Of a stretch of DNA of 64,000 bases, positions 1 through 64,000 are shown in pieces. The notes beneath the pieces are model-generated. The model was not told the DNA's origin and made no database searches. It worked only from the letters and a program-made list of their open reading frames with translations. Source of the stretch: Panopea generosa (Eukaryota > Mollusca > Bivalvia > Adapedonta > Hiatellidae); the NCBI GenBank assembly GCA_029582155.1, contig CM055908.1:20933406-20997405 (forward strand), given 5' to 3'. Numbering within the stretch: the first letter of the stretch is position 1; every line of letters starts with the position of its first letter. The translations under genes and the position numbers were made by a program.

Positions 1-463
1 AAGTACCCTCGGAACAAATGGATAGTGTTGGCAGCTTACACTAAAGGTTACAAGTTCGACCCCCAGCTCAACCTGATGTCTCTCATAAAACAGCTCAGTA
101 CTGGGTCTACCCAGGAAGCAGACTCGAGAGCGGTTCATATAAGCAATCAAGCTTAAATAAATTAGTTTAAACTAGACAGGTTTACAGCATGCCGTAAAAT
201 GAGATTAACAACACTTTTTTGGCATAAACAAAATTTAAATTTCCTCTCATTATTATTCCATTATGTTTGCAATGACTGTTTGAATACACAGTGATTTTTA
301 TTTTCACAAAGAATGACCAAAGTTTGACTCCCCATGGAACATCTTCCAGAACAAAGGTTTTTCATTCTGTTTATGTTTTGAATTCTATCAACATGCATGT
401 TCCCACATATGCTTGCTTTGCCCGCTATTAAAACTACCTGCAGTAATTTTATTTTTTTGGCAA
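1..463. other. No gene seen; possible SINE remnant at the left edge
   Basis: No convincing exon is visible. The first 150 bases contain a tRNA B-box-like stretch (GGTTACAAGTTCGACCC near 47-63) and may be a SINE body cut by the window edge; this is a weak call. The rest is AT-rich sequence in which I see nothing. Confidence 0.35.
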
Positions 464-756
464 GGCCCAATTTGCTCAGTCTGTTACGCATCTATCAACC
501 CAGGGGTTGAGAGTTTGAATACCCGCCTGGCAACAGTCTCCATGATGATTGATATATACGACATTACGTCTCATTATCATTCGTCTCTCAACGCTGATTC
601 AAGAGGGAAAATAATCAGTCACTTGATGAAATGGGGTATGCTTGAGTATTGGTTAATCATTCAGGATTCCAGAAAACAGTGGTTAGGTTAACTGATCATC
701 TGTAAGTACTCGATGGCTTAAAAATGACGCTAAATATCCAATCAATCAATCAATAA
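464..756 (+). mobile_element. tRNA-derived SINE, family 1 (copy 1)
   Basis: The head is tRNA-like: an A-box-like TTTGCTCAGTCTGTTACG and a B-box-like GAGTTTGAATACCC. A body follows and ends with a tail ATGACGCTAAATATCCAATC plus short AATC repeats. The same head, body and tail recur at about 41,892, 52,222 and, on the minus strand, near 17,040, 61,835 and the right edge. This copy is diverged from the 52.2-kb copy and is probably old. Confidence 0.85.
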
Positions 757-1657
757 TTTTTTTGACAATGTTCTATTGAGGGAATCAAATGATAACAATT
801 CCAGCTGTACTTAAACTATTTTATTTCAGTTATATTTAACATTGTCTGAACATCAATAAATATTCTTCATAATTTATTTATTCTAATATAGTACAAAGCG
901 AACCAATGTATAAGAAGCTGAACATGGTTTGGTATAACCTAAAAAATTGGTGTCGATCGGAATATCCACATTTTGTTGTCTAGACGAATTCTTGGGTTGG
1001 TTAATGGGATCGTGAAACATAGGATATTATTTATATTTATATTTGAAGCAATACGTAAAATACCCCAAAACCATACAACACTTAAAAAAGCAATAGCTCT
1101 CAAGTTAAAATAGATAGTATTTGAATCAACATGGGCCTTGATCACTGACTTGGACTTACAAGTCGTTTTTGAATATCAATATGAATCATATACTGTGACA
1201 CAATGTGTTTTAATATCAAATTTGATCATTAAGATACTTTCCTGATCATTAATGTTTCTGTAATTAAACTTAGTGACTTTGGATGACTTAATATGAAGTC
1301 AGAGTTTCTTATTCTAGTTGAATGAATTTCTAGTAATTAGTCTATATTTGAAAATATGTATATGCCATTTCAATTGTATTATTTATATTTTGTAAAATAA
1401 ATACATATGGAAATTGTTTTACCATTTTAACATACAGTAAAAGTTTTGTACAAATCTAACATTTCACATATTCAACAATGGCTTTGTGGAAGATAAGTTA
1501 ATACATTGATGAAATTTAATATACCAGTAGTTGAAAAACAGATCTGATCAGCACTTGCAATTAATTTACATGTTCAAAATCATTACACAATATTTTCATT
1601 CACATTTGACTTGTTTCCAATTCATTACACAGAATATGCTGCTGTTATGTAACAATT
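757..1657. other. Downstream flank and 3' UTR of SRP72
   Basis: No exon is seen. Because SRP72 runs leftwards, this holds its 3' UTR. A candidate polyadenylation hexamer ATTAAA (minus strand) lies at about 1515-1520, roughly 140 bases past the stop codon. An AATAAA on the same strand appears only much further away, near 873. The true cleavage site cannot be decided from sequence alone. Confidence 0.4.
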
Positions 1658-1866
1658 CTACCATTTCCCGCTCTTCTTTTTCTTCTTCTTTTGAGCCCCT
1701 GCTGGCTTTTGCCCTCTTGGGCCTTGTGGCAGCGAGGATGCAGATGCTGATGATGTTGCTGAACCGGGTCGTGGAGAGCTTGTTTCTGAAGCTGAGGTTG
1801 TTGAAGGAGACTTACTGGCGTCCAGATAATCGACGTTACCACTTGTGGCGCCCTGGGAACCCTTAC
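1658..1866 (-). CDS. SRP72: SRP72 exon 17: low-complexity tail and stop
   Basis: The acceptor is at 1867-1868 and the TAG stop at 1658-1660. It encodes GKGSQGATSGNVDYLDASKS followed by a Ser/Thr/Ala/Pro-rich stretch and a final lysine cluster ending SGKW. The LDASK element matches the region of human SRP72 where caspase cleavage after an acidic ELD motif has been described; whether the site works here is inference. The exon continues the reading of exon 16 (phase 1) without a gap. Confidence 0.93.
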
Positions 1867-4800
1867 CTAGAGCACAATTACAAACAATTATAACATATAT
1901 TTGTATACATGCAGAAAAACCAAGAGCTGTCTTTGGGACAGCGCACTAGATTATTCGAATATTTGTCACAAAGTACAAATTTGATTGAGAATGATGACAA
2001 ATCCAAGCAAACAAGAGTTATCTAACCTACTAAATTAAGTAGGTCTTATAGAGTTATTCCACTTGATTAATATAGTTGATTTCATGACTATAAAGCCACA
2101 CTTAAAGTGTTAATCAAATGAATTAAGCAGTTGGTAAGATATGGACTTGATGGTACTTGGGAAGTCTTGTGTAAATTTTCAAGTGAATACAAAAAAAGTC
2201 ATGCAAAGGTTGTAACAATAATTCACTGCAGTAACAGACAAGGATATACCTATATCTTTTTTCTTGTCCTTCCTTTTGCCTCTGTAGTAGGAGCGTTCAC
2301 GTCTTGGTAACCAACGTTCAGCATCTGGTGTGACATCGGCATTGTAGTTCTTAGGAAGCTTTGCTGAAAAAAAGAGATTTAAATCCAACTGAAGTTACAT
2401 GGGCATTTGGACTACATGGTAGCAAATGGTATTTTGTTTACAATCTTGGATTTATCCTAATGCTATCCGAAGTGTTTTATTATGCTAGCACAACCATTCT
2501 GCTGTCAAAACCCAGCAATGCTAAAAATTTACACTGTATTTAAGGACTGCTTAGTAGCTAGATCATGTTGGGACGAAATCCTATTTTTACTAGTGGGTAA
2601 ATTGTCATTTTAATTCATGGGTGCAAATCTATTTCAGTTATAATTATCTAAAGGGGTATTTTTGTTAGAATTTTCTATTTTGTATAAAATATTTTCAGTT
2701 TTTTTGATCTTGGAATGAAGTGGTTTCCAGGTGTATCTTCTAAATTTTCACCCACATCCCTATAGCAAAGTGCATCTCCCACAGTTGTGTTAATTCTGGG
2801 TATACGGAAATATATAAATGCAAAAAATACACTGCACAGGAACAATATTTTTTCCTTGATTCACAAATTACCATTTGACAATATTTGAAGTGAAACAAAC
2901 ATGAAAAAGGTTATTGGTACAAATAAACATTCACATTTGTATACGTTTATTCTGGTGGTGGGTGAAGTTTTGTGGTGCTAAGGCAATTAAAATTATGGTG
3001 GTGGTGCTACCTCAAAACTAATATTGTGATGGTAATCTCCTAAAAAATATTTCCTATTCCTACGTTCCTTGAGATTTTTTCCTGAAATAGTCCTTAACAA
3101 GAATGAAAGTTTTTGCCATGACAAAAATATGTTCATGTCCAATTCATGAGATCCAAAAATATCATGACATTTAGAAGATCTCAACTATTTAAGAATTTCA
3201 GACAACAAATGACTTACTCTTCTTTTTCTTTTTCTTCTTCTGTATAAGGGACACAGAATCACCAGATCTGAAAAGAAAAGAAAATATGAACAGCCTATCA
3301 ATACATTTTTATAAAGGTAGCATTTTTGTTTTAAATGTTCAAGTAACACCATGAAATTTATACTGTAATGTATGAAGTTTTCTCCTTTTCCAAATAAAAA
3401 CAACATGTCGGAGGATGCACTTAAATAGTGTAAATGTATGTTAAATTTTATAAACATTGAAGTTATTATTCACATTCAAATAATGTTATATGTTGATATA
3501 TTTGCATCACTCATTCATGTTTTGGTACAACTCTGTGATTAAACACTTACGGTCCAGGAGAAGGTTCGGTCTTTTGAACTTTTTTCATATACTTGGGTCC
3601 TAGAGAACTGAACGCTGCCTCTAGCGCAGCTACATCCACAGACTGGGCAATATCATCTACAGATGGAAGGTCACGACTGATCTTCTGGGCCTTTACAGGA
3701 TCAACCTTGGAGTAGGCAGAGATCAGCTGTGCCAGCACCCGAGGATCTTTAGGATTGTTTCTGTTAAAAATAGAAAACAATAATTTATCATGAAAACAAG
3801 AGGCCCATGGGCCTAAACGGTCACCTGAATATCAAAGAAACATTCACATATGTCTATTCAGTCATAAGAAATAACACTTTTTATCTATTTCTCTTATATA
3901 CATCGAGTAAAGTAGGTCCCACCCCCAGGGCCAAACCATGAGACGCAGGGTCATGAAATTCACAAATTTGATAAAGGACCCAAAGTCGTTAATAATCATG
4001 CTCACAAATTGTTTCCGAGTGCTTCCTATAATATTAAGAAAATTCTTAAACTTTACCTTGAATTTGACTGTTTTGGCAACTGCATACAACATTTCGTTAC
4101 AATTGAGCTTACGTTTTTTAGAAGAAGTCGAAAATATGAATTGTTTGGGGATGCACTTAACTTTTTAAGGCCCTACCCCCAGGGCCAAACTGTGAGTCCC
4201 AGGGACATGCAAATCACAATTTTTACAAGGGATCCATATGTGTCCATAAGTATGCTCACCATTTGTTTCCCAGTGCTTCCGTTAGAGAGAAGATTTTTAA
4301 AGTTTACCTTGAATTTGACTGTTTTAGCCCTGCCCCCAAGGACACAGGCGGATGGGGAACATGCAGTTCACAATTTTGATTCACCAATAGGTACCAAAGC
4401 TGTATACAACATTTCATTACAATTGAGCTTACAGTTTTGAGAAGAAGTCGAAAATGTGAATTGTTTGCGGATGCACTCAACTTTTAAGGCCCCACCCCCA
4501 GGGTCAAACCAGGACACTCAGGGACATGCAATTCACAATTTTTATAAAGGACCCATATGTGTCCATAATCATGCTCACCATTTGTTTCCAAGTGCTTCCT
4601 ATATTGAGATTTTTTAAAGTTTACCTTGAATTTGACTGTTTTGGTCCCATCCCCAAGGCCCCAGGGGGGTTGGAACCATGCAATTCACAATTTTGACCCT
4701 TAGGTACAAATGCTGCATACAACATTTCATTACAATTAAGCTTACGGTTTTTGAGAAAAAGTGGAAAATGTCAATTGTTTACGGACACAATGACTGACAA

Positions 4801-7800
4801 AAGGCAAACGCAAAAGGTCCCTTGAACAAAGTCCCAGCTGACCTAAAAATGCAGTTATATTCAAAATTTGATGTAGCATTTTCATTTTTAATAAATGAAA
4901 TAGCCTGAAGCTATAATGGAAGACTTTAAAAACATTAATCAAAAGAACTGTGCCAAATGTGGCTGCAACAAGATTTTATTTATGCCTACATAGTGTTAAG
5001 AGGTAACATGGAATGATAACATTGTTGCCCACATATTGTGATACCAATCTCTGCTGTTCCAACCAGACTTGTCACTAAAGGCGATTCATACCCTGCATTG
5101 CCACCTTGACAGTGATAGTTCACAGAAATGTAGGATTTATAACTTAAGCAGCAAGTCATTAAGGTAAAATGTAGAAGGTGATTCGTTTTAAACTAAGAAT
5201 TACAATACGGTAAATACAACAATCGTACTAAATGCAGGGGCAATAATCTTGGACTTGTCAGCATCACAAAATTTACATCACACCCTCCTATATTTGATAA
5301 TGATCATGTATGCAAAGTCAATCACCTAAAAATTGTTTAAGTAGTTTGCTCCACAAGTTGCCGACAAACCTAACAGCTGAAAAACAGATCAATCAATACA
5401 GTGACTCCTCCTATGTAACCATTCTCAAACATCATTTGCAGGAGTATCAAAACTTTAAATGGCTACTGTAATTATATAGTTTCAACAAGTTTCCACGATT
5501 TTGAAGCAAAGTACTACTGGAATAAGTTTTATCCCTGCTTCCATGACATTGCTTACTTTCTTAGTTCCTCCAGTAGTTGTACAGATTTGTCTGGTGATCC
5601 ATGTTTCAGCTGGAAGTTTGTGTTCACTCTCATCAGAGTCTGTAACGCAGCTGATTTGGGCTGAAATTGAAATAAATTTTAACTTTACTGAATAAAGAAT
5701 TTGCATTTAAAAATAATCATTAGATTGTTTTTGCTGTAAGCTTATCTTCCAATGACCAAATATGGGAAGCATTATATATGATTACTTTCACCATTGAAGA
5801 AACTGTTTAAAATATTGGACAATTTCAAAGTCAGAGAATATTCAAATAGCAAAATGCAGTTTTATTGAGAATATTGCAATCTATCACATACTGCAGTATT
5901 AAATTTCATTGAAAAAATTTGTATTACACAATTTGCGTATGATCACCCAATTTCATTGAGAATACACAAATGTCACACATGGCATTAACAAATTTGATAG
6001 ACTTGATAGAAAACATTTGAAAAAAAAGTATTGCAACCAACTTTGGCAAAAACGGTTTTAAAATAACAGATCAAATAGAGTTACAGAGAGATGTATACAC
6101 CTACCTCATTTTTACGAGTCCAATGAACGGCCTCGGAAAGGACTTCCATAGCAGAGTCTGTATCCTCCTGACTCATGTACAGCGTAACCATGGCTGACAC
6201 CTGTGAACACATAATGTATACAGTACTACACACACACACACACACACACACACAGATATATATATATAAATAAGCTATCAGCTCATGTATGTAAATTGTC
6301 CATCCAGTCCAGATCTGTTGCATGTTAATCCATAGTATATAGGTCATGGTCGACACCAAATTTATTGGTATGGCAGAGGCCTTGATATTGTCTATGGTTT
6401 GCATTGTAGCAAGGCGCACTCACCGTAGTCTGGTCTGTACATTTATGTCTTGGTTATTCACAAATAATTATCTCCATATATATATATCATGCATTGTGAA
6501 AGAGCATCTGAAAAGATAAAAAAAATCGTAAATTCCGTTGTTGTGAATTTATTTACCTCCCTTTATGAAATTAAATATATATGAATTCACTGTATCTCTA
6601 TGATCAAACAGGTTTAACTGTATCTCTATGATCAAACAGGTTTATAAATCTGTCCTTTATATAGCATGTGAGTAGTCATGAATCTTTAACTGGATCCTAC
6701 TCATATAAAGCTATCAGTTCATGTATGTAAATTGTCCGTCCAGTCCAGATATGTTGCATGTAAATCCATAGTCGACACCAAATTTATTGGTTTGGCAGAG
6801 GCCTTGATATTGTGTCTATGCTTTGCATTGTAGCTAGGCGTGCTCACCGTAGTCTGGTCTGTACATTTATGTCTTGGTTATTCACAAATAATTATCTCCA
6901 TATATAAGTGGTACTGATTATTTACTGGATGTCAATGCATCTGAAAAAAGGCTCTTCATTTACATTACTCAAACATCTTTTAAAATCTGTAAAAATAAAT
7001 TTAATAAAGAAAATAAAAAAAAATAAGAATAATAAAAAAAAAATGATGAAAATGCACAGTATTGAGGAAACGATGGTTGCTTCCCGAACAAGTGTTTGAT
7101 TGAGAAGCAGCTGCATTGATTGTAAAGGGAAAGAGGGTGGATTAATGGGAAGATAATTTTTTTAACAGATGCTTGGCTCTTCGCTCTGCATTTCTACACA
7201 TTGACCTCTATTTATGTTCCAAGTCTCATTGGCTTCCCTTCAGATCAAAACAAGGATTTGCGGTAATGGGCAGAATCAAAGGACCATAACTCTGTGAAAA
7301 AAATCATCAAAATCGAAATATGAAGGCAATAAACACATCTCCACTTGGTAGTGATGCATCCTTATAAATTGCGTAAAATTCCAATCAATAGTTGTAGAGA
7401 AATAGTCTTGACAAGAAGTTGCGGACGGAGAGACGGACACACAGATGAAGCGACAACTATTACTTCCCTAAAAAAGTTCAGAAGCATAATAATATGTTTT
7501 TACCAAAAATAGTTGTTTAAAAAAAGAGCTCTTGAATAATAAAATTTATTTAATTTGTGTGTATTTCAGCTCAGTGAAAACAACTTTAAACATCAAAGAA
7601 AACAATATAGTTGAGGTACAACCATGTTTGAGTGTAACATCTTACCACTCCAGGTTTATATTGCAGATCTCCAAGCTTTTCAAGGCATCACATGCCTGAT
7701 ACACACCTCCGGTAGACAGATGCAGCTGTGCTATGGCCAACCACACAGTTATACTCTGGGCTGTCTTGGCATACTCCTGTATTAAATACATTTAAGACAT

Positions 7801-10800
7801 TAAGTTAAATGAGGGGAATACCTTTGTTACAATGTGTTGATGTGAGGGTGTGGTGTTGAATAAGTCAAACAAATGGGTTCTTCCAATAACATCATTATAT
7901 CCACAGTTAACGTCTTTACCAAACCACAATAAAAATTACATATACAAGCTACGCCCTAATCTACTCAAGTTATTCAAAACTGCACTTTATTTGCAGTCAG
8001 ACTGCACCAAGAATGCATAATTGGCAATCTATAGTATAAGATAGCAAGATGCAGATTTGATATCAATTAAAGTTAACCAAAAACTGTTGTATTTATTCTA
8101 ATTACAGCTTCTTTCTCTGAATTTAAAGAGGAAAAAAGGTTTAACACCATTTGCAACACATTAATGGTTATATAGGGCATGCAGTTTTCCCAAAGGGGGA
8201 GGAAGACCACAAAATAAATTTCGAATAGAACCAAGATCTATTCCCAAGTAACTGGCAAACTTTCTTGCATCAAATCTTTCTTGACTGACCTTGGCTTGAA
8301 CCCACAAACACAATTATAAATGTAAGTGACCATAAGACTCATCACAAAGAACCCCATTCTGAAATTTAAATTTTCTACTTTGAGGTATGTGTTTTACCCC
8401 AGGTGTGTTTTACCCTCATTGTATTGTTTGTCAATACAACATATCTGACAATTTTTCATCAATTCCATATTTTCTCATCAATTCTATCCATGTACTGAAT
8501 TGGTGAAGCTTTAAACGTTTTTTAGAAATAGGCACAAAAAGTATTACTAATCTGCAATCAATTTTACCTAAATATGGTCAAAATGTCTTGTATATTTAGA
8601 TATTTGATTCTCTCTTTAAACTATAAATGAAGTATTGAACTCTAACCTCCAGGACTTCTACAGCTTTTAGTGTCTGTTTCTCCCTCATATACTGAGCTGC
8701 CTCTATCAGCACTGGCGTGTCAATATCTGGGTACTGTTCCTTTAGCTTGACTGCCAACTGGTGACACTGGTCATTCTGAAAATCATACATAAGCTTTATA
8801 TTTAAACAACTAGGAAGCCACATGTAGCTGAAAATCCTCATATAGGTAATGGAAAAGTTAAAAACTACCATTAAAACAAAACTATTATTATCTGGTTATT
8901 GTAGGTATAAGGAAATAATGGCCTTTCTTTGATGTATTATATGTCTCATCTATACATGTATGTAAATTCCTACCTGGTTAGAATACATGTGTAGCAAACA
9001 CTGGTTGATCTCAATATCTTGACGTTGGCTTGCTGACAACTTGTGTTTTAGGTTGGTTGCTGTGGCAACCTTCATCTTCTTCTTGGAGTCAAACACATTC
9101 TGGTCCTGAAAATTGTAGTATTGGCAGAACTTAAATAGTGTCAGTCCTCGAAAGTAAAAGTTTTGAACAAAACAGCAAACCGAGATTAATGTTATCTGTC
9201 ACAATTCTAAAACAGGGAAGGATAGAATCGTTGCACATTTCTGCAAAGAAGAAGGAATTGTGCAAATGAATATGAAGTCCATTCTTCCATTTTTTTTCAT
9301 GTTCATCATTGTGGTTAAACCTGAGCGGTTCCAGGGCACGTCATGAATGAAGGATAGGTTAACTATTGCTCACATATCCAATAAATAGACTATTTAACCC
9401 TTTACTCCATAGATACGTGTTTTCCCGCACCAATCACAGAAGGCCTTTGAAAACAGTGCAGGAAGAGTTCAGATTGTACTTCCTGCACTGTTTTCCACTC
9501 TGTCAGTTAATAGAAACATAATTCACCCAATAATTCAAAAGCCTTCTATATTAGGTGTCCAAAGGCGTCTATATTAGAGGTGTCGGCGTCTATATTAGTT
9601 GCCCAAAGGCGTCTATATGAAGTAAAGGGTTAAGTACTCGTATAGAAGCTGCTGGTGTCATGTGATCTTCATGTGTTGGTATGTGACAAAATTAGGAACT
9701 AAACACAAACTTACCTTGTTAACAGCCACAACATTGTTAGAAAGAACAGCCATGAGCCCAACATCAGATGGCCTGAAAAAGTTTATCAAATAAAAACTTA
9801 TTTAATATCATCTAATCTTTTTTACAGAGATGTGAGTAAATATTTATATTTTATCAATTACATAACAACACGCGTCATACAAATCATTCATAGCATGGAG
9901 TTTAATTGTGATCTTGATATGGGAGCAAAACAGATTACATCTATAACACACACCTGTCAGAAAAAATAACTTCCATATACTATACCCTATGACTACAGAA
10001 CTAGACGATTAACAAGATATCGAGGGGATTAATTTATAGCAAGAATTGAATGCAATTCTAACTTTTATAACAAATTTAACATTTTAATGATTAAAACTTA
10101 GTGGCAATTAAAACAAAATTTTCATCTCCATTAAAAACCTTATAATCTCAGGAATTATACTCTCCAAGATTTTTTTTTGAATGGGGTTTAACACCATTTT
10201 CAACACATTTCAGGTTATATATGGCATATTCAGTTTTATATTTGTGGACAAGACCTCAGACTGAATCTTTCCACAAGTATCTGGCAAACTTTCTCACTTA
10301 AAAGTTTTTGGGTCAAGCGAGACTCAAACTTACAACCTTAACGGTGAGAGGTAAGTGATTCAAGATTATCAACACACCTACCATACTATCAGATCAGATT
10401 TTGTATTCTAACAGGTCAATCTTATGAATTTATTTAAAATGAAACTTTATCACATAATTTACGGTGCAGGAGTGTAATAAACCAATGACATGTTTTTGAT
10501 ATTAACCTAGTGTAATATCACTTCCAATTAATCGCTCGGTGTTTTCCGTATAACTCGGATCTTCACTAACGGAAACAAATACGCCCAATTTTTTTCTCGG
10601 TCCTTATAGAGAAGATCTGTTTAATAAATGGTAACTGTAAAATTTTCCGTGTTATGTGATAAAACGAATCTTACATTAGTGCTTATTTGTTGTTGAATTT
10701 ATCAAATTCATAGAGGAAAAATGACATAATGCTCGACAGAAACTCGCATAATATATGTTTTTTACAACTCATTTAAAAAATTCAATAATAAATAAGCACT

Positions 10801-13800
10801 TATTCAAGATTCTCTTTTGTACTTAATGGTATCTTGAAACAAATTTAAAACATCTCCTTATTCTTTAAATAATAAGCAGGCGGTTAACAAGCACCTGTGT
10901 TTCTGGACACGATTGTACACAATCATGGCTTCGTTATTTTTTCCCCGTCTCTGTAGGAGATAAGCCAGCTGGACACGAATGATCGCCAGTTCTTCATCAA
11001 GGTCCTCCTCGGCCAGGTCAGGGTCATCAGCGAAACTCTCCTGACACAAAGCTATAACAGTAAACAGATTATTTACAGGAAGTCAAACATCAGCGTATAT
11101 TAAACTATCCCCATAGGTATCTGTATTAGCATGAAGTAAACAAAGTTTCTTTAAAACGAAAGTTTTTTTTCTATTAAATTTGTTTTATAAGATTTACAAA
11201 GGTACATTTTTATAAATATGCAAAATATATGACAACATATGGATTAGAACAAAAAGCGTATAAGAAGTTAAAAAAAGAGGACAGATGTATTCACATCTCA
11301 AACTTGAGGCTTCACGTTGTATCTCACCTACACAGAAAACATTTACTCTATAATCATGTATGAATGCAAACACCAATTGGTTCATTTTCCCATGTGTTGC
11401 CAAATTACAATGTCTTTGTAAGTACAGTGTCAATAAAACAATTTTAGAGTTATATGCTGAGTACTTTGTGATCCTATTGAAACTGTATATATTACTTATT
11501 ACATGTGTACATATCCTCTGTATATTTCAGTCAGTATATATTACTTATTACATGTGTACATACTCTCTGTATCTCTCAGTCTGTATATATTACTTATTAC
11601 ATGTGTACATATCCTCTGTATCTCTCAGTCTGTATGTATTACTTATTACATGTGTACATATCTTCTGTATCTCTCAGTCTGTATATATTACTTATTACAT
11701 GTGCACATATCCTCTGTATCTTTCAGTCTGTATATATTACTTATTACATGTGTACATACTCTCTGTATCTCTGTATATACATGTATTACTTATTACATGT
11801 GTGCATACTCTCTGTATCTCTGTATATACATGTAATACTTATTACGTGTGTGCATACCCTCTGTATATATTACTTATTACATGTGTGCATACCCTCTGTA
11901 TATATTACTTATTACATGTGTGCATACCCTCTGTATGTATTACTTACAACATGTGTACGCACCTTCTGTATGTATTACTTATTACATGTACACATACCCT
12001 CTATATATATTACTTATTACATGTATACATACCCTCTATATATATTACTTATTACATGTATACATACCCTCTATATATATTACTTATTACACGTGTGCAT
12101 ACACTCTGTATGTATTACTTATAACATGTGTACACACCCTCTGTATGTATTACTTATTACATGTGTACACACCCTCTGTATGTATTACTTATTACATGTA
12201 TACATACCCTCGGCTTGCTTCAGCTTCTCCTCAGCACCTTTCAAGTCTCCTTTACCGATCAAGTAACAGCTATGGTTGTAACAGAGCTCATAAGAACTTT
12301 CACGTAGACCAGGGTCCTCCTGTATTATATGACAGAAATGATGACAATGTCAGTAGACTTTAACTTCCTGTTCAACACTTGTATGGTCATATTGAGACTA
12401 TATATTTATCAGAGGATGGAACTGTTGATGATGTATGGTAGGCAGGGATCGCACACAGTGCCAGTACGACAATGAGCGACTAACCAAGCTATTGAAGCAA
12501 AAGGTTTGACAGACAGTGCCCCAGATAAGTTTTCTTCAAATGAGTACAATAGAACTTCGTTGGCTCAAACACGGATGACTGGAACACCACATATAGCTCA
12601 AACTACTTATCTGGTCCTGGCCGAATTCATATTTTGATGTATATACATGGTATGATACTGAACGATACTTGGCTCGAACAACCCGCAACTCAAACTATTT
12701 TGTCCAGTACCATAGGGTTTGAGCCATCAAGGTTCTACTGTATTTCACACCTTAAATTAGCATTTAATGCTTATTTTCAAAATGTTAAGCGTACAAATAA
12801 ACATTCTTATCAAATTGCCATTTAAAACAAACTAATCAACACTGAAATTGAGTATAACCAATAACCAAATACCCGCAAAAAGTGCTTATCTATGGTACAC
12901 AATGAATTTTAAAGAGGGACATAATTGTTAAAAAAACCCACATCAATTTGCTCTTTATTCAGTTAAACAATAAACCAATTAAACAACCAATTAAACAATA
13001 ACATATCAATGAAGTTGGGATCAATACAGCTCATTTACTACTGAATTTCAAATAAGTATTGTTTGAATAATTTCATTGTTACGGGTCACCAGAGAAGTAA
13101 TGGACAGCCTTATTAGAAATGTGTTCATAGGACATGGATACCCCTACTACATGTAGTAAATATTATAAGAAATTAAGTCGAGAAAGGTTAAACTACTGTA
13201 AAATTTTACCAATGCTAAAAAATATCATCTTGAACTTTATATTAAAATAATACAGCTACACACCAAATTTTAATCAAATATGTAGACCCTTTCAAGTGTT
13301 AGCCATCAGAAACCAATTTGACATACGAATGCACGAACAGAAGAACAGACAGAATGGCAGGGATAACACTCATTCACCATTCCTGAATGGCAGGGGCATA
13401 ATTAAATACATGTACACTTTCAAATTATTTCACCCAAAATTAAAATGAATTGGAGCCATAACTCCTGTCAACATTTATCAATGTTAACCAATATAGAACT
13501 GTATAATTATAAACCCCAAATATTACTTAAATAAACACATGGACCCTTTCAAAAGAAATTGAAAACAATTCTTTCACCAAAAATTTATTTGAAAAGGGGT
13601 CATAACTCGGGACAAAACTTAACTGATGCTGACAAATATCAAACTTGAACGGCACTGTAGAACTATACAGCTACACCACAATTATTAAATACACAGACTC
13701 TTTTTAGAAGTTTTTATGAATCAATTTTACTGATATACACATGAAAACATGGATGACTGAATGGACAGGGCAACTATTAATGCCTTTTCACCAGGCTTCA

Positions 13801-16483
13801 ATTGGCAGGGGCATAAAAAAAGAAATGTATTATTGGAATAAATGAATCTTCAATAAGGAGAGTGTGTGACCCTCACCAGAATCATACATTTGTACATGGC
13901 ATTAAATTCTGGTTTTACTTATGAAAACACAGAATGTGATTTGTATAAACTTTGGTTTAAGAATGTGTTTCCCAATCTATGTAAGTAAATAGGTATAAAC
14001 AAAATCAACAACAGCAATGAACTGGTTATTCTACATGAGGTTAGTGTGTACATACCACATTTTTGCCATCCCACATCTGTAGTGAAGCCAATACAGCAGC
14101 AAGGTTTGTCTCTCTCTCTTCGTCAAACTCATCCTGTAACACGGTAACTTGTAAATTAATTACCGCTGCTGATGTTCCCATGATCAAATATAATTGAAAA
14201 TTAATTGGTCTGACCAAATGTCAGCAACAATTTTGTGCTGTTTTATCATTATTGATTCTCAGAATTAATTTGGTTCTTTCCACTTGTTCATTCTATTTGA
14301 TTTTAATGAAATAAAGTTATATTTGGATTATCCATTGTTAATTTTGTGCCGCGTGAAGAAATAACTAAAACTGACAAGAGACAATAAACAAAATTAATGC
14401 AATGCAATAAATATTTCTGTATATTGTGAAAAGACACAATCAAGAAAGCAATATTTTAGGTTGGATCCCCAACTAAGAAAATCTCATGAGAAGTTAAAAG
14501 ATGTTTATGTATGCTTTGTGTACAAAGAAATGTTTATGAACGAATAAAAACCTTAAACACAGTTGTCTGCTTATATAATATTTGTCTTTGGCTGTAAGAA
14601 TATATTTAAAATGTTGCCACCTATACTGAAAATTCAAAGATGTACTAAAAGCAGGTTATGAAAACTGTATATGGGTGGATACCTGTGAATTTTTGATGAG
14701 ATCTCTGTACAATTCATAACATTCACTGTATTGTTCTAGCCGGTATAACTGAAATACAAAATAAAATACACATACATCTAGGTCCAGGCTAGGCTTTCAA
14801 ATGAACAAAAATTCTCACAAATGGTTACAATTCCTGTCTCTACATTGTAAATGAGAAAGGTATGTTGATTACTTATGGTTGAGGTGTAGCTCCCTCCACA
14901 CCAAATCCTAAATATTGCATGTCACCTTGCCATATAGTATCTTACCACTTTTGTAAAACAAGATAATATTCACAGCAGAATACATGAGATAAATAAACAG
15001 GGAAAAAATGATATAACTGTTTTAAATTGATATAATTACTGTTATAAATAGTTCATATTATTTCTTTTTCTGAATAGTTAATTCATTTTGTTCTGAAAAG
15101 ATAACATATTTATATTGTGACTAGTTACTAATACAAAACTTTTTGACCATAACAGGTGGACAATTTTAAAGATGTCTTTAAATTTGAGCACAGGACTGAT
15201 AATACTTACAACTTGAGCCAGAAGTTCTTTACATCTATTATCAAGGTCTGCGGACCTAAGGGTTGCTAGAGCCTCCTGCGTTCTGTTCAGTCGATATTCA
15301 CAATACGCCTTTTCAAAACGAAGGATACTGAAAGTAAAGTTAAACACAATCTTATCAGTCAACATATTTTTATTTTTTCTATTTAACATTTTAGATTAAA
15401 CTACTAATATATAACTACTTATACTATCAAAGTAACACCAAGAAACACTAGTATTCTATAGAAAATGTCATTTGAGTTAGTTATTTTACAGAATTAAAAT
15501 ATGAATTTTGGAATAAATTGTTGGGCCTTCACACTTCAGAATAACTGTTGTGATTTCAGTGCACAATGATTTGAAATTAAATTCCCTCAACGGGGTAACA
15601 CAGCTGGGCCCAGAACATATCATAAATTTGCTTTGTTAAATGAAAAAAACACAATATTTTCTAACATTTGTGTAAATCTTTCACAATCCATTATAAAGGG
15701 TAAAATATAACATATTTAAACATTTCTCTCAATAAAATTTACAAAATTTTGTTGATCAAGTTTATATGTTTTTATTTTACTGATCCTACCTGTGAACCGT
15801 CTTGTCTCTATTGATGACATTGAGTGCATCTCCAAATTTCTCCAAGTTTATCAGGCAGACAATTTTACATTGCAGTGCTGTTGTATCAGTGTGAGCTTCG
15901 TGTAAAACTAGCAAATAATAATAATTAAGTATAAGCATGAGCTTAATGCAAAACTGGTAAATAATAATAAACCTGGCGTTAGCCTTATATAAATCTGTTA
16001 CTGAAGTAATAAAATACAAGCACTGACTTAATTACATGTTTATATGTCTCTGATACAAGTAGTTAGCAGAGTCCATTAGAATTGTTATTGAACATATTGA
16101 TAAATGTCGGTCAATGGCTAGTCATAGATAAAATGTTATACCGACTGCAAAAGTATATTTCGTATCTTGCATCTTTATCGATTTTTGTTTGTATTCGTAA
16201 CACATTAGGATGACGAAATGAATCAACGGACAACAACATATGATGTAGACTACAACTTGAAATGTAATTCGACATATGGTTTCATGAGCAAGAGGAAATT
16301 GTCCGACAGTCGGTGTCACATTTAAGAGGTTTTCGTGCACTCAACAAAGCAACCGTAATTAAAAACTTTGAAATAAATGTTCATACTCCTGTTTGCTACT
16401 TTAAGAGCTCTTTCATATTCCTGGTTTTGTCCAAATCGATTCAAATCTGCATAAAGACTCGCGAGCGATACTGGCTGCGCCAT
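1658..16483 (-). CDS. SRP72: Signal recognition particle subunit SRP72 (17 coding exons)
   Basis: SRP72 is the scaffold subunit of the signal recognition particle: with SRP68 it binds 7SL RNA and helps target ribosomes to the ER. Coding exons on the minus strand, in order: 16483-16387, 15907-15790, 15327-15210, 14748-14683, 14133-14056, 12319-12208, 11051-10895, 9772-9715, 9105-8974, 8775-8647, 7776-7646, 6200-6105, 5660-5557, 3760-3551, 3267-3218, 2363-2250, 1866-1658. All junctions are GT-AG and all phases agree except inside exon 11. The product is about 659 residues (human is 671). The N-terminal two thirds is the TPR-like region (FEKAYCEYRLNRTQEAL, then ELAIIRVQLAYLLQ). The C-terminus has a lysine run, the SRP72 RNA-binding signature (AERWLPRRERSYYRGKRK), a Ser/Pro-rich tail and a terminal basic ...SGKW. 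Exon 11 appears to lack one base, so the frame breaks as printed. Confidence 0.95.
2250..2363 (-). CDS. SRP72: SRP72 exon 16: RNA-binding signature
   Basis: This is the most conserved part of the family. It encodes KLPKNYNADVTP, then AERWLPRRERSYYRG and a basic KRKDKKKD stretch. In other animals this C-terminal domain contacts the SRP RNA. The Trp, the RRER pair and the tyrosines are all present, so the domain looks functional. The donor is G|GTATATCC at 2249. Confidence 0.95.
   Translation of the reverse strand, partial: QSFLRTTMPMSHQMLNVGYQDVNAPTTEAKGRTRKKI
3800..4860. mobile_element. Dispersed element with about three internal ~300-bp tandem units, in SRP72 intron 13
   Basis: The block opens AAGAGGCCCATGGGCC near 3800 and closes with CCAGCTGACCTAAAAATG near 4852. 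Inside, a unit is repeated at about 3915, 4170 and 4485. Each unit has a CCACCCCCAGGG-like core, then TTCACAATTTTTATAAAGGA, TTTACCTTGAATTTGACTG and a closing ACAACATTTCATTACAATT. The end resembles that of the element at 48.7-49.0 kb. It encodes no protein and is probably a non-autonomous DNA element. Confidence 0.6.
6231..6254. repeat. (CA)n microsatellite
   Basis: About twelve AC dinucleotides lie just left of SRP72 exon 12, followed by a short (TA)n. No other role is seen. Confidence 0.9.
6269..6905. repeat. Direct duplication of ~200 bp in SRP72 intron 11
   Basis: The stretch 6269-6485 (from AAGCTATCAGCTCATGTATG to ATTATCTCCATATATA) recurs at 6707-6905 with a few substitutions and a small internal deletion, offset about 438 bases. 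Between the copies a 30-base phrase with TGTATCTCTATGATCAAACA is itself doubled (about 6587 and 6617). Confidence 0.85.
7140..7480. repeat. Likely dispersed repeat in SRP72 intron 11
   Basis: The stretch contains phrases typical of invertebrate non-coding repeats (GGACCATAACTCTGTG; GCGGACGGAGAGACGGACAC). It has no coding sign, and I could not define its ends. Confidence 0.35.
7646..7776 (-). CDS. SRP72: SRP72 exon 11, with an apparent 1-base deletion
   Basis: The flanking exons require a phase-0 to phase-0 exon, but this one is 131 bases. From the acceptor it reads EYAKTAQSITVWLAIAQLHL ... ACDALKSLE. It then continues correctly only in another frame, as DLQYKPGV, which joins exon 12 (VSAMVTLY). 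The human protein has SIEELKHKPGMVSALVTMY here, so one base is missing at about 7666-7672, between the SLE and DLQ codons. Read literally, translation stops at the donor (TGGTAA). A sequencing or assembly indel is the simplest explanation; a real null allele is possible. Confidence 0.85.
8136..8345 (-). mobile_element. tRNA-derived SINE, family 2 (degenerate, minus strand)
   Basis: On the plus strand it begins GGTTTAACACCATTTGCAAC, the reverse complement of the SINE 3' end seen at 41.57 kb and 40.73 kb, and runs toward a decayed tRNA-like head (TTGAACCCACAAACACAA). It lies in SRP72 intron 10. Confidence 0.6.
9398..9629. mobile_element. TTAA-flanked MITE (piggyBac-like), copy 1
   Basis: A 232-bp element lies between perfect TTAA duplications (9394-9397 and 9630-9633). 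Its ends are CCCTTTACTCCATAGATACG and ATGAAGTAAAGGG. Inside is a hairpin made of GTGCAGGAAGAGTTCAGATT and its partial complement, then a run of GGCGTCTATATTAG phrases. Relatives lie at 34,089 and 54,632. There is no coding capacity, so movement would depend on a transposase elsewhere. TTAA targets are the hallmark of piggyBac. Confidence 0.85.
10180..10375 (-). mobile_element. tRNA-derived SINE, family 2 (minus strand)
   Basis: On the plus strand it starts GGGGTTTAACACCATTTTCA and ends with a decayed head carrying GACTCAAACTTACAACCTTA and GGTGAGAGGTAAGTGA. These are the complements of the leucine-tRNA-like head seen intact at 41.37 kb. It lies in SRP72 intron 7. Confidence 0.7.
11500..12207. 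repeat. 35/49-bp minisatellite abutting the SRP72 exon 6 donor
   Basis: Nearest the exon the unit is about 35 bases (core TATTACTTATTACATGTGTA then CATACCCTCTG). Further left it becomes a 49-base unit with an added TCTCAGTCTGTAT segment. The array stops exactly at the exon 6/intron 6 junction (12,207/12,208). Read on the minus strand, most 35-bp units carry an AGAGGGTATGT-like string matching the real donor GAGG|GTATGT. All frames of the array are open over long distances because the repeat lacks stops; this is not coding. Confidence 0.9.
12208..12319 (-). CDS. SRP72: SRP72 exon 6
   Basis: It encodes EDPGLRESSYELCYNHSCYL, then IGKGDLKGAEEKLKQAE, matching the conserved TPR segment 'ELCYNTAC-LIGQG' of other animals. 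The donor G|GTATGTATAC at 12,207 is the first unit of the neighbouring minisatellite, which places many donor-like copies directly downstream in the transcript. Confidence 0.93.
12547..12740. mobile_element. Tc1/mariner-type (pogo-like) MITE in SRP72 intron 5
   Basis: A 194-bp element flanked by TA. The left end CAATAGAACTTCGTTGGCTC mirrors the right end GAGCCATCAAGGTTCTACTG, giving roughly 25-bp imperfect terminal inverted repeats. It has no coding capacity. Assignment to the pogo/Tigger group rests on the TA target and end style only. Confidence 0.75.
13081..13810. repeat. Degenerate dispersed repeat, several related segments
   Basis: The phrase TGGCAGGGGCATAA recurs near 13,381 and 13,803, with a relative AAGGGGTCATAACTCGGGA near 13,595. 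Related text on 'CAGCTACACACCAAATTTTA' and 'TATGTAGACCC' separates them. This looks like two or three old copies of a non-coding element inside SRP72 intron 5. Confidence 0.5.
16387..16483 (-). CDS. SRP72: SRP72 exon 1 with start codon
   Basis: The ATG at 16,483-16,481 lies in a good Kozak context (GCCGACATGGCG) and opens MAQPVSLASLYADLNRFGQN, matching 'LWSEVNRYGQNGDFTRALK' of vertebrate SRP72. The donor A|GTATGA is at 16,386 (phase 1) and joins exon 2 to give RILHEAHTDTTALQCK. Confidence 0.93.
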
Positions 16484-17035
16484 GTCGGCTAATCGGTTTG
16501 CTTGTTTGGAACAAGAAATGGAGATGGGGTGAATAATTTTTTTGGAACAGAGATGTATTTATAAAAATTTAAGTAAAATAATTGTTATCAGTACAGTAAG
16601 TTATCAAAGCTGAAAATAAAATGTATTATATTTCGAATACATAAATGATTTTAAACCAGATATATAGGTAATTGAATAATATACTCGATTAATACAATGG
16701 CACTCGGAACACTTCGCCGATTATCCTACGCCTAATGACGACGGCAATCGGCACTTACTCGGCCATTTCCGCCTTTAGGTCAGCTACCACCATACTTACA
16801 TTATAACGTTTGACCTAATTTTCACTATTTTTATCATTCGCGGATCAAAAAGTCTAATATCATAATATGAAATAGGTAAAGCATACACACGTCTGCTTCC
16901 AAAAATTTAAATCTCTATTATAACTATGAAATATCCAAGTTAAAATAACTGCGGGAACAAATAACAGCTAACAAATAAAAATCAAAGGTCAATGTACTAA
17001 GAGGCGCCATTTGTTTGTTTGTTTGAATATTAAGA
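16484..17035 (-). promoter_or_regulatory. SRP72: Presumed promoter and 5' UTR region of SRP72
   Basis: This is the sequence directly upstream of the start codon. No TATA box at a convincing distance is apparent. A relatively GC-rich island of CG dinucleotides (about 16,690-16,800, with CTCGGAACACTTCGCCGATT) may mark a TATA-less housekeeping promoter or may be a repeat. This is inference from position only. Confidence 0.35.
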
Positions 17036-17270
17036 GTCATTGCTATGCCATCATCTAGGACTAAAAGATGGTAGGTTAGTCCAACTTCTCTTTCCTGGGA
17101 TCTTGGACCGTTAACCAGTACTGGAGAACACCCATCTCAGCTAGTAACGGTTAACGTGACAATGCGACGTAATTTCATGTATCAATCATTACGAAGACTT
17201 TGACCGGATGGAATTCAAACTCGTGAACCAAAAGATTGATAGTAATACGCTCGCAACATGGGAAAATACT
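17036..17270 (-). mobile_element. tRNA-derived SINE, family 1 (minus strand, diverged)
   Basis: On the plus strand it reads from the SINE tail (GCCATCATCTAGGACTAAAA) through TTTCCTGGGATCTTGGACCG to a decayed tRNA-like B box (GGAATTCAAACTCGTGAACC). It is the same family as at 52.2 kb, but degraded. Confidence 0.7.
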
Positions 17271-18200
17271 GGTATTGACCATTATGAAACAATTCTTGTT
17301 AGAAAAGCGTCACTAATTTAATGGACTTTTCACAAGCATCAGCACAACTTCCGAAATTTGAGGCTTTCTTTACATTGTTATATAATCATTAAATAACAAT
17401 ATAAAGAGAGCCTTAGATTTACTCCTTTCGTGTCTTTTCTAATATCATTTCACTAAATTGGTTATTTCTGCTCACTCATTAAAATGATTCCATCGTGCCG
17501 ATAAGGAAAATAATCGACATGACAGTCGTGCCTATAGCCTTGTAATTGAAATTTGGTCTGCCCATTCATTCCGGCCAGTTGTTTCAGGATAGTTGTTTAA
17601 TTGAATTTATCGCGAACGCGATTTAATCGACAAACACATTCTGACTGTAAAACACGCATTACAGAAAAGAACAAATGTTTCTGAACAAAAACTTCATAAA
17701 ATAGCTTTATTTTTATGATAGCATTTAAAGAATCAGTGTTAAATATTGTATCCTAAAAATATCGGACTTATAGGTCATGCCTCTTTAAACTAAGAACTGA
17801 TTAAATATTATTAATGGCTGCATTACACAGTAAACAATGGTTTGTGTGTGATAAACCTGAATAAAAGAGAGAGAGAGGAATAAAGGGAGAGAGATTATTG
17901 TTGCTTGTTTTGATCTGTTTTCTTTCTCTTTATACATTGTTTCCTACCTCTACTCTCTTCTGCTCTCAAGGCTGGCTCGAGCTTCCATCCGGATGTTAAC
18001 ATGTTTGTCCTAAAGTAATTCCGACATGTTTTATTTAAACTCACGTATTTTATTAAAATTCACTACATTTCTACTAAATAACATGTGTGCCCGTTCAAAT
18101 TTTGCGATGCGCCCACCCACACTAAAATACTGGCTCCGCCCCTACTTTAAAAAATTATTGATTTTGACTAAAATTAAGTAAAAACACATCTTAACTCCTG
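17271..18200. other. Intergenic, nothing recognised
   Basis: AT-rich sequence with a short GA-rich run (17,867-17,895). No exon, RNA gene or defined repeat is seen on either strand. Confidence 0.5.
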
Positions 18201-18745
18201 TAAATCTCAAACAGATTCAAAGTGTTGTCAAAAAGACACAAAATGCAACCTTGACCTTTGTGGTATGGGTCTGAGTATTACGCAGAACACATCGTCATGA
18301 TGTTGATCATTTGCACCAAGCTTGTTTTTTTAATCCATCCATACATGATGGTTACAGACTTAAGACGTTAGAATCCCAAACAGAATAAAATTGTGACTGT
18401 TACCTTTGAGGTATTGTTCGTGGTATGTCGTTATGTCATGTTTATCACCAGAGTAAAAAAAAATCAGAATTTTCGATCTGTGGTGCTACAAACTGAGCAG
18501 ATGAACCTGGTGTCGCCGTCGGCGGCGTCGTCTGTAGACACCCAGGTTAAACTTTTGCGTTTAAGTTTAAGATATCTATGCAACCACTCATTGGATGTGA
18601 ATGAAACTTCCGTGTGTGCTCACCATCATCAATGGAACACACAGAGACAAGAACCATAACTCTGGATTGCATTTTAGCACAGTTACGGCCTTTTTGGACT
18701 TAGACACCCAGGGGCAAGCTTTGTTGTCTTCTGACAACTCTTGTT
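18200..18745. repeat. Fragments of two dispersed repeats
   Basis: 18,200-18,420 belongs to the family also seen at 38.1-39.0 kb and 62.75-63.05 kb (ACCTTGACCTTTGTGGTATG; CATCCATACATGATGG). 18,495-18,745 carries GTCTGTAGACACCCAGGTTA and ends GTCTTCTGACAACTCTTGTT. Its complement opens the segment near 50,905 (AACAAGAGTTGTCAGATGAC), suggesting shared ends of one element. Confidence 0.55.
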
Positions 18746-18827
18746 AAAGTTCCATTGGAAGAGTGCCGATCCACGGTCTTCAGTTTTAGTTAAGGTATTG
18801 ACTATGTATGAATTGATTTCCTCTTGA

Positions 18828-19902
18828 GGTTAATATTTAATGTCTGATACTTTAATCAAAGTTCCGTTGGAAGAGTGAGTGCCGATCCACCATCTTAAAA
18901 CATGAAGATTTCATATTGCTTTCCAAAATGTATTCAAATGATAACTTTATACGCTTTTGTTGTTTAACAAATCCTTGAGGCCCTCCCAGTGTGGAGGGAG
19001 GGGAGGTCCCTGTTCCTTGGATCTCTTAAAGTAATGGCCATTGTTCCCCAGATATCTAAAAGTATTTGGCAAAGTTCCCAGAAGTATTTTATCCATGTTC
19101 CCTGGATCTCTAAAAGTATTTCTACTGTTCCATAGATCACCAAAAGTTTTAAACAGATCCCTGAAAGTACCAAATAGTGTTCCTTTAAGCAAAACGTCTA
19201 CTATAGTCTTTTATTATCATCATAATAAATAAAATCCATGCAATGTCTTCTTTTCCTGGACCTTTTTGACCTTCTACAAGGTCCATTATTTGCAGGCAGA
19301 TCAGTCTCACCCTTTACATCTCTTGTCTCTGTACGTCAGTCGTCTTGGGCTGTTTGAATATGTATCTAATCCTCATCATCAAGTTCAAAGAAGTTGTGTT
19401 TGTCTTCACTAGACAGGACACATAGGATATCTTCAGGTAAAATGCTCAAATATGACCCCGGGCACCCGACTTCTACAACCCTTTCAGGAGACTCCCATAG
19501 TAACAATGCTACATGAAATCTAAGGGCCTATGGCTTGAACTTTCAGAGAAAACGTATTTTTTTAAGTTTCCTTAAAAATGTGCTTATAAGCCCTGTGGCA
19601 GGAGGCATTTATGGTTCAATCCCACTGGGTCAAGAGCGTCCGAGATTGTGTGTCTATATAAATGCTGTAAACGTTTTATTAAAATTCGTTGAAAAAAATG
19701 ACAGTGGGGATGGTGCTATCGCGTCTCCGAAAAAAAGGTTAACAAACGGACGACGGACAATTAACCATGACATAAGCCCTGCTGGCCATTGTCAAGTAGA
19801 GCCAAAAAGACAAGATAAACATAAATATGACTTTATTGTGTAAACACGATCTGATAAATAAAAAAAAATGTTAGATGCTAGATGGGATTGAACACCGGTC
19901 GT
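18828..19902. repeat. Left arm of a ~1.08-kb inverted repeat
   Basis: It matches 21,178-22,264 in inverted orientation over nearly its whole length. Examples: GAAGAGTGAGTGCCGATCCA against its complement near 22,205, and GAACTTTCAGAGAAAACGTA against its complement near 21,590. Divergence is modest, with a few small indels. The arm contains short direct repeats of TCTCTAAAAGTATT and, near its inner end, a tRNA-like B-box phrase (GGGATTGAACACCGGTCG). Confidence 0.85.
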
Positions 19903-20026
19903 CAAATAAGTCAAATACGAATAATAACAACGTTATTATTGTCCATGTAACTGGAGTTATATGCAAAAATAGATTAGAAAAAAACACAGAACGCTGGAGT
20001 TTTGAAATAGACTTGAAAGAACCACC

Positions 20027-20817
20027 TCTAGACTCTTTGCCGATGACAGTCTCTTGTATAGGAAGGTTCGTTCTACTGCTGACACCAAGGTCCTACAAGA
20101 AGACCTGAACAGACTCCAGAAGTGGGAAGAAGACTGGATAATGTCATTCAATCCCAGTAAGTGCGGGATGATCCGCATCACAAAGAACAGAAATCCCGTG
20201 CAGGCCACATACACCATTCACGACCAAGACCTGACTTTCGACAAGAAAGGCAAGTACCTTGGAGAGCACATATCCCAAAACCTATCCTGGAATGCCCATA
20301 TAGCAGCCACAGCTAAGAAGGCCAATAATTCCCTAGCCTTCCTGAGGAGAAACCTGACAAGTTGCCCACAGGAAATCAATGCACAGAGTTACCAGATTCT
20401 TGTCAGGCACATTCTTGAGTATGCAAGCACAGCATGGGACTCGTACACTGCCACAAACATCAGCCAAATTGAGGCCGTCAAGCGACGAGCAGCGAGATTC
20501 GTGAAGAGCGACTACAAGACAACAAGCATTACCAGACAGATGATACATGACCTTGGCTGGAAGACATTGCAAGAACGCTACATCAACGCAAAGCTTGTGA
20601 TGGTGCACAAAATCGTCCATGGGCCCATAGATATCCCCTCATCATTCTACCAACCAGCTTCCCCACTCGCTGAAGTTCCTGGTCTCATTCTGCAGAGTTG
20701 ACATCTACTGGCACTCTTTCTTTCCCTCAAGCACAGACTGCGGAACAGCCTTCAAGGGCGCATCGCCACAGCCGACACCACAGAGGCTTTCAGAAGAAGG
20801 CTGGTCTCTGCACCATA
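20027..20817 (+). pseudogene. Non-LTR retrotransposon reverse transcriptase, 3' fragment (decayed)
   Basis: The reading frame opens RLFADDSLLYRKVRSTADTK, the F/YADD catalytic box of reverse transcriptase. It continues through EDLNRLQKWEEDWIMSFNPS and KCGMIRIT (thumb region) and the C-terminal LGEHISQNLSWNAHI and ILEYASTAWDSYT motifs typical of Jockey/CR1-like elements. A stop appears at 20,699-20,701. The family's usual end (RIATADTTEAFRRRLVSAP, stop near 20,817) is found only after frameshifts. The endonuclease and the rest of the polymerase are absent, so it is inactive. It sits between the two inverted arms. Confidence 0.85.
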
Positions 20818-21177
20818 GAGCGAGGGCATTGTTTTTATCGTTTTAAATTTTTAATCTTAATCTTGTACATACGTGCGCCGCACAATTACCTTGTATCATA
20901 TACCAAATTGTACGACTATGCCAAAGAGTGGGATTTTGTGCAGTAACGGAAGAATAAGAGACAATGAATTACACCAGGCTTCTCCACAGGCCATTTAAGC
21001 ACAGGGGCACCCCAGAACTTGACTATTAGAATGGAATAAAAAAATAAATATAATCGTATGTAGCCCGAAATAAATTTTGGATAGCAATTCCGAACAAAGA
21101 TATAATTACAATTTTGATGATTACAGTTAGCAAAGGTCGAATAGTGCAGTGGTATTCATCGTGGATTTCAGAACGTA

Positions 21178-22264
21178 ACGACCGATGTTCAATCCCATCT
21201 AGCATCTAACTAACATTATTTTTATTTTACACAATAAAGTCATATTTATTTTGATGTCTTGCCTTTTATAAATTAAACCCTTCCGCTGTTTAAAAAAGAA
21301 ATATTTCTCTTCTGTTTTTCCTTCGATCTCTTTTTGGCTCTACTTGACAACGGCCAGCAGGGCTTATGTCATGGTAAATTTTCCGTCGGTTTGTTAACCA
21401 TTTCCTTGTAGACGCGATAGCACCATCCCCGCCTCCCATTTTTCGACGAATTTTAATAAAACTTTCACAGCATTTATATTAAAACACAATCTCGGACGTT
21501 CTTGAACCAGTGGGATTGAACTACAAATGCCCTCTGCCACAGGGCTTATAAGCACAGTTTTAATGAAACTTAAAAAAACACGTTTTCTCTGAAAGTTCAA
21601 GCCATAGGCCCTTAGACTTCATGTAGCATTGTTACTATGAGGGTCTCCTGAAAGGGTTGTAGAAGTCAGGTTCCCGGGGTCAAATTTGGGCATTTAACCT
21701 GAAGATAGTCTATGTGTTCTCTCTACTGAAGTCACAACTTGATTGAACTTGATGATGAATATTAGATAAATATTCAAACAGCCCAAGACGATTGACGTAC
21801 AGAGCCAAGAGATGTAGAGGGTGTCTGCAAATGATGAACCTTGTAGAAGGTCAGAAAGGACCAGGAAAAGAAGACATTGCATTAAGATAATAATAAAAGA
21901 CTATAGTAGACGTTTTGCTTAAAGGAACACTATTTTGTACTTTCAGGGATCTGTTTGACTTTTGGAGATCTAGGGAACAGTGGAAATACTTTTAGAGATC
22001 TGGCGAACATGGATAAAATACTTTTGGAACTTTGGCAAATACTTTTTGAGATCTGGGGAACAATGGCCATTACTTTAAGAGATCCAGGGAACGGGGACCC
22101 CTTGGGAGGGCCTCAAGGATTTGTTAAATGACAAAAGCGTATAAAGTCATCATTTGAATACATTCTGGAAAGCAATATGAAATATTCATGTTTTAAGTCG
22201 GTGGATCGGCACTCACTTTTCCAACGGAACTTTAATAAAAGTATCAGACACTAAATATTAACCC
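21178..22264. repeat. Right arm of the ~1.08-kb inverted repeat
   Basis: Inverted partner of 18,828-19,902. It carries an extra ~65-base segment near 21,265-21,330 absent from the left arm. Its outer end (GACACTAAATATTAACCC) lies four bases from the first unit of the 56-bp satellite. Confidence 0.85.
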
Positions 22265-22268
22265 AAAG

Positions 22269-25200
22269 CATGACTAAGTAAGATTTTGTTATTCTTTATA
22301 TGCTTCAATGCTCGTATGATCCACCATGACTAAGTAAGTTTTTGTTATTCTTTATATGCTTCGATGCTCGTATGATCCAGCATGACTAAGTAAGTTTTTG
22401 CTCTTCTTTATATGCTTCGATGCTCGTATGATCCAGCATGCCTAAGTAAGTTTTTGTTAGTCTTTATATGCTTCGATGCTCCTATGGTCCATTATGACTA
22501 AGTAAGTTTTTGTTAGTTTTTATATGCTTCGATGCTCGTATGATTCAGAATGCCTAAGTAAGTTTTTGTAAGTCTTTATATGCTAAGATGCCCGTATGAT
22601 CCAGCATGACTAGTTACGTTTTTGTTATTCTTTATATGCTTCAATGCTCGTATGATCCATCATGCCTAAGTAAATTTTTGTAAGTCTTTATATGCTTCGA
22701 TGCTCGTATGATCCAGCATGACTAAGTAAGTTTTTGTTATTCTTTATATGCTTCGATGCTCGTATGATCCATCATGCCTAAGTAATTTTTTGTAAGTCTT
22801 TATATGCTTCGATGCTCGTATGATCCAGCATGACTAAGTAAGTTTTTGTTATTCTTTATATGCTTCAATGCTCGTATGATCCAGCATGCCTAAGTAAGTT
22901 TTTGTAAGTCTTTATATGCTTCAATGCTCGTATGATTCAGCATGCCTAAGAAAGTTTTTGTAAGTCTTTATATACCTCAATGCTCCTATGATCCAGAATG
23001 CCTAAGTAAGTTTTTGTAAGTCTTTATATGCTTCGATGCTCGTATGATCCAGCATGACTAAGTAAGATTTTTTATTCTTTATATGCTTCAATGCTCGTAT
23101 GATCCAGCATGCCTCAGTAAGTTTTTGTAAGTCTTTATATGCTTCGATGCTCGTTTGATCCAGCATGACTAAGTAAGTTTTTGTAAGTCTTTATATGTTT
23201 CAATGCTCGTATGATAAATCATGCCTAAGTAAGTTTTTGTAATTGTTTATATGTTTCAATGCTCGTATGATATATCATGCCTAAGTAAGTTTTTGTCAGT
23301 CTTGATATGCTTCAATGCTCGTATGATCCAGCATGCCTAAGTAAGTTTTTGTAATTCTTTAAATGCTTCAATGCTCTAAGTAAGTTTTTGTAAGTCTTTA
23401 TATGCTTCAATGCTCGTATGATCCAGCATGCCTCAGTAAGTTTTTGTAAGTCTTTATATGCTTCGATGCTTGTATGATCCAGCATGACTAAGTAAGTTTT
23501 TGTAAGTCTTTATATGCTTCGATGCTCGTATGATCTAGCATGCCTAAGTAAGTTTTTGATAGTCTTAATATGCTTCGATGCTCGTATGATCCAGCATGCC
23601 TCAGTAAGTTTTTGTAAGTCTTTATATGCTTCGATGCTCGTATGATCCAGCATGACTAAGTAAGTTTTTGTAAGTCTTTATATGCTTCAATGCTCGTATG
23701 ATCCAGCATGCCTAAGTAAGTTTTTGTAAGTCTTTATATGCTTCAATGCTCGTATGATCCAGCATGACTAAGTAAGTTTTGTAAGTCTTTATATGCTTCG
23801 ATGCTCGTATGATCCAGCATGCCTAAGTAAGTTTTTGTAAGTCTTTATATGTTTCGATGCTCGTATGATCCAGCATGACTAAGTAAGTTTTTGTAAGACT
23901 TTATATGCTTCGATGCTCGTATGATCCAGCATGACTAAGTAAGTTTTTGTAAGACTTTATATGCTTCGATGCTCGTATGATCAAGCATGCCTAAGTAAGT
24001 TTTTGTAAGTCTTTATATGCTTCGATGCTCGTATGATCCAGCATGTCTAAGTAAGTTTTTGTTATTCTTTATATGCTTCGAAGCTCGTATGATCCAGCAT
24101 GCCTCAGTAAGTTTTTGTTATTCTTTATATGCTTCGATGCTCGAGTGATCCAGCATGACTCAGTAAGTTTTTATTATTCTTTATATGCTTCAATGCTCGT
24201 ATGATCCAGCATGCATAAGTAAATTGTTGTAACTCTTTATATGCTTCAATGCTCGTATGATCCAGCATGACTAAGTAAGTTTTTGTTATTCTTTATATGC
24301 TTCGAAGCTCGTATGATCCAGCATGCCTCAGTAAGTTTTTGTTATTCTTTATATGCTTCGATGCTCGAGTGATCCAGCATGACTCAGTAAGTTTTTATTA
24401 TTCTTTATATGCTTCAATGCTCGTATGATCCAGCATGCATAAGTAAATTGTTGTAAATCTTTATATGCTTCAATGCTCGTATGATCCAGCATGACTAAGT
24501 AAGTTTTTGTTATTCTTTATGTGCTTCGATGCTCGTATAATCCAGCATGCCTAAGTAAGTTTTTGTATGTCTTATATGCTTCGATGCTCGTATCATCCAG
24601 CATGACTAAGTAAGTTTTTGTAAGCCTTTATATGCTTCGATGCTCGTATGATCCAGCATGCCTAAATAAGTTTTTGTAAGTCTTTATATGCTTCGATGCT
24701 CGTATGATCCAGCATGCCTAAGTAAGTTTTTGTAAGTCTTTATATGCTTCGATGCTAGTATGATCCAGCATGCCTCAGTAAGTTTTTGTAAGTCTTTATA
24801 TGCTTCGATGCTCGTATGATCCAGCATGCATCAGTAAGTTTTTGTAAGTCTTTATATGCTTCGATGCTCGTATGATCCAGCATGTCTCAGTAAGTTTTTG
24901 TAAGTCTTTATATGCTTCGATGCTCGTATGATCCAGCATGACTAAGAAAGTTTTTTTAATTCTTTATATGCTTCGATGCTCGTATCATCCAGCATGCCTA
25001 AGTAAGTTTTTGTTATTCTTTATATGCTTCAATGCTCGTATGAACCAGTACGACTAAGTAAGTTTTTGTAAGTCTTTATATGCTTCGATGCTCGTATGAT
25101 CCAGCATGCCTAAGTAAGTTTTTGTAAGTCTTTATATGCTTCGATGCTCGTATGATCCAGCATGCCTCAGTAAGTTTTTGTAAGTCTTTATATGCTTCGA

Positions 25201-28200
25201 TGCTCGGCGTATGATCCAGCATGATTAAGTAATTATTTGTAAGTCGTTATATGCTTCGATGCTCGTATGATCCAGCATGACTAAGTAAGTTTTTGTAAAT
25301 CTTTATATGCTTCGATGCTCGTATGATCCAGCATGATTTAGTAAGTTTTTGTTATTCTTTATATACTTCGAAGCTCGTATGATCCAGCATGCCTCAGTAA
25401 GTTTTTGTTATTCTTTATATGCTTCGATGCTCGTATGATCCAGCATGCCTCAGTAATTTTTGGTTATTCTTTATATGCTTCGATGCTCGTATGATCCAGC
25501 ATGCCTAAGTAAGTTTTTGTAAGTCTTAATATGCTTCAATGCTCGTATGATCCAGCATGACTAAGTAAGTTTTTGTTATTCTTTATATGCTTCGATGCTC
25601 GTATGATCCAGCATGACTAAATATGTTTTTGTAAGTCTTTATATGCTTCGATGCTCGTATGATCCAGCATGACTAAATAAGTTTTTGTAAGTCTTTATAT
25701 GCTTCGATGCTCGTATAATCCAGCATGCCTAAGTAAGTTTTTGTAAGTCTTTATATGCTTCAATGCTCGTATGATCCAGCATGACTAAGTAAGATTTTTT
25801 TATTCTTTATATGCTTCAATGCTCGTATGATCCAGCATGCCTCAGTAAGTTTTTGTAAGTCTTTATATGCTCGTATGATCCAGCATGACTAAGTAAGTTT
25901 TTGACAGTCTTTATATGTTTCAATGCTTATAGTATAAATCATGCCTAAGTAAGTTTTTGTAAATGTTTATATGTTTCAATGCTCGTATGATAAATCATGC
26001 CTGAGTAAGTTTTTGTCAGTCTTGATATGCTTCAATGCTCGTATGATCCAGCATGCCTAAGTAGGTTTTTGTAATTATTTAAATGCTTCAATGCTCTAAG
26101 TAAGTTTTTGTAAGTCTTTATATGCTTCGATGCTCGTATGATCCAGCATGACTAAGTAAGTTTTTGTAAGTCTTTATATGCTTCGATGCTCGTATGATCC
26201 AGCATGACTAAGTAAGTTTTTGTTATTCTTTATATGCTTCGAAGCTCGTATGATCCAGCATGGCTCAGTAAGTTTTTGTCAGTCTTTATATGCTTCGATG
26301 CTCGTTTGATCCAGCATGACTCAGTAAGTTTTTATTATTCTTTATATGCTTCAATGCTCGTATGATCCAGCATGCAGAAGTAAATTGTTGTAAGACTTTA
26401 TATGCTTCAATGCTCGTATGATCCAGCATGACTAAGTAAGTTTTTGTAAGTCGTTATATGCTTCGATGCTCGTATGATCCAGCATGCCTAAGTAAGTTTT
26501 TGTAAGTCTTTATATGCTTCGATGCTCTAAGTAAGTTTTTGTAAGTCGTTATATGCTTCGATGCTCGTATGATCCAGCATGCCTAAGTAGGTTTTTGTAA
26601 TTATTTAAATGCTTCAATGCTCTAAGTAAGTTTTTGTAAGTCTTTATATGCTTCGATGCTCGTATGATCCAGCATGACTAAGTAAGTTTTTGTAAGTCTT
26701 TATATGCTTCGATGCTCGTATGATCCAGCATGACTAAGTAAGTTTTTGTTATTCTTTATATGCTTCGAAGCTCGTATGATCCAGCATGGCTCAGTAAGTT
26801 TTTGTCAGTCTTTATATGCTTCGATGCTCGTTTGATCCAGCATGACTCAGTAAGTTTTTATTATTCTTTATATGCTTCAATGCTCGTATGATCCAGCATG
26901 CCGAAGTAAATTGTTGTAAGACTTTATATGCTTCAATGCTCGTATGATCCAGCATGACTAAGTAAGTTTTTGTAAGTCGTTATATGCTTCGATGCTCGTA
27001 TGATCCAGCATGCCTAAGTAAGTTTTTGTAAGTCTTTATATGCTTCGATGCTCGTATGATCCAGCATGACTAAGTAAGTTTTTGTAAGTCTTGATATGCT
27101 TCGATGCTCGTATGATCCAGCATGCCTAAGTAAGTTTTTGTAAGTCTTTATATGCTTCGATGCTTGTATGATCCAGCATGCCTAAGTAAGTTTTTGTAAG
27201 TCTTTATATGCTTCGATGCTCGTATGATCCAGCATGACTAAGTAAGTTTTTTTAAGTCTTTATATGCTTCAATGCTCGTATGATCAAGCATGCCTCAGTA
27301 AGTTTTTGTAAGTTGTTATATGCTTCGATGCTCGTATGATCCAGCATGCATCAGTAAGTTTTTGTAAGTCTTTATATGCTTCGATGCTTGTATGATCCAG
27401 CATGCCTCAGTAAGTTTTTGTAAGTCTTGATATGCTTCGATGCTCGTATGATCCAGCATGACTAAGTAAGTTTTTGTAATTCTTTATATGCTTCGATGCT
27501 CGTATCATCCAGCATGACTAAGTAAGATTTTGTTATTCTTCATATGCTTCGATGCTCGTATGATCCAGCATGACTAAGTAAGTTTTTGTAAGTCTTTATA
27601 TGCTTCGATGCTCGTATGATCCAGCATGCCTAAGTAAGTTTTTGTAAGTCTTTATATGCTTCGATGCTCGTATGATCCAGCATGACTAAGTAAGTTTTTG
27701 TAAGTCTTTATATGCTTCGATGCTCGTATGATCCAGCATGACTAAGTAAGTTTTTGTAAGTCTTTATATGCTTCGATGCTCGTATGATCCAGCATGCTTC
27801 AGTAAGTTTTTGTAAGTCTTTATATGCTTTGATGCTCGTATGATCCAGCATGACTAAGTAAGTTTTTGTAAGTCGTTATATGCTTCGATGCTCGTATGAT
27901 CCAGCATGACTAAATAAGTTTTTGTGAGTCTTTATATGCTTCGATGCTCCTATGATCCAGCATGATTTAGTAAGTTTTTGTTATTCTTTATATGCTTCGA
28001 TGCTCGTATGATCCAGCATGCCTAAGTAAGTTTTTGTTATTCTTTATATGCTTCGATGCTGGTATGATCCAGCATGCCTAAGTAAGTTTTTGTTATTCTT
28101 TATATGCTTCGATGCTCGTATGATCCAGCATGCCTAAGTAAATTGTTGTAAGTCTTTATATGCTTCAATGCTAGTATGATCCAGCATGACTAAGTTAGTT

Positions 28201-29872
28201 TTTGTTATTCTTTATATGTTTCGATGCTCGTATGATCCAGCATGACTAAATAAGTTTTTGTAAGTCTTTATATGCTTCGATGCTCATATGATCCAGCATG
28301 CCTAAGTAAGTTTTTGTAAGTCTTTATATGCTTCGATGCTCGTATGATCCAGCATGCCTAAGTAAGTTTTTGTAAGTCTTTATATGCTTCGATGCTCGTA
28401 TGATCCAGCATGACTAAGTAAGTTTTTGTAAGTCTTTATATGCTTCGATGCTCGTATGATCCAGCATGCCTCAGTAAGTTTTTGTAAGTCTTTATATGCT
28501 TCGATGCTCGTATGATCCAGCATGACTAAGTAAGTTTTTGTAAGTCTTTATATGCTTCGATGCTCGTATGATCCAGCATGACTAAGTAAGTTTTTGTAAG
28601 TCTTTATATGCTTCGATGCTCGTATGATCCAGCATGACTAAGTAAGTTTTTGTAAGTCTTTATATGCTTCGATGCTCGTATGATCCAGCATGACTAAGTA
28701 AGTTTTTTTAAGTCTTTATATGCTTCGATGCTCGTATGATCCAGCATGCCTCAGTAAGTTTTTGTAAGTCTTTATATGCTTCGATGCTTGTATGATCCAG
28801 CATGCATCAGTATGTTTTTGTTAGTCTTTATATGCTTCGATGCTCGTATGATCCAGCATGCCTCAGTAAGTTTTTGTAAGTCTTGATATGCTTCGATGCT
28901 CGTATGATCCAGCATGAATAAGTAAGTTTTTGTAATTCTTTATATGCTTCGATGCTCGTATTATCCAGCATGACTAAGTAAGTTTTTGTTATTCTTTATA
29001 TGCTTCGATGCTCGTATGATCCAGCATGACTAAGTAAGTTTTTGTAAGTCTTTATATGCTTCGATGCTCGTATGATCCAGCATGCCTCAGTAATTTTTTG
29101 TAAGTCTTTATATGCTTCGATGCTCGTATGATCCAGCATGACTAAGTAAGTTTTTGTTAGTCGTTATTTGCTTCGAAGCTCGTATGATTCAGCATGACTA
29201 AATAAGTTTTTGTGAGTCTTTATATGCTTCGATGCTCCTATGATCCAGCATGATTTAGTAAGTTTTTGTTATTCTTTATATGCTTCGAAGCTGGTATGAT
29301 CCAGCATGCCTAAGTAAATTGTTGTAAGTCTTTATATGCTTCAATGCTCGTATGATCCAGCATGACTAAGTAAGTTTTTGTTATTCTTTATATGTTTTGA
29401 TGCTCGTATGATCCAGCATGACTAAATAAGTTTTTGTAAGTCTTTATATGCTTCGATGCTCGTATAATCCAGCATGCCTAAGTAAGTTTTTGTAAGTCTT
29501 TATATGCTTAGATGCTCGTATGATCCAGCATGCCTAAGTAAGTTTTTGTAAGTCTTTATATGCTTCAATGCTCGTATGATCCAGCATGACTAAGTAAGTT
29601 TTTGTAAGTCTTGATATGCTTCGATGCTCGTATGATCCAGCATGCCTTAGTAAGTTTTTGTAAGTCTTTATATGCTTCGATGCTCGTATAATCCAGCAGG
29701 CCTAAGTAAGTTTTTGTCAGTCTTTATATGCTTCGATGCTTGTATGATCCAGCATGACTAAGTAGGTTTATGTAAGTCGTTATATGCTTCGATGCTCGTA
29801 AGATCCAGCATGACTAAATAAGTTTTTGTAAGTCTTCATATGCTTCGATGCTCGTATGATCCAGCATGCCTA
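22269..29872. repeat. 56-bp satellite array, about 136 copies
   Basis: The consensus unit of 56 bases has the cores CATGACTAAGTAAGTTTTTG, TTATATGCTTCGATGCTCGT and ATGATCCAG. Units differ mainly at ACTA/CCTA/CCTCA after CATG, at TGTAAGTC/TGTTATTC, and at CGATG/CAATG. Shortened units lacking CGTATGATCCAGCATG occur near 23,374, 26,094, 26,526 and 26,620. Segments are duplicated within the array (224-bp and 526-bp blocks, see findings). No frame is coding. Confidence 0.97.
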
Positions 29873-30790
29873 TACCTATTTCTTGGCGAGTTAGCTCTGG
29901 TAGTCATTGTGCCGATTTACAGTAAAAGTGGTGTCAAACTTCAAGAGATTTCAAACTGATTATTGATACAGCTATTCTTAATATAGGCATTTGACAAATA
30001 TAAAAAAAAAATAACAAACTTCTTTGAAAATTATCGTCGAAAATTTACATTGAAACTCGCCAACCAAAATCATCTTTTTGTCATAGAACTGTTTTAAACA
30101 TTAGATTATTTAATTTGAGAAAAAAAAAAGAACTATTCTATTTACCAATAAAAAAGAGTGCTCCACTAACAAATGTTCACAAAATATAAAACTTTCAGCC
30201 GAAACAAGCTTCCAAATCAATAGACACAAATCTACGTATGCATGTTACTGCATATTACTTTCCCCAATATAATAAAGTAAATATGACATTCCTGTGAGGC
30301 TGCTATTGAAAATTGTCAACCTTTGAAAAATAATATATTCTCAGGTTGACAATTTTCAATAGCGCCCTCACAGAAATGTGATATTTATATAATAACTAAG
30401 GACCATAAGTCCATACAAAATAGGAATGCCATTATCACAGAAACATGTTCAGAGCATGTACCTGATGAACCTAAGTTTCATTTCAATTTGGTCAAAACTG
30501 TATGAGTTGTTGCGTTGGAAGGATTGTTGGTAAAAAACGTGATTGACAGACAGATGGAAGGACGGACGAACATACGCCATTTCAATAGCCCACATTTTTT
30601 TTTAGGAAAAGCAGGAGATGAAATAAAAAAAATAACATCCTCCTTTGCCAGAAAGTACACAAAATATATTTTTGTTACATGATTTGTCATAGTGACCTTC
30701 GACCTCTCAAAAACAGGAATATAGAAGTCTTTACGTTACGTTAACTTTGTGTGTATTATACATTTTTGACTGACTGATTGGAAAATGGTG
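29873..30790. other. Intergenic; one strong hairpin, otherwise nothing
   Basis: It contains the inverted repeat at 30,279-30,386 (listed separately) and a diverged repeat-like phrase GGACGGACGAACATACGCC near 30,562. No exon is recognised. Confidence 0.5.
30279..30386. repeat. Hairpin-forming inverted repeat, ~44-bp arms
   Basis: The left arm includes CTGCTATTGAAAATTGTCAA and the right arm its complement TTGACAATTTTCAATAGCGC, with about 18 bases between arms and a few mismatches. It is MITE-like in form, but no clear target duplication was found. Confidence 0.8.
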
Positions 30791-30808
30791 GCGATGTTAA
30801 ATAAGCTC

Positions 30809-30834
30809 ACACACACACACACACACACACACAC
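30809..30834. repeat. (CA)n microsatellite
   Basis: A run of about thirteen CA dinucleotides just downstream of zinc-finger exon A. Confidence 0.9.
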
Positions 30835-30867
30835 AGGGAGAATAATGTGTTAAAGGATCAGTAATAT

Positions 30868-31453
30868 CTATTGTGTGCATTGTTTCTTGTGATAATATAC
30901 AGATGCTCTATGAATGAACTGTTTTCCACATCTGTTGCACTCGTATTGTTTAGTTTTCCCGTGGATACTTGTTACGTGCTGTACAAGGTACCGCCTCTCC
31001 TTGAATCTCTTTCCACATTCATTACATACACAGTGTGTTAAGGGCTTGCCACAGTGACGAAGGTGTTCATCCAGGTGAATGAACGACTTTGTACAATTCT
31101 CACATTGCTTCTTGCCTTCGTGGCTTTTTGCATGTTTTTTCAAACTTGCTGTAGACGCAAATGTCTTTTCGCAGCGTTCACAAATCTTTTTCTTTCCAGG
31201 ATTGTGGAGAATATTATGCTTTTGCAAGGATGATTTTCTTGTAAAGCACTTGCCACAGTATTGACACATATAGCTGGGATTGCACATGTTGTGGGCTTTC
31301 ACGTGTATATTCATGATGTCTTTCCTGACAAAACGTTTTTTACAAATAGAACACTCATGGGGCCTCTCTGGTGCATGTTGTTTTGCATGCGCTGACAATG
31401 TTTTCTTTGACTTGAAGGTCTTCCCACATTCCCGACATAAGAGTCTATCAATT
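30868..31453 (-). CDS. C2H2 zinc-finger exon A (seven fingers, terminal exon)
   Basis: It follows an acceptor (CATTTCAG at 31,454-31,461) and starts in phase 2 (A|ATT GAT AGA). Seven consecutive finger units are visible: CRECGKTF...HAKQH, CSICKKRF...HVKAH, CQYCGKCF...HNILH, CERCEKTF...HAKSH, a divergent CENCTKSF...HLRHC, CNECGKRF...HVTSIH, and a final C2HC unit CNRCGKQF...HKKQC. It ends at a stop codon. No methionine precedes the first finger, so an upstream exon is required. C2H2 proteins usually bind DNA in the nucleus; the target is unknown. All ligands of the canonical fingers are intact, so it looks functional. Confidence 0.88.
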
Positions 31454-31960
31454 CTGAAATGAGTGGAAAACAGAGAGTTTAACACAGTCAGGTATTAATA
31501 ATAACAACACTTACAATAATACTTGTGATAATAAAATGATGATACCAATATAGATTTATTAAATGAGAACAAGAGAACTAAACTAGAAAATTCAATCTAC
31601 CATGAAGCCATTTAAAACAAAAATATAAAGAATGCATGGTTCAGCGGTAGAGATTGAACCCACGATCTTCCCCCACAGCGATCTTCCCCACGGCATATAC
31701 TTAGTACTTGTTATACACAGGAATATATCGAGCGTAATGTGTACAAATTGTTACACTTGTTTCACAATCAAGGAAAAACAAATGAGTATAAACAAACACA
31801 CACATATAATGCTTACTGCAACATATAACACTTACTTAAACCTATAACATTTACTGAAACATATACATTTACAGAAAATAATTAAATGTATTATTACAGA
31901 TCAGTGATCAAATGCCCACAATACTGTCCTAAATATACGTTGATTTTTATTCTGTTATAA

Positions 31961-32839
31961 TTTCAATACTGTGAGATGCCATAGAGACACAGAGATGTTG
32001 TAGAGATGTCACAAAGATATACAAGATCCATCATATAGAAGTTAATTATGACAGGGGTTTACCCTTCAATGCCACAGAGACACAGAGATGTCATAGAGGT
32101 AACACAATGATATACAAGATACATCTATAAAAGTTATATGTGACCGAGGTGTCATAGAGATGCCACAAAGATATACAAGATACATCATATAAAAGTTATA
32201 TGTGACCAGGATTTACACTTCAATGCCATAGAGACACAAAGATGTCATAGAGATGCCACAAAGATATACAAGATACATCATATAGAAGTTATATGTGACC
32301 AGGATTTACACTTCAATGCCATAGAGACACAGAGATGTCATAGAGATGCCACAAAGATATACAAGATACATCATACAGAAGTTATATGTGACCGGGATTT
32401 ACACTTCAATGCCATAGAGACACAGAGATGTCATAGAGATGCCACAAAGATATACAAGATACATCATATAGAAGTTATATGTGACCGGGGTTTACACTTC
32501 AATGTCATAGCGACACGGAGATGTCACAAAGATATACAAGATCCATCATACAGAAGTTATATGTGACTAGGATTTACACTTCAATGTCATAGAGACACAG
32601 AGATGTCATAGAGATGTCACAAAGATATACAAGATCCATCATACAGAAGTTATATGTGACTGGGATTTACACTTCAATGCCATAGAGACACAGAGATGTC
32701 ATAGAGATGCCACAAAGATATACAAGATCCATCATACAGAAGTTATATATGACTGGGATTTACACTTCAATGCCATAGAGACACAGAGATGTTATAGAGA
32801 TGTCACAAAGATATACAAGATCCATCATATAGAAGTTAT
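31961..32839. repeat. 93-bp tandem repeat, about nine copies
   Basis: The unit contains TTCAATGCCATAGAGACACA, GAGATGTCATAGAGATGCCA and AAGATATACAAGATACATCA. Units near 32,140 and 32,510 are shortened. The pattern resumes briefly at 32,980-33,010 after about 140 unrelated bases, so something was inserted near the right end. It lies between zinc-finger exons A and B. Confidence 0.92.
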
Positions 32840-33471
32840 GAAAGTAAAGTGTTTGTTTATTATAGTGTCACCCCTATTGAAAGGGTCAGCCACACGTGGC
32901 TTATGAGACACCTTTATGTTGTGCACAGTTACTTCCCGAAAGTTATCGATGCTACTGAAGCGTCAGGCTGTTAGATGTTAATATATATGACTGGGGTTTA
33001 CACTTCATTGAACAACAAAATTAATCTGCATCAACTAATCACACAATATTTTCCAATATAAATGAAAAATAAGAAAAATATTAGTTTGAAATTTTAAATT
33101 TTAAGTATTAAATTCTAATTGCATGGGTTTATGCACGTGTAAACTTTGTTGAATCATGCACAAACTTTGCATATACATATAGTTTTTAATGTATTAACAT
33201 TTTACAAAGTCAACACATGTATTTAATCATAGAAAAAATAAATGAATTTATAACAATTATAAAATGTCCTCTGTTGGAAAGTAAGCAACATACTAACTTG
33301 GTTACATTCTAATTCCAATATTTCGGCCCAATGGGGCAGATTGGAAGATTGAAATTGATGAAAATTATTTCTTGATAAGTTTCATCAGTGTCAGGGTCAG
33401 GATTAATCCAGTCATGAGGTGTAGTGTCATAGTGTATTTGATCCTTGATAAATACCCATTAGATTGAAATA

Positions 33472-33640
33472 CAGTCAAACCTGTCTTAAGCAGCCAGTCA
33501 AGGGAAAGAGCAAAGGAGACAGATAGTTGCTTAATGCAGGTTAATTTAATCTGAAAGCATAGAAATGGGAAATAGAAAACATAGTTGTTTAAGACAGGTG
33601 GCTGCTTAATAGAGGCGACTGCTTACACAGGTTTTACTAT
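33472..33640. mobile_element. Short TIR element (TA-flanked MITE)
   Basis: The left end CAGTCAAACCTGTCTTAAGC mirrors the right end CTGCTTACACAGGTTTTACT, with TA on each side. Internal phrases on 'GCTGCTTAATAGAGG' repeat the theme. It has no coding capacity. Confidence 0.7.
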
Positions 33641-33762
33641 ATTGGTATTAGAGTGTAACCAAATTAATATAAAATGAATTTGATCGTGTAAAACATACAA
33701 GACTGATTTTTTACCGTTTATTCTTTAAAATAAAACAGCATCATGCATGTGTCTTTGATAAC

Positions 33763-34463
33763 TTATATTTGGTCAAACGGCTTGGCCAGATTTCTACAGC
33801 AGTTTCCTAGTTGGTGAATTTGGAGGTTGCTCAAATAACAAAATTTATGTCCACATATTCGGCAAACAAAAGGTTTCTGACCAGTATGTTTGGCAACATG
33901 ACCCTTTAGTGCCGCTTTCACAGAAAATCTTGCATCACATAAGTCACATGTGAATTTGCATATTTTTTTATGTATACTTGTAATGTGTTTACTCAAGTTC
34001 CATTTAGTAGTAAATGTTTTCCCACACTCTGGGCATAGAGACTTGTCACCCTCGTGGGATTGCATATGCCTGTCATAATTATATATAGCCCTTTACTTCA
34101 TAAAGACGCCTTTGGACACCTCTAATATGGACGCCTTTGGACACCTCTAATATAGAAGGCTTTTCAATTATTGGGTGAATTATGTTTATATTAACTGACA
34201 GAGTGGAAAACGATGCAGGAAGTGTTCAGATTGCTCATTACAAGCAATATGAACTCTTCCTGCACTGTTTCCCAAGGCCTTCTTGATTGGTGTGGGAAAA
34301 TGTGTATCTATGGAGTAAAGGGTTAACATGATATGCCTTGTTGCACACTTGGCATACATAATGCGCAGATCTGTGGCTCCGAATGTGCCGCGATAGTGCT
34401 GACTGTGATTTATAACATTTGTCGCATACAGTGCACCGAAATTCTGCGTCAGTCTTCATATTC
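33763..34463 (-). pseudogene. C2H2 zinc-finger exon B, split by a MITE
   Basis: The acceptor is at 34,464-34,466 (TTGCAG|GAATATGAAG) and the phase is 2 (G|AAT ATG). The first part reads MKTDAEFRCTVCDKCYKSQS...HIRSH and then the start of a second finger, YVCQVCNKAYHVN. There a 234-bp TTAA-type MITE (34,089-34,322) interrupts. The other half of that finger continues as NYDRHMQSHEGDKSLCPECG and three further fingers: CPECGKTF...HITSIH, CDLCDARF...HVAKH, and a C2HC unit CRICGHKF...HQLGNC. It stops at 33,763. Without the MITE there would be five fingers. As printed, translation stops inside the MITE. Confidence 0.8.
34089..34322. mobile_element. TTAA-type MITE (copy 2), inserted in a zinc-finger codon run
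   Basis: Same family as 9,398-9,629. The left end is CCCTTTACTTCATAAAGACG and the right end CTATGGAGTAAAGGG, followed by TTAA. The left flank reads ATAG instead of TTAA, so the duplication is imperfect. The hairpin made of GAACTCTTCCTGCACTGTTT and its partial complement is retained. Confidence 0.85.
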
Positions 34464-34548
34464 CTGCAAGTAAAAAATGCAATTTGATATTAAACTGAAT
34501 GGAATATGATTTCAACAGCCAAAACAACATCAAAACAAGTACATTGTG

Positions 34549-34740
34549 TCAATATTGTGCCGAACATCGCTTGGTCATTTCTATAACTCTTTCAAATGTA
34601 GGTGGAAATGGCTGACCAACATTTCGACAGCATTGTTTTAGCATAATTATATATACAACATCTTTTTCTTTGCTTTGGCATGATGTCTTTTTTTGAAGAT
34701 CTGCTTTTTTGACGTGCCCAATCATTTTCAAAGACTAAGA
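34549..34740 (-). pseudogene. Possible relic of a zinc-finger 3' end
   Basis: A short frame ends LKQCCRNVGQPFPP, which resembles the end of exon B (LGNCCRNLAKPF). Upstream it has a loose finger-like HVKKADLQKK and SCQSKEKD. It may be a degenerate duplicate of the last finger of exon B. The similarity is short and could be chance. Confidence 0.35.
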
Positions 34741-36899
34741 ATTATAGAATTATTTGAGGGCTGCAGCAAAAACGAATCAAACTCACGTGAATGTGCTCTC
34801 AGTTGAAGACCTAACAGTCAAGCAGATTGTTTCGAATGCTAAAACAAACATGTTAAGAAGTGGGAAAATGAATGAGAGACAATAATTATCTGTAAGCTGC
34901 TTATTTTACAGAAACAATACCATCCTTGATAACAAGATGGAACTTTAGACCTGCAAACTTAACACAACTCGGCAAGTTACTTTGTGTTTATATTCTTTCC
35001 CTTTGTAGACTATTGCCTAAATGCCTAACAATGACACCAGTATCGCTTGTCCGTGTTATAATCAGGAACACTACAAAGTTTGTTAAAAAGTATTAAATAA
35101 TATTAAATAATATAGACGAGAGCGAACCAAAAACAGATATATCGCCGTTAATCTGAAATATCTATGAGACAATCAAGAGACAGTCAATTTTATCCTATCC
35201 ATGAAACAAACAAGGATTTTGTGTTTAAATTGCAATGACAAAACTAATAAATAAAACTGTTTATTTTTCCGAAAACAAACAGCTACTAAATAGATGTCAA
35301 AACGATGCAAAATGATAACTGTAATGAAACTTGTATATACTGTATATTAACAAAATTCTCACCTAACAAAGCTCTACAAACATCAGACACATTATCATTT
35401 TACAATAAACATAACTAAAAAATTTAGCTTTAACCTTTTTAATTGAATTTTATTATTTTATTTATTTATTTTTTTTTTATTATTTGATAACATCAATGAA
35501 ATTATAACAGTAATGTTATGCCTGTTACATGTTCTCCAAATCTTAATGAATTCAATATTATCCATTGTAATTTTGTTTTGTGTTCACTTTGGAAACTGGG
35601 TAAAACTGAAAGACTATATGTAGTACATAGTCGTGCAGTAAACATGGCATATTAATTGTGTAAATTAATTTCAAAACCATTTAACAAAATTGTTTCAAAT
35701 GTGGATTACCATTTTCATATTAAGTTGAACATGTTATACTTTATTGTATTTATAACATAAACAAACGGGATAAATTATGGCAAAAGCTAGATGTGAGGTA
35801 TTGTTCAATACATACTAACAAATGTTGCTGACTGGCGGTCATTTCTGTTCTTTTTGTCATCATGAAGTAATTGAAAGTAAACTGTTGGTGACATTTGTAT
35901 GACATAAATGTGTATTAAGTGTGCATTAGTGTGCAGATATACCGCATTATAGGACGTGTATTTCCATACTTCATGTTTTTGTTAAGCTAAAATTTCATTT
36001 GTGAAAATAGTGAGTCAAGTGACAGGGGGAAATACCACTCCCATCGCAGATGTCAACACTGCTACTTGTTATCATGTTTTACATGTGATTTCAACACTAG
36101 TTAATAGACACCATGCACGTGTCATTTGATGTATACATCTCTATGCCTTACAGCTCAGGTCATTGTGCCCTTTTTGTACTACTTCTTACAAATGTGATAC
36201 TTTTAAAACTGTGTATACAAGTTATATAAAAGAGAACAAAAATGCAAAATTAAAGGTTTTGCTTTATTGATAAAACAATATAAAAATAATAAATTGCAAA
36301 ATTTAAATCATCATTAATTGAAGAGATTCTTCAATGTTAACCACATACAATCAAATTCAAGATAAACATTAAAACAACTTTGGCAATCATATAAAGACAT
36401 AAACAACCCCAGACATAACTTAAGTATTGTGATAGAAGAGACCAATGTGTTATGTGAAGTGGAAGAGACCAATGTGTTATGTGAATCTTATCCAGTCACA
36501 TCTTTAACCTAAACATGCTAGTTTGACATCAACATGATTCATACCCACTGGTGTCAATTCTGATACTCTCCTTCCATCATAAATTGAGAGTATCAGAATG
36601 GATCATACATGGTTGACCTTCTGAATCTAAATCCTTACATGTTGAAAACAAAAAAATGTTGGAATTTTATGAAAATACTTATTTTTTAAACAAAAAAAGG
36701 TATTGTACTGGTTTTAAAAGAAAAACATTTCAAGAACACTTCATAGGAATACAAATTTTAAGTAGAAAGTGAAAGAAGTCAGTTATCCATGTGTGGCGTA
36801 AATTTTATATTTAAAAAAGTTTTTCTTATTTCTTACTTTAAAAACGGGCTAAAAATTAGAAAATGACGATACAAAAATAACAGTAACCGTAAAAAAATT
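34741..36899. other. Intergenic/intronic, no gene recognised
   Basis: AT-rich. A short hairpin lies at 36,557-36,599 (14-bp perfect stem ATTCTGATACTCTC with a 15-base loop), and a doubled phrase GAGACCAATGTGTTATGTGA at about 36,439 and 36,469. Nothing else is supported. Confidence 0.5.
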
Positions 36900-38040
36900 A
36901 TTCATTTCCTTAAATGCAGACTGTATTTCCTGAACTGTTTGACAATTTTCCATTTGGCTTAAAACATAATTCTTGGGAAAAGTTTCTTTCATTGACTTTA
37001 CTGACATGAACAAATTCTTCAAGTGACAACTCTACATTTACCATTTGCATTCTTTCCTTGCCATTTTGTAATTTCACTCTCTTCCATCGCTGAAACTTCA
37101 TATTTTCTTGAGCAATTTTAACTAGCATGTTATTTAAGCTGTACTGGTACATTCTTGTACATGTCAACAAAGGGATCTGGACTGGTAGAGGAGCACACAT
37201 TCATGTTCTTCAGCACCATAAGCATGAAACTCATGTTTTGATGTTAACACAAATACACACACTTCTTGATGTAAATTTACTAAAGTCATTTCTTTTGGTC
37301 TTAGGCTGCAGAATGTTGCCTTTAAAATTTCATAAACCGACTCTGAAACAAACTTCAGATAAAGGTTGTCCATGTAATCATTCAATATCCTCTTTTGCTT
37401 CTTCACAAACTATCACACAATATACTTTGTCTGGCAGTACACAAGAGTTGTCATCTCTGTTGAGAAAGTTCTTTACATCACATTTACCTTGCTCAGCTTT
37501 GTATCTAAGTATGTGTTTCTTGTCTGTTACTTTTCAACACTTTGCTAATCTTTCTATCAATGTCATTTTCTCTAAATATTTTTTCATACTATACATATAT
37601 TTCTTTACTTTATCACTTTACCGCTTACCATTTTTTTAAAGCATGCCATTACTTTAGGGCTTTGAGACATCATGTTTCTGACCTCTTCATTAACACATTC
37701 AGCATAAAAAAATTATATGTTTATACTTTCAGGAACATCTTTAGGTCTTAATCCGGTCTTCTGCAACAAAGGATCTGTCTTGCTTTTTGGGGTAAAAGCT
37801 TTCTTTTATTTATCGGCTTCAAAGTGGTGCATGCGTTTTTTTTGCACTTTTAAGCTTTCTACATAACGTTTCATTCTAGTCTTCCAGTGTTTCCATGCAT
37901 TTTTCTTTTCAATGCACATGTCTGTCCTTTCTTTGAATCTTTCCATTCTACTTAGAATGAAATGGCATCTTCACTGTGATTAAGTCTGCCTCTCTAGTTT
38001 TACTGCTAACAACTTGTTCATTGCATCAATTTTGAGTTTC
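36900..38040 (-). pseudogene. Decayed multi-copy element protein (unnamed family)
   Basis: The minus strand can be read through several frames as fragments of one protein. In order: MERFKERTDMCIEKKNAWKH...MKRYVESLKVQKKRMHHFEA, LRPKDVPESIN, KNFLNRDDNSCVLPDKVYCV, KKQKRILNDYMDNLYLKFVS, then ILKATFCSLRPKEMTLVN. The R-D-D-x-S...P-D/G-K block and the F-C-x-L-R-P block recall a widespread, unnamed protein carried in many copies by aquatic invertebrate and fish genomes. Stops and frameshifts separate all parts, so it is a relic. The family assignment is from memory and unverified. Confidence 0.5.
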
Positions 38041-38049
38041 AACTGTATT

Positions 38050-39055
38050 AAATATCAAACGATAAGGTTCTGGGTCTTACATTTGACATGTCCTCATGTC
38101 ATGTTGATCAATTAATAAATTGAGCCAAATGTTTTTGAAATTCATCCATGTATGACAAAGTTACAGACTAGACACCAAATATCAAACAACTTGAAAGTGT
38201 GACCGTGACCTTTGAGGAAAGGTTCTTGATCTTACACATGACATGGTGTCATGTCTTGTTGATCAATTGAACCAAGTGTTTCTGTAATCTATCTATGTAT
38301 GACAAAGTTACAGACCAAACACGAAATCTCACACAGACTCAAAGTGATGTCAAACAAACTCAAAGTGTGACTCTTTGAGGTATGGGTGTGGGTCTTACGC
38401 ACGACACGTCATGTCATGCTGATGAAGTGTTTTTTACATTTATCCATAGGTGACAAAGTTACATACCTGACATGAAACCTTTAACAGACAGAAAGTGGTG
38501 TCAAACAAAGATTAAGTGTGACCTTTGAAGTGAGAATCTGGGTGTTACTTGCTACAAAACGTCATGTTATGTTGATAATTTGTAGCAGATATCTATAAAA
38601 TCCATCTATGCATGACAAAGTTATAGGACAAATACGAAATCTCACAAACTCAAAGTGTGACCTTGACCTTTGAGGTACAGGTGTTGGTCTTATGCGGGAC
38701 ACATCAATGTGTCATGTTGATGAATTGATCGTGTTTTTGAAATTTATCCATAGGTGACAAAGTTATATACCGGACACAAAATCTCAAACAGACTAAAAGT
38801 GTTGTTAAAGTTTAAATGTGACATTGACCTTTGAAGTGGGAGCCTGTGTGTTATGCGCGACACATCTGGCATGTTATGTTGATCATTTGTAGCAAGAATT
38901 TATAAAATCCTTTATCCATTACAAAGTTACAGGCCAGACACGAAATCTCCCACAGACTCAAAGTGTTGTCAAACAAATTCAAAGCATGACCTCGACCTTT
39001 GAGGTATGGGTGTGGTTTTACGCGTGACACAAACACCACTTGATGAGGAGACACC
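38050..39055. repeat. ~155-bp degenerate tandem repeat, about six units
   Basis: Each unit has TGACCTTTGAGGTATGGGTG-like text, then CATGTCATGTTGATCAATTG, CCATGTATGACAAAGTTACA and AACAGACTCAAAGTG. The start phrase recurs near 38,207, 38,372, 38,520, 38,668, 38,826 and 38,994. Related single segments lie at 18.2 kb and 62.8 kb. Confidence 0.75.
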
Positions 39056-39745
39056 ATGACTTAAACATACATATTTCCATCATGTGCACTGGCAGAATAT
39101 TTATCAGCAATAAATAAACATGCAAATTTATGAAAAAAGTATTCAAAATGACTCACTTTTATTCTACTAGATCTATTACACACATATTATTACTCATCTA
39201 ATTTATGTAGTTTTGCAGACGATCACTTTGAGAAATTATGACTTGTGTTTGTGAAGAATGTTTACTTCTGGTTGCAGTCTGAAGAACGAACCCAGCCTTC
39301 CCGACTGGGTCCATTAAATAGCAATTTTGGAAAAGCCATATCTGAGCACATTGATTTATGTTCTGGGATATAGGAATATGTATTAAACACTAATGAAAAA
39401 GCAGGAAATTCTATGCCTGTCCCACAATTCATAGCAATTGAACGCTTACTGAACTGTGACGTTATCCAAACTTTCAGTTGAGGCAACTGACAAATCAACA
39501 TGCTCAAATGTGGTTTTACGAACAATGCTATTTAACAGACCCAATCAGGTCCCAATCAGTCACATGTAACTGATGCGAACTCAGACAAAATATACAATAC
39601 AAAACATGTGACAAGCAATGTTTGTAAATGATGTGGACAAAATAGACAAAGTTGTTAAATTTACAGATCTATCAATTAGTACAAGATTTGGAGCTCAGGG
39701 CCAAACAATGCTTCTATGAAGATATAGGGAAAATCATTTCCATTT
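39056..39745. other. Nothing recognised
   Basis: The minus strand has an open frame of 87 codons (39,262-39,525) without family resemblance that I can name. I do not call it a gene. Confidence 0.4.
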
Positions 39746-40150
39746 AAAAAAAAAAAAAAATTTTTATTATGATAACATGTGTCCCCTAATTGAACCCTTG
39801 GGGCGGGGTCATTTTTAACCATAGGGACACCATTTGAACAAATCTAACAGAACTATAATTGGTTATCAATACTACATAGACATTTTGAAAATCTGTTGGG
39901 CCGTTCATGAGAAGAAGATTTTTTTAAGTTTTGGACTATTTTTAGTAATGGTGGCCAACTTGAATTTCAAATCGAAAAAAAAAAATCTTTTTTATAGTCT
40001 CCTATGCAATAGAAACATCCATGTGAAGTTTCAGTTTAATTGGCCTAGTGGTTTCAGAGAAAGTGCTGCTAACACACTTTGGAGATGACAGATGACGGAA
40101 AACGGGCCATTGCATAAGCACTTCTGGCCTTTGGCAAGTAGAGCTAAAAA
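39746..40150 (+). repeat. Dispersed non-coding repeat
   Basis: It runs from GATAACATGTGTCCCCTAAT through ATAGGGACACCATTTGAACA and GAAGTTTCAGTTTAATTGGC to CTGGCCTTTGGCAAGTAGAG, a style of bivalve interspersed repeat. No second full copy is present in the window. A closing phrase similar to 'CAAGTAGAGC' occurs in the inverted arms at about 19,795. Confidence 0.5.
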
Positions 40151-40509
40151 ACTGATATGCTTCTTTGATACATAATAACATGATTTTATTAATTAATTAC
40201 TACCTGATAACACATGACCTTCTATGACCTTCCACAATGGAAATAAGAGAGAAGCCCTGTTCTCTTGTTAGTGTTATCCTGGTATTGATGAACATTTCAT
40301 GATCTATGTGTGTATGGTTGTGATAATTTCTATAATATGATTGTTGTTGTTATAATGACCATGCATCATGCTGTTGCCTTGCTTTGTATGGACATGCATT
40401 ACTTAAATAAATCTATTTATATAATTACTGATAAATATGTTAAAATGTGTTTAATCTCACAATTTCATGATTGATATCCTAATCTTTTAGCTTATAATAT
40501 CTCTTATAT

Positions 40510-40752
40510 AACTGGACTCCTCCATGGGCGAGTGGTCACAGACGCTGTCTTACCTCCCACCATTGATGACAAGAGTTTGAGCCCAGCTGCAGCATTTATG
40601 TGACAAAGTTTGTCTACATTTACTTATCATGGAAGGACGGTGGTTATCAACAGTTTCATTCTTAGATCTTCCTCCACTAATAAAACTGGATATGTCATAT
40701 ATAACTGATGTTGAAAATGGCTTTAAACCCCATTAAAAACACCAAAAAAACT
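40510..40752 (+). mobile_element. tRNA-derived SINE, family 2 (copy 1)
   Basis: The head is leucine/serine-tRNA-like (CTCCATGGGCGAGTGGTCAC; AGAGTTTGAGCCC as B box). The body has ACTTATCATGGAAGGACGGT and ATGTCATATATAACTGATGT and ends TGGCTTTAAACCCCATTAAA. It is diverged from copy 2 at 41.37 kb. Confidence 0.8.
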
Positions 40753-41370
40753 TGATCCTGATAGTTTTTTTAGGGAGAAAAATGATGAAATTTAAGTGTC
40801 TATTTTGTTTTCCCCAAGAAGATTTATCAGAAAGAAAACTAAATCATGTAAATGTATTATCATAATGTATTTAATTTAAACGTTTTCAGGTAAATAACAA
40901 AAGGCTAAACATTTTTTGTTGTTAATCTACGAATTTTCCCAAAAAGTATTGGATGAATGTTAAAAAAAAAATTGATTTTTTTTGAAAAAATAAAAATATA
41001 TATATATTTTATAGTTGAAACATAGAAGTAAAATGTTCTCATTTTCCATTTATTAGATTTCATTGTGTACACCCTGAGTTTGTATTTCAATATCATTATC
41101 AGAATAATAAAAACAACGGTGAATTCCTTTAACCAACAAAAAAAAGAAAAAGGTCACGCCCAATTAATGTAAGTAATCAACATGCAAAAATCTTGTGGAG
41201 AGGGAATTTTACTTACACAAGTTTGTCTTGCATTGGCGAACAGATGTCATCAAATAATACGATGACAACTATTCTGACTACTACAAATCAATATATTTTC
41301 TTGGGTGCGACAAGAAATCTAAAACGACTTGGAGTTAAAGAAATCCAACCTTCCAGCAAATATAATGAGA
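40753..41370. other. Nothing recognised
   Basis: AT-rich sequence with homopolymer runs and a short (TA)n near 40,995. No exon or defined repeat. Confidence 0.5.
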
Positions 41371-41605
41371 TATGGTCCTCCGTGGCCAAGTGGTCTATGG
41401 CGCCGTCTCAAGATCACTTACCTCTCACCGCTAAGGTCGTAGGTTCGAGTCCCGCCCGCTCAAAAAAAATTTATGTGAGAAAGTTTCCAGTTACTTGCGG
41501 AAGGATGGTGGTTCTACCAAGTCTGAGGTCTGGATATTCCATATATAACCTGAATTGTGTTGCAAATGGTGTTAAACCCCATTCAAAAAAAAAATATATA
41601 TATAT
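41371..41605 (+). mobile_element. tRNA-derived SINE, family 2 (copy 2, best preserved)
   Basis: The tRNA-like head is well kept: A box GTGGCCAAGTGGTCTATGGC and B box GGTTCGAGTCCC, with CTCACCGCTAAGGTCGTAGG between. The body (AGTTACTTGCGGAAGGATGG; GGATATTCCATATATAACCT) ends GGTGTTAAACCCCATTC plus poly-A. The head is closest in style to leucine tRNA. Because it is joined to a conserved body, I call it a SINE, not a tRNA gene. Confidence 0.88.
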
Positions 41606-41891
41606 GAGCAAAGAACCTGACATAGTTTTATCTTTCACACAAATCCATAACCCTTCATTGGGATTTACAACATTGTCATATATTCATTTTGTCTTAAATA
41701 AATATCAACGAGCATTAATTATATGAAATAGATAGTACCTATTTTCTCATTTTAATCAGAAAGTACTAAACCAATGTACCGATACATCCAAAAATTGATG
41801 GAGATCAGCAAATTGAGGATTCAAAAGGTTTGTCTGCAGGAGCAAGTGGCATTGTCAACAACAACCTTACTGGTACTGACAAAATATATGA

Positions 41892-42172
41892 CAGGCCCAG
41901 TTAGCTCAGTCGGTAGTGCATCTGGCTATCAAGTAAGGGGTTGTGAGTTTAAATCCTAAACCAGCCAGTCTCCATGATAATTTGATATACACATACAACA
42001 CTGAGTCTCATTATTATTCATCTCTCATCACTAATTCAAGCTGAAAAGTTATCAGTTACTTATGGATATAAGTGTATTTGAATATTGGTTAACCTTACAG
42101 GATCCCAGTAGAGAGTGGTTAGCCCTCAATGGTATAAAAATGATGTTAAATATTCAATCACTCAATCAGTAG
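41892..42172 (+). mobile_element. tRNA-derived SINE, family 1 (copy 2)
   Basis: The head GGCCCAGTTAGCTCAGTCGG and a B-box region GTTGTGAGTTTAAATCC are followed by the same body and tail as at 52.2 kb (AAATGATGTTAAATATTCAA, then AATC repeats). It lies just downstream of zinc-finger exon C. Confidence 0.87.
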
Positions 42173-42210
42173 ATACTATAATTCAGTTGATGGTGTTACA
42201 ATCATGATCA

Positions 42211-42685
42211 TTATATAATTGCACCAGCATGTTTGTAACTCCTATGTTTGGAGAGGCTGCCCCTCCACTTGTACTTGACACCACACCCCGGTATGTCACA
42301 CACAAACTGGTACTGTTGATCATGGAACGCTCTCCTGTGATCCTCCATGCCATCCTTCCGGTTGAAGACAAGTCGACATACTGGACACTGGTACCCGTCG
42401 TTATGTTCCGAATGTATCTTTAGGTGACGTCGGAGGTCTGGCATTCTGCTGAATTCCTTTGAGCACACCGTACAGCATATACCAGTACCACCATGTTTAG
42501 ACCTCATGTGTGCTGAAAGGTGGCTGTTATCTACAAACACTTGATCACACCAGCTACATTCAAATTTAAGTTTTTCTCTTTCGTGTTTTGTTATTGTGTG
42601 TTTACGGAACCCGCTGGAAGTTTTAAAAAGATCTCCGCAGATAGAACAGACGTGTTTGTGGAAGGGCATTTTCTTGAATTGCAAT
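42211..42685 (-). CDS. C2H2 zinc-finger exon C (five fingers, terminal exon)
   Basis: The acceptor is CGTTTCAG at 42,686-42,693 and the phase is 2 (A|TTG CAA TTC AAG). An in-frame ATG follows after five codons (MPFHKHVCSICG). Five fingers: CSICGDLF...HTITKH, CSWCDQVF...HMRSKH, CTVCSKEF...HLKIH, CPVCRLVF...HRRAFH, and CDIPGCGVKY...HRSYKH with the longer CxxxxC spacing. It ends AGAII and a stop. All ligands are intact. The 43-bp satellite begins about 155 bases upstream, in the presumed intron. Confidence 0.88.
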
Positions 42686-42844
42686 CTGAAACGATATTAC
42701 AGAAAACAAAATGTGAGTAAAATGCCATTCATGACGCATTACTATTTATATATGGAATCCAGTAATATTGGTCGAGAAATTCCACAGTATGAAAGTAGAA
42801 CAGAATCACCACTCAATAAGCATTGTAGGCAATAAACTGGTAGA

Positions 42845-45800
42845 CATGACAAGGTTCAAGATGGCCATGGCATGGTCACCATTAAAATATGAGATACTGA
42901 TGAAATAACATGACATGTTTACCAACAGATGTAATAACATGACATGATTATCATCAGAATATAGGATACCAATGTAATAACATGACATGTTCACCATCAG
43001 ATGTAATAACATGACATGTTCACCATCAGAAATAATAACATGACATGTTTACCATCAGATGTAATAATATGACATGTCCACCATTGAAATATGGGATACA
43101 AATGTTATAACACGACATGTTCACCATCAGATGTAATAACATGACATGTCCACCATCAGAATATAGAAAACCGATGTAAAAACATGACACGTCCACCATC
43201 ACAATATAGGAAACCAATGTAATAGCATGACATGTTCATCATCAGAATATAGGATACCGATGTAATAACATGACATGTTCACCATCAGATGTTATAACAT
43301 GACATGTCCACCATCAGAATATAAAAAAAATGATGTAAAAACATGACACATCCACCATCATAATATAGGATACCAATGTAATAACATGACATGTTCATCA
43401 TCAGAATATAGGATACCGATGTAATAACATGACATGTCCACCATCAGAATATAAAAAACCGATGTAAAAACATGACACATCCACCATCACAATATAGGAT
43501 ACCAATGTAATAACATGACATGTTCATCATCAGAATATAGGATACTGATGTAAAAACATGACATGTTTATCATCAGAATATAGGATACTGATGAAATAAC
43601 ATGACATATTCACTATCAGATGTAATAACATGACATGTTCACCATCAGATGTAATAACATGACATGTTCATCATCAGAATATAGGATACCAATGTAATAA
43701 CATGACATGTTCATCATCAGAATATAGGATGCCGATGTAATACCATGACATATTCACTATCAGATGTAATAACATGACATGTTCACCATCAGATATAATA
43801 ACACAACATGTTCACCATCAGATGTAATAATATGACATGTCCACCATTGAAATATGGGATACCAATGTTATAAGATGACATGTTCACCATCAGAAGTAAT
43901 AACATGACATGTCTACCATCAGAATATAGGAAACCGATGTAAAAACATGACATGTTCACAATCAGATGTAATAACATGACATGTCCACCATCAGAATATA
44001 GGATACTGATGTAATAACATGATATGTTCACAATCAGAAAATAGGATACCAGTGTAATAAAATATAGGATACAGATGTAATAACATGATTTGTCTGCCAT
44101 CAGAATATAGGATTCCGATGTTATAACATAACATGTTCACCATCAGAATATAGGATACCAGTGTAATAACATGACATGTTCACCATCAAATGTAATAACA
44201 TGAAATGTCTACCATCAGAATATAAGATACCGATATAATAACATGACATGTCCACCATCAGATGTAATAACATGACATGTTCACCATCAGAATATAGGAT
44301 ACCAAAGTAATAACATAACATGTCCACCATCAGAATATAGGATACTGATGTAATAACATGATATGTTCACAATCAGAAAATAGGATGCCGGAGTAATAAA
44401 ATATAGGATACAGATGTAATAACATGACATGTCCGCCATCAGAATATAGGATTCCGATTTTATAACATAACATGTTCACCATCAGAATATAGGATACCGG
44501 TGTAATAACATGGCATGTCCACCATCAAAATATAGGAAACTGATGTAATAACATGACATGTTTTCCATCAGAATATAGGATACCAGTGTAATAACATGAC
44601 ATGTCCACCATCAGAATATAGGATTCCGATATTATATACATGACATGTTCACCATCAGAATATAGGATACTGGTGAAATAACATGACATGTCAACCATCA
44701 AAATATAGGAGTCCGATGTTATAACATGACATGTTCACAATCAGAATATAGGATATTGATGTAATAACATGACATGTCCACTTTCAGAATATAGGATACC
44801 AGTGTAATAACACGACATGTTCACCATCAGAATAGAGGATACGGGTGTAATAATATGACATGTCTACCATCAGAATATAGGAAACTGATGTAATAACATG
44901 ACATGTTTATCATCAGATACCGGTGTAATAAAATATAGGATACCAGTGTAATAACATGACTTGTTCACCATTAGAATAAAGGATACTGATGTAATAACAT
45001 AACATGTTCACCACCAGAATATAGCAAAACCGATGCAATAACATGACATGTTCACCATCAGAATATAGGAGACCAAAGTAATTTCATGGCATGTCAACCA
45101 TCAGAATATAGGATACTGATGTAAAAACATGATATGTTCACCATCAGAATAAAGGATACTGATGTTATAACATGACATGTTTACCATCAGAATATAGGAT
45201 ACCAATGAAATAACATGACACGTTCACCATCAGAATATAAGATACCAATGAAATAACATGACACGTTCACCATCAGAATATAAGATTATGATGTTACAAC
45301 ATGACACGTTCACCATCAGAATATAGGATACCGAAGTAATAACATGACATGTCCACCATCAGAATATAGGATAATGAAGTAATCACATGACATGTTTACC
45401 ATCACAATATATGATACCAATGTAATAACATGACATGTCCATCATCAAACTATACGATACTGATGTTATAACATGACATGTCCACCATCACAATATAGGA
45501 TATTGATGTAATAACATGACACATCCACCATCACAATATACGATACCAATGTAATAACATGACATGTCCATCATCACAATATAGAATACTGATGTAATAA
45601 CATGACATGTTCACCATCAGAATATAGGATACCAATGTAATAACATGACATGTCCACTTTCAGGATATAGGATACCGGTGTTATAACATGGCATGCTATC
45701 ATCAGAATATAGGATACTGATGTAATAACATGACACGTTCACCATCAGAATATAGGATATTGATGTTATAACATGACGTGTTCACCATCAAAATATAGGA

Positions 45801-48717
45801 TACTGATGTAATAACATGACATGTTCACCATCAGAATATAGGATACCGGTGTAATAAAATATAGGATTCTGGTGTAATAACAAGACATGTCCATCATCAG
45901 AATATAAGATACTGTTGTAATAACATGACATGTTCACCATCAAAATATAAGAAACTGATGTAATAACATAATATGTTCATCATCAGAATATAGGATACCA
46001 GTGTAATAAAATATAGGATACCGGTGTAATAACATGACATGTCCATCATCAGAATATAGGTTACCAGTGTAATAAAATATAGGATACCGGTGTAATAACA
46101 TGACATGTCCATCATCAGAATATAGGTTACCAGTGTAATGAATGAATGAATGGTGTTTTACGGCACATCGACACATAAATAGGTCATTTTGTGTGCGCAA
46201 AGATACAGGTGTAATAACATGATACTGTTGTAATAACATGACACGTTTACCATCAGAATATAGGATACCGGTGTAATAACATGACATGTTCATCATCAGA
46301 ATATAAGATACAGGTGTAATAACATGACATGTTCACCATTAGAATATAGGATACTGGTGTAATAACATGACATGTTCACCATCAGAATATAGGATACCAG
46401 TGTAATTACATGACATGGTAACAATTAGAATATAGGATAATGACGTAATAACATGACATGTTCACCATCAAATATACGACACAGATGTAATAACATGACA
46501 TGTTAAGCATAAGAATAAAGGATACGGAAGTAATAAAATGACATGTCCATCATCAGAATATAGTATACCGATGTAATAACATGACATGTCTACCATCACA
46601 ATATAGGATACCAATGTAATAACATGACATGCCCACCATCAGAATATAGGACACAGATGTAATAACATGACATGTTAAGCATAAGAATAAAGGATATCGA
46701 AGTAATAAAATGATATGTCCATCATCAGAATATAGGATACCGATGTAATAACATGACATGTCCACCATCACAATATAGGATACCAATGTAATAACATGAC
46801 ATGTCCACCATTAGAATATAGGATACTGATGTAATAACATGACATGTCCACCATCACAACATAGGGTACCCGTGTAATAACATGACATGTCCATCATCAG
46901 AATATAGGACACTGATGTAATAACATGACATATCCACCATCACAATATAGGGTACCCGTGTAATAACATGACATGTCTACCATCACAATATAGGGTACCC
47001 GTGTAATGACATGACATGTCCATCATCAGAATACAGGACACTGATGTAATAACATGACGTGTCCACCATCACAATGTAGGATGCTGATGTAATAACATGA
47101 CATGTCCACCATCACAATATAGGATATAAATGTAAAAACATGACATGTCCATCATCAGAATATAGGATAATGATGTTATCACATGACATGTCCACCATCA
47201 CAATATAGGATACCAATGTAATAACATGACATGTCCATCATCACAATATAGAATACAAATGTAAAAACATGACATGTCCATCATCAGAATATAGGATACT
47301 GATGTAATCACATGACATGTTCACCATCGCAATATAGGATACCAATGTAATAACATGACATGTCCATCATCAAACTATAGGATACTGATGTAATAATATG
47401 ACATGTCCACCATCACAATATAGGATATTAATGTAATAACATGACATGTCCACCATCACAATATACGATACCAATGTAATAACATGACATGTCCATCATC
47501 AAAATATAGGATACTGATGTAATAACATTACATGTTCACCATCAGAATATAGGATACCAATGTAATAACATGACATGTCCACTTTCAGAATATAGAATAC
47601 CAGTGTTATAACATGACATGTCCACCATCAGAATATAGGATACTGATGTTATAACATGACGTGTTCACCATCAAAATATAGGATACTGATGTAATAACAT
47701 GACATGTTCACCATCAGAATATAGGAAACTGATGTAATGACATAATATGTTCATCATCAGAATATAGGATACCGGTGTAATAAAATATAGGATACCAGTG
47801 TAATAACATGACATGTCCATCATCAGAATATAGGATACCGGTGTAATAAATGAATGAATGGTGTTTTATGGCACATCGACATATAAATAGGTCATTTTGT
47901 GCGCGCAAGGATACGGGTGTAATAACATGATACTGTTGTAATAACATGACACGTTCACCATCAGAATATAAGATACAGGTGTAATAACATGACATGTTCA
48001 CCATTAGAATATAGGATACCGGTGTAATAACATGACATGGTAACAATTAGAATATAGGTTAATGACATAATAACATGACATGTCCACTTTCAGAATATAA
48101 GATACCAGTGTAATAACATGACATGTCTTCCATCACAATATAGGATACCAATGTAATAACATGACATGTCCACCATCAGAATATAGGACACAGATGTAAT
48201 AACATGACAATGATAAGCATAAGAATAAAGGATACGGAAGTAATAAAATGACATGTCCATCATCAGAATATAGGATACTGATGTAATAACATGACATGTC
48301 CACCATCACAATATAGGATACTGATGTAATAACGACATATCCACCATCACAATATAGGGTACCCATGTAATAACATGACATGTCCACCATCACAATATAG
48401 GGTACCTGTGTAATAACATGACATGTCCATCATCAGAATATAGGATACTGATGTCATAACATGACATGTCCACCATCACAATGTAGGAGACTGATGTAAT
48501 AACATGACATGTCCACCATCACAATATAGAACACAAATGTAAAAACATGACATGTCCATCATCAGAATATAGGATACTGATGTAATAACATGACATGTTC
48601 ACCATCAGAATATAGGATACCGATGTAATAACATGACATGTCCACTTTCAGAATAAAGAATACCAGTGTAATAACATGACATGTTCACCACCAGAATATA
48701 GGATACCAATGTAATAA
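42845..48717. repeat. 43-bp satellite array, about 136 copies
   Basis: The unit is 43 bases with CATGACATGTCCACCATCAG, AATATAGGATACCGATGTAA and TAA. GACATGTC is itself a palindrome. Variants alternate between TTCACC/CCACC, CAGAAT/CACAAT and CGATG/CAATG/CTGATG/CGGTG. Short units lacking the GAATATAGG part occur mainly before 44.4 kb. Two copies of an unrelated ~65-base insert (46,140 and 47,850) mark an internal duplication of about 1.71 kb. Its many minus-strand open frames (MVDMSCYYIGILYSD-like) are repeat artefacts. Confidence 0.97.
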
Positions 48718-48718
48718 C

Positions 48719-48985
48719 CGCTATACAGGTTTACACGTAGTAAAAATTGTTTCATCTCAAAACGAGTCCGAATGACAATGCAATGATCGTCAAAAAGTAT
48801 CTAATTATGTGGTGTCTATTTTTAGAATGGGGATTTTACTATATACTTTTAGTGAAGATCCAATGAAAAATGAGAGTAATAGAGTGCACACAACAAAAAA
48901 GTTCACGGACGGATGACAGACAACGAACAACGGACAACAGGCGATCAAAATAATTCATCTTGAGCTTTGCTTAGGTGAGCTGATA
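48719..48985. mobile_element. 3' part of a dispersed element
   Basis: It ends with CACGGACGGATGACAGACAA, CAACAGGCGATCAAAATAAT and AGCTTTGCTTAGGTGAGCTG. The style matches the end of the element at 3.8-4.86 kb (CGGACACAATGACTGACAAA...). Non-coding. Confidence 0.5.
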
Positions 48986-50900
48986 TAAATAACCCTTACA
49001 ACATGCTTCCCTTTAGAATGAAAAATATTTACATACATCTTGTATTATCAGAAAAATAGTCAATTTTACCATTCAAAGTGGGCCTTATTTCTAACTTCCG
49101 GTATCCTTTTACAGATGTTTGTGACATACATTACTCGGTTTATCTTTTCATGTTCTTAATTTTTGTTCTTATTGCTTAATTTAAATAAGCGAGTTTATTT
49201 CGAGAGGATGACATATTTAATTTAAAACTATTCTTCCATGTGGCCCTCTATCAGTTACAAGATATACAAAATGAAATACACATATACATGATATATTCAG
49301 TGAAAACAATGCTAAAACATTTCTCTTCTCACATGAGATTCCCACACACGCATTCACTTCAAGATAACAATACAAGTCAACATTCAAAATGGGTTCATAC
49401 TATTAAATAGAATATGTAAAACAAGTATTTACAAAAACTACTTACATAATTATGTCCACACTTGTACAGAAAACAAATTGAATTACACATTTTTCATCCC
49501 TCCAATTAAATTGCTTTGGTATGCCATGTTTTTTTCTTTGATATTTTCTGGTAGATTATTTCATATAATTGGACCAGCATATTAGACTTTGTTTTAATAT
49601 TTCTTTGTTTGGTTTAGGTAGCATGAAGTTGTCAATGTTACAGGTGTATTTAATTTGTGTTTGTTAATTTTATAAGTTTACTATTAAGTTTATATCTATG
49701 CTCTTAGCAATAAAAATGTAAAATGAACAACATACATATAGAATTTAACACCATATATGTACAATTTAACAACAGAAATTTTAAGTTTGAACAGAGAAAT
49801 ATAATTAATTCACTGGTTTGAACAAGAAAAAGTGTTACCGGTATACAATATTGTGATGTTTAGCCTGCCATACTTCACCGATATAGTGCCCAAACATTTT
49901 ACAACTTGATGGTTCTTTGTGCCCAAATCGGGCACCCCTATTTACTACGTATTTTCATTAAATGTACTTATATAAAATTATATTATACAAAGTAAAAATT
50001 TGTTAAAATTGGTTTAATTCTGCAATAATGAGGGGTAACTGAGCATGTTTCATCATGAAAATCAGATGTGATGACTTAAACGATAGATCACGTTTACCAT
50101 AAATGATTAAGTTCAAAATTTCACTAAAATACTCTGTAGTTTGTGTCCTTGAGGGACTTATTGACTAATTTTCAAATATTTAACGCTATTCATAAGAATT
50201 TTTAGCGCATGCCTACTTACCAATTTTGATGTCGACTCTATGTTCTTAGTGCCCGCTCCGGTTCAAAGTGTTCAGATTCAGTGTGACTCGTGTTATAAGC
50301 TAGTTCTTTATTATTCAATAATAATATCATGTATTAACTATCACAGTGATGACCTCTCAACTTTCTGCGAAGTTTATACATTGTTTATACATGTGTGCAG
50401 TCCACATTGTTGAACTGTTTCACTTCAAAGTCACACCGGCACAAAAACAATGTCAACTTCCCTGCTGACATTTTAAGTAACGATATAGGTATAAGTAACT
50501 TGCAAATATTTCTGTTCTATATAAAATAGAATAATACTATCAGGAGCAATTGCATTAAATTGATGGGATTGTTGATATATCAATGTTCCATACAGATTGA
50601 TCTGATATTTTATATTAAGTCTATGCCTTTTTACTTCTAACTTGAATTGTAAACAAAGGTTAGGGTACATGAGGTAGAGGCACCAACAAAGGTCTCAATT
50701 ATAAATTGTTTGTTGTTTTAAAAATAACCTGTTAATCATCCTTAAAAAATGTTTGTTTGCTGTTTGTGCTCCGACCCAGTATTTTACATATGGGTAGGTA
50801 GGTAGGTAGCTCATTTTTTTGCCAAATTTTTTATTTTGCATAGTCATTTTAAACAATAATGGGCAGATATCATGATACCTAAATTAAACACATTGAAAAG
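48986..50900. other. No gene recognised
   Basis: AT-rich intronic or intergenic sequence. A short GGTA run lies near 50,792-50,808. No exon with a recognisable product on either strand. Confidence 0.5.
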
Positions 50901-50904
50901 CATT

Positions 50905-51060
50905 AACAAGAGTTGTCAGATGACAACAACGCTCGCCTATGGGATAAAACTCACCATCCGTGCAAAGATTGGAATTGGAGGCAAACACCAAAACTCAAAT
51001 GCTACTAAACGCAAAAGTTTAACCTGGGTGTCTACAGACGAAAAGGTCAGGTTGCTGCAA
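50905..51060. repeat. Dispersed repeat segment
   Basis: It starts AACAAGAGTTGTCAGATGAC and carries TTTAACCTGGGTGTCTACAG. Both phrases occur in reverse complement at 18,495-18,745, so the two are related copies. Confidence 0.65.
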
Positions 51061-51061
51061 T

Positions 51062-51245
51062 TTTGAGAGAGCAGGTAGGAGCATGGCAAACAATTTTTGA
51101 GAGAGCATGTAGAACCATGGCAATGCTTTTGGGAAAGCAGGTAGGAGCATGGCAAACAATTTTGAGAGAGCAGGTAGGAACATGGCAAACAATTTTGAGA
51201 GAGCAGGTAGGAATACAGGTAGGAACATGGCAAACACTTTTTTTC
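51062..51245. repeat. 33-bp minisatellite, about five copies
   Basis: The unit is GAGAGAGCAGGTAGGAGCAT plus GGCAAACAATTTT, with one shortened and one diverged copy. Since 33 is divisible by three it gives periodic open frames in several frames; these are artefacts. Confidence 0.88.
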
Positions 51246-51699
51246 AAGGACCTCATTTATATTCATCAGTTAGAAAATTGTTATGGTATAAAAAACACTC
51301 CACTACAATTACATTGATTTATTAATTTAACATTCCTAAAAATATCATATTAAAAAATCAATAAAAATCAAATGGAAATGTTTGCTATTGTTTTAAACCA
51401 ACACTTTTCTGTCGCAATCGAGATCAGCTGTAGATCTTCCATATGCAGAGATGGCTTATAGCGAAATAAGAGAAGGTATGGTTTCCAATCCTTATTTTCT
51501 TTTTTACAAATAAATGTTACATGCCTGATTTTGTTAGATTTCAGCATCAATATTATTATAGTATTACTATGATATACTGCTATATAACAGTGGTGTTACT
51601 TTTGAATTTCTAACATAACCAAGTTCATTATTTTATCTAGTTAAGTATCACACACAAAGACAATCTTCTTCTACTTTAAACTGCATCTTGAATCTCTTT

Positions 51700-52600
51700 A
51701 TCAGTCTTGTATGTTACATGGTACACATACATTCTTTATTCATCGTACGTTACATGATACACGTACATTCTCATTCATCGTAAGTTACATGGTGTACATA
51801 CATTTTTTATTTATCATATGTTACATGGAACCCATACATTCTTTATTCATTGTACATTACATATTGCACATACATTCTGTATTCATCATACGTTACATGG
51901 TACACATACATTCTTTATTCATTGTATGTTACATGGAACTATACATTCTTTATTTATCGTACGTAACATGGAACACATACATTCTTTATTCATCGTATGT
52001 TACATTAAACACATACATTCTTTATTCATCATACGTTACATGGTACACATACATTCTTTATTCATTGTATGTTACATGGTAAACATACATTCTTTATTCA
52101 TTGTACGTTACATTGAACACATACATTCTTTATTCATCATATGTTACATGGTACACATACATTTTTTATTCATTGTACGTTACATGGTACACACACATTC
52201 TTTATTCATCGTATGTAGCCAGGCCCGATTAGCTCAGTCGGTAATGCGCCTGACTATCAATCCAGGGGTTGTGAGTTCGAATCCCCGCCCGGCATCAGTC
52301 TTCCTGATGATTGATATACGACATTGTGTCTCATTATCATTCATCTCTCACTTCTTATTCAAGTGGGAAAGTTATCAGTTACTTGCAGAGATGGGGTGTG
52401 CTCGAGAACTGGTTAATCCCAGGAAACAGTGGTTAAGTTAACTGATCGTCTGTTAGCCCTCGATGGCATAAAAATGACGCTAAATATTCAATCAATCTAT
52501 CAATCATCATACGTTACATGGTACACATACATTCTTATTCATTGTATGTTACATGGTACACATACATTCTTTATTCATCTTCTGTTACATGGAACAAATA
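51700..52600. repeat. 36-bp minisatellite, interrupted by a SINE
   Basis: The unit of about 36 bases has ACGTTACATGGTACACATAC, ATTCTTTATTCATCGT. About fourteen copies run to 52,216, then a SINE, then three more copies from about 52,507. The repeat therefore existed before the SINE landed. Long open frames here are artefacts. Confidence 0.92.
52222..52505 (+). mobile_element. tRNA-derived SINE, family 1 (copy 3, best preserved)
   Basis: The head is nearly intact: GGCCCGATTAGCTCAGTCGG (A box) and GTGAGTTCGAATCCCCGCCC (B box). The body includes GATATACGACATTGTGTCTC and ends CCTCGATGGCATAAAAATGA, then the CTAAATATTCAATC tail. It is the closest to a consensus in this window and so probably the youngest copy. 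Confidence 0.92.
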
Positions 52601-52619
52601 CATTCTTTATAACACATGC

Positions 52620-54625
52620 TCTACTTTTAATTAACTGGACACGGGTTGTCAATCAAACTAGTCGATTATCCAATCAATAATCAATATTTTTTCAAATACT
52701 GCCTTTTTCCTTAGACAAGCAAATGGTCACTAAGTAAACACTTCATTGTATTATTTTGACAAACAATGCCAGTAGGCAGAGCTTCACGTCAATTTTGCCA
52801 GATAACTAGAATGAGATAAAATCAATGACCCGTATAACAGATTCACAGCAGCAGGTGCTTCTTGCAGTAGCATGTAAACACCTATTGTTCTCAATAATGT
52901 GACCGTCATCTCCGCAAATATAGCGTTGTGCGCACCTGCAACAGTGTGACCATTAATACTGGTTTACGCTTCTACTTATAATTATTTTGTTATGGCAGAA
53001 TATATTGATCAGCAGGCTTTAATATTATTTTTTTATGGCTACTTTTTATATGTCACCCATAAAAGTAATGTTTGTTCTAAATAATCGTTTAGCATATATC
53101 GAAATTAAATAAATAAAACATAATTAAACTAAGTTCCAGAAATGGAGGCCTCAGGGAAAATCCACCAAAAGCAAACATATTAAATTGGACTTTTGGTACA
53201 TGTAATGATTCCTGGGTGATTTAAAAATAGGCAGTGCAGTATACATTGTGCGTCTGACCCTTGAAAACAGACATAGTTTCTGTTAATTGTTAATGTTCAT
53301 TAAGATCAATTAAATGTTGACCTTGTATAAAAGATCGATGTTAATAAGTGAATCTTGAGAACGAGAGAAATTGTGTCTTAACTTATTGCTGTTGAGTTTA
53401 TATTTTAGTCATTCCAAACTTATTCCAATTGTTTATGTTTTTCAGTTTGTTGACAATGAGAAAGGTGAAATCTAACCTTAACCTCCACAGAAAAAAGGCC
53501 AAGTCTTCAAAAATTGAAATACGCTGACCTGAAACATTGGATATACACAACTTATTAACAGTAAAAAAACAATTCACAATTTCTCCTAAAAAAAAGCCAG
53601 AAAAGAAATAATTCTCGTTTAAGTCACCATCAACATTTAGGTCACCTTTGTACCGAGATTCTCAATTACCAAAAAAGTTAAAGCAGAATTCTGTATACTC
53701 TTTATTTGCTAGAAACAACTCGAATGAAATTCGACCAAATGAAGATTCAGCCAATGCTTTTGACATATGCCCTCAATTCCATGAGAATTGTACAAAGGTA
53801 CAAAGAGAAACTGGACAGGAATCTGACGTTCAGACTTCACATTCTTAAGATGGAACCAAACTGAAGACGGAAACGTTGAAAATAAAACTCTTGATACATC
53901 TGAATTCGAATGTAAAAGAGACAAACTGCCTTTTGTATAACAGATATTCCAAAATATATGAATATTTAATTGAAAGAAATATTTTTACAACTGTTTATTT
54001 AACATCCTTTGTGCCTGAAAGTGACAGCAGTATTGTAAACATATTATAATAAAAAGGAAGTTTATCTCCATGTTTAAGTAATGTTATGAAACATAAAGAA
54101 ACGTAATGGAATACTCATTGAAGTGGTCAAAATTAATATTGTTGAGTAAAACAGAAGTTGAACCATTCCATCTCTTATATATTCGTTGCAGCAGTTTACT
54201 AATTAAAAACAAACGATGTTATTCGAAACTCTTTATAATCTTTTAATGTCAAATATGATTTCTATAAAATATAATCACTGGCGCAGAAAATAACAATAAA
54301 ATCATAAATATAATCACATGACCGCATAATCACCTATATATTGCATAAGTTAAATATCATAACTAAAAAAAACAACTGAACACAAAGGCATTCCAAAGCT
54401 CTGAAGTGAACACTAATCTCGTAACTAACACAAAAATATCAGCTCGGTATAAACATAACGTTGCACATTTTAATAATAACGGTGTGCAAATGTTTAAATA
54501 TTAAGGTCCCCTTCACTCAGTTACATAGAGCATGAAGTTTATCTTGCATTCAACAACAAACCAGAATTGTCAGATATCTTTACATTGCGGTATACCGGTA
54601 CATCACTATTGCTAAACAAACATAT
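52620..54625. other. No gene recognised; one possible coding fragment
   Basis: Plus-strand frame 53,648-53,848 (67 codons, LYRDSQLPKKLKQNSVYSLF then ARNNSNEIRPNEDSANAF) has a protein-like composition and is preceded in frame by basic text (SPKKKPEKK) after a stop. I cannot name it. A ~45-base phrase at 53,033-53,080 recurs inverted at 61,165-61,200. Confidence 0.3.
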
Positions 54626-54631
54626 CCTTAA

Positions 54632-54848
54632 CTCTTTTCTCCATAGATACGCGTTTTTCTGCACCAATCACAGAAGGCCTTTGAAAACAGCGCAGGAAGA
54701 GTTCAGATTGTAACGAGCAATCTGAACTCTTCCTGCACTGTTTTCCACTCTGTCAGTTAATATAAACATAAGCCACTCATTGCTGATGCATGGTGAATTA
54801 TTGCTTTCACTTTGGAAGAGTCCAAGAAAATGCTTATGGAGCAAAGGG
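54632..54848. mobile_element. TTAA-flanked MITE (piggyBac-like), copy 3
   Basis: A 217-bp element between TTAA at 54,628-54,631 and 54,849-54,852. The ends are CTCTTTTCTCCATAGATACG and TATGGAGCAAAGGG. It shares the internal CGCAGGAAGAGTTCAGATTG hairpin with copies 1 and 2 but has a different right-hand segment in place of the GGCGTCTATATTAG run. Confidence 0.85.
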
Positions 54849-55319
54849 TTAATTCAATTTATAGTTGTAGAATAGTATCTTAATGATTGTTTAGAGGAAT
54901 TATGAATAGTTTTAAATAAGTCGAGATGTCTGTGTTATTTGAAACCCAGAATAAATGGGAAATACATCATTCAAATTCGGTCTTATTTTTACATATTTTA
55001 TCAATAGGTTTGATGAACGTTGATATTAATAATCTGTGCAGTTATTTACATTTTTTCATACTTTTCTGATAAGGTTATCTTAAGAAATATTGCAAATTAG
55101 ATAATGGAATGGGTTTCGACTTATTCTCTCAATTGTAACATTGTTATAAGGCTATTCACGGAAACAACATAATTAATTGTCAGAAGTCATAATGTTTCTT
55201 TGTCACCTATTTAGATGAATGTAATAAATAAATAGAAAATGCTGCACATCGCATAACAATCATTAATATGCAAACTAAAGCACAAAAACATCAAATCTGA
55301 TGCACAATGATTGATATCA

Positions 55320-56335
55320 TAATGAATACAAAATGATCTAGATCAAAATTATAAAAACAGAATGATTGAGATCAAAATGATCTAGATCAAAATTATAAAA
55401 ACAGAATGATTGAGATCAAAATGATCTAGATCAAAATTATAAAAACAAAATGATTTAGATCAAAATTATAAAACATAAAATGATTGAGATCAAAGTTAAA
55501 ACAAAATGATCAAAATTATAAAAACAAATGATCTAGATCGAAATTATAAAAACAAATGATCTAGATCAAAATTATAAAAACAAAATGATTTAGATCAAAA
55601 TTATAAAACATAAAATGATTGAGATCAAAGTTAAAACAAAATGATCAAAATTATAAAAACAAATGATCTAGATCGAAATTATAAAAACAAATGATCTAGA
55701 TCAAAATTATAAAAACAAAATGATTTAGATCAAAATTATAAAACATAGAATGATTGAGACCAAAGTTAAAACAAAATGATCAAAATTATAAAAACAAATG
55801 ATCTAGATCGAAATTATAAAAACAAATGATCTAGATCAAAATTATAAAAACAAATGATCTAGATCAAAATTATAAAAACAAATGATCTAGATCAAAATTA
55901 TAAAAACAAAATGATCTAGATCAAAATTATAATAACAGAATTATTAAGATCAAAATGATCTAGATAAAAATTATAAAAACAGAATGATTGAGATCAGAAT
56001 GATTGAGATCAGAATACTTGAGATCAAAATGATCTAGATCAAAATTATAAAAACAAAATGATCTAAATCAAAATTATAAAAACAAAATGATCTAGATCAA
56101 AATTATAAAACATAGAATGATTGAGACCAAAGTTAAAACAAAATGATCTAGATCAAAATTATAAAAACAAAATGATCTAGATCATTATTATAATAACAAA
56201 ATGATCTAGATCAAAATTATAAAATATAAAATGATTGATATCAAAATTCAAACAAAATTATCTAGATCAAAGTTATAAAAAAACAGAATGATTGAGATCA
56301 AAATTAAAACAGAATGGTTCAAATCAAAGCTTATC
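55320..56335. repeat. GATC-rich ~29-bp repeat with ~137-bp higher-order units
   Basis: The base unit is AAAATGATCTAGATCAAAAT then TATAAAAAC. TGATCTAGATCA is a perfect 12-base palindrome. Variants ATGATTGAGATCAAAGTT and ATGATTTAGATCAAAATT combine into a longer block repeated three times at about 55,441, 55,578 and 55,715. The array ends about 90 bases before the stop codon of zinc-finger exon D. Confidence 0.93.
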
Positions 56336-56428
56336 CTCAATACAATAACTGAGACCTTCATAAAAGCGGCATTTGAAAAGTTTTAATTGCCTCTTATGCT
56401 TTAGGCATCATTTGGCAGACACATGTCG

Positions 56429-56702
56429 CTAAGCCTTTCTGTGTAATTTCTTGTGGCGGCTTAAATTTCGCCGGTATCTGTACACTCTTCCACATTCATC
56501 ACATTTTTGTTTTTTCTCACCACTGTGTTTATTAAGATGTTCTTGCAGGTCATTCCTGCCTTCTACTGTTATGCCACAAATATCACATTTGAAGCCGTTT
56601 TTATCTTCTCGTTTTACGTGACGTTTTAGATCGGCCTGAGTAGCAAATGACTTCTGGCAATTAACACAAACAAAGGCTCCTACTTCTCCATGCACGGAAC
56701 AT
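56429..56702 (-). CDS. C2H2 zinc-finger exon D (terminal exon, downstream of E)
   Basis: The acceptor is ACTATCAG at 56,703-56,710, phase 2 (A|TGT TCC GTG CAT). Joined to exon E it completes a finger (...LTRHRCSVH) and continues GEVGAFVCVNCQKSF...HVKRED, where the last zinc histidine seems lost. Two good fingers follow: CDICGITV...HLNKH and CDECGRVY...HKKLH. It ends HRKA and a stop. The phase match with exon E is exact. Confidence 0.87.
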
Positions 56703-57394
56703 CTGATAGTAAATAAAAGTAAAGTACATCAGCAATGACACACAGCTTGTATGTCTGAACTGATATAAACTATCTTCTTAAAGCAACAAATCGTAGGTGT
56801 TTACTATCAAGGGTAAAAACAGTATGATACAATGGAATTAGAATCTAAATGTTTCGATCAAAATAATTTATGATTTCATTCAGGATATATTTTTTAAAAT
56901 ATATAGAAGTATTCTCCTTTCGTTATTTACATACGTTATGATCTGACCAAGGTTCTGCTGTCATTTTTACCTTTATCGCAACAGACATACTTACAGTGCT
57001 CCAGATAAGCACTATTTGGTGGTATTTAAGCATTGACATTTCTGAATAATACATTGAAAATTAAATTAAGGTGTAAAATAAGCATTAGTTATTCTCAGTT
57101 CCAGTGTTGATTAGTCAGTTAATTTTTACCCTTAACATTTTGAAAATAAGCATTGCATTCAAATTTAAATGGTAAACAACTCATTTGAAGAAAACCTTAT
57201 CTTGAGCACTGTTAACTCTAGAACCACCCGAGATATAAGGAAGATTTTGGCACCAAATTGCTGAGAATACTTAAATCTTAGGAACAAACGTTTCGGGTGT
57301 AGTTAATTTGCAAAAATTCCACGAACAACACAATCTGATTATTTTCTTTGTTTGCTTTTTATCTGAAAAAAATTAATTAAATTTAAGAAGTTAC

Positions 57395-57544
57395 CTGTGG
57401 CGCGTTAAGTTTGCCATGCTGTGGAAAACCTTCCCACAGCAATTGTAGCGGCCCTGTCCCATGTGTATCTTCTCATGTTGTCGTAGAGCTGATGCATTTA
57501 AAAACCCTTTGCCGCAGAATCTGCACATCGACTGATCCATATTT
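57395..57544 (-). CDS. C2H2 zinc-finger exon E (upstream of D)
   Basis: The acceptor is TATTTTCAG just above 57,544, phase 2 (A|AAT ATG GAT CAG). The donor is CACAG|GTAACTTC at 57,394, phase 2. It encodes NMDQSMCRFCGKGF...HEKIH, then GRYNCCGKVF...LTRH. The second finger has adjacent cysteines (CC) where CxxC is usual. Its last histidine comes from exon D. The ATG directly after the acceptor could be a true start after a 5' UTR intron, or an internal Met of a longer spliced protein. Confidence 0.85.
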
Positions 57545-59360
57545 CTGAAAATAGGAGTTGAAGGTGTAAGTAGGTCAAGACCAACACAAATTCAGTCGTT
57601 GGAAATATTAATTCCTTGTGGGCAAAAAGAAATTTAAACACAATAGCCTAATAGGCCATTTTTTTTAATTGAATAATAGAAGTATGTATCGTATTTATTA
57701 GCACGCATATTTTAACTATTGAAAATAGTTACCAGAAACAAAGCTGGAAGATACGTCACGCTGACGTAATATGGGTCATCTACGATTGTAATTGACATAA
57801 AATAAAATACATACAAGTAAACGCACAACCTCCGATATCGACACGCATATTTTAAGTAATGAAACGGATATTAATACAGTTACCGTATTTTTAAATTAAT
57901 CTATAGATCTACACTAAATTAAAGGTTTCAATTTTAAATTCAACTTTAAAGTTTTCAATTTTAAATTTAACTTTCAATATATATAATAGCTAAATTAAAT
58001 GTGCATACAAAGTAGAAACTATCGTATAACAAATATATCTAGCTAAGTAAGGCATGTCTACGTTTTAGGTACAGGTAAATGCTATGCAGTTCAGATGTAA
58101 TTACGTTATTATCAATTTCATTATCAAGTTATTTCCCCCCCCCCCCCCCCCACCCCACACACACACAAAATCAAAGACTAAAATTAGTATGCAACGAAAA
58201 AACAATGATTTTACAGTGCTTGGCCGTCAGGTGAGTGGTACGGAACCTTTTCTCGTGAAATGGCTGTATTATATCTTCGGTCTGAGTCCCAGCACCCAGG
58301 CGAGTCGCTGCTATGACGTACTCAAACTGCACGAGGTAACTGAATTTTACTAATGTATCACCCAGTTAGCCGTAATACTATGTAGGCCTACTCCGCTATT
58401 GATAGAAAAACATCAATATGGAAAGGAAAAATTGTACACATACAGTATATGTCATTGGGCTGCATATCTTTTGAAGACACCCACATATTGGGTGTGGATT
58501 GGGTGTCGAAGTACTCAAACAAAATCAGAGTGTGGAAGTTCTCATTTTAGTTTCATTCCACGTTTCTACTGAAATATCCTCAAATGTTCTTTAAGACCCG
58601 AAAATATATTATTTTTTCATAACAGTACAGGTAATAAATATCCAATTTCGCTTTATTTCTCTTTATTTCATGAAAATACACCCAAAATCTACTTCTTTTT
58701 CACTTGCGTGTGTAAGTACTTCTACAATTTTTTAAACTTTTTCCGTTTTCCAGAGAAAAGTATGCTAGGTGTAAAATATCTAATACTACCGTTGTTATGT
58801 TTACTGTTGGACGGGTACGGTGCTCTTTATCCCGTGTCAATTGTTTCAATATTAAAAAAGTTACAAGACATTTCTTACCTGAAGCAGCGATGTTTTTGGT
58901 GTGGTCAGCTCATTTGTGTACAGTTTTGATGACGTTGCAAAGTTTTTTTCCCGACCGTGATTGTGGATGATAATAATATATTGCGTGATTTAAGTTTTAT
59001 AAATGGCCTAAGCAGTGATATTGAGATCGTAATTTGTAAGAATAATTATTTTTTTAGCTGACAATATCAATTGCTACTAGGTGGTGATGTTTAATGCAAT
59101 ATATTATCACCACTTCTAGTATTATCAGACCTATGCTAGTGCCCTATGCTCTATAGGTTTGTGGTAAATAGTCCAAATGCTGTGCCGTCATATGTGCTGG
59201 GTTAGGCTATGCAGTGGTGTAGTTCTTTGTGACATTCATTCCCATTTATCAGTGTTCGGATTAAAATTATTATGTATTAAATTTTGTATTATAATATTTC
59301 CGATATTTCTTTCAAGAACACGATGCATATGTACCTGTACTACTACTGTAATACTACAGT
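57545..59360. other. Intergenic/intronic; poly-C run, no gene recognised
   Basis: It contains a homopolymer C run (58,137-58,152) next to a short CA run. No exon with recognisable product was found. Confidence 0.5.
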
Positions 59361-59361
59361 T

Positions 59362-59731
59362 GATGTATATAAGCAGTTCATTCAGCATCTCTGTGATAAA
59401 CATAGTTTAGATGTCTTAAAATACAAATAACTGGAGTTTGACTGTCATACGGGAAAAGCATGAAAAGCAGGATATCGAACTAAAACATCTGAATCTGTTA
59501 TCACATGCATTACCTGTGGATGATACTAATCTATTGCATGTTACATTCATCGGAGAACATTATCCTGAAAATGTGTTAACATCTGTAGTAGTGGAAGACC
59601 ATCTATTATCAGACATACATATACTACGTCAGGAAATAGAAAATAACTCAAAATCCAAAAGTGAACCTATTCCCTCAATTTCAGAAGATGAAGATGAAAA
59701 TATTCCTGCAGTCATAGAAACATATATATAA
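59362..59731 (+). pseudogene. Unrecognised coding-like fragment, one frameshift
   Basis: Plus strand, opposite to its zinc-finger neighbours. A first part reads VYKQFIQHLCDKHSLDVLKY. After what looks like one extra base near 59,426 it continues NWSLTVIREKHEKQDIELKH, LNLLSHALPVDDTNLLHVTF, and an acidic end SISEDEDENIPAVIETYI with a stop at 59,731. An acceptor-like TACTACAG lies just upstream. I do not recognise the family. The composition looks like real protein, so it may be an exon or a relic of a mobile-element gene. Confidence 0.4.
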
Positions 59732-59926
59732 AAAAATGGTGTTCGCTAGTGGTTAGTTAACAATTTCCAGTGGAAAACATATGCTATCTGTTGTTCCTTG
59801 AGTTTGTTGAATGTTTTCCAAATCATCTAAGACCTATATGAGATCTGTCACCGTAGGCATGCATACAAGCCTTATGTCTTAATGAAACAAAATAGAAATC
59901 TAGGATATCTCCGTTTTGTCTTGTGA

Positions 59927-60620
59927 TCAGATTTTATTAAATGTGCATTTTTTCGCGCGACGTTTAAATGAGAATATGTATGAATATTTTTTTCCGCAAG
60001 CACAATAAAATGGTTTGTTCATGTGCTGTGCTGACTGGTGCTTCTTAAGCTGGTCCTTTCTTGTGAAATCCATCTGACTAATTGTACAGGTTACGCTTAC
60101 ATGGCCAGCGCATATTCTCTCATGCTCATTCCTTTTGTATTTATTACTATAGCTGTGTCCACACTGTGCGCACTCATATGGTTTCAATCCAGAATGGCTA
60201 TTAACATGTGCTTCATAGCTTGCTTTAATGACAAACTGTTTTTTATAATTTCCATGAGGGCACTTCATCACCTTGCTTTTATCTTTGGCATCACCATGCA
60301 CTATTGCATGCCTGTCTAAATTGTATTTCGATGAAAAACTTTTTCAACAGGAAACGCATAAATGTGGCTGATGTTTAGCATCTTTGTGTGACACTAACTT
60401 TTCTTCAGTTTCAAAAAACAGTGTACAGGCTCTACATTGGTATTTGTCAGTATGAACTTTTAAATGTCTAATTAAAGCACATTTTGAATTATAAGCTTTT
60501 TCACAAATACCACATGAGAAAGAGTCGTGTACTACTTCTTCTACTGATACATCTACTGACCCGTCCAAAAATGATCCATCCATCTGCTCAATAACTGAGT
60601 TATCCATGTTTATAACTAAT
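59927..60620 (-). pseudogene. C2H2 zinc-finger exon F with in-frame stop and lost ligands
   Basis: The acceptor is GTTTGCAG, phase 2 (A|TTA GTT ATA AAC ATG GAT). The start would be MDNSVIEQMDGSFLDGSVDV. Fingers: CGICEKAY...HLKVH; CRACTLFF...HKDAKH; CVSC-stop-KSFSSKYNLDRH...H, where TGA at 60,344-60,346 replaces the expected glycine; CPHGNYKKQF...HVNSH, with the second cysteine lost; CAQCGHSY; CTISQMDF...HQSAQH, with the second cysteine lost; and a last CACGKKY unit lacking the first histidine. The frame stays open on both sides of the TGA, down to the stop at 59,927. This is a decaying copy, though readthrough or a truncated two-finger product is possible. Confidence 0.8.
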
Positions 60621-61833
60621 CTGCAAACAGACGAAATACAACAACTTAGTGCATGACAATATGTTCTGACAGAGAGATGTCTATTTTTCCAGTAAAATAA
60701 TTAAACATGTTTACATCAACACTTTTACTTGAAATGCATAATTGTATCTCCGCTATGTTCTCTACATACAAAAGATTGCAAACACTATAGGTATACGTTT
60801 GTTATAATACAACCTTAGGCACAATGCATGTTGCGATAATGAGAGCGCAAAATTCTATCTCTTACATAAGGTACTAAATCCAAGGCATACGATTGGTTCA
60901 AATTATCTTCCATGACATTTCAGCAATAAAAACAATAAAAGTTAATTGCAATTGATAGCGTCAGATTAAAAAGCCCCATTATTTTTACAAATTACGAGCT
61001 TGATATCACTGCTAAGGCCATTTATAAAACTAAAATCATAAAAGACACAGCACTGCTTTTCCTCGCCACACAAATAATTTTAAATTGTCCATGCTGCCAT
61101 ACTTTTTTCCAAATGTTCATAACTCTTTGAATATTGTATTTTTTGGTAAAAATTTGGATTGTTCAGAGCAAACATTACTTTTATGGGCGACATATAAAAA
61201 GTAGCCCTAAATTGAATAGTTAATAACATAAATTGTGTTTCACATTTTTTTCAACAAATTGTCACTTTTAACTCGCCATAACATACTAAATATATGTCAG
61301 TTTTAAACAGGAATCACATGACATGTTATTCATTCATGCTACTTTCTGTAGAAACAAAGATCTTTACAATGTTTTGCAGAATTGATGGTGCGATTCAACA
61401 ATACTAACCCCAATCCAGATCGCGGCACAACTACCGGAAAACGGTTTCTCCATAATCGGCTGCTTAACTCGTAACCCGTTTTCGGGTGTGATATAGGCCA
61501 CTGATAAAATGCAGTAAATACGATAGAAGACAATTCTTATATTTTAGTAAAGTGACAAATACAAATTAAGCAGAACTTTACAGACAATATCAGAACAGAC
61601 AAAACAAGACCTCCATGTTGGAGAGCAGCACAACTCAGAGACCAGCACATCTGGACTATTTGCACTTTGTTGGAGAACAGCATTAATATTTATAATAATT
61701 ATGTAACATCAGAACAATAGGCATATCAATCGAGCCTTCTTTAGTATCAGTGAAATAATTGATACATGTGTGTGCAAGTATGAATATGGTTGAGTGTACA
61801 TTATGTAACTGGCAAACTTTTGATTGTTTATTT
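60621..61833. other. No gene recognised
   Basis: AT-rich. It contains the inverted partner (61,165-61,200, ACATTACTTTTATGGGCGAC) of the phrase at 53.05 kb. Nothing else is supported. Confidence 0.5.
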
Positions 61834-62060
61834 TGACTAATTAGCATCATTTTAATGCCATCCAGGGCTATCACAGTCCGAGACGATCAGTTAACCTAAC
61901 CAATCTTTCCTGGGATCCTGGAAAGTTAACTAGTACTTGAGCACACTTATCTCAGCAATAAGATGAATGACAATGAGACACAATGTTGTATATCAATCGA
62001 CACGGATACTTTGGCTGGGATACAATATCACAATGACTGAAAAATTGTTGAAAGCAACGT
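61834..62060 (-). mobile_element. tRNA-derived SINE, family 1 (minus strand)
   Basis: On the plus strand it reads from the tail (TTAGCATCATTTTAATGCCA) through GACGATCAGTTAACCTAACC, TCCTGGGATCCTGG and ACAATGTTGTATATCAATCG. The tRNA-like head is eroded near 62,030. Confidence 0.8.
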
Positions 62061-62739
62061 TAATCACAATACAACAGCAACAATTTCTTACTAGGAACAT
62101 GTGTGTTGTGTCATTGGGCATTTGCATATAGTGATTCTTGTCTGGAAGACAGAGTGTTACTTGTATAAGTGTAATGTTTCACTATTGATGTTAATACATT
62201 CAAATTAATTAATGATGCATTACAATCATGTCTATAAATGTAACAGGATGAGAAAATATACAGTAAGTCCGGTACTTGAACTTGAAACCTTACCCTAACA
62301 GGGTGACTGTTCTAGACTGAGCGTCACTGCTATTGTTAAATTTTTCTCCTTACAGACTTCGTTCACATCATAGCATTATTTTCAAAGAGGACAAAAAATA
62401 TGTCAAGTATAAATGTTTTTATTTTTTAAACTTATAGATCCAAGAAATATTCAAAACAAGTATGTCAGAAATTGTTAAAACTTGATTTAATATGTGTCAA
62501 ATTCCTATCAGTCTATAATATTAAGAAATGTTGAACGTTTTTACACCTATCATGCAGAAGTAACTAAATTTTATCTAAATGTCTTGGCAAAACTAAATTT
62601 GCATTAACTTTCGACATTTAAAATAATCTTTTGCTGTAAAATTTGTTTTTCTACACATCTTTTCAATAGTAAAAAATATTTATTGATGTCTAACTAGAAA
62701 TGTCACTGGTAGTAAGTGTTTCATGCCCCACAAGTTGTC

Positions 62740-63050
62740 TAAGCAAAATTAATGTCATGTCATGTTGATCAATTGAGCCAAGTGTTTTTGAAATCAATGT
62801 ATGACAAAGATACAGGCCAGCCATGAAATCTCACACAAACACAAAGCGTTGTCAAACAAATTGAAAGAGTGACCTTGACCTTTGGGTTACAGATCTTAAT
62901 CATACATGTCATGTTGATCAATGGAGCCAAGTGTTTTAGAAATGCATCCATGTATGACAAAGTTACAGGCCAGATACAAAGTCTCAAACAGACTCAAAGT
63001 CTTGCCAAACAAACTTCAAGTGTGACCTTGACCTTTCATGGTCACCAGAC
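62740..63050. repeat. Two units of the ~155-bp dispersed/tandem repeat
   Basis: It carries TGTCATGTTGATCAATTGAG, CAATGTATGACAAAGATACA and GAGTGACCTTGACCTTTGGG, then a second round. It is the same family as 38.05-39.06 kb. Confidence 0.75.
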
Positions 63051-63450
63051 TGACAAAATTCAGTTAATGGCTAGGTCGCATGAGTAAAATTGACTACGGG
63101 CGCTGCCATATTGAAATGTCACTACCACGTGTTAAAAACATTTGCATTCGCCATAGGGAGGTTGCCATTGCTTTTCAAAATAGTGCCTTATGGATTGGGG
63201 TGGTACTTAAACAACTGCATAATCCAAACAGGTGAAATGCTATCTGAAAATGGTGTATGGTTTCAAGTGGTACTACAGATCTGACCAAAGCTGGTCACTC
63301 TGGGCAAAACATTTCTCAGAAACAAAGCTAATAACATCACTCTTTTATTCTATGATGAAATCAAAATTAAGCTTATTTTATGGGATATTAGAACAGCTGA
63401 CTTATTGTTTATTCAACTTTATACACACACCTCACCACAATTGTTCTACG

Positions 63451-63791
63451 TTACTTATGATTATTCATCAGGTGTCTACGAAGGCTTGATCGGCACCAGT
63501 AATGTTTGGAACACGTGTGACAGCTATATCTTTTCTCGCGATTATGTATCCCGCGTATGTGATCCGCAAGCATGTCTTTCCTTCTAAAAGAAACTGTGCA
63601 CAGCTGGCACTGGAAGATGGCAGATGATGATGAGTGTATGCTTCCGTGTCTCTTCAGTGCTGATTTTGTTGTAAATTTAGTTCCACAAATATCGCAGGTT
63701 ATTTTATTTTTGCTATGGTGCGTCATGTTATGTGCCAGTAGTTGGGATTTTTCTATAAACTTTTTCCCACAACACTGATACGGCTGGGACC
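63451..63791 (-). CDS. C2H2 zinc-finger exon G (four fingers, terminal exon)
   Basis: The acceptor is ATATTGCAG just above 63,791. Here the phase differs from the others (GG|TCC CAG CCG). It encodes SQPYQCCGKKF...HNMTH, with adjacent cysteines as in exon E. Three normal fingers follow: CDICGTKF...HGSIH, CQLCTVSF...HIRGIH, CHTCSKHY...HLMNNH. It ends HK and a stop at 63,451. With no start Met before the first finger it needs an upstream exon, which must lie beyond 63,800. Confidence 0.85.
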
Positions 63792-63949
63792 CTGCAATAT
63801 CAAAACATATAGTTATTTCTTGACATGATCAGTGTGTGTCAGCTGCATTAATGTTTTTATATTGTTTTAATTATATCCTACTCAGCTAGTCAACAGTAGA
63901 CTTCCAGTACAATACTTATATGTCAGTAATTCATATACTATCATACAAC

Positions 63950-64000
63950 ATTGATTGATTGAATATTTAGCGTCATTTTTATGCCATCGAGGACTAACAG
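63950..64000 (-). mobile_element. tRNA-derived SINE, family 1, cut by the window edge
   Basis: The last 50 bases read GATTGATTGAATATTTAGCG, TCATTTTTATGCCATCGAGG, the complement of the family 1 SINE tail. The rest lies outside the window. Confidence 0.85.

Follow-up and report, generated by a model that had tools for sequence, protein, structure and literature searches.

Does the cluster of C2H2 zinc-finger exons in the window (the whole stretch of 64,000 nucleotides of Panopea generosa DNA analysed here) encode alternative 3′ ends of one gene, or does each exon belong to a gene of its own? Alternative 3′ exon arrays with zinc fingers have been described chiefly in BTB genes of insects. The first-pass annotation had proposed a layout of this kind for exons A to G, for which it gave no individual coordinates. 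The letters were therefore assigned in order along the window, with first exon bases A 31453, B 34463, C 42685, D 56702, E 57544, F 60620 and G 63791.

The recognisable C2H2 fingers between 30.8 and 63.8 kb lie on the minus strand. A stricter finger pattern gives three plus-strand matches in this interval, all antisense to A or B, and a looser one gives six, none of which falls within a finger series (0/6). The finger exons form six 3′ modules, H+G, F, E+D, C, B and A; the first exons of five of them (A, B, C, E and F) are inside the window, and that of the sixth, H, lies outside it at 67.8 kb.

Exon H, L009:3668-3774, right of the window, first base 67774 in extrapolated window coordinates: first half of module H+G; phase-2 acceptor, phase-1 donor, Met 7 nt inside.
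Exon G, 63451..63791, minus strand: fingers 2-5 of module H+G; phase-1 acceptor, stop TAA.
Module F, 59927..60620, minus strand: phase-2 acceptor, Met 13 nt inside; broken as read.
Exon E, 57395..57544, minus strand: phase-2 acceptor, Met 4 nt inside, phase-2 donor GCCACAG/GTAACT.
Exon D, 56429..56702, minus strand: remainder of module E+D; phase-2 acceptor, stop TAG.
Module C, 42211..42685, minus strand: single exon with five fingers; weak phase-2 acceptor, Met 16 nt inside, stop TAA.
Module B, first half, 34238..34463, minus strand: phase-2 acceptor, Met 4 nt inside, then a stop; broken.
Module B, separated second half, 33763..34092, minus strand: three more fingers and a stop.
Module A, 30868..31453, minus strand: single exon with seven fingers; phase-2 acceptor, stop TAG.

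The same-strand cluster with a common acceptor phase described earlier is thus real (A, B, C, E and F, all phase 2) and is extended by H. Exon G, formerly counted as a member with its own acceptor, has a phase-1 acceptor and continues exon H, the donor of which is phase 1. The stops reported for A, C, D and G close their modules, whereas the one reported for B, at 34238, breaks its module; E is non-terminal and joins D through its phase-2 donor. In module F the frame is interrupted by a TGA at 60344-60346 and is then open again as far as 59927. With these in-frame stops, modules F and B look dead. H+G, E+D, C and A match zf-C2H2 with 71-84 bits and exceed the curated cut-off of 25.2. A, C and E+D are 31-35% identical to H+G, all three are open throughout, and their finger ligands were recovered by pattern except in one finger of E+D, which lacks its last His.

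In all six first exons (A, B, C, E, F and H) the distance from the acceptor to the first Cys codon equals 1 mod 3. Six acceptors would agree in one preset phase with a chance of 1 in 729 if independent (1 in 81 had been quoted for five exons), but the real figure is weaker since the exons share ancestry and their agreement does not amount to six independent events. Splice sites were scored with general, rounded position frequencies, not with ones trained on the Panopea generosa genome. The open stretches that precede the first finger in the six exons total 576 nt and contain six acceptor-like sites scoring at least 3.9, a cut-off picked after A was seen to score 3.94, with 0.6 expected. The acceptor used is the highest-scoring site in each stretch; that of C is weak (score 1.99), 8% of AG sites being equally good. 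When the 2.5 kb upstream of the modules were compared, only matches of 22-30 bases were found, the best being a 30-base match between B and H (E 2e-4). Poly-A signals after the module stops were considered as support and set aside as uninformative, given their high chance rate (1.4 AATAAA per kb).

A common exon with a phase-2 donor had been predicted to the right of the window, and the common 5′ part is indeed present there, 7.4-9.7 kb beyond the edge.

Constant exon 2, 71389-72292 in extrapolated window coordinates (L009:7389-8292): acidic stretch and two fingers; phase-2 donor.
Constant exon 1, coding part, 73561-73663 extrapolated (L009:9561-9663): short N-terminal motif without Pfam match.

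Exon 2 ends ...EEHVKTH+AG/GTTGGT, with its phase-2 donor directly after the second finger, at the finger/linker boundary. This donor reaches a modest score of 2.10, which 3.4% of GT sites equal, and the frame behind it closes six codons on. Joined to the modules, exon 2 enters the finger frame in 6/6 cases and reaches the module end in 4/6, giving open frames of 484 aa (H+G), 476 aa (E+D), 493 aa (C) and 530 aa (A). Within the 264 kb read, constant exon 1 is clearly matched once. A genome search with exon 2 found no second copy at E<=0.01; the one other match covers its finger part and belongs to a different gene. As N-terminal exon, an ORF at 74.2-74.4 kb was rejected, since its splice sites are weak and the homologous motif at 73.6 kb is the better fit.

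The BTB that had been suggested as a possible shared domain was not found. A Pfam search of the constant part yielded C2H2 fingers as best matches and no BTB; exon 2 alone reaches 22 bits against zf-C2H2, under the cut-off of 25.2. Among the best 150 of 352 candidates in a genome search for BTB, the only match listed on the contig of the locus (C15) lies at 53.9 Mb, none being near the locus.

From this anatomy, the probable explanation is an array of alternative 3′ zinc-finger exons, lola-like but lacking BTB. One transcription-factor locus, at C15:20.96-21.01 Mb, would combine a constant 5′ part with several alternative 3′ exons, exon 1 supplying the short conserved N-terminal motif and exon 2 the acidic stretch and two fingers. 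The phase-2 donor of exon 2 would be spliced, in different mRNAs, to H+G, E+D, C or A, each usable module ending the product with its own stop and F and B apparently being dead. Judged from frames and phases, these junctions are predicted to be in use. The products would share the N-terminal part and differ in their finger sets, with five added fingers in H+G, C and E+D (one of the latter incomplete) and seven in A, and would presumably differ in DNA target. The recognition-helix residues of H+G, C and L029 are alike at fingers 1, 2 and 4, as far as the pattern, which missed several fingers, can tell; the DNA targets of these three may therefore overlap. Module A is informative in that it has no Met ahead of finger 1, as already noted by the first-pass annotation, and hence needs an upstream coding exon, with the intact, stop-bearing H+G, E+D and C lying in between. 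G, also listed as lacking a Met, continues H, which carries one.

A paralogous locus on the same contig, 3.9 Mb away at C15:24.85-24.92 Mb, appears to be built alike: its phase-0 donor would serve at least two phase-0 finger exons. The donor of its exon 2 (AAACCA/GTAAGT, at 24914838) is phase 0, and both zinc-finger exons found there, L039 and A′, have phase-0 acceptors, with positions 24855675 and 24851790 between the two; the phase of A′ was predicted before its sequence was examined and then observed. Acceptor phase thus follows the local constant donor. L039, once considered as an independent phase control, lies in this second locus and is counted as a member. Among the matches listed (150 candidates scored per search) further modules were not seen in the remaining 38 kb of that locus. 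A′ is the top-scoring relative of A among those listed (best 150 of 2613 candidates scored), with 111.7 bits against 100.7 and 99.3 for the next listed relatives on C2 and C19, a lead of 11-12 bits. A and A′ are identical at 70 of 192 positions (36%) across all seven fingers and so indicate that the phase changed with the locus; this represents one event only. The lola-like layout proposed earlier is hence supported both by the joins, which enter frame in 6/6, and by a second locus that obeys the same rule in another phase.

These data bear on an explanation in which the constant exons and H+G form one ordinary gene, and the other modules are decaying, unused duplicates of its 3′ exon. The broken modules F and B, the position of H as nearest acceptor, the missing His in E+D and the existence of dispersed copies of such exons, some with stops, would all suit it. 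Long neglect, however, would hardly leave A, C and E+D open with their ligands kept bar one finger, nor A and A′ both open and alike across seven fingers, and we regard this explanation as improbable.

Separate tandem zinc-finger genes are somewhat less improbable, but still unlikely. Only H+G would then belong to the constant exons, F, E+D, C, B and A being partial duplicates with their own promoter and non-coding 5′ exon, translated from the Met just past the acceptor. Such a Met occurs 1-5 codons past the acceptor in 5/6 modules, as start codons would. It lies 3 codons in at L029/L030 and 6 codons (18 nt) in at L039. The AATATG reported inside B, E and F is present in B and E, whereas F reads AAACATGG; C has an in-frame ATG as well, 16 nt inside the exon. 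Acceptors also lie close to the ATG in constant exon 1 (5 nt), in its paralog (4 nt) and in two of eight BTB ORFs (14 and 16 nt). Furthermore, a module-like exon occurs in two orphan copies, one on C1 and one on C12, with 97% identity and with no constant-exon match near them among those listed; they differ by 11 nonsynonymous and 6 synonymous changes (P 0.11 against neutrality). Yet the acceptor-to-Met distances (4, 4, 7, 13 and 16; 10 in the C1/C12 copies) are all 1 mod 3, which a non-coding leader need not preserve, neither A nor A′ has such a Met, and constant exon 1 has no second clear copy in the array. While the near-acceptor Met in B, E and F does favour tandem genes, as had been argued, the phase difference between the two loci, each matching its own constant donor, speaks against them.

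Spliced-leader trans-splicing could account for acceptors 4-18 nt ahead of ATGs in several exons. Against it, of the eight BTB ORFs only the two mentioned combine an in-frame ATG with an acceptor-like site at a distance of 20 nt or less (206 nt in a third ORF), a score above 3 before the first finger is found in just 1 of 17 evaluable zinc-finger ORFs, A and A′ offer no ATG to serve, and the phase rule is left unexplained. On the ORF counts it was rejected as main cause of the acceptors, and it is very improbable as an explanation of the locus.

Both parts of the proposed gene have homologs elsewhere. L038, L060 and L061 on C15 carry the same two-finger unit as constant exon 2, followed by seven more fingers in one exon; in contrast to the present locus, these ordinary multi-finger genes have no intron after the second finger. 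The N-terminal motif matches 2.4 kb (L038), about 11 kb (L060) and 2.7 kb (L061) upstream of this unit. In this C15 family, a motif of about 31 aa is followed by a phase-1 donor in exon 1 and an exon with phase-1 acceptor, an arrangement seen at three loci compared by eye (the present one, L058/L038 and L059). The motif search gave 14 matches at E<=10, including 7 at E<=0.01, the present locus being at 0.02. Finger exons of the module type are dispersed in the genome, and both a G-like finger exon, complete with splice acceptor, and a D-like one occur in dispersed repeat families. Ready-made DNA-binding 3′ exons might accordingly spread and could land downstream of constant exons. That a lola-like system outside the BTB family, present at two or more loci, has mobile finger exons and could capture them as new isoforms is a speculative extension.

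In Drosophila, common 5′ exons of lola (longitudinals lacking) are joined to unique, mostly zinc-finger 3′ exons, with at least 20 isoforms and both cis- and trans-splicing (PMC1947980). The present locus resembles lola in its several DNA-binding 3′ exons, their own stops and the agreement of acceptor phase with the constant donor. It differs in its constant part, where lola has a BTB domain and the present locus an N-terminal motif that matches no Pfam entry, plus two constant fingers. Its modules are also fewer and, where readable, have five to seven fingers each. The mod(mdg4) locus encodes BTB proteins with mostly FLYWCH 3′ ends (PMC11426971), unlike the C2H2 modules without BTB found here. 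Among the open papers listed for the terms used (94 of 909 matches), none describes such a locus outside arthropods, judged by title and start of abstract.

If the proposed array is real, automatic gene prediction may break up loci of this type into several spurious zinc-finger genes, and the needs of the layout, namely one donor phase, same-strand modules and a turnover of dead modules, would be comparable across cases. An unrelated constant part at two loci of one genome would point to an evolution of the layout independent of BTB, and one gene would make several DNA-binding proteins from a single front part.

The recognisable C2H2 finger series of the window, at 30.8-63.8 kb, all lie on the minus strand, with one further finger at 67.7 kb, right of the window (positions above 64000 are extrapolated window coordinates; subtracting 64000 gives the position in L009, the DNA to the right). 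A finger pattern run over 196 kb beyond found no more fingers; as it also missed two constant fingers at 71.4 kb, it is not exhaustive. The minus strand reads out as six 3′ finger modules.

Exon H, 67774-67668, minus strand: donor phase 1, matching the requirement of exon G
Exon G, 63791-63451, minus strand: continuation of exon H
Module F, 60620-59927, minus strand: TGA in frame
Exon E, 57544-57395, minus strand: phase-2 donor, runs on into exon D
Exon D, 56702-56429, minus strand: second exon of E+D
Module C, 42685-42211, minus strand: single exon, five fingers
Module B, 34463-34238, then 33763-34092 past a break, minus strand: disrupted
Module A, 31453-30868, minus strand: single exon, seven fingers

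Because the phase-1 donor of H suits G and the phase-2 donor of E leads into D, G and D are second exons and not alternative first exons. E+D holds five fingers in all, the last His missing from one. The window spans C15:20933406-20997405 in a genome of 1.474 Gb and 39 contigs. The locus is bounded on the right by CHMP7 (minus strand, winged helix E 1.4e-10) and on the left by minus-strand exons which are probably SRP72-like (Pfam match below cut-off). Two features stand on the plus strand: facing the array between exons E and F is an open frame of 103 codons whose end is acidic (59420-59731), and a fragment at 20006-20701 presumably resembles a non-LTR reverse transcriptase.

The shared exon predicted to the right was found 7.4 kb beyond the window as exon 2 (72292-71389), which is open, ends in two fingers followed by ...EEHVKTH AG/GTTGGT, a phase-2 donor, and closes its frame six codons past that donor. 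Across the genome, exon 2 has a single further match at E<=0.01, which covers the fingers and belongs to another gene, L038 (C15:35.485 Mb); there the same two fingers run straight into seven more within one exon. Upstream of L038 lies the motif MDSYLLALYVTLEQEIAIRELFTGNGWLLKKYEG. A homologue of this motif, MDTGTYLLTLLVTFDQEYAIQRLFTRHGWKYDKKG, identical to it at 18 of 33 aligned positions, forms exon 1 at 73663-73561, next to exon 2; both motif exons have a phase-1 donor. Within the 264 kb read, one match to the exon 1 motif is clear (E 2e-21; next 0.7). The motif marks a family on C15: a genome-wide search gave 14 matches at E<=10, of which 7 reach E<=0.01, and C15 carries ten of the 14, including two within a single ORF. 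L060 and L061 also contain the two-finger unit, extended by seven further fingers without an intervening intron; L062 has it too, with a later intron. No BTB domain, suggested earlier for the shared part, was found by Pfam in this constant part; the BTB search (best 150 of 352 candidates) places its only listed C15 match at 53.9 Mb.

Exons 1 and 2 joined in script comprise 335 codons plus two bases, and all six modules are entered in finger frame. The products would be 484 (H+G), 476 (E+D), 493 (C) and 530 (A) residues long; with F and B the frame ends prematurely, after 427 and 410. The common acceptor phase noted for A, B, C, E and F holds: counted from the acceptor, the first Cys codon stands at a distance of 1 mod 3 in all five and likewise in H; phase agreement among related exons is, however, not independent. 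Six open stretches precede a first finger; in each, the acceptor assigned here is the best-scoring site, and six acceptor-like sites score at least 3.9 in these 576 nt versus 0.6 expected, with the cut-off set after seeing A. Among other zinc-finger ORFs of this genome a site above 3 precedes the first finger in 1 of 17 evaluable cases (18 taken). Acceptor C and the constant donor are both weak.

That the modules are separate genes, translated from their own start codons, appears unlikely. A Met does lie within five codons of the acceptor in five of six modules, as start codons would look, as well as three codons in at L029 and L030 (dispersed relatives of H+G) and six codons in at L039, a finger exon of a second locus. 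Such residues could be inherited, or the modules could also have promoters of their own, as at mod(mdg4) (PMC12692577).

The paralogous second locus has a motif match at C15:24.9165 Mb and, after it, an acidic, finger-free exon 2 ending in a phase-0 donor (AAACCA/GTAAGT). Some 60 kb further downstream, with strand unchanged, comes L039, whose single exon encodes six fingers and a stop and has a phase-0 acceptor; 3.3 kb past it lies A′ (C15:24851200-24851772), the top relative of A among the matches listed (111.7 bits; next C2 with 100.7 and C19 with 99.3). Before inspection, the A′ acceptor was predicted to be phase 0 if A′ is spliced to the constant part of its own locus, and phase 2 if A′ were a mere descendant of A. 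The acceptor is phase 0 (score 6.2), as predicted for own-locus joining, and no Met precedes the first finger of A′. A and A′ share 70 of 192 residues, spanning all seven fingers; the phase change is the part unexplained by descent, but is a single event. In each locus stop-bearing exons (L039; H+G, E+D and C) separate the constant part from the A-type exon, which has no Met before its first finger and is thus reachable only by skipping them, or from an exon unrecognised here.

Finger exons are also dispersed elsewhere in the genome. A repeat with a G-like exon (L031-L037, C8:39948999-39949699 and others) has a phase-1 acceptor in 7/7 copies fetched and at least 51 DNA matches (best 40 of 2668 candidates scored); among those listed, 19 extend over most of this exon, with identities of 83-100%, the rest being partial or flanking backbone only. 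At least 16 places (on C6-C14, C18 and C23) match the D half alone of E+D, from residue 48 or 49, at 43-45% identity, the E/D boundary being residue 49; all 16 have an open frame of 97 aa, and they make up a second dispersed family. Two more on C5 match nearly the whole of E+D at 41% among the matches listed. L029 (C1:34.574 Mb) and L030 (C12:50.411 Mb) are 97% identical copies of a five-finger exon; each includes the phase-2 acceptor and the flank upstream, and a zinc-ligand His is lost from one of the two. C7:25540582 and C8:26435759, relatives of L039 with stops (45% and 54%), are probably copies of a finger exon that has dispersed. A very large C2H2 cluster on C11, chiefly at 37-61 Mb, accounts for much of the finger matches listed.

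Taken from the sequence, the locus is quite probably a lola-like array of alternative 3′ zinc-finger exons without BTB. It would work like lola, which combines constant 5′ exons with zinc-finger 3′ exons (PMC1947980); with no BTB found in its constant part, it falls outside the lola class. H+G and C resemble each other in the helix residues of fingers 1, 2 and 4, while E+D and A differ (incomplete finger pattern), and the DNA targets of the modules may differ. By choosing among 3′ exons, the clam would make several transcription factors with a common N-terminal part.
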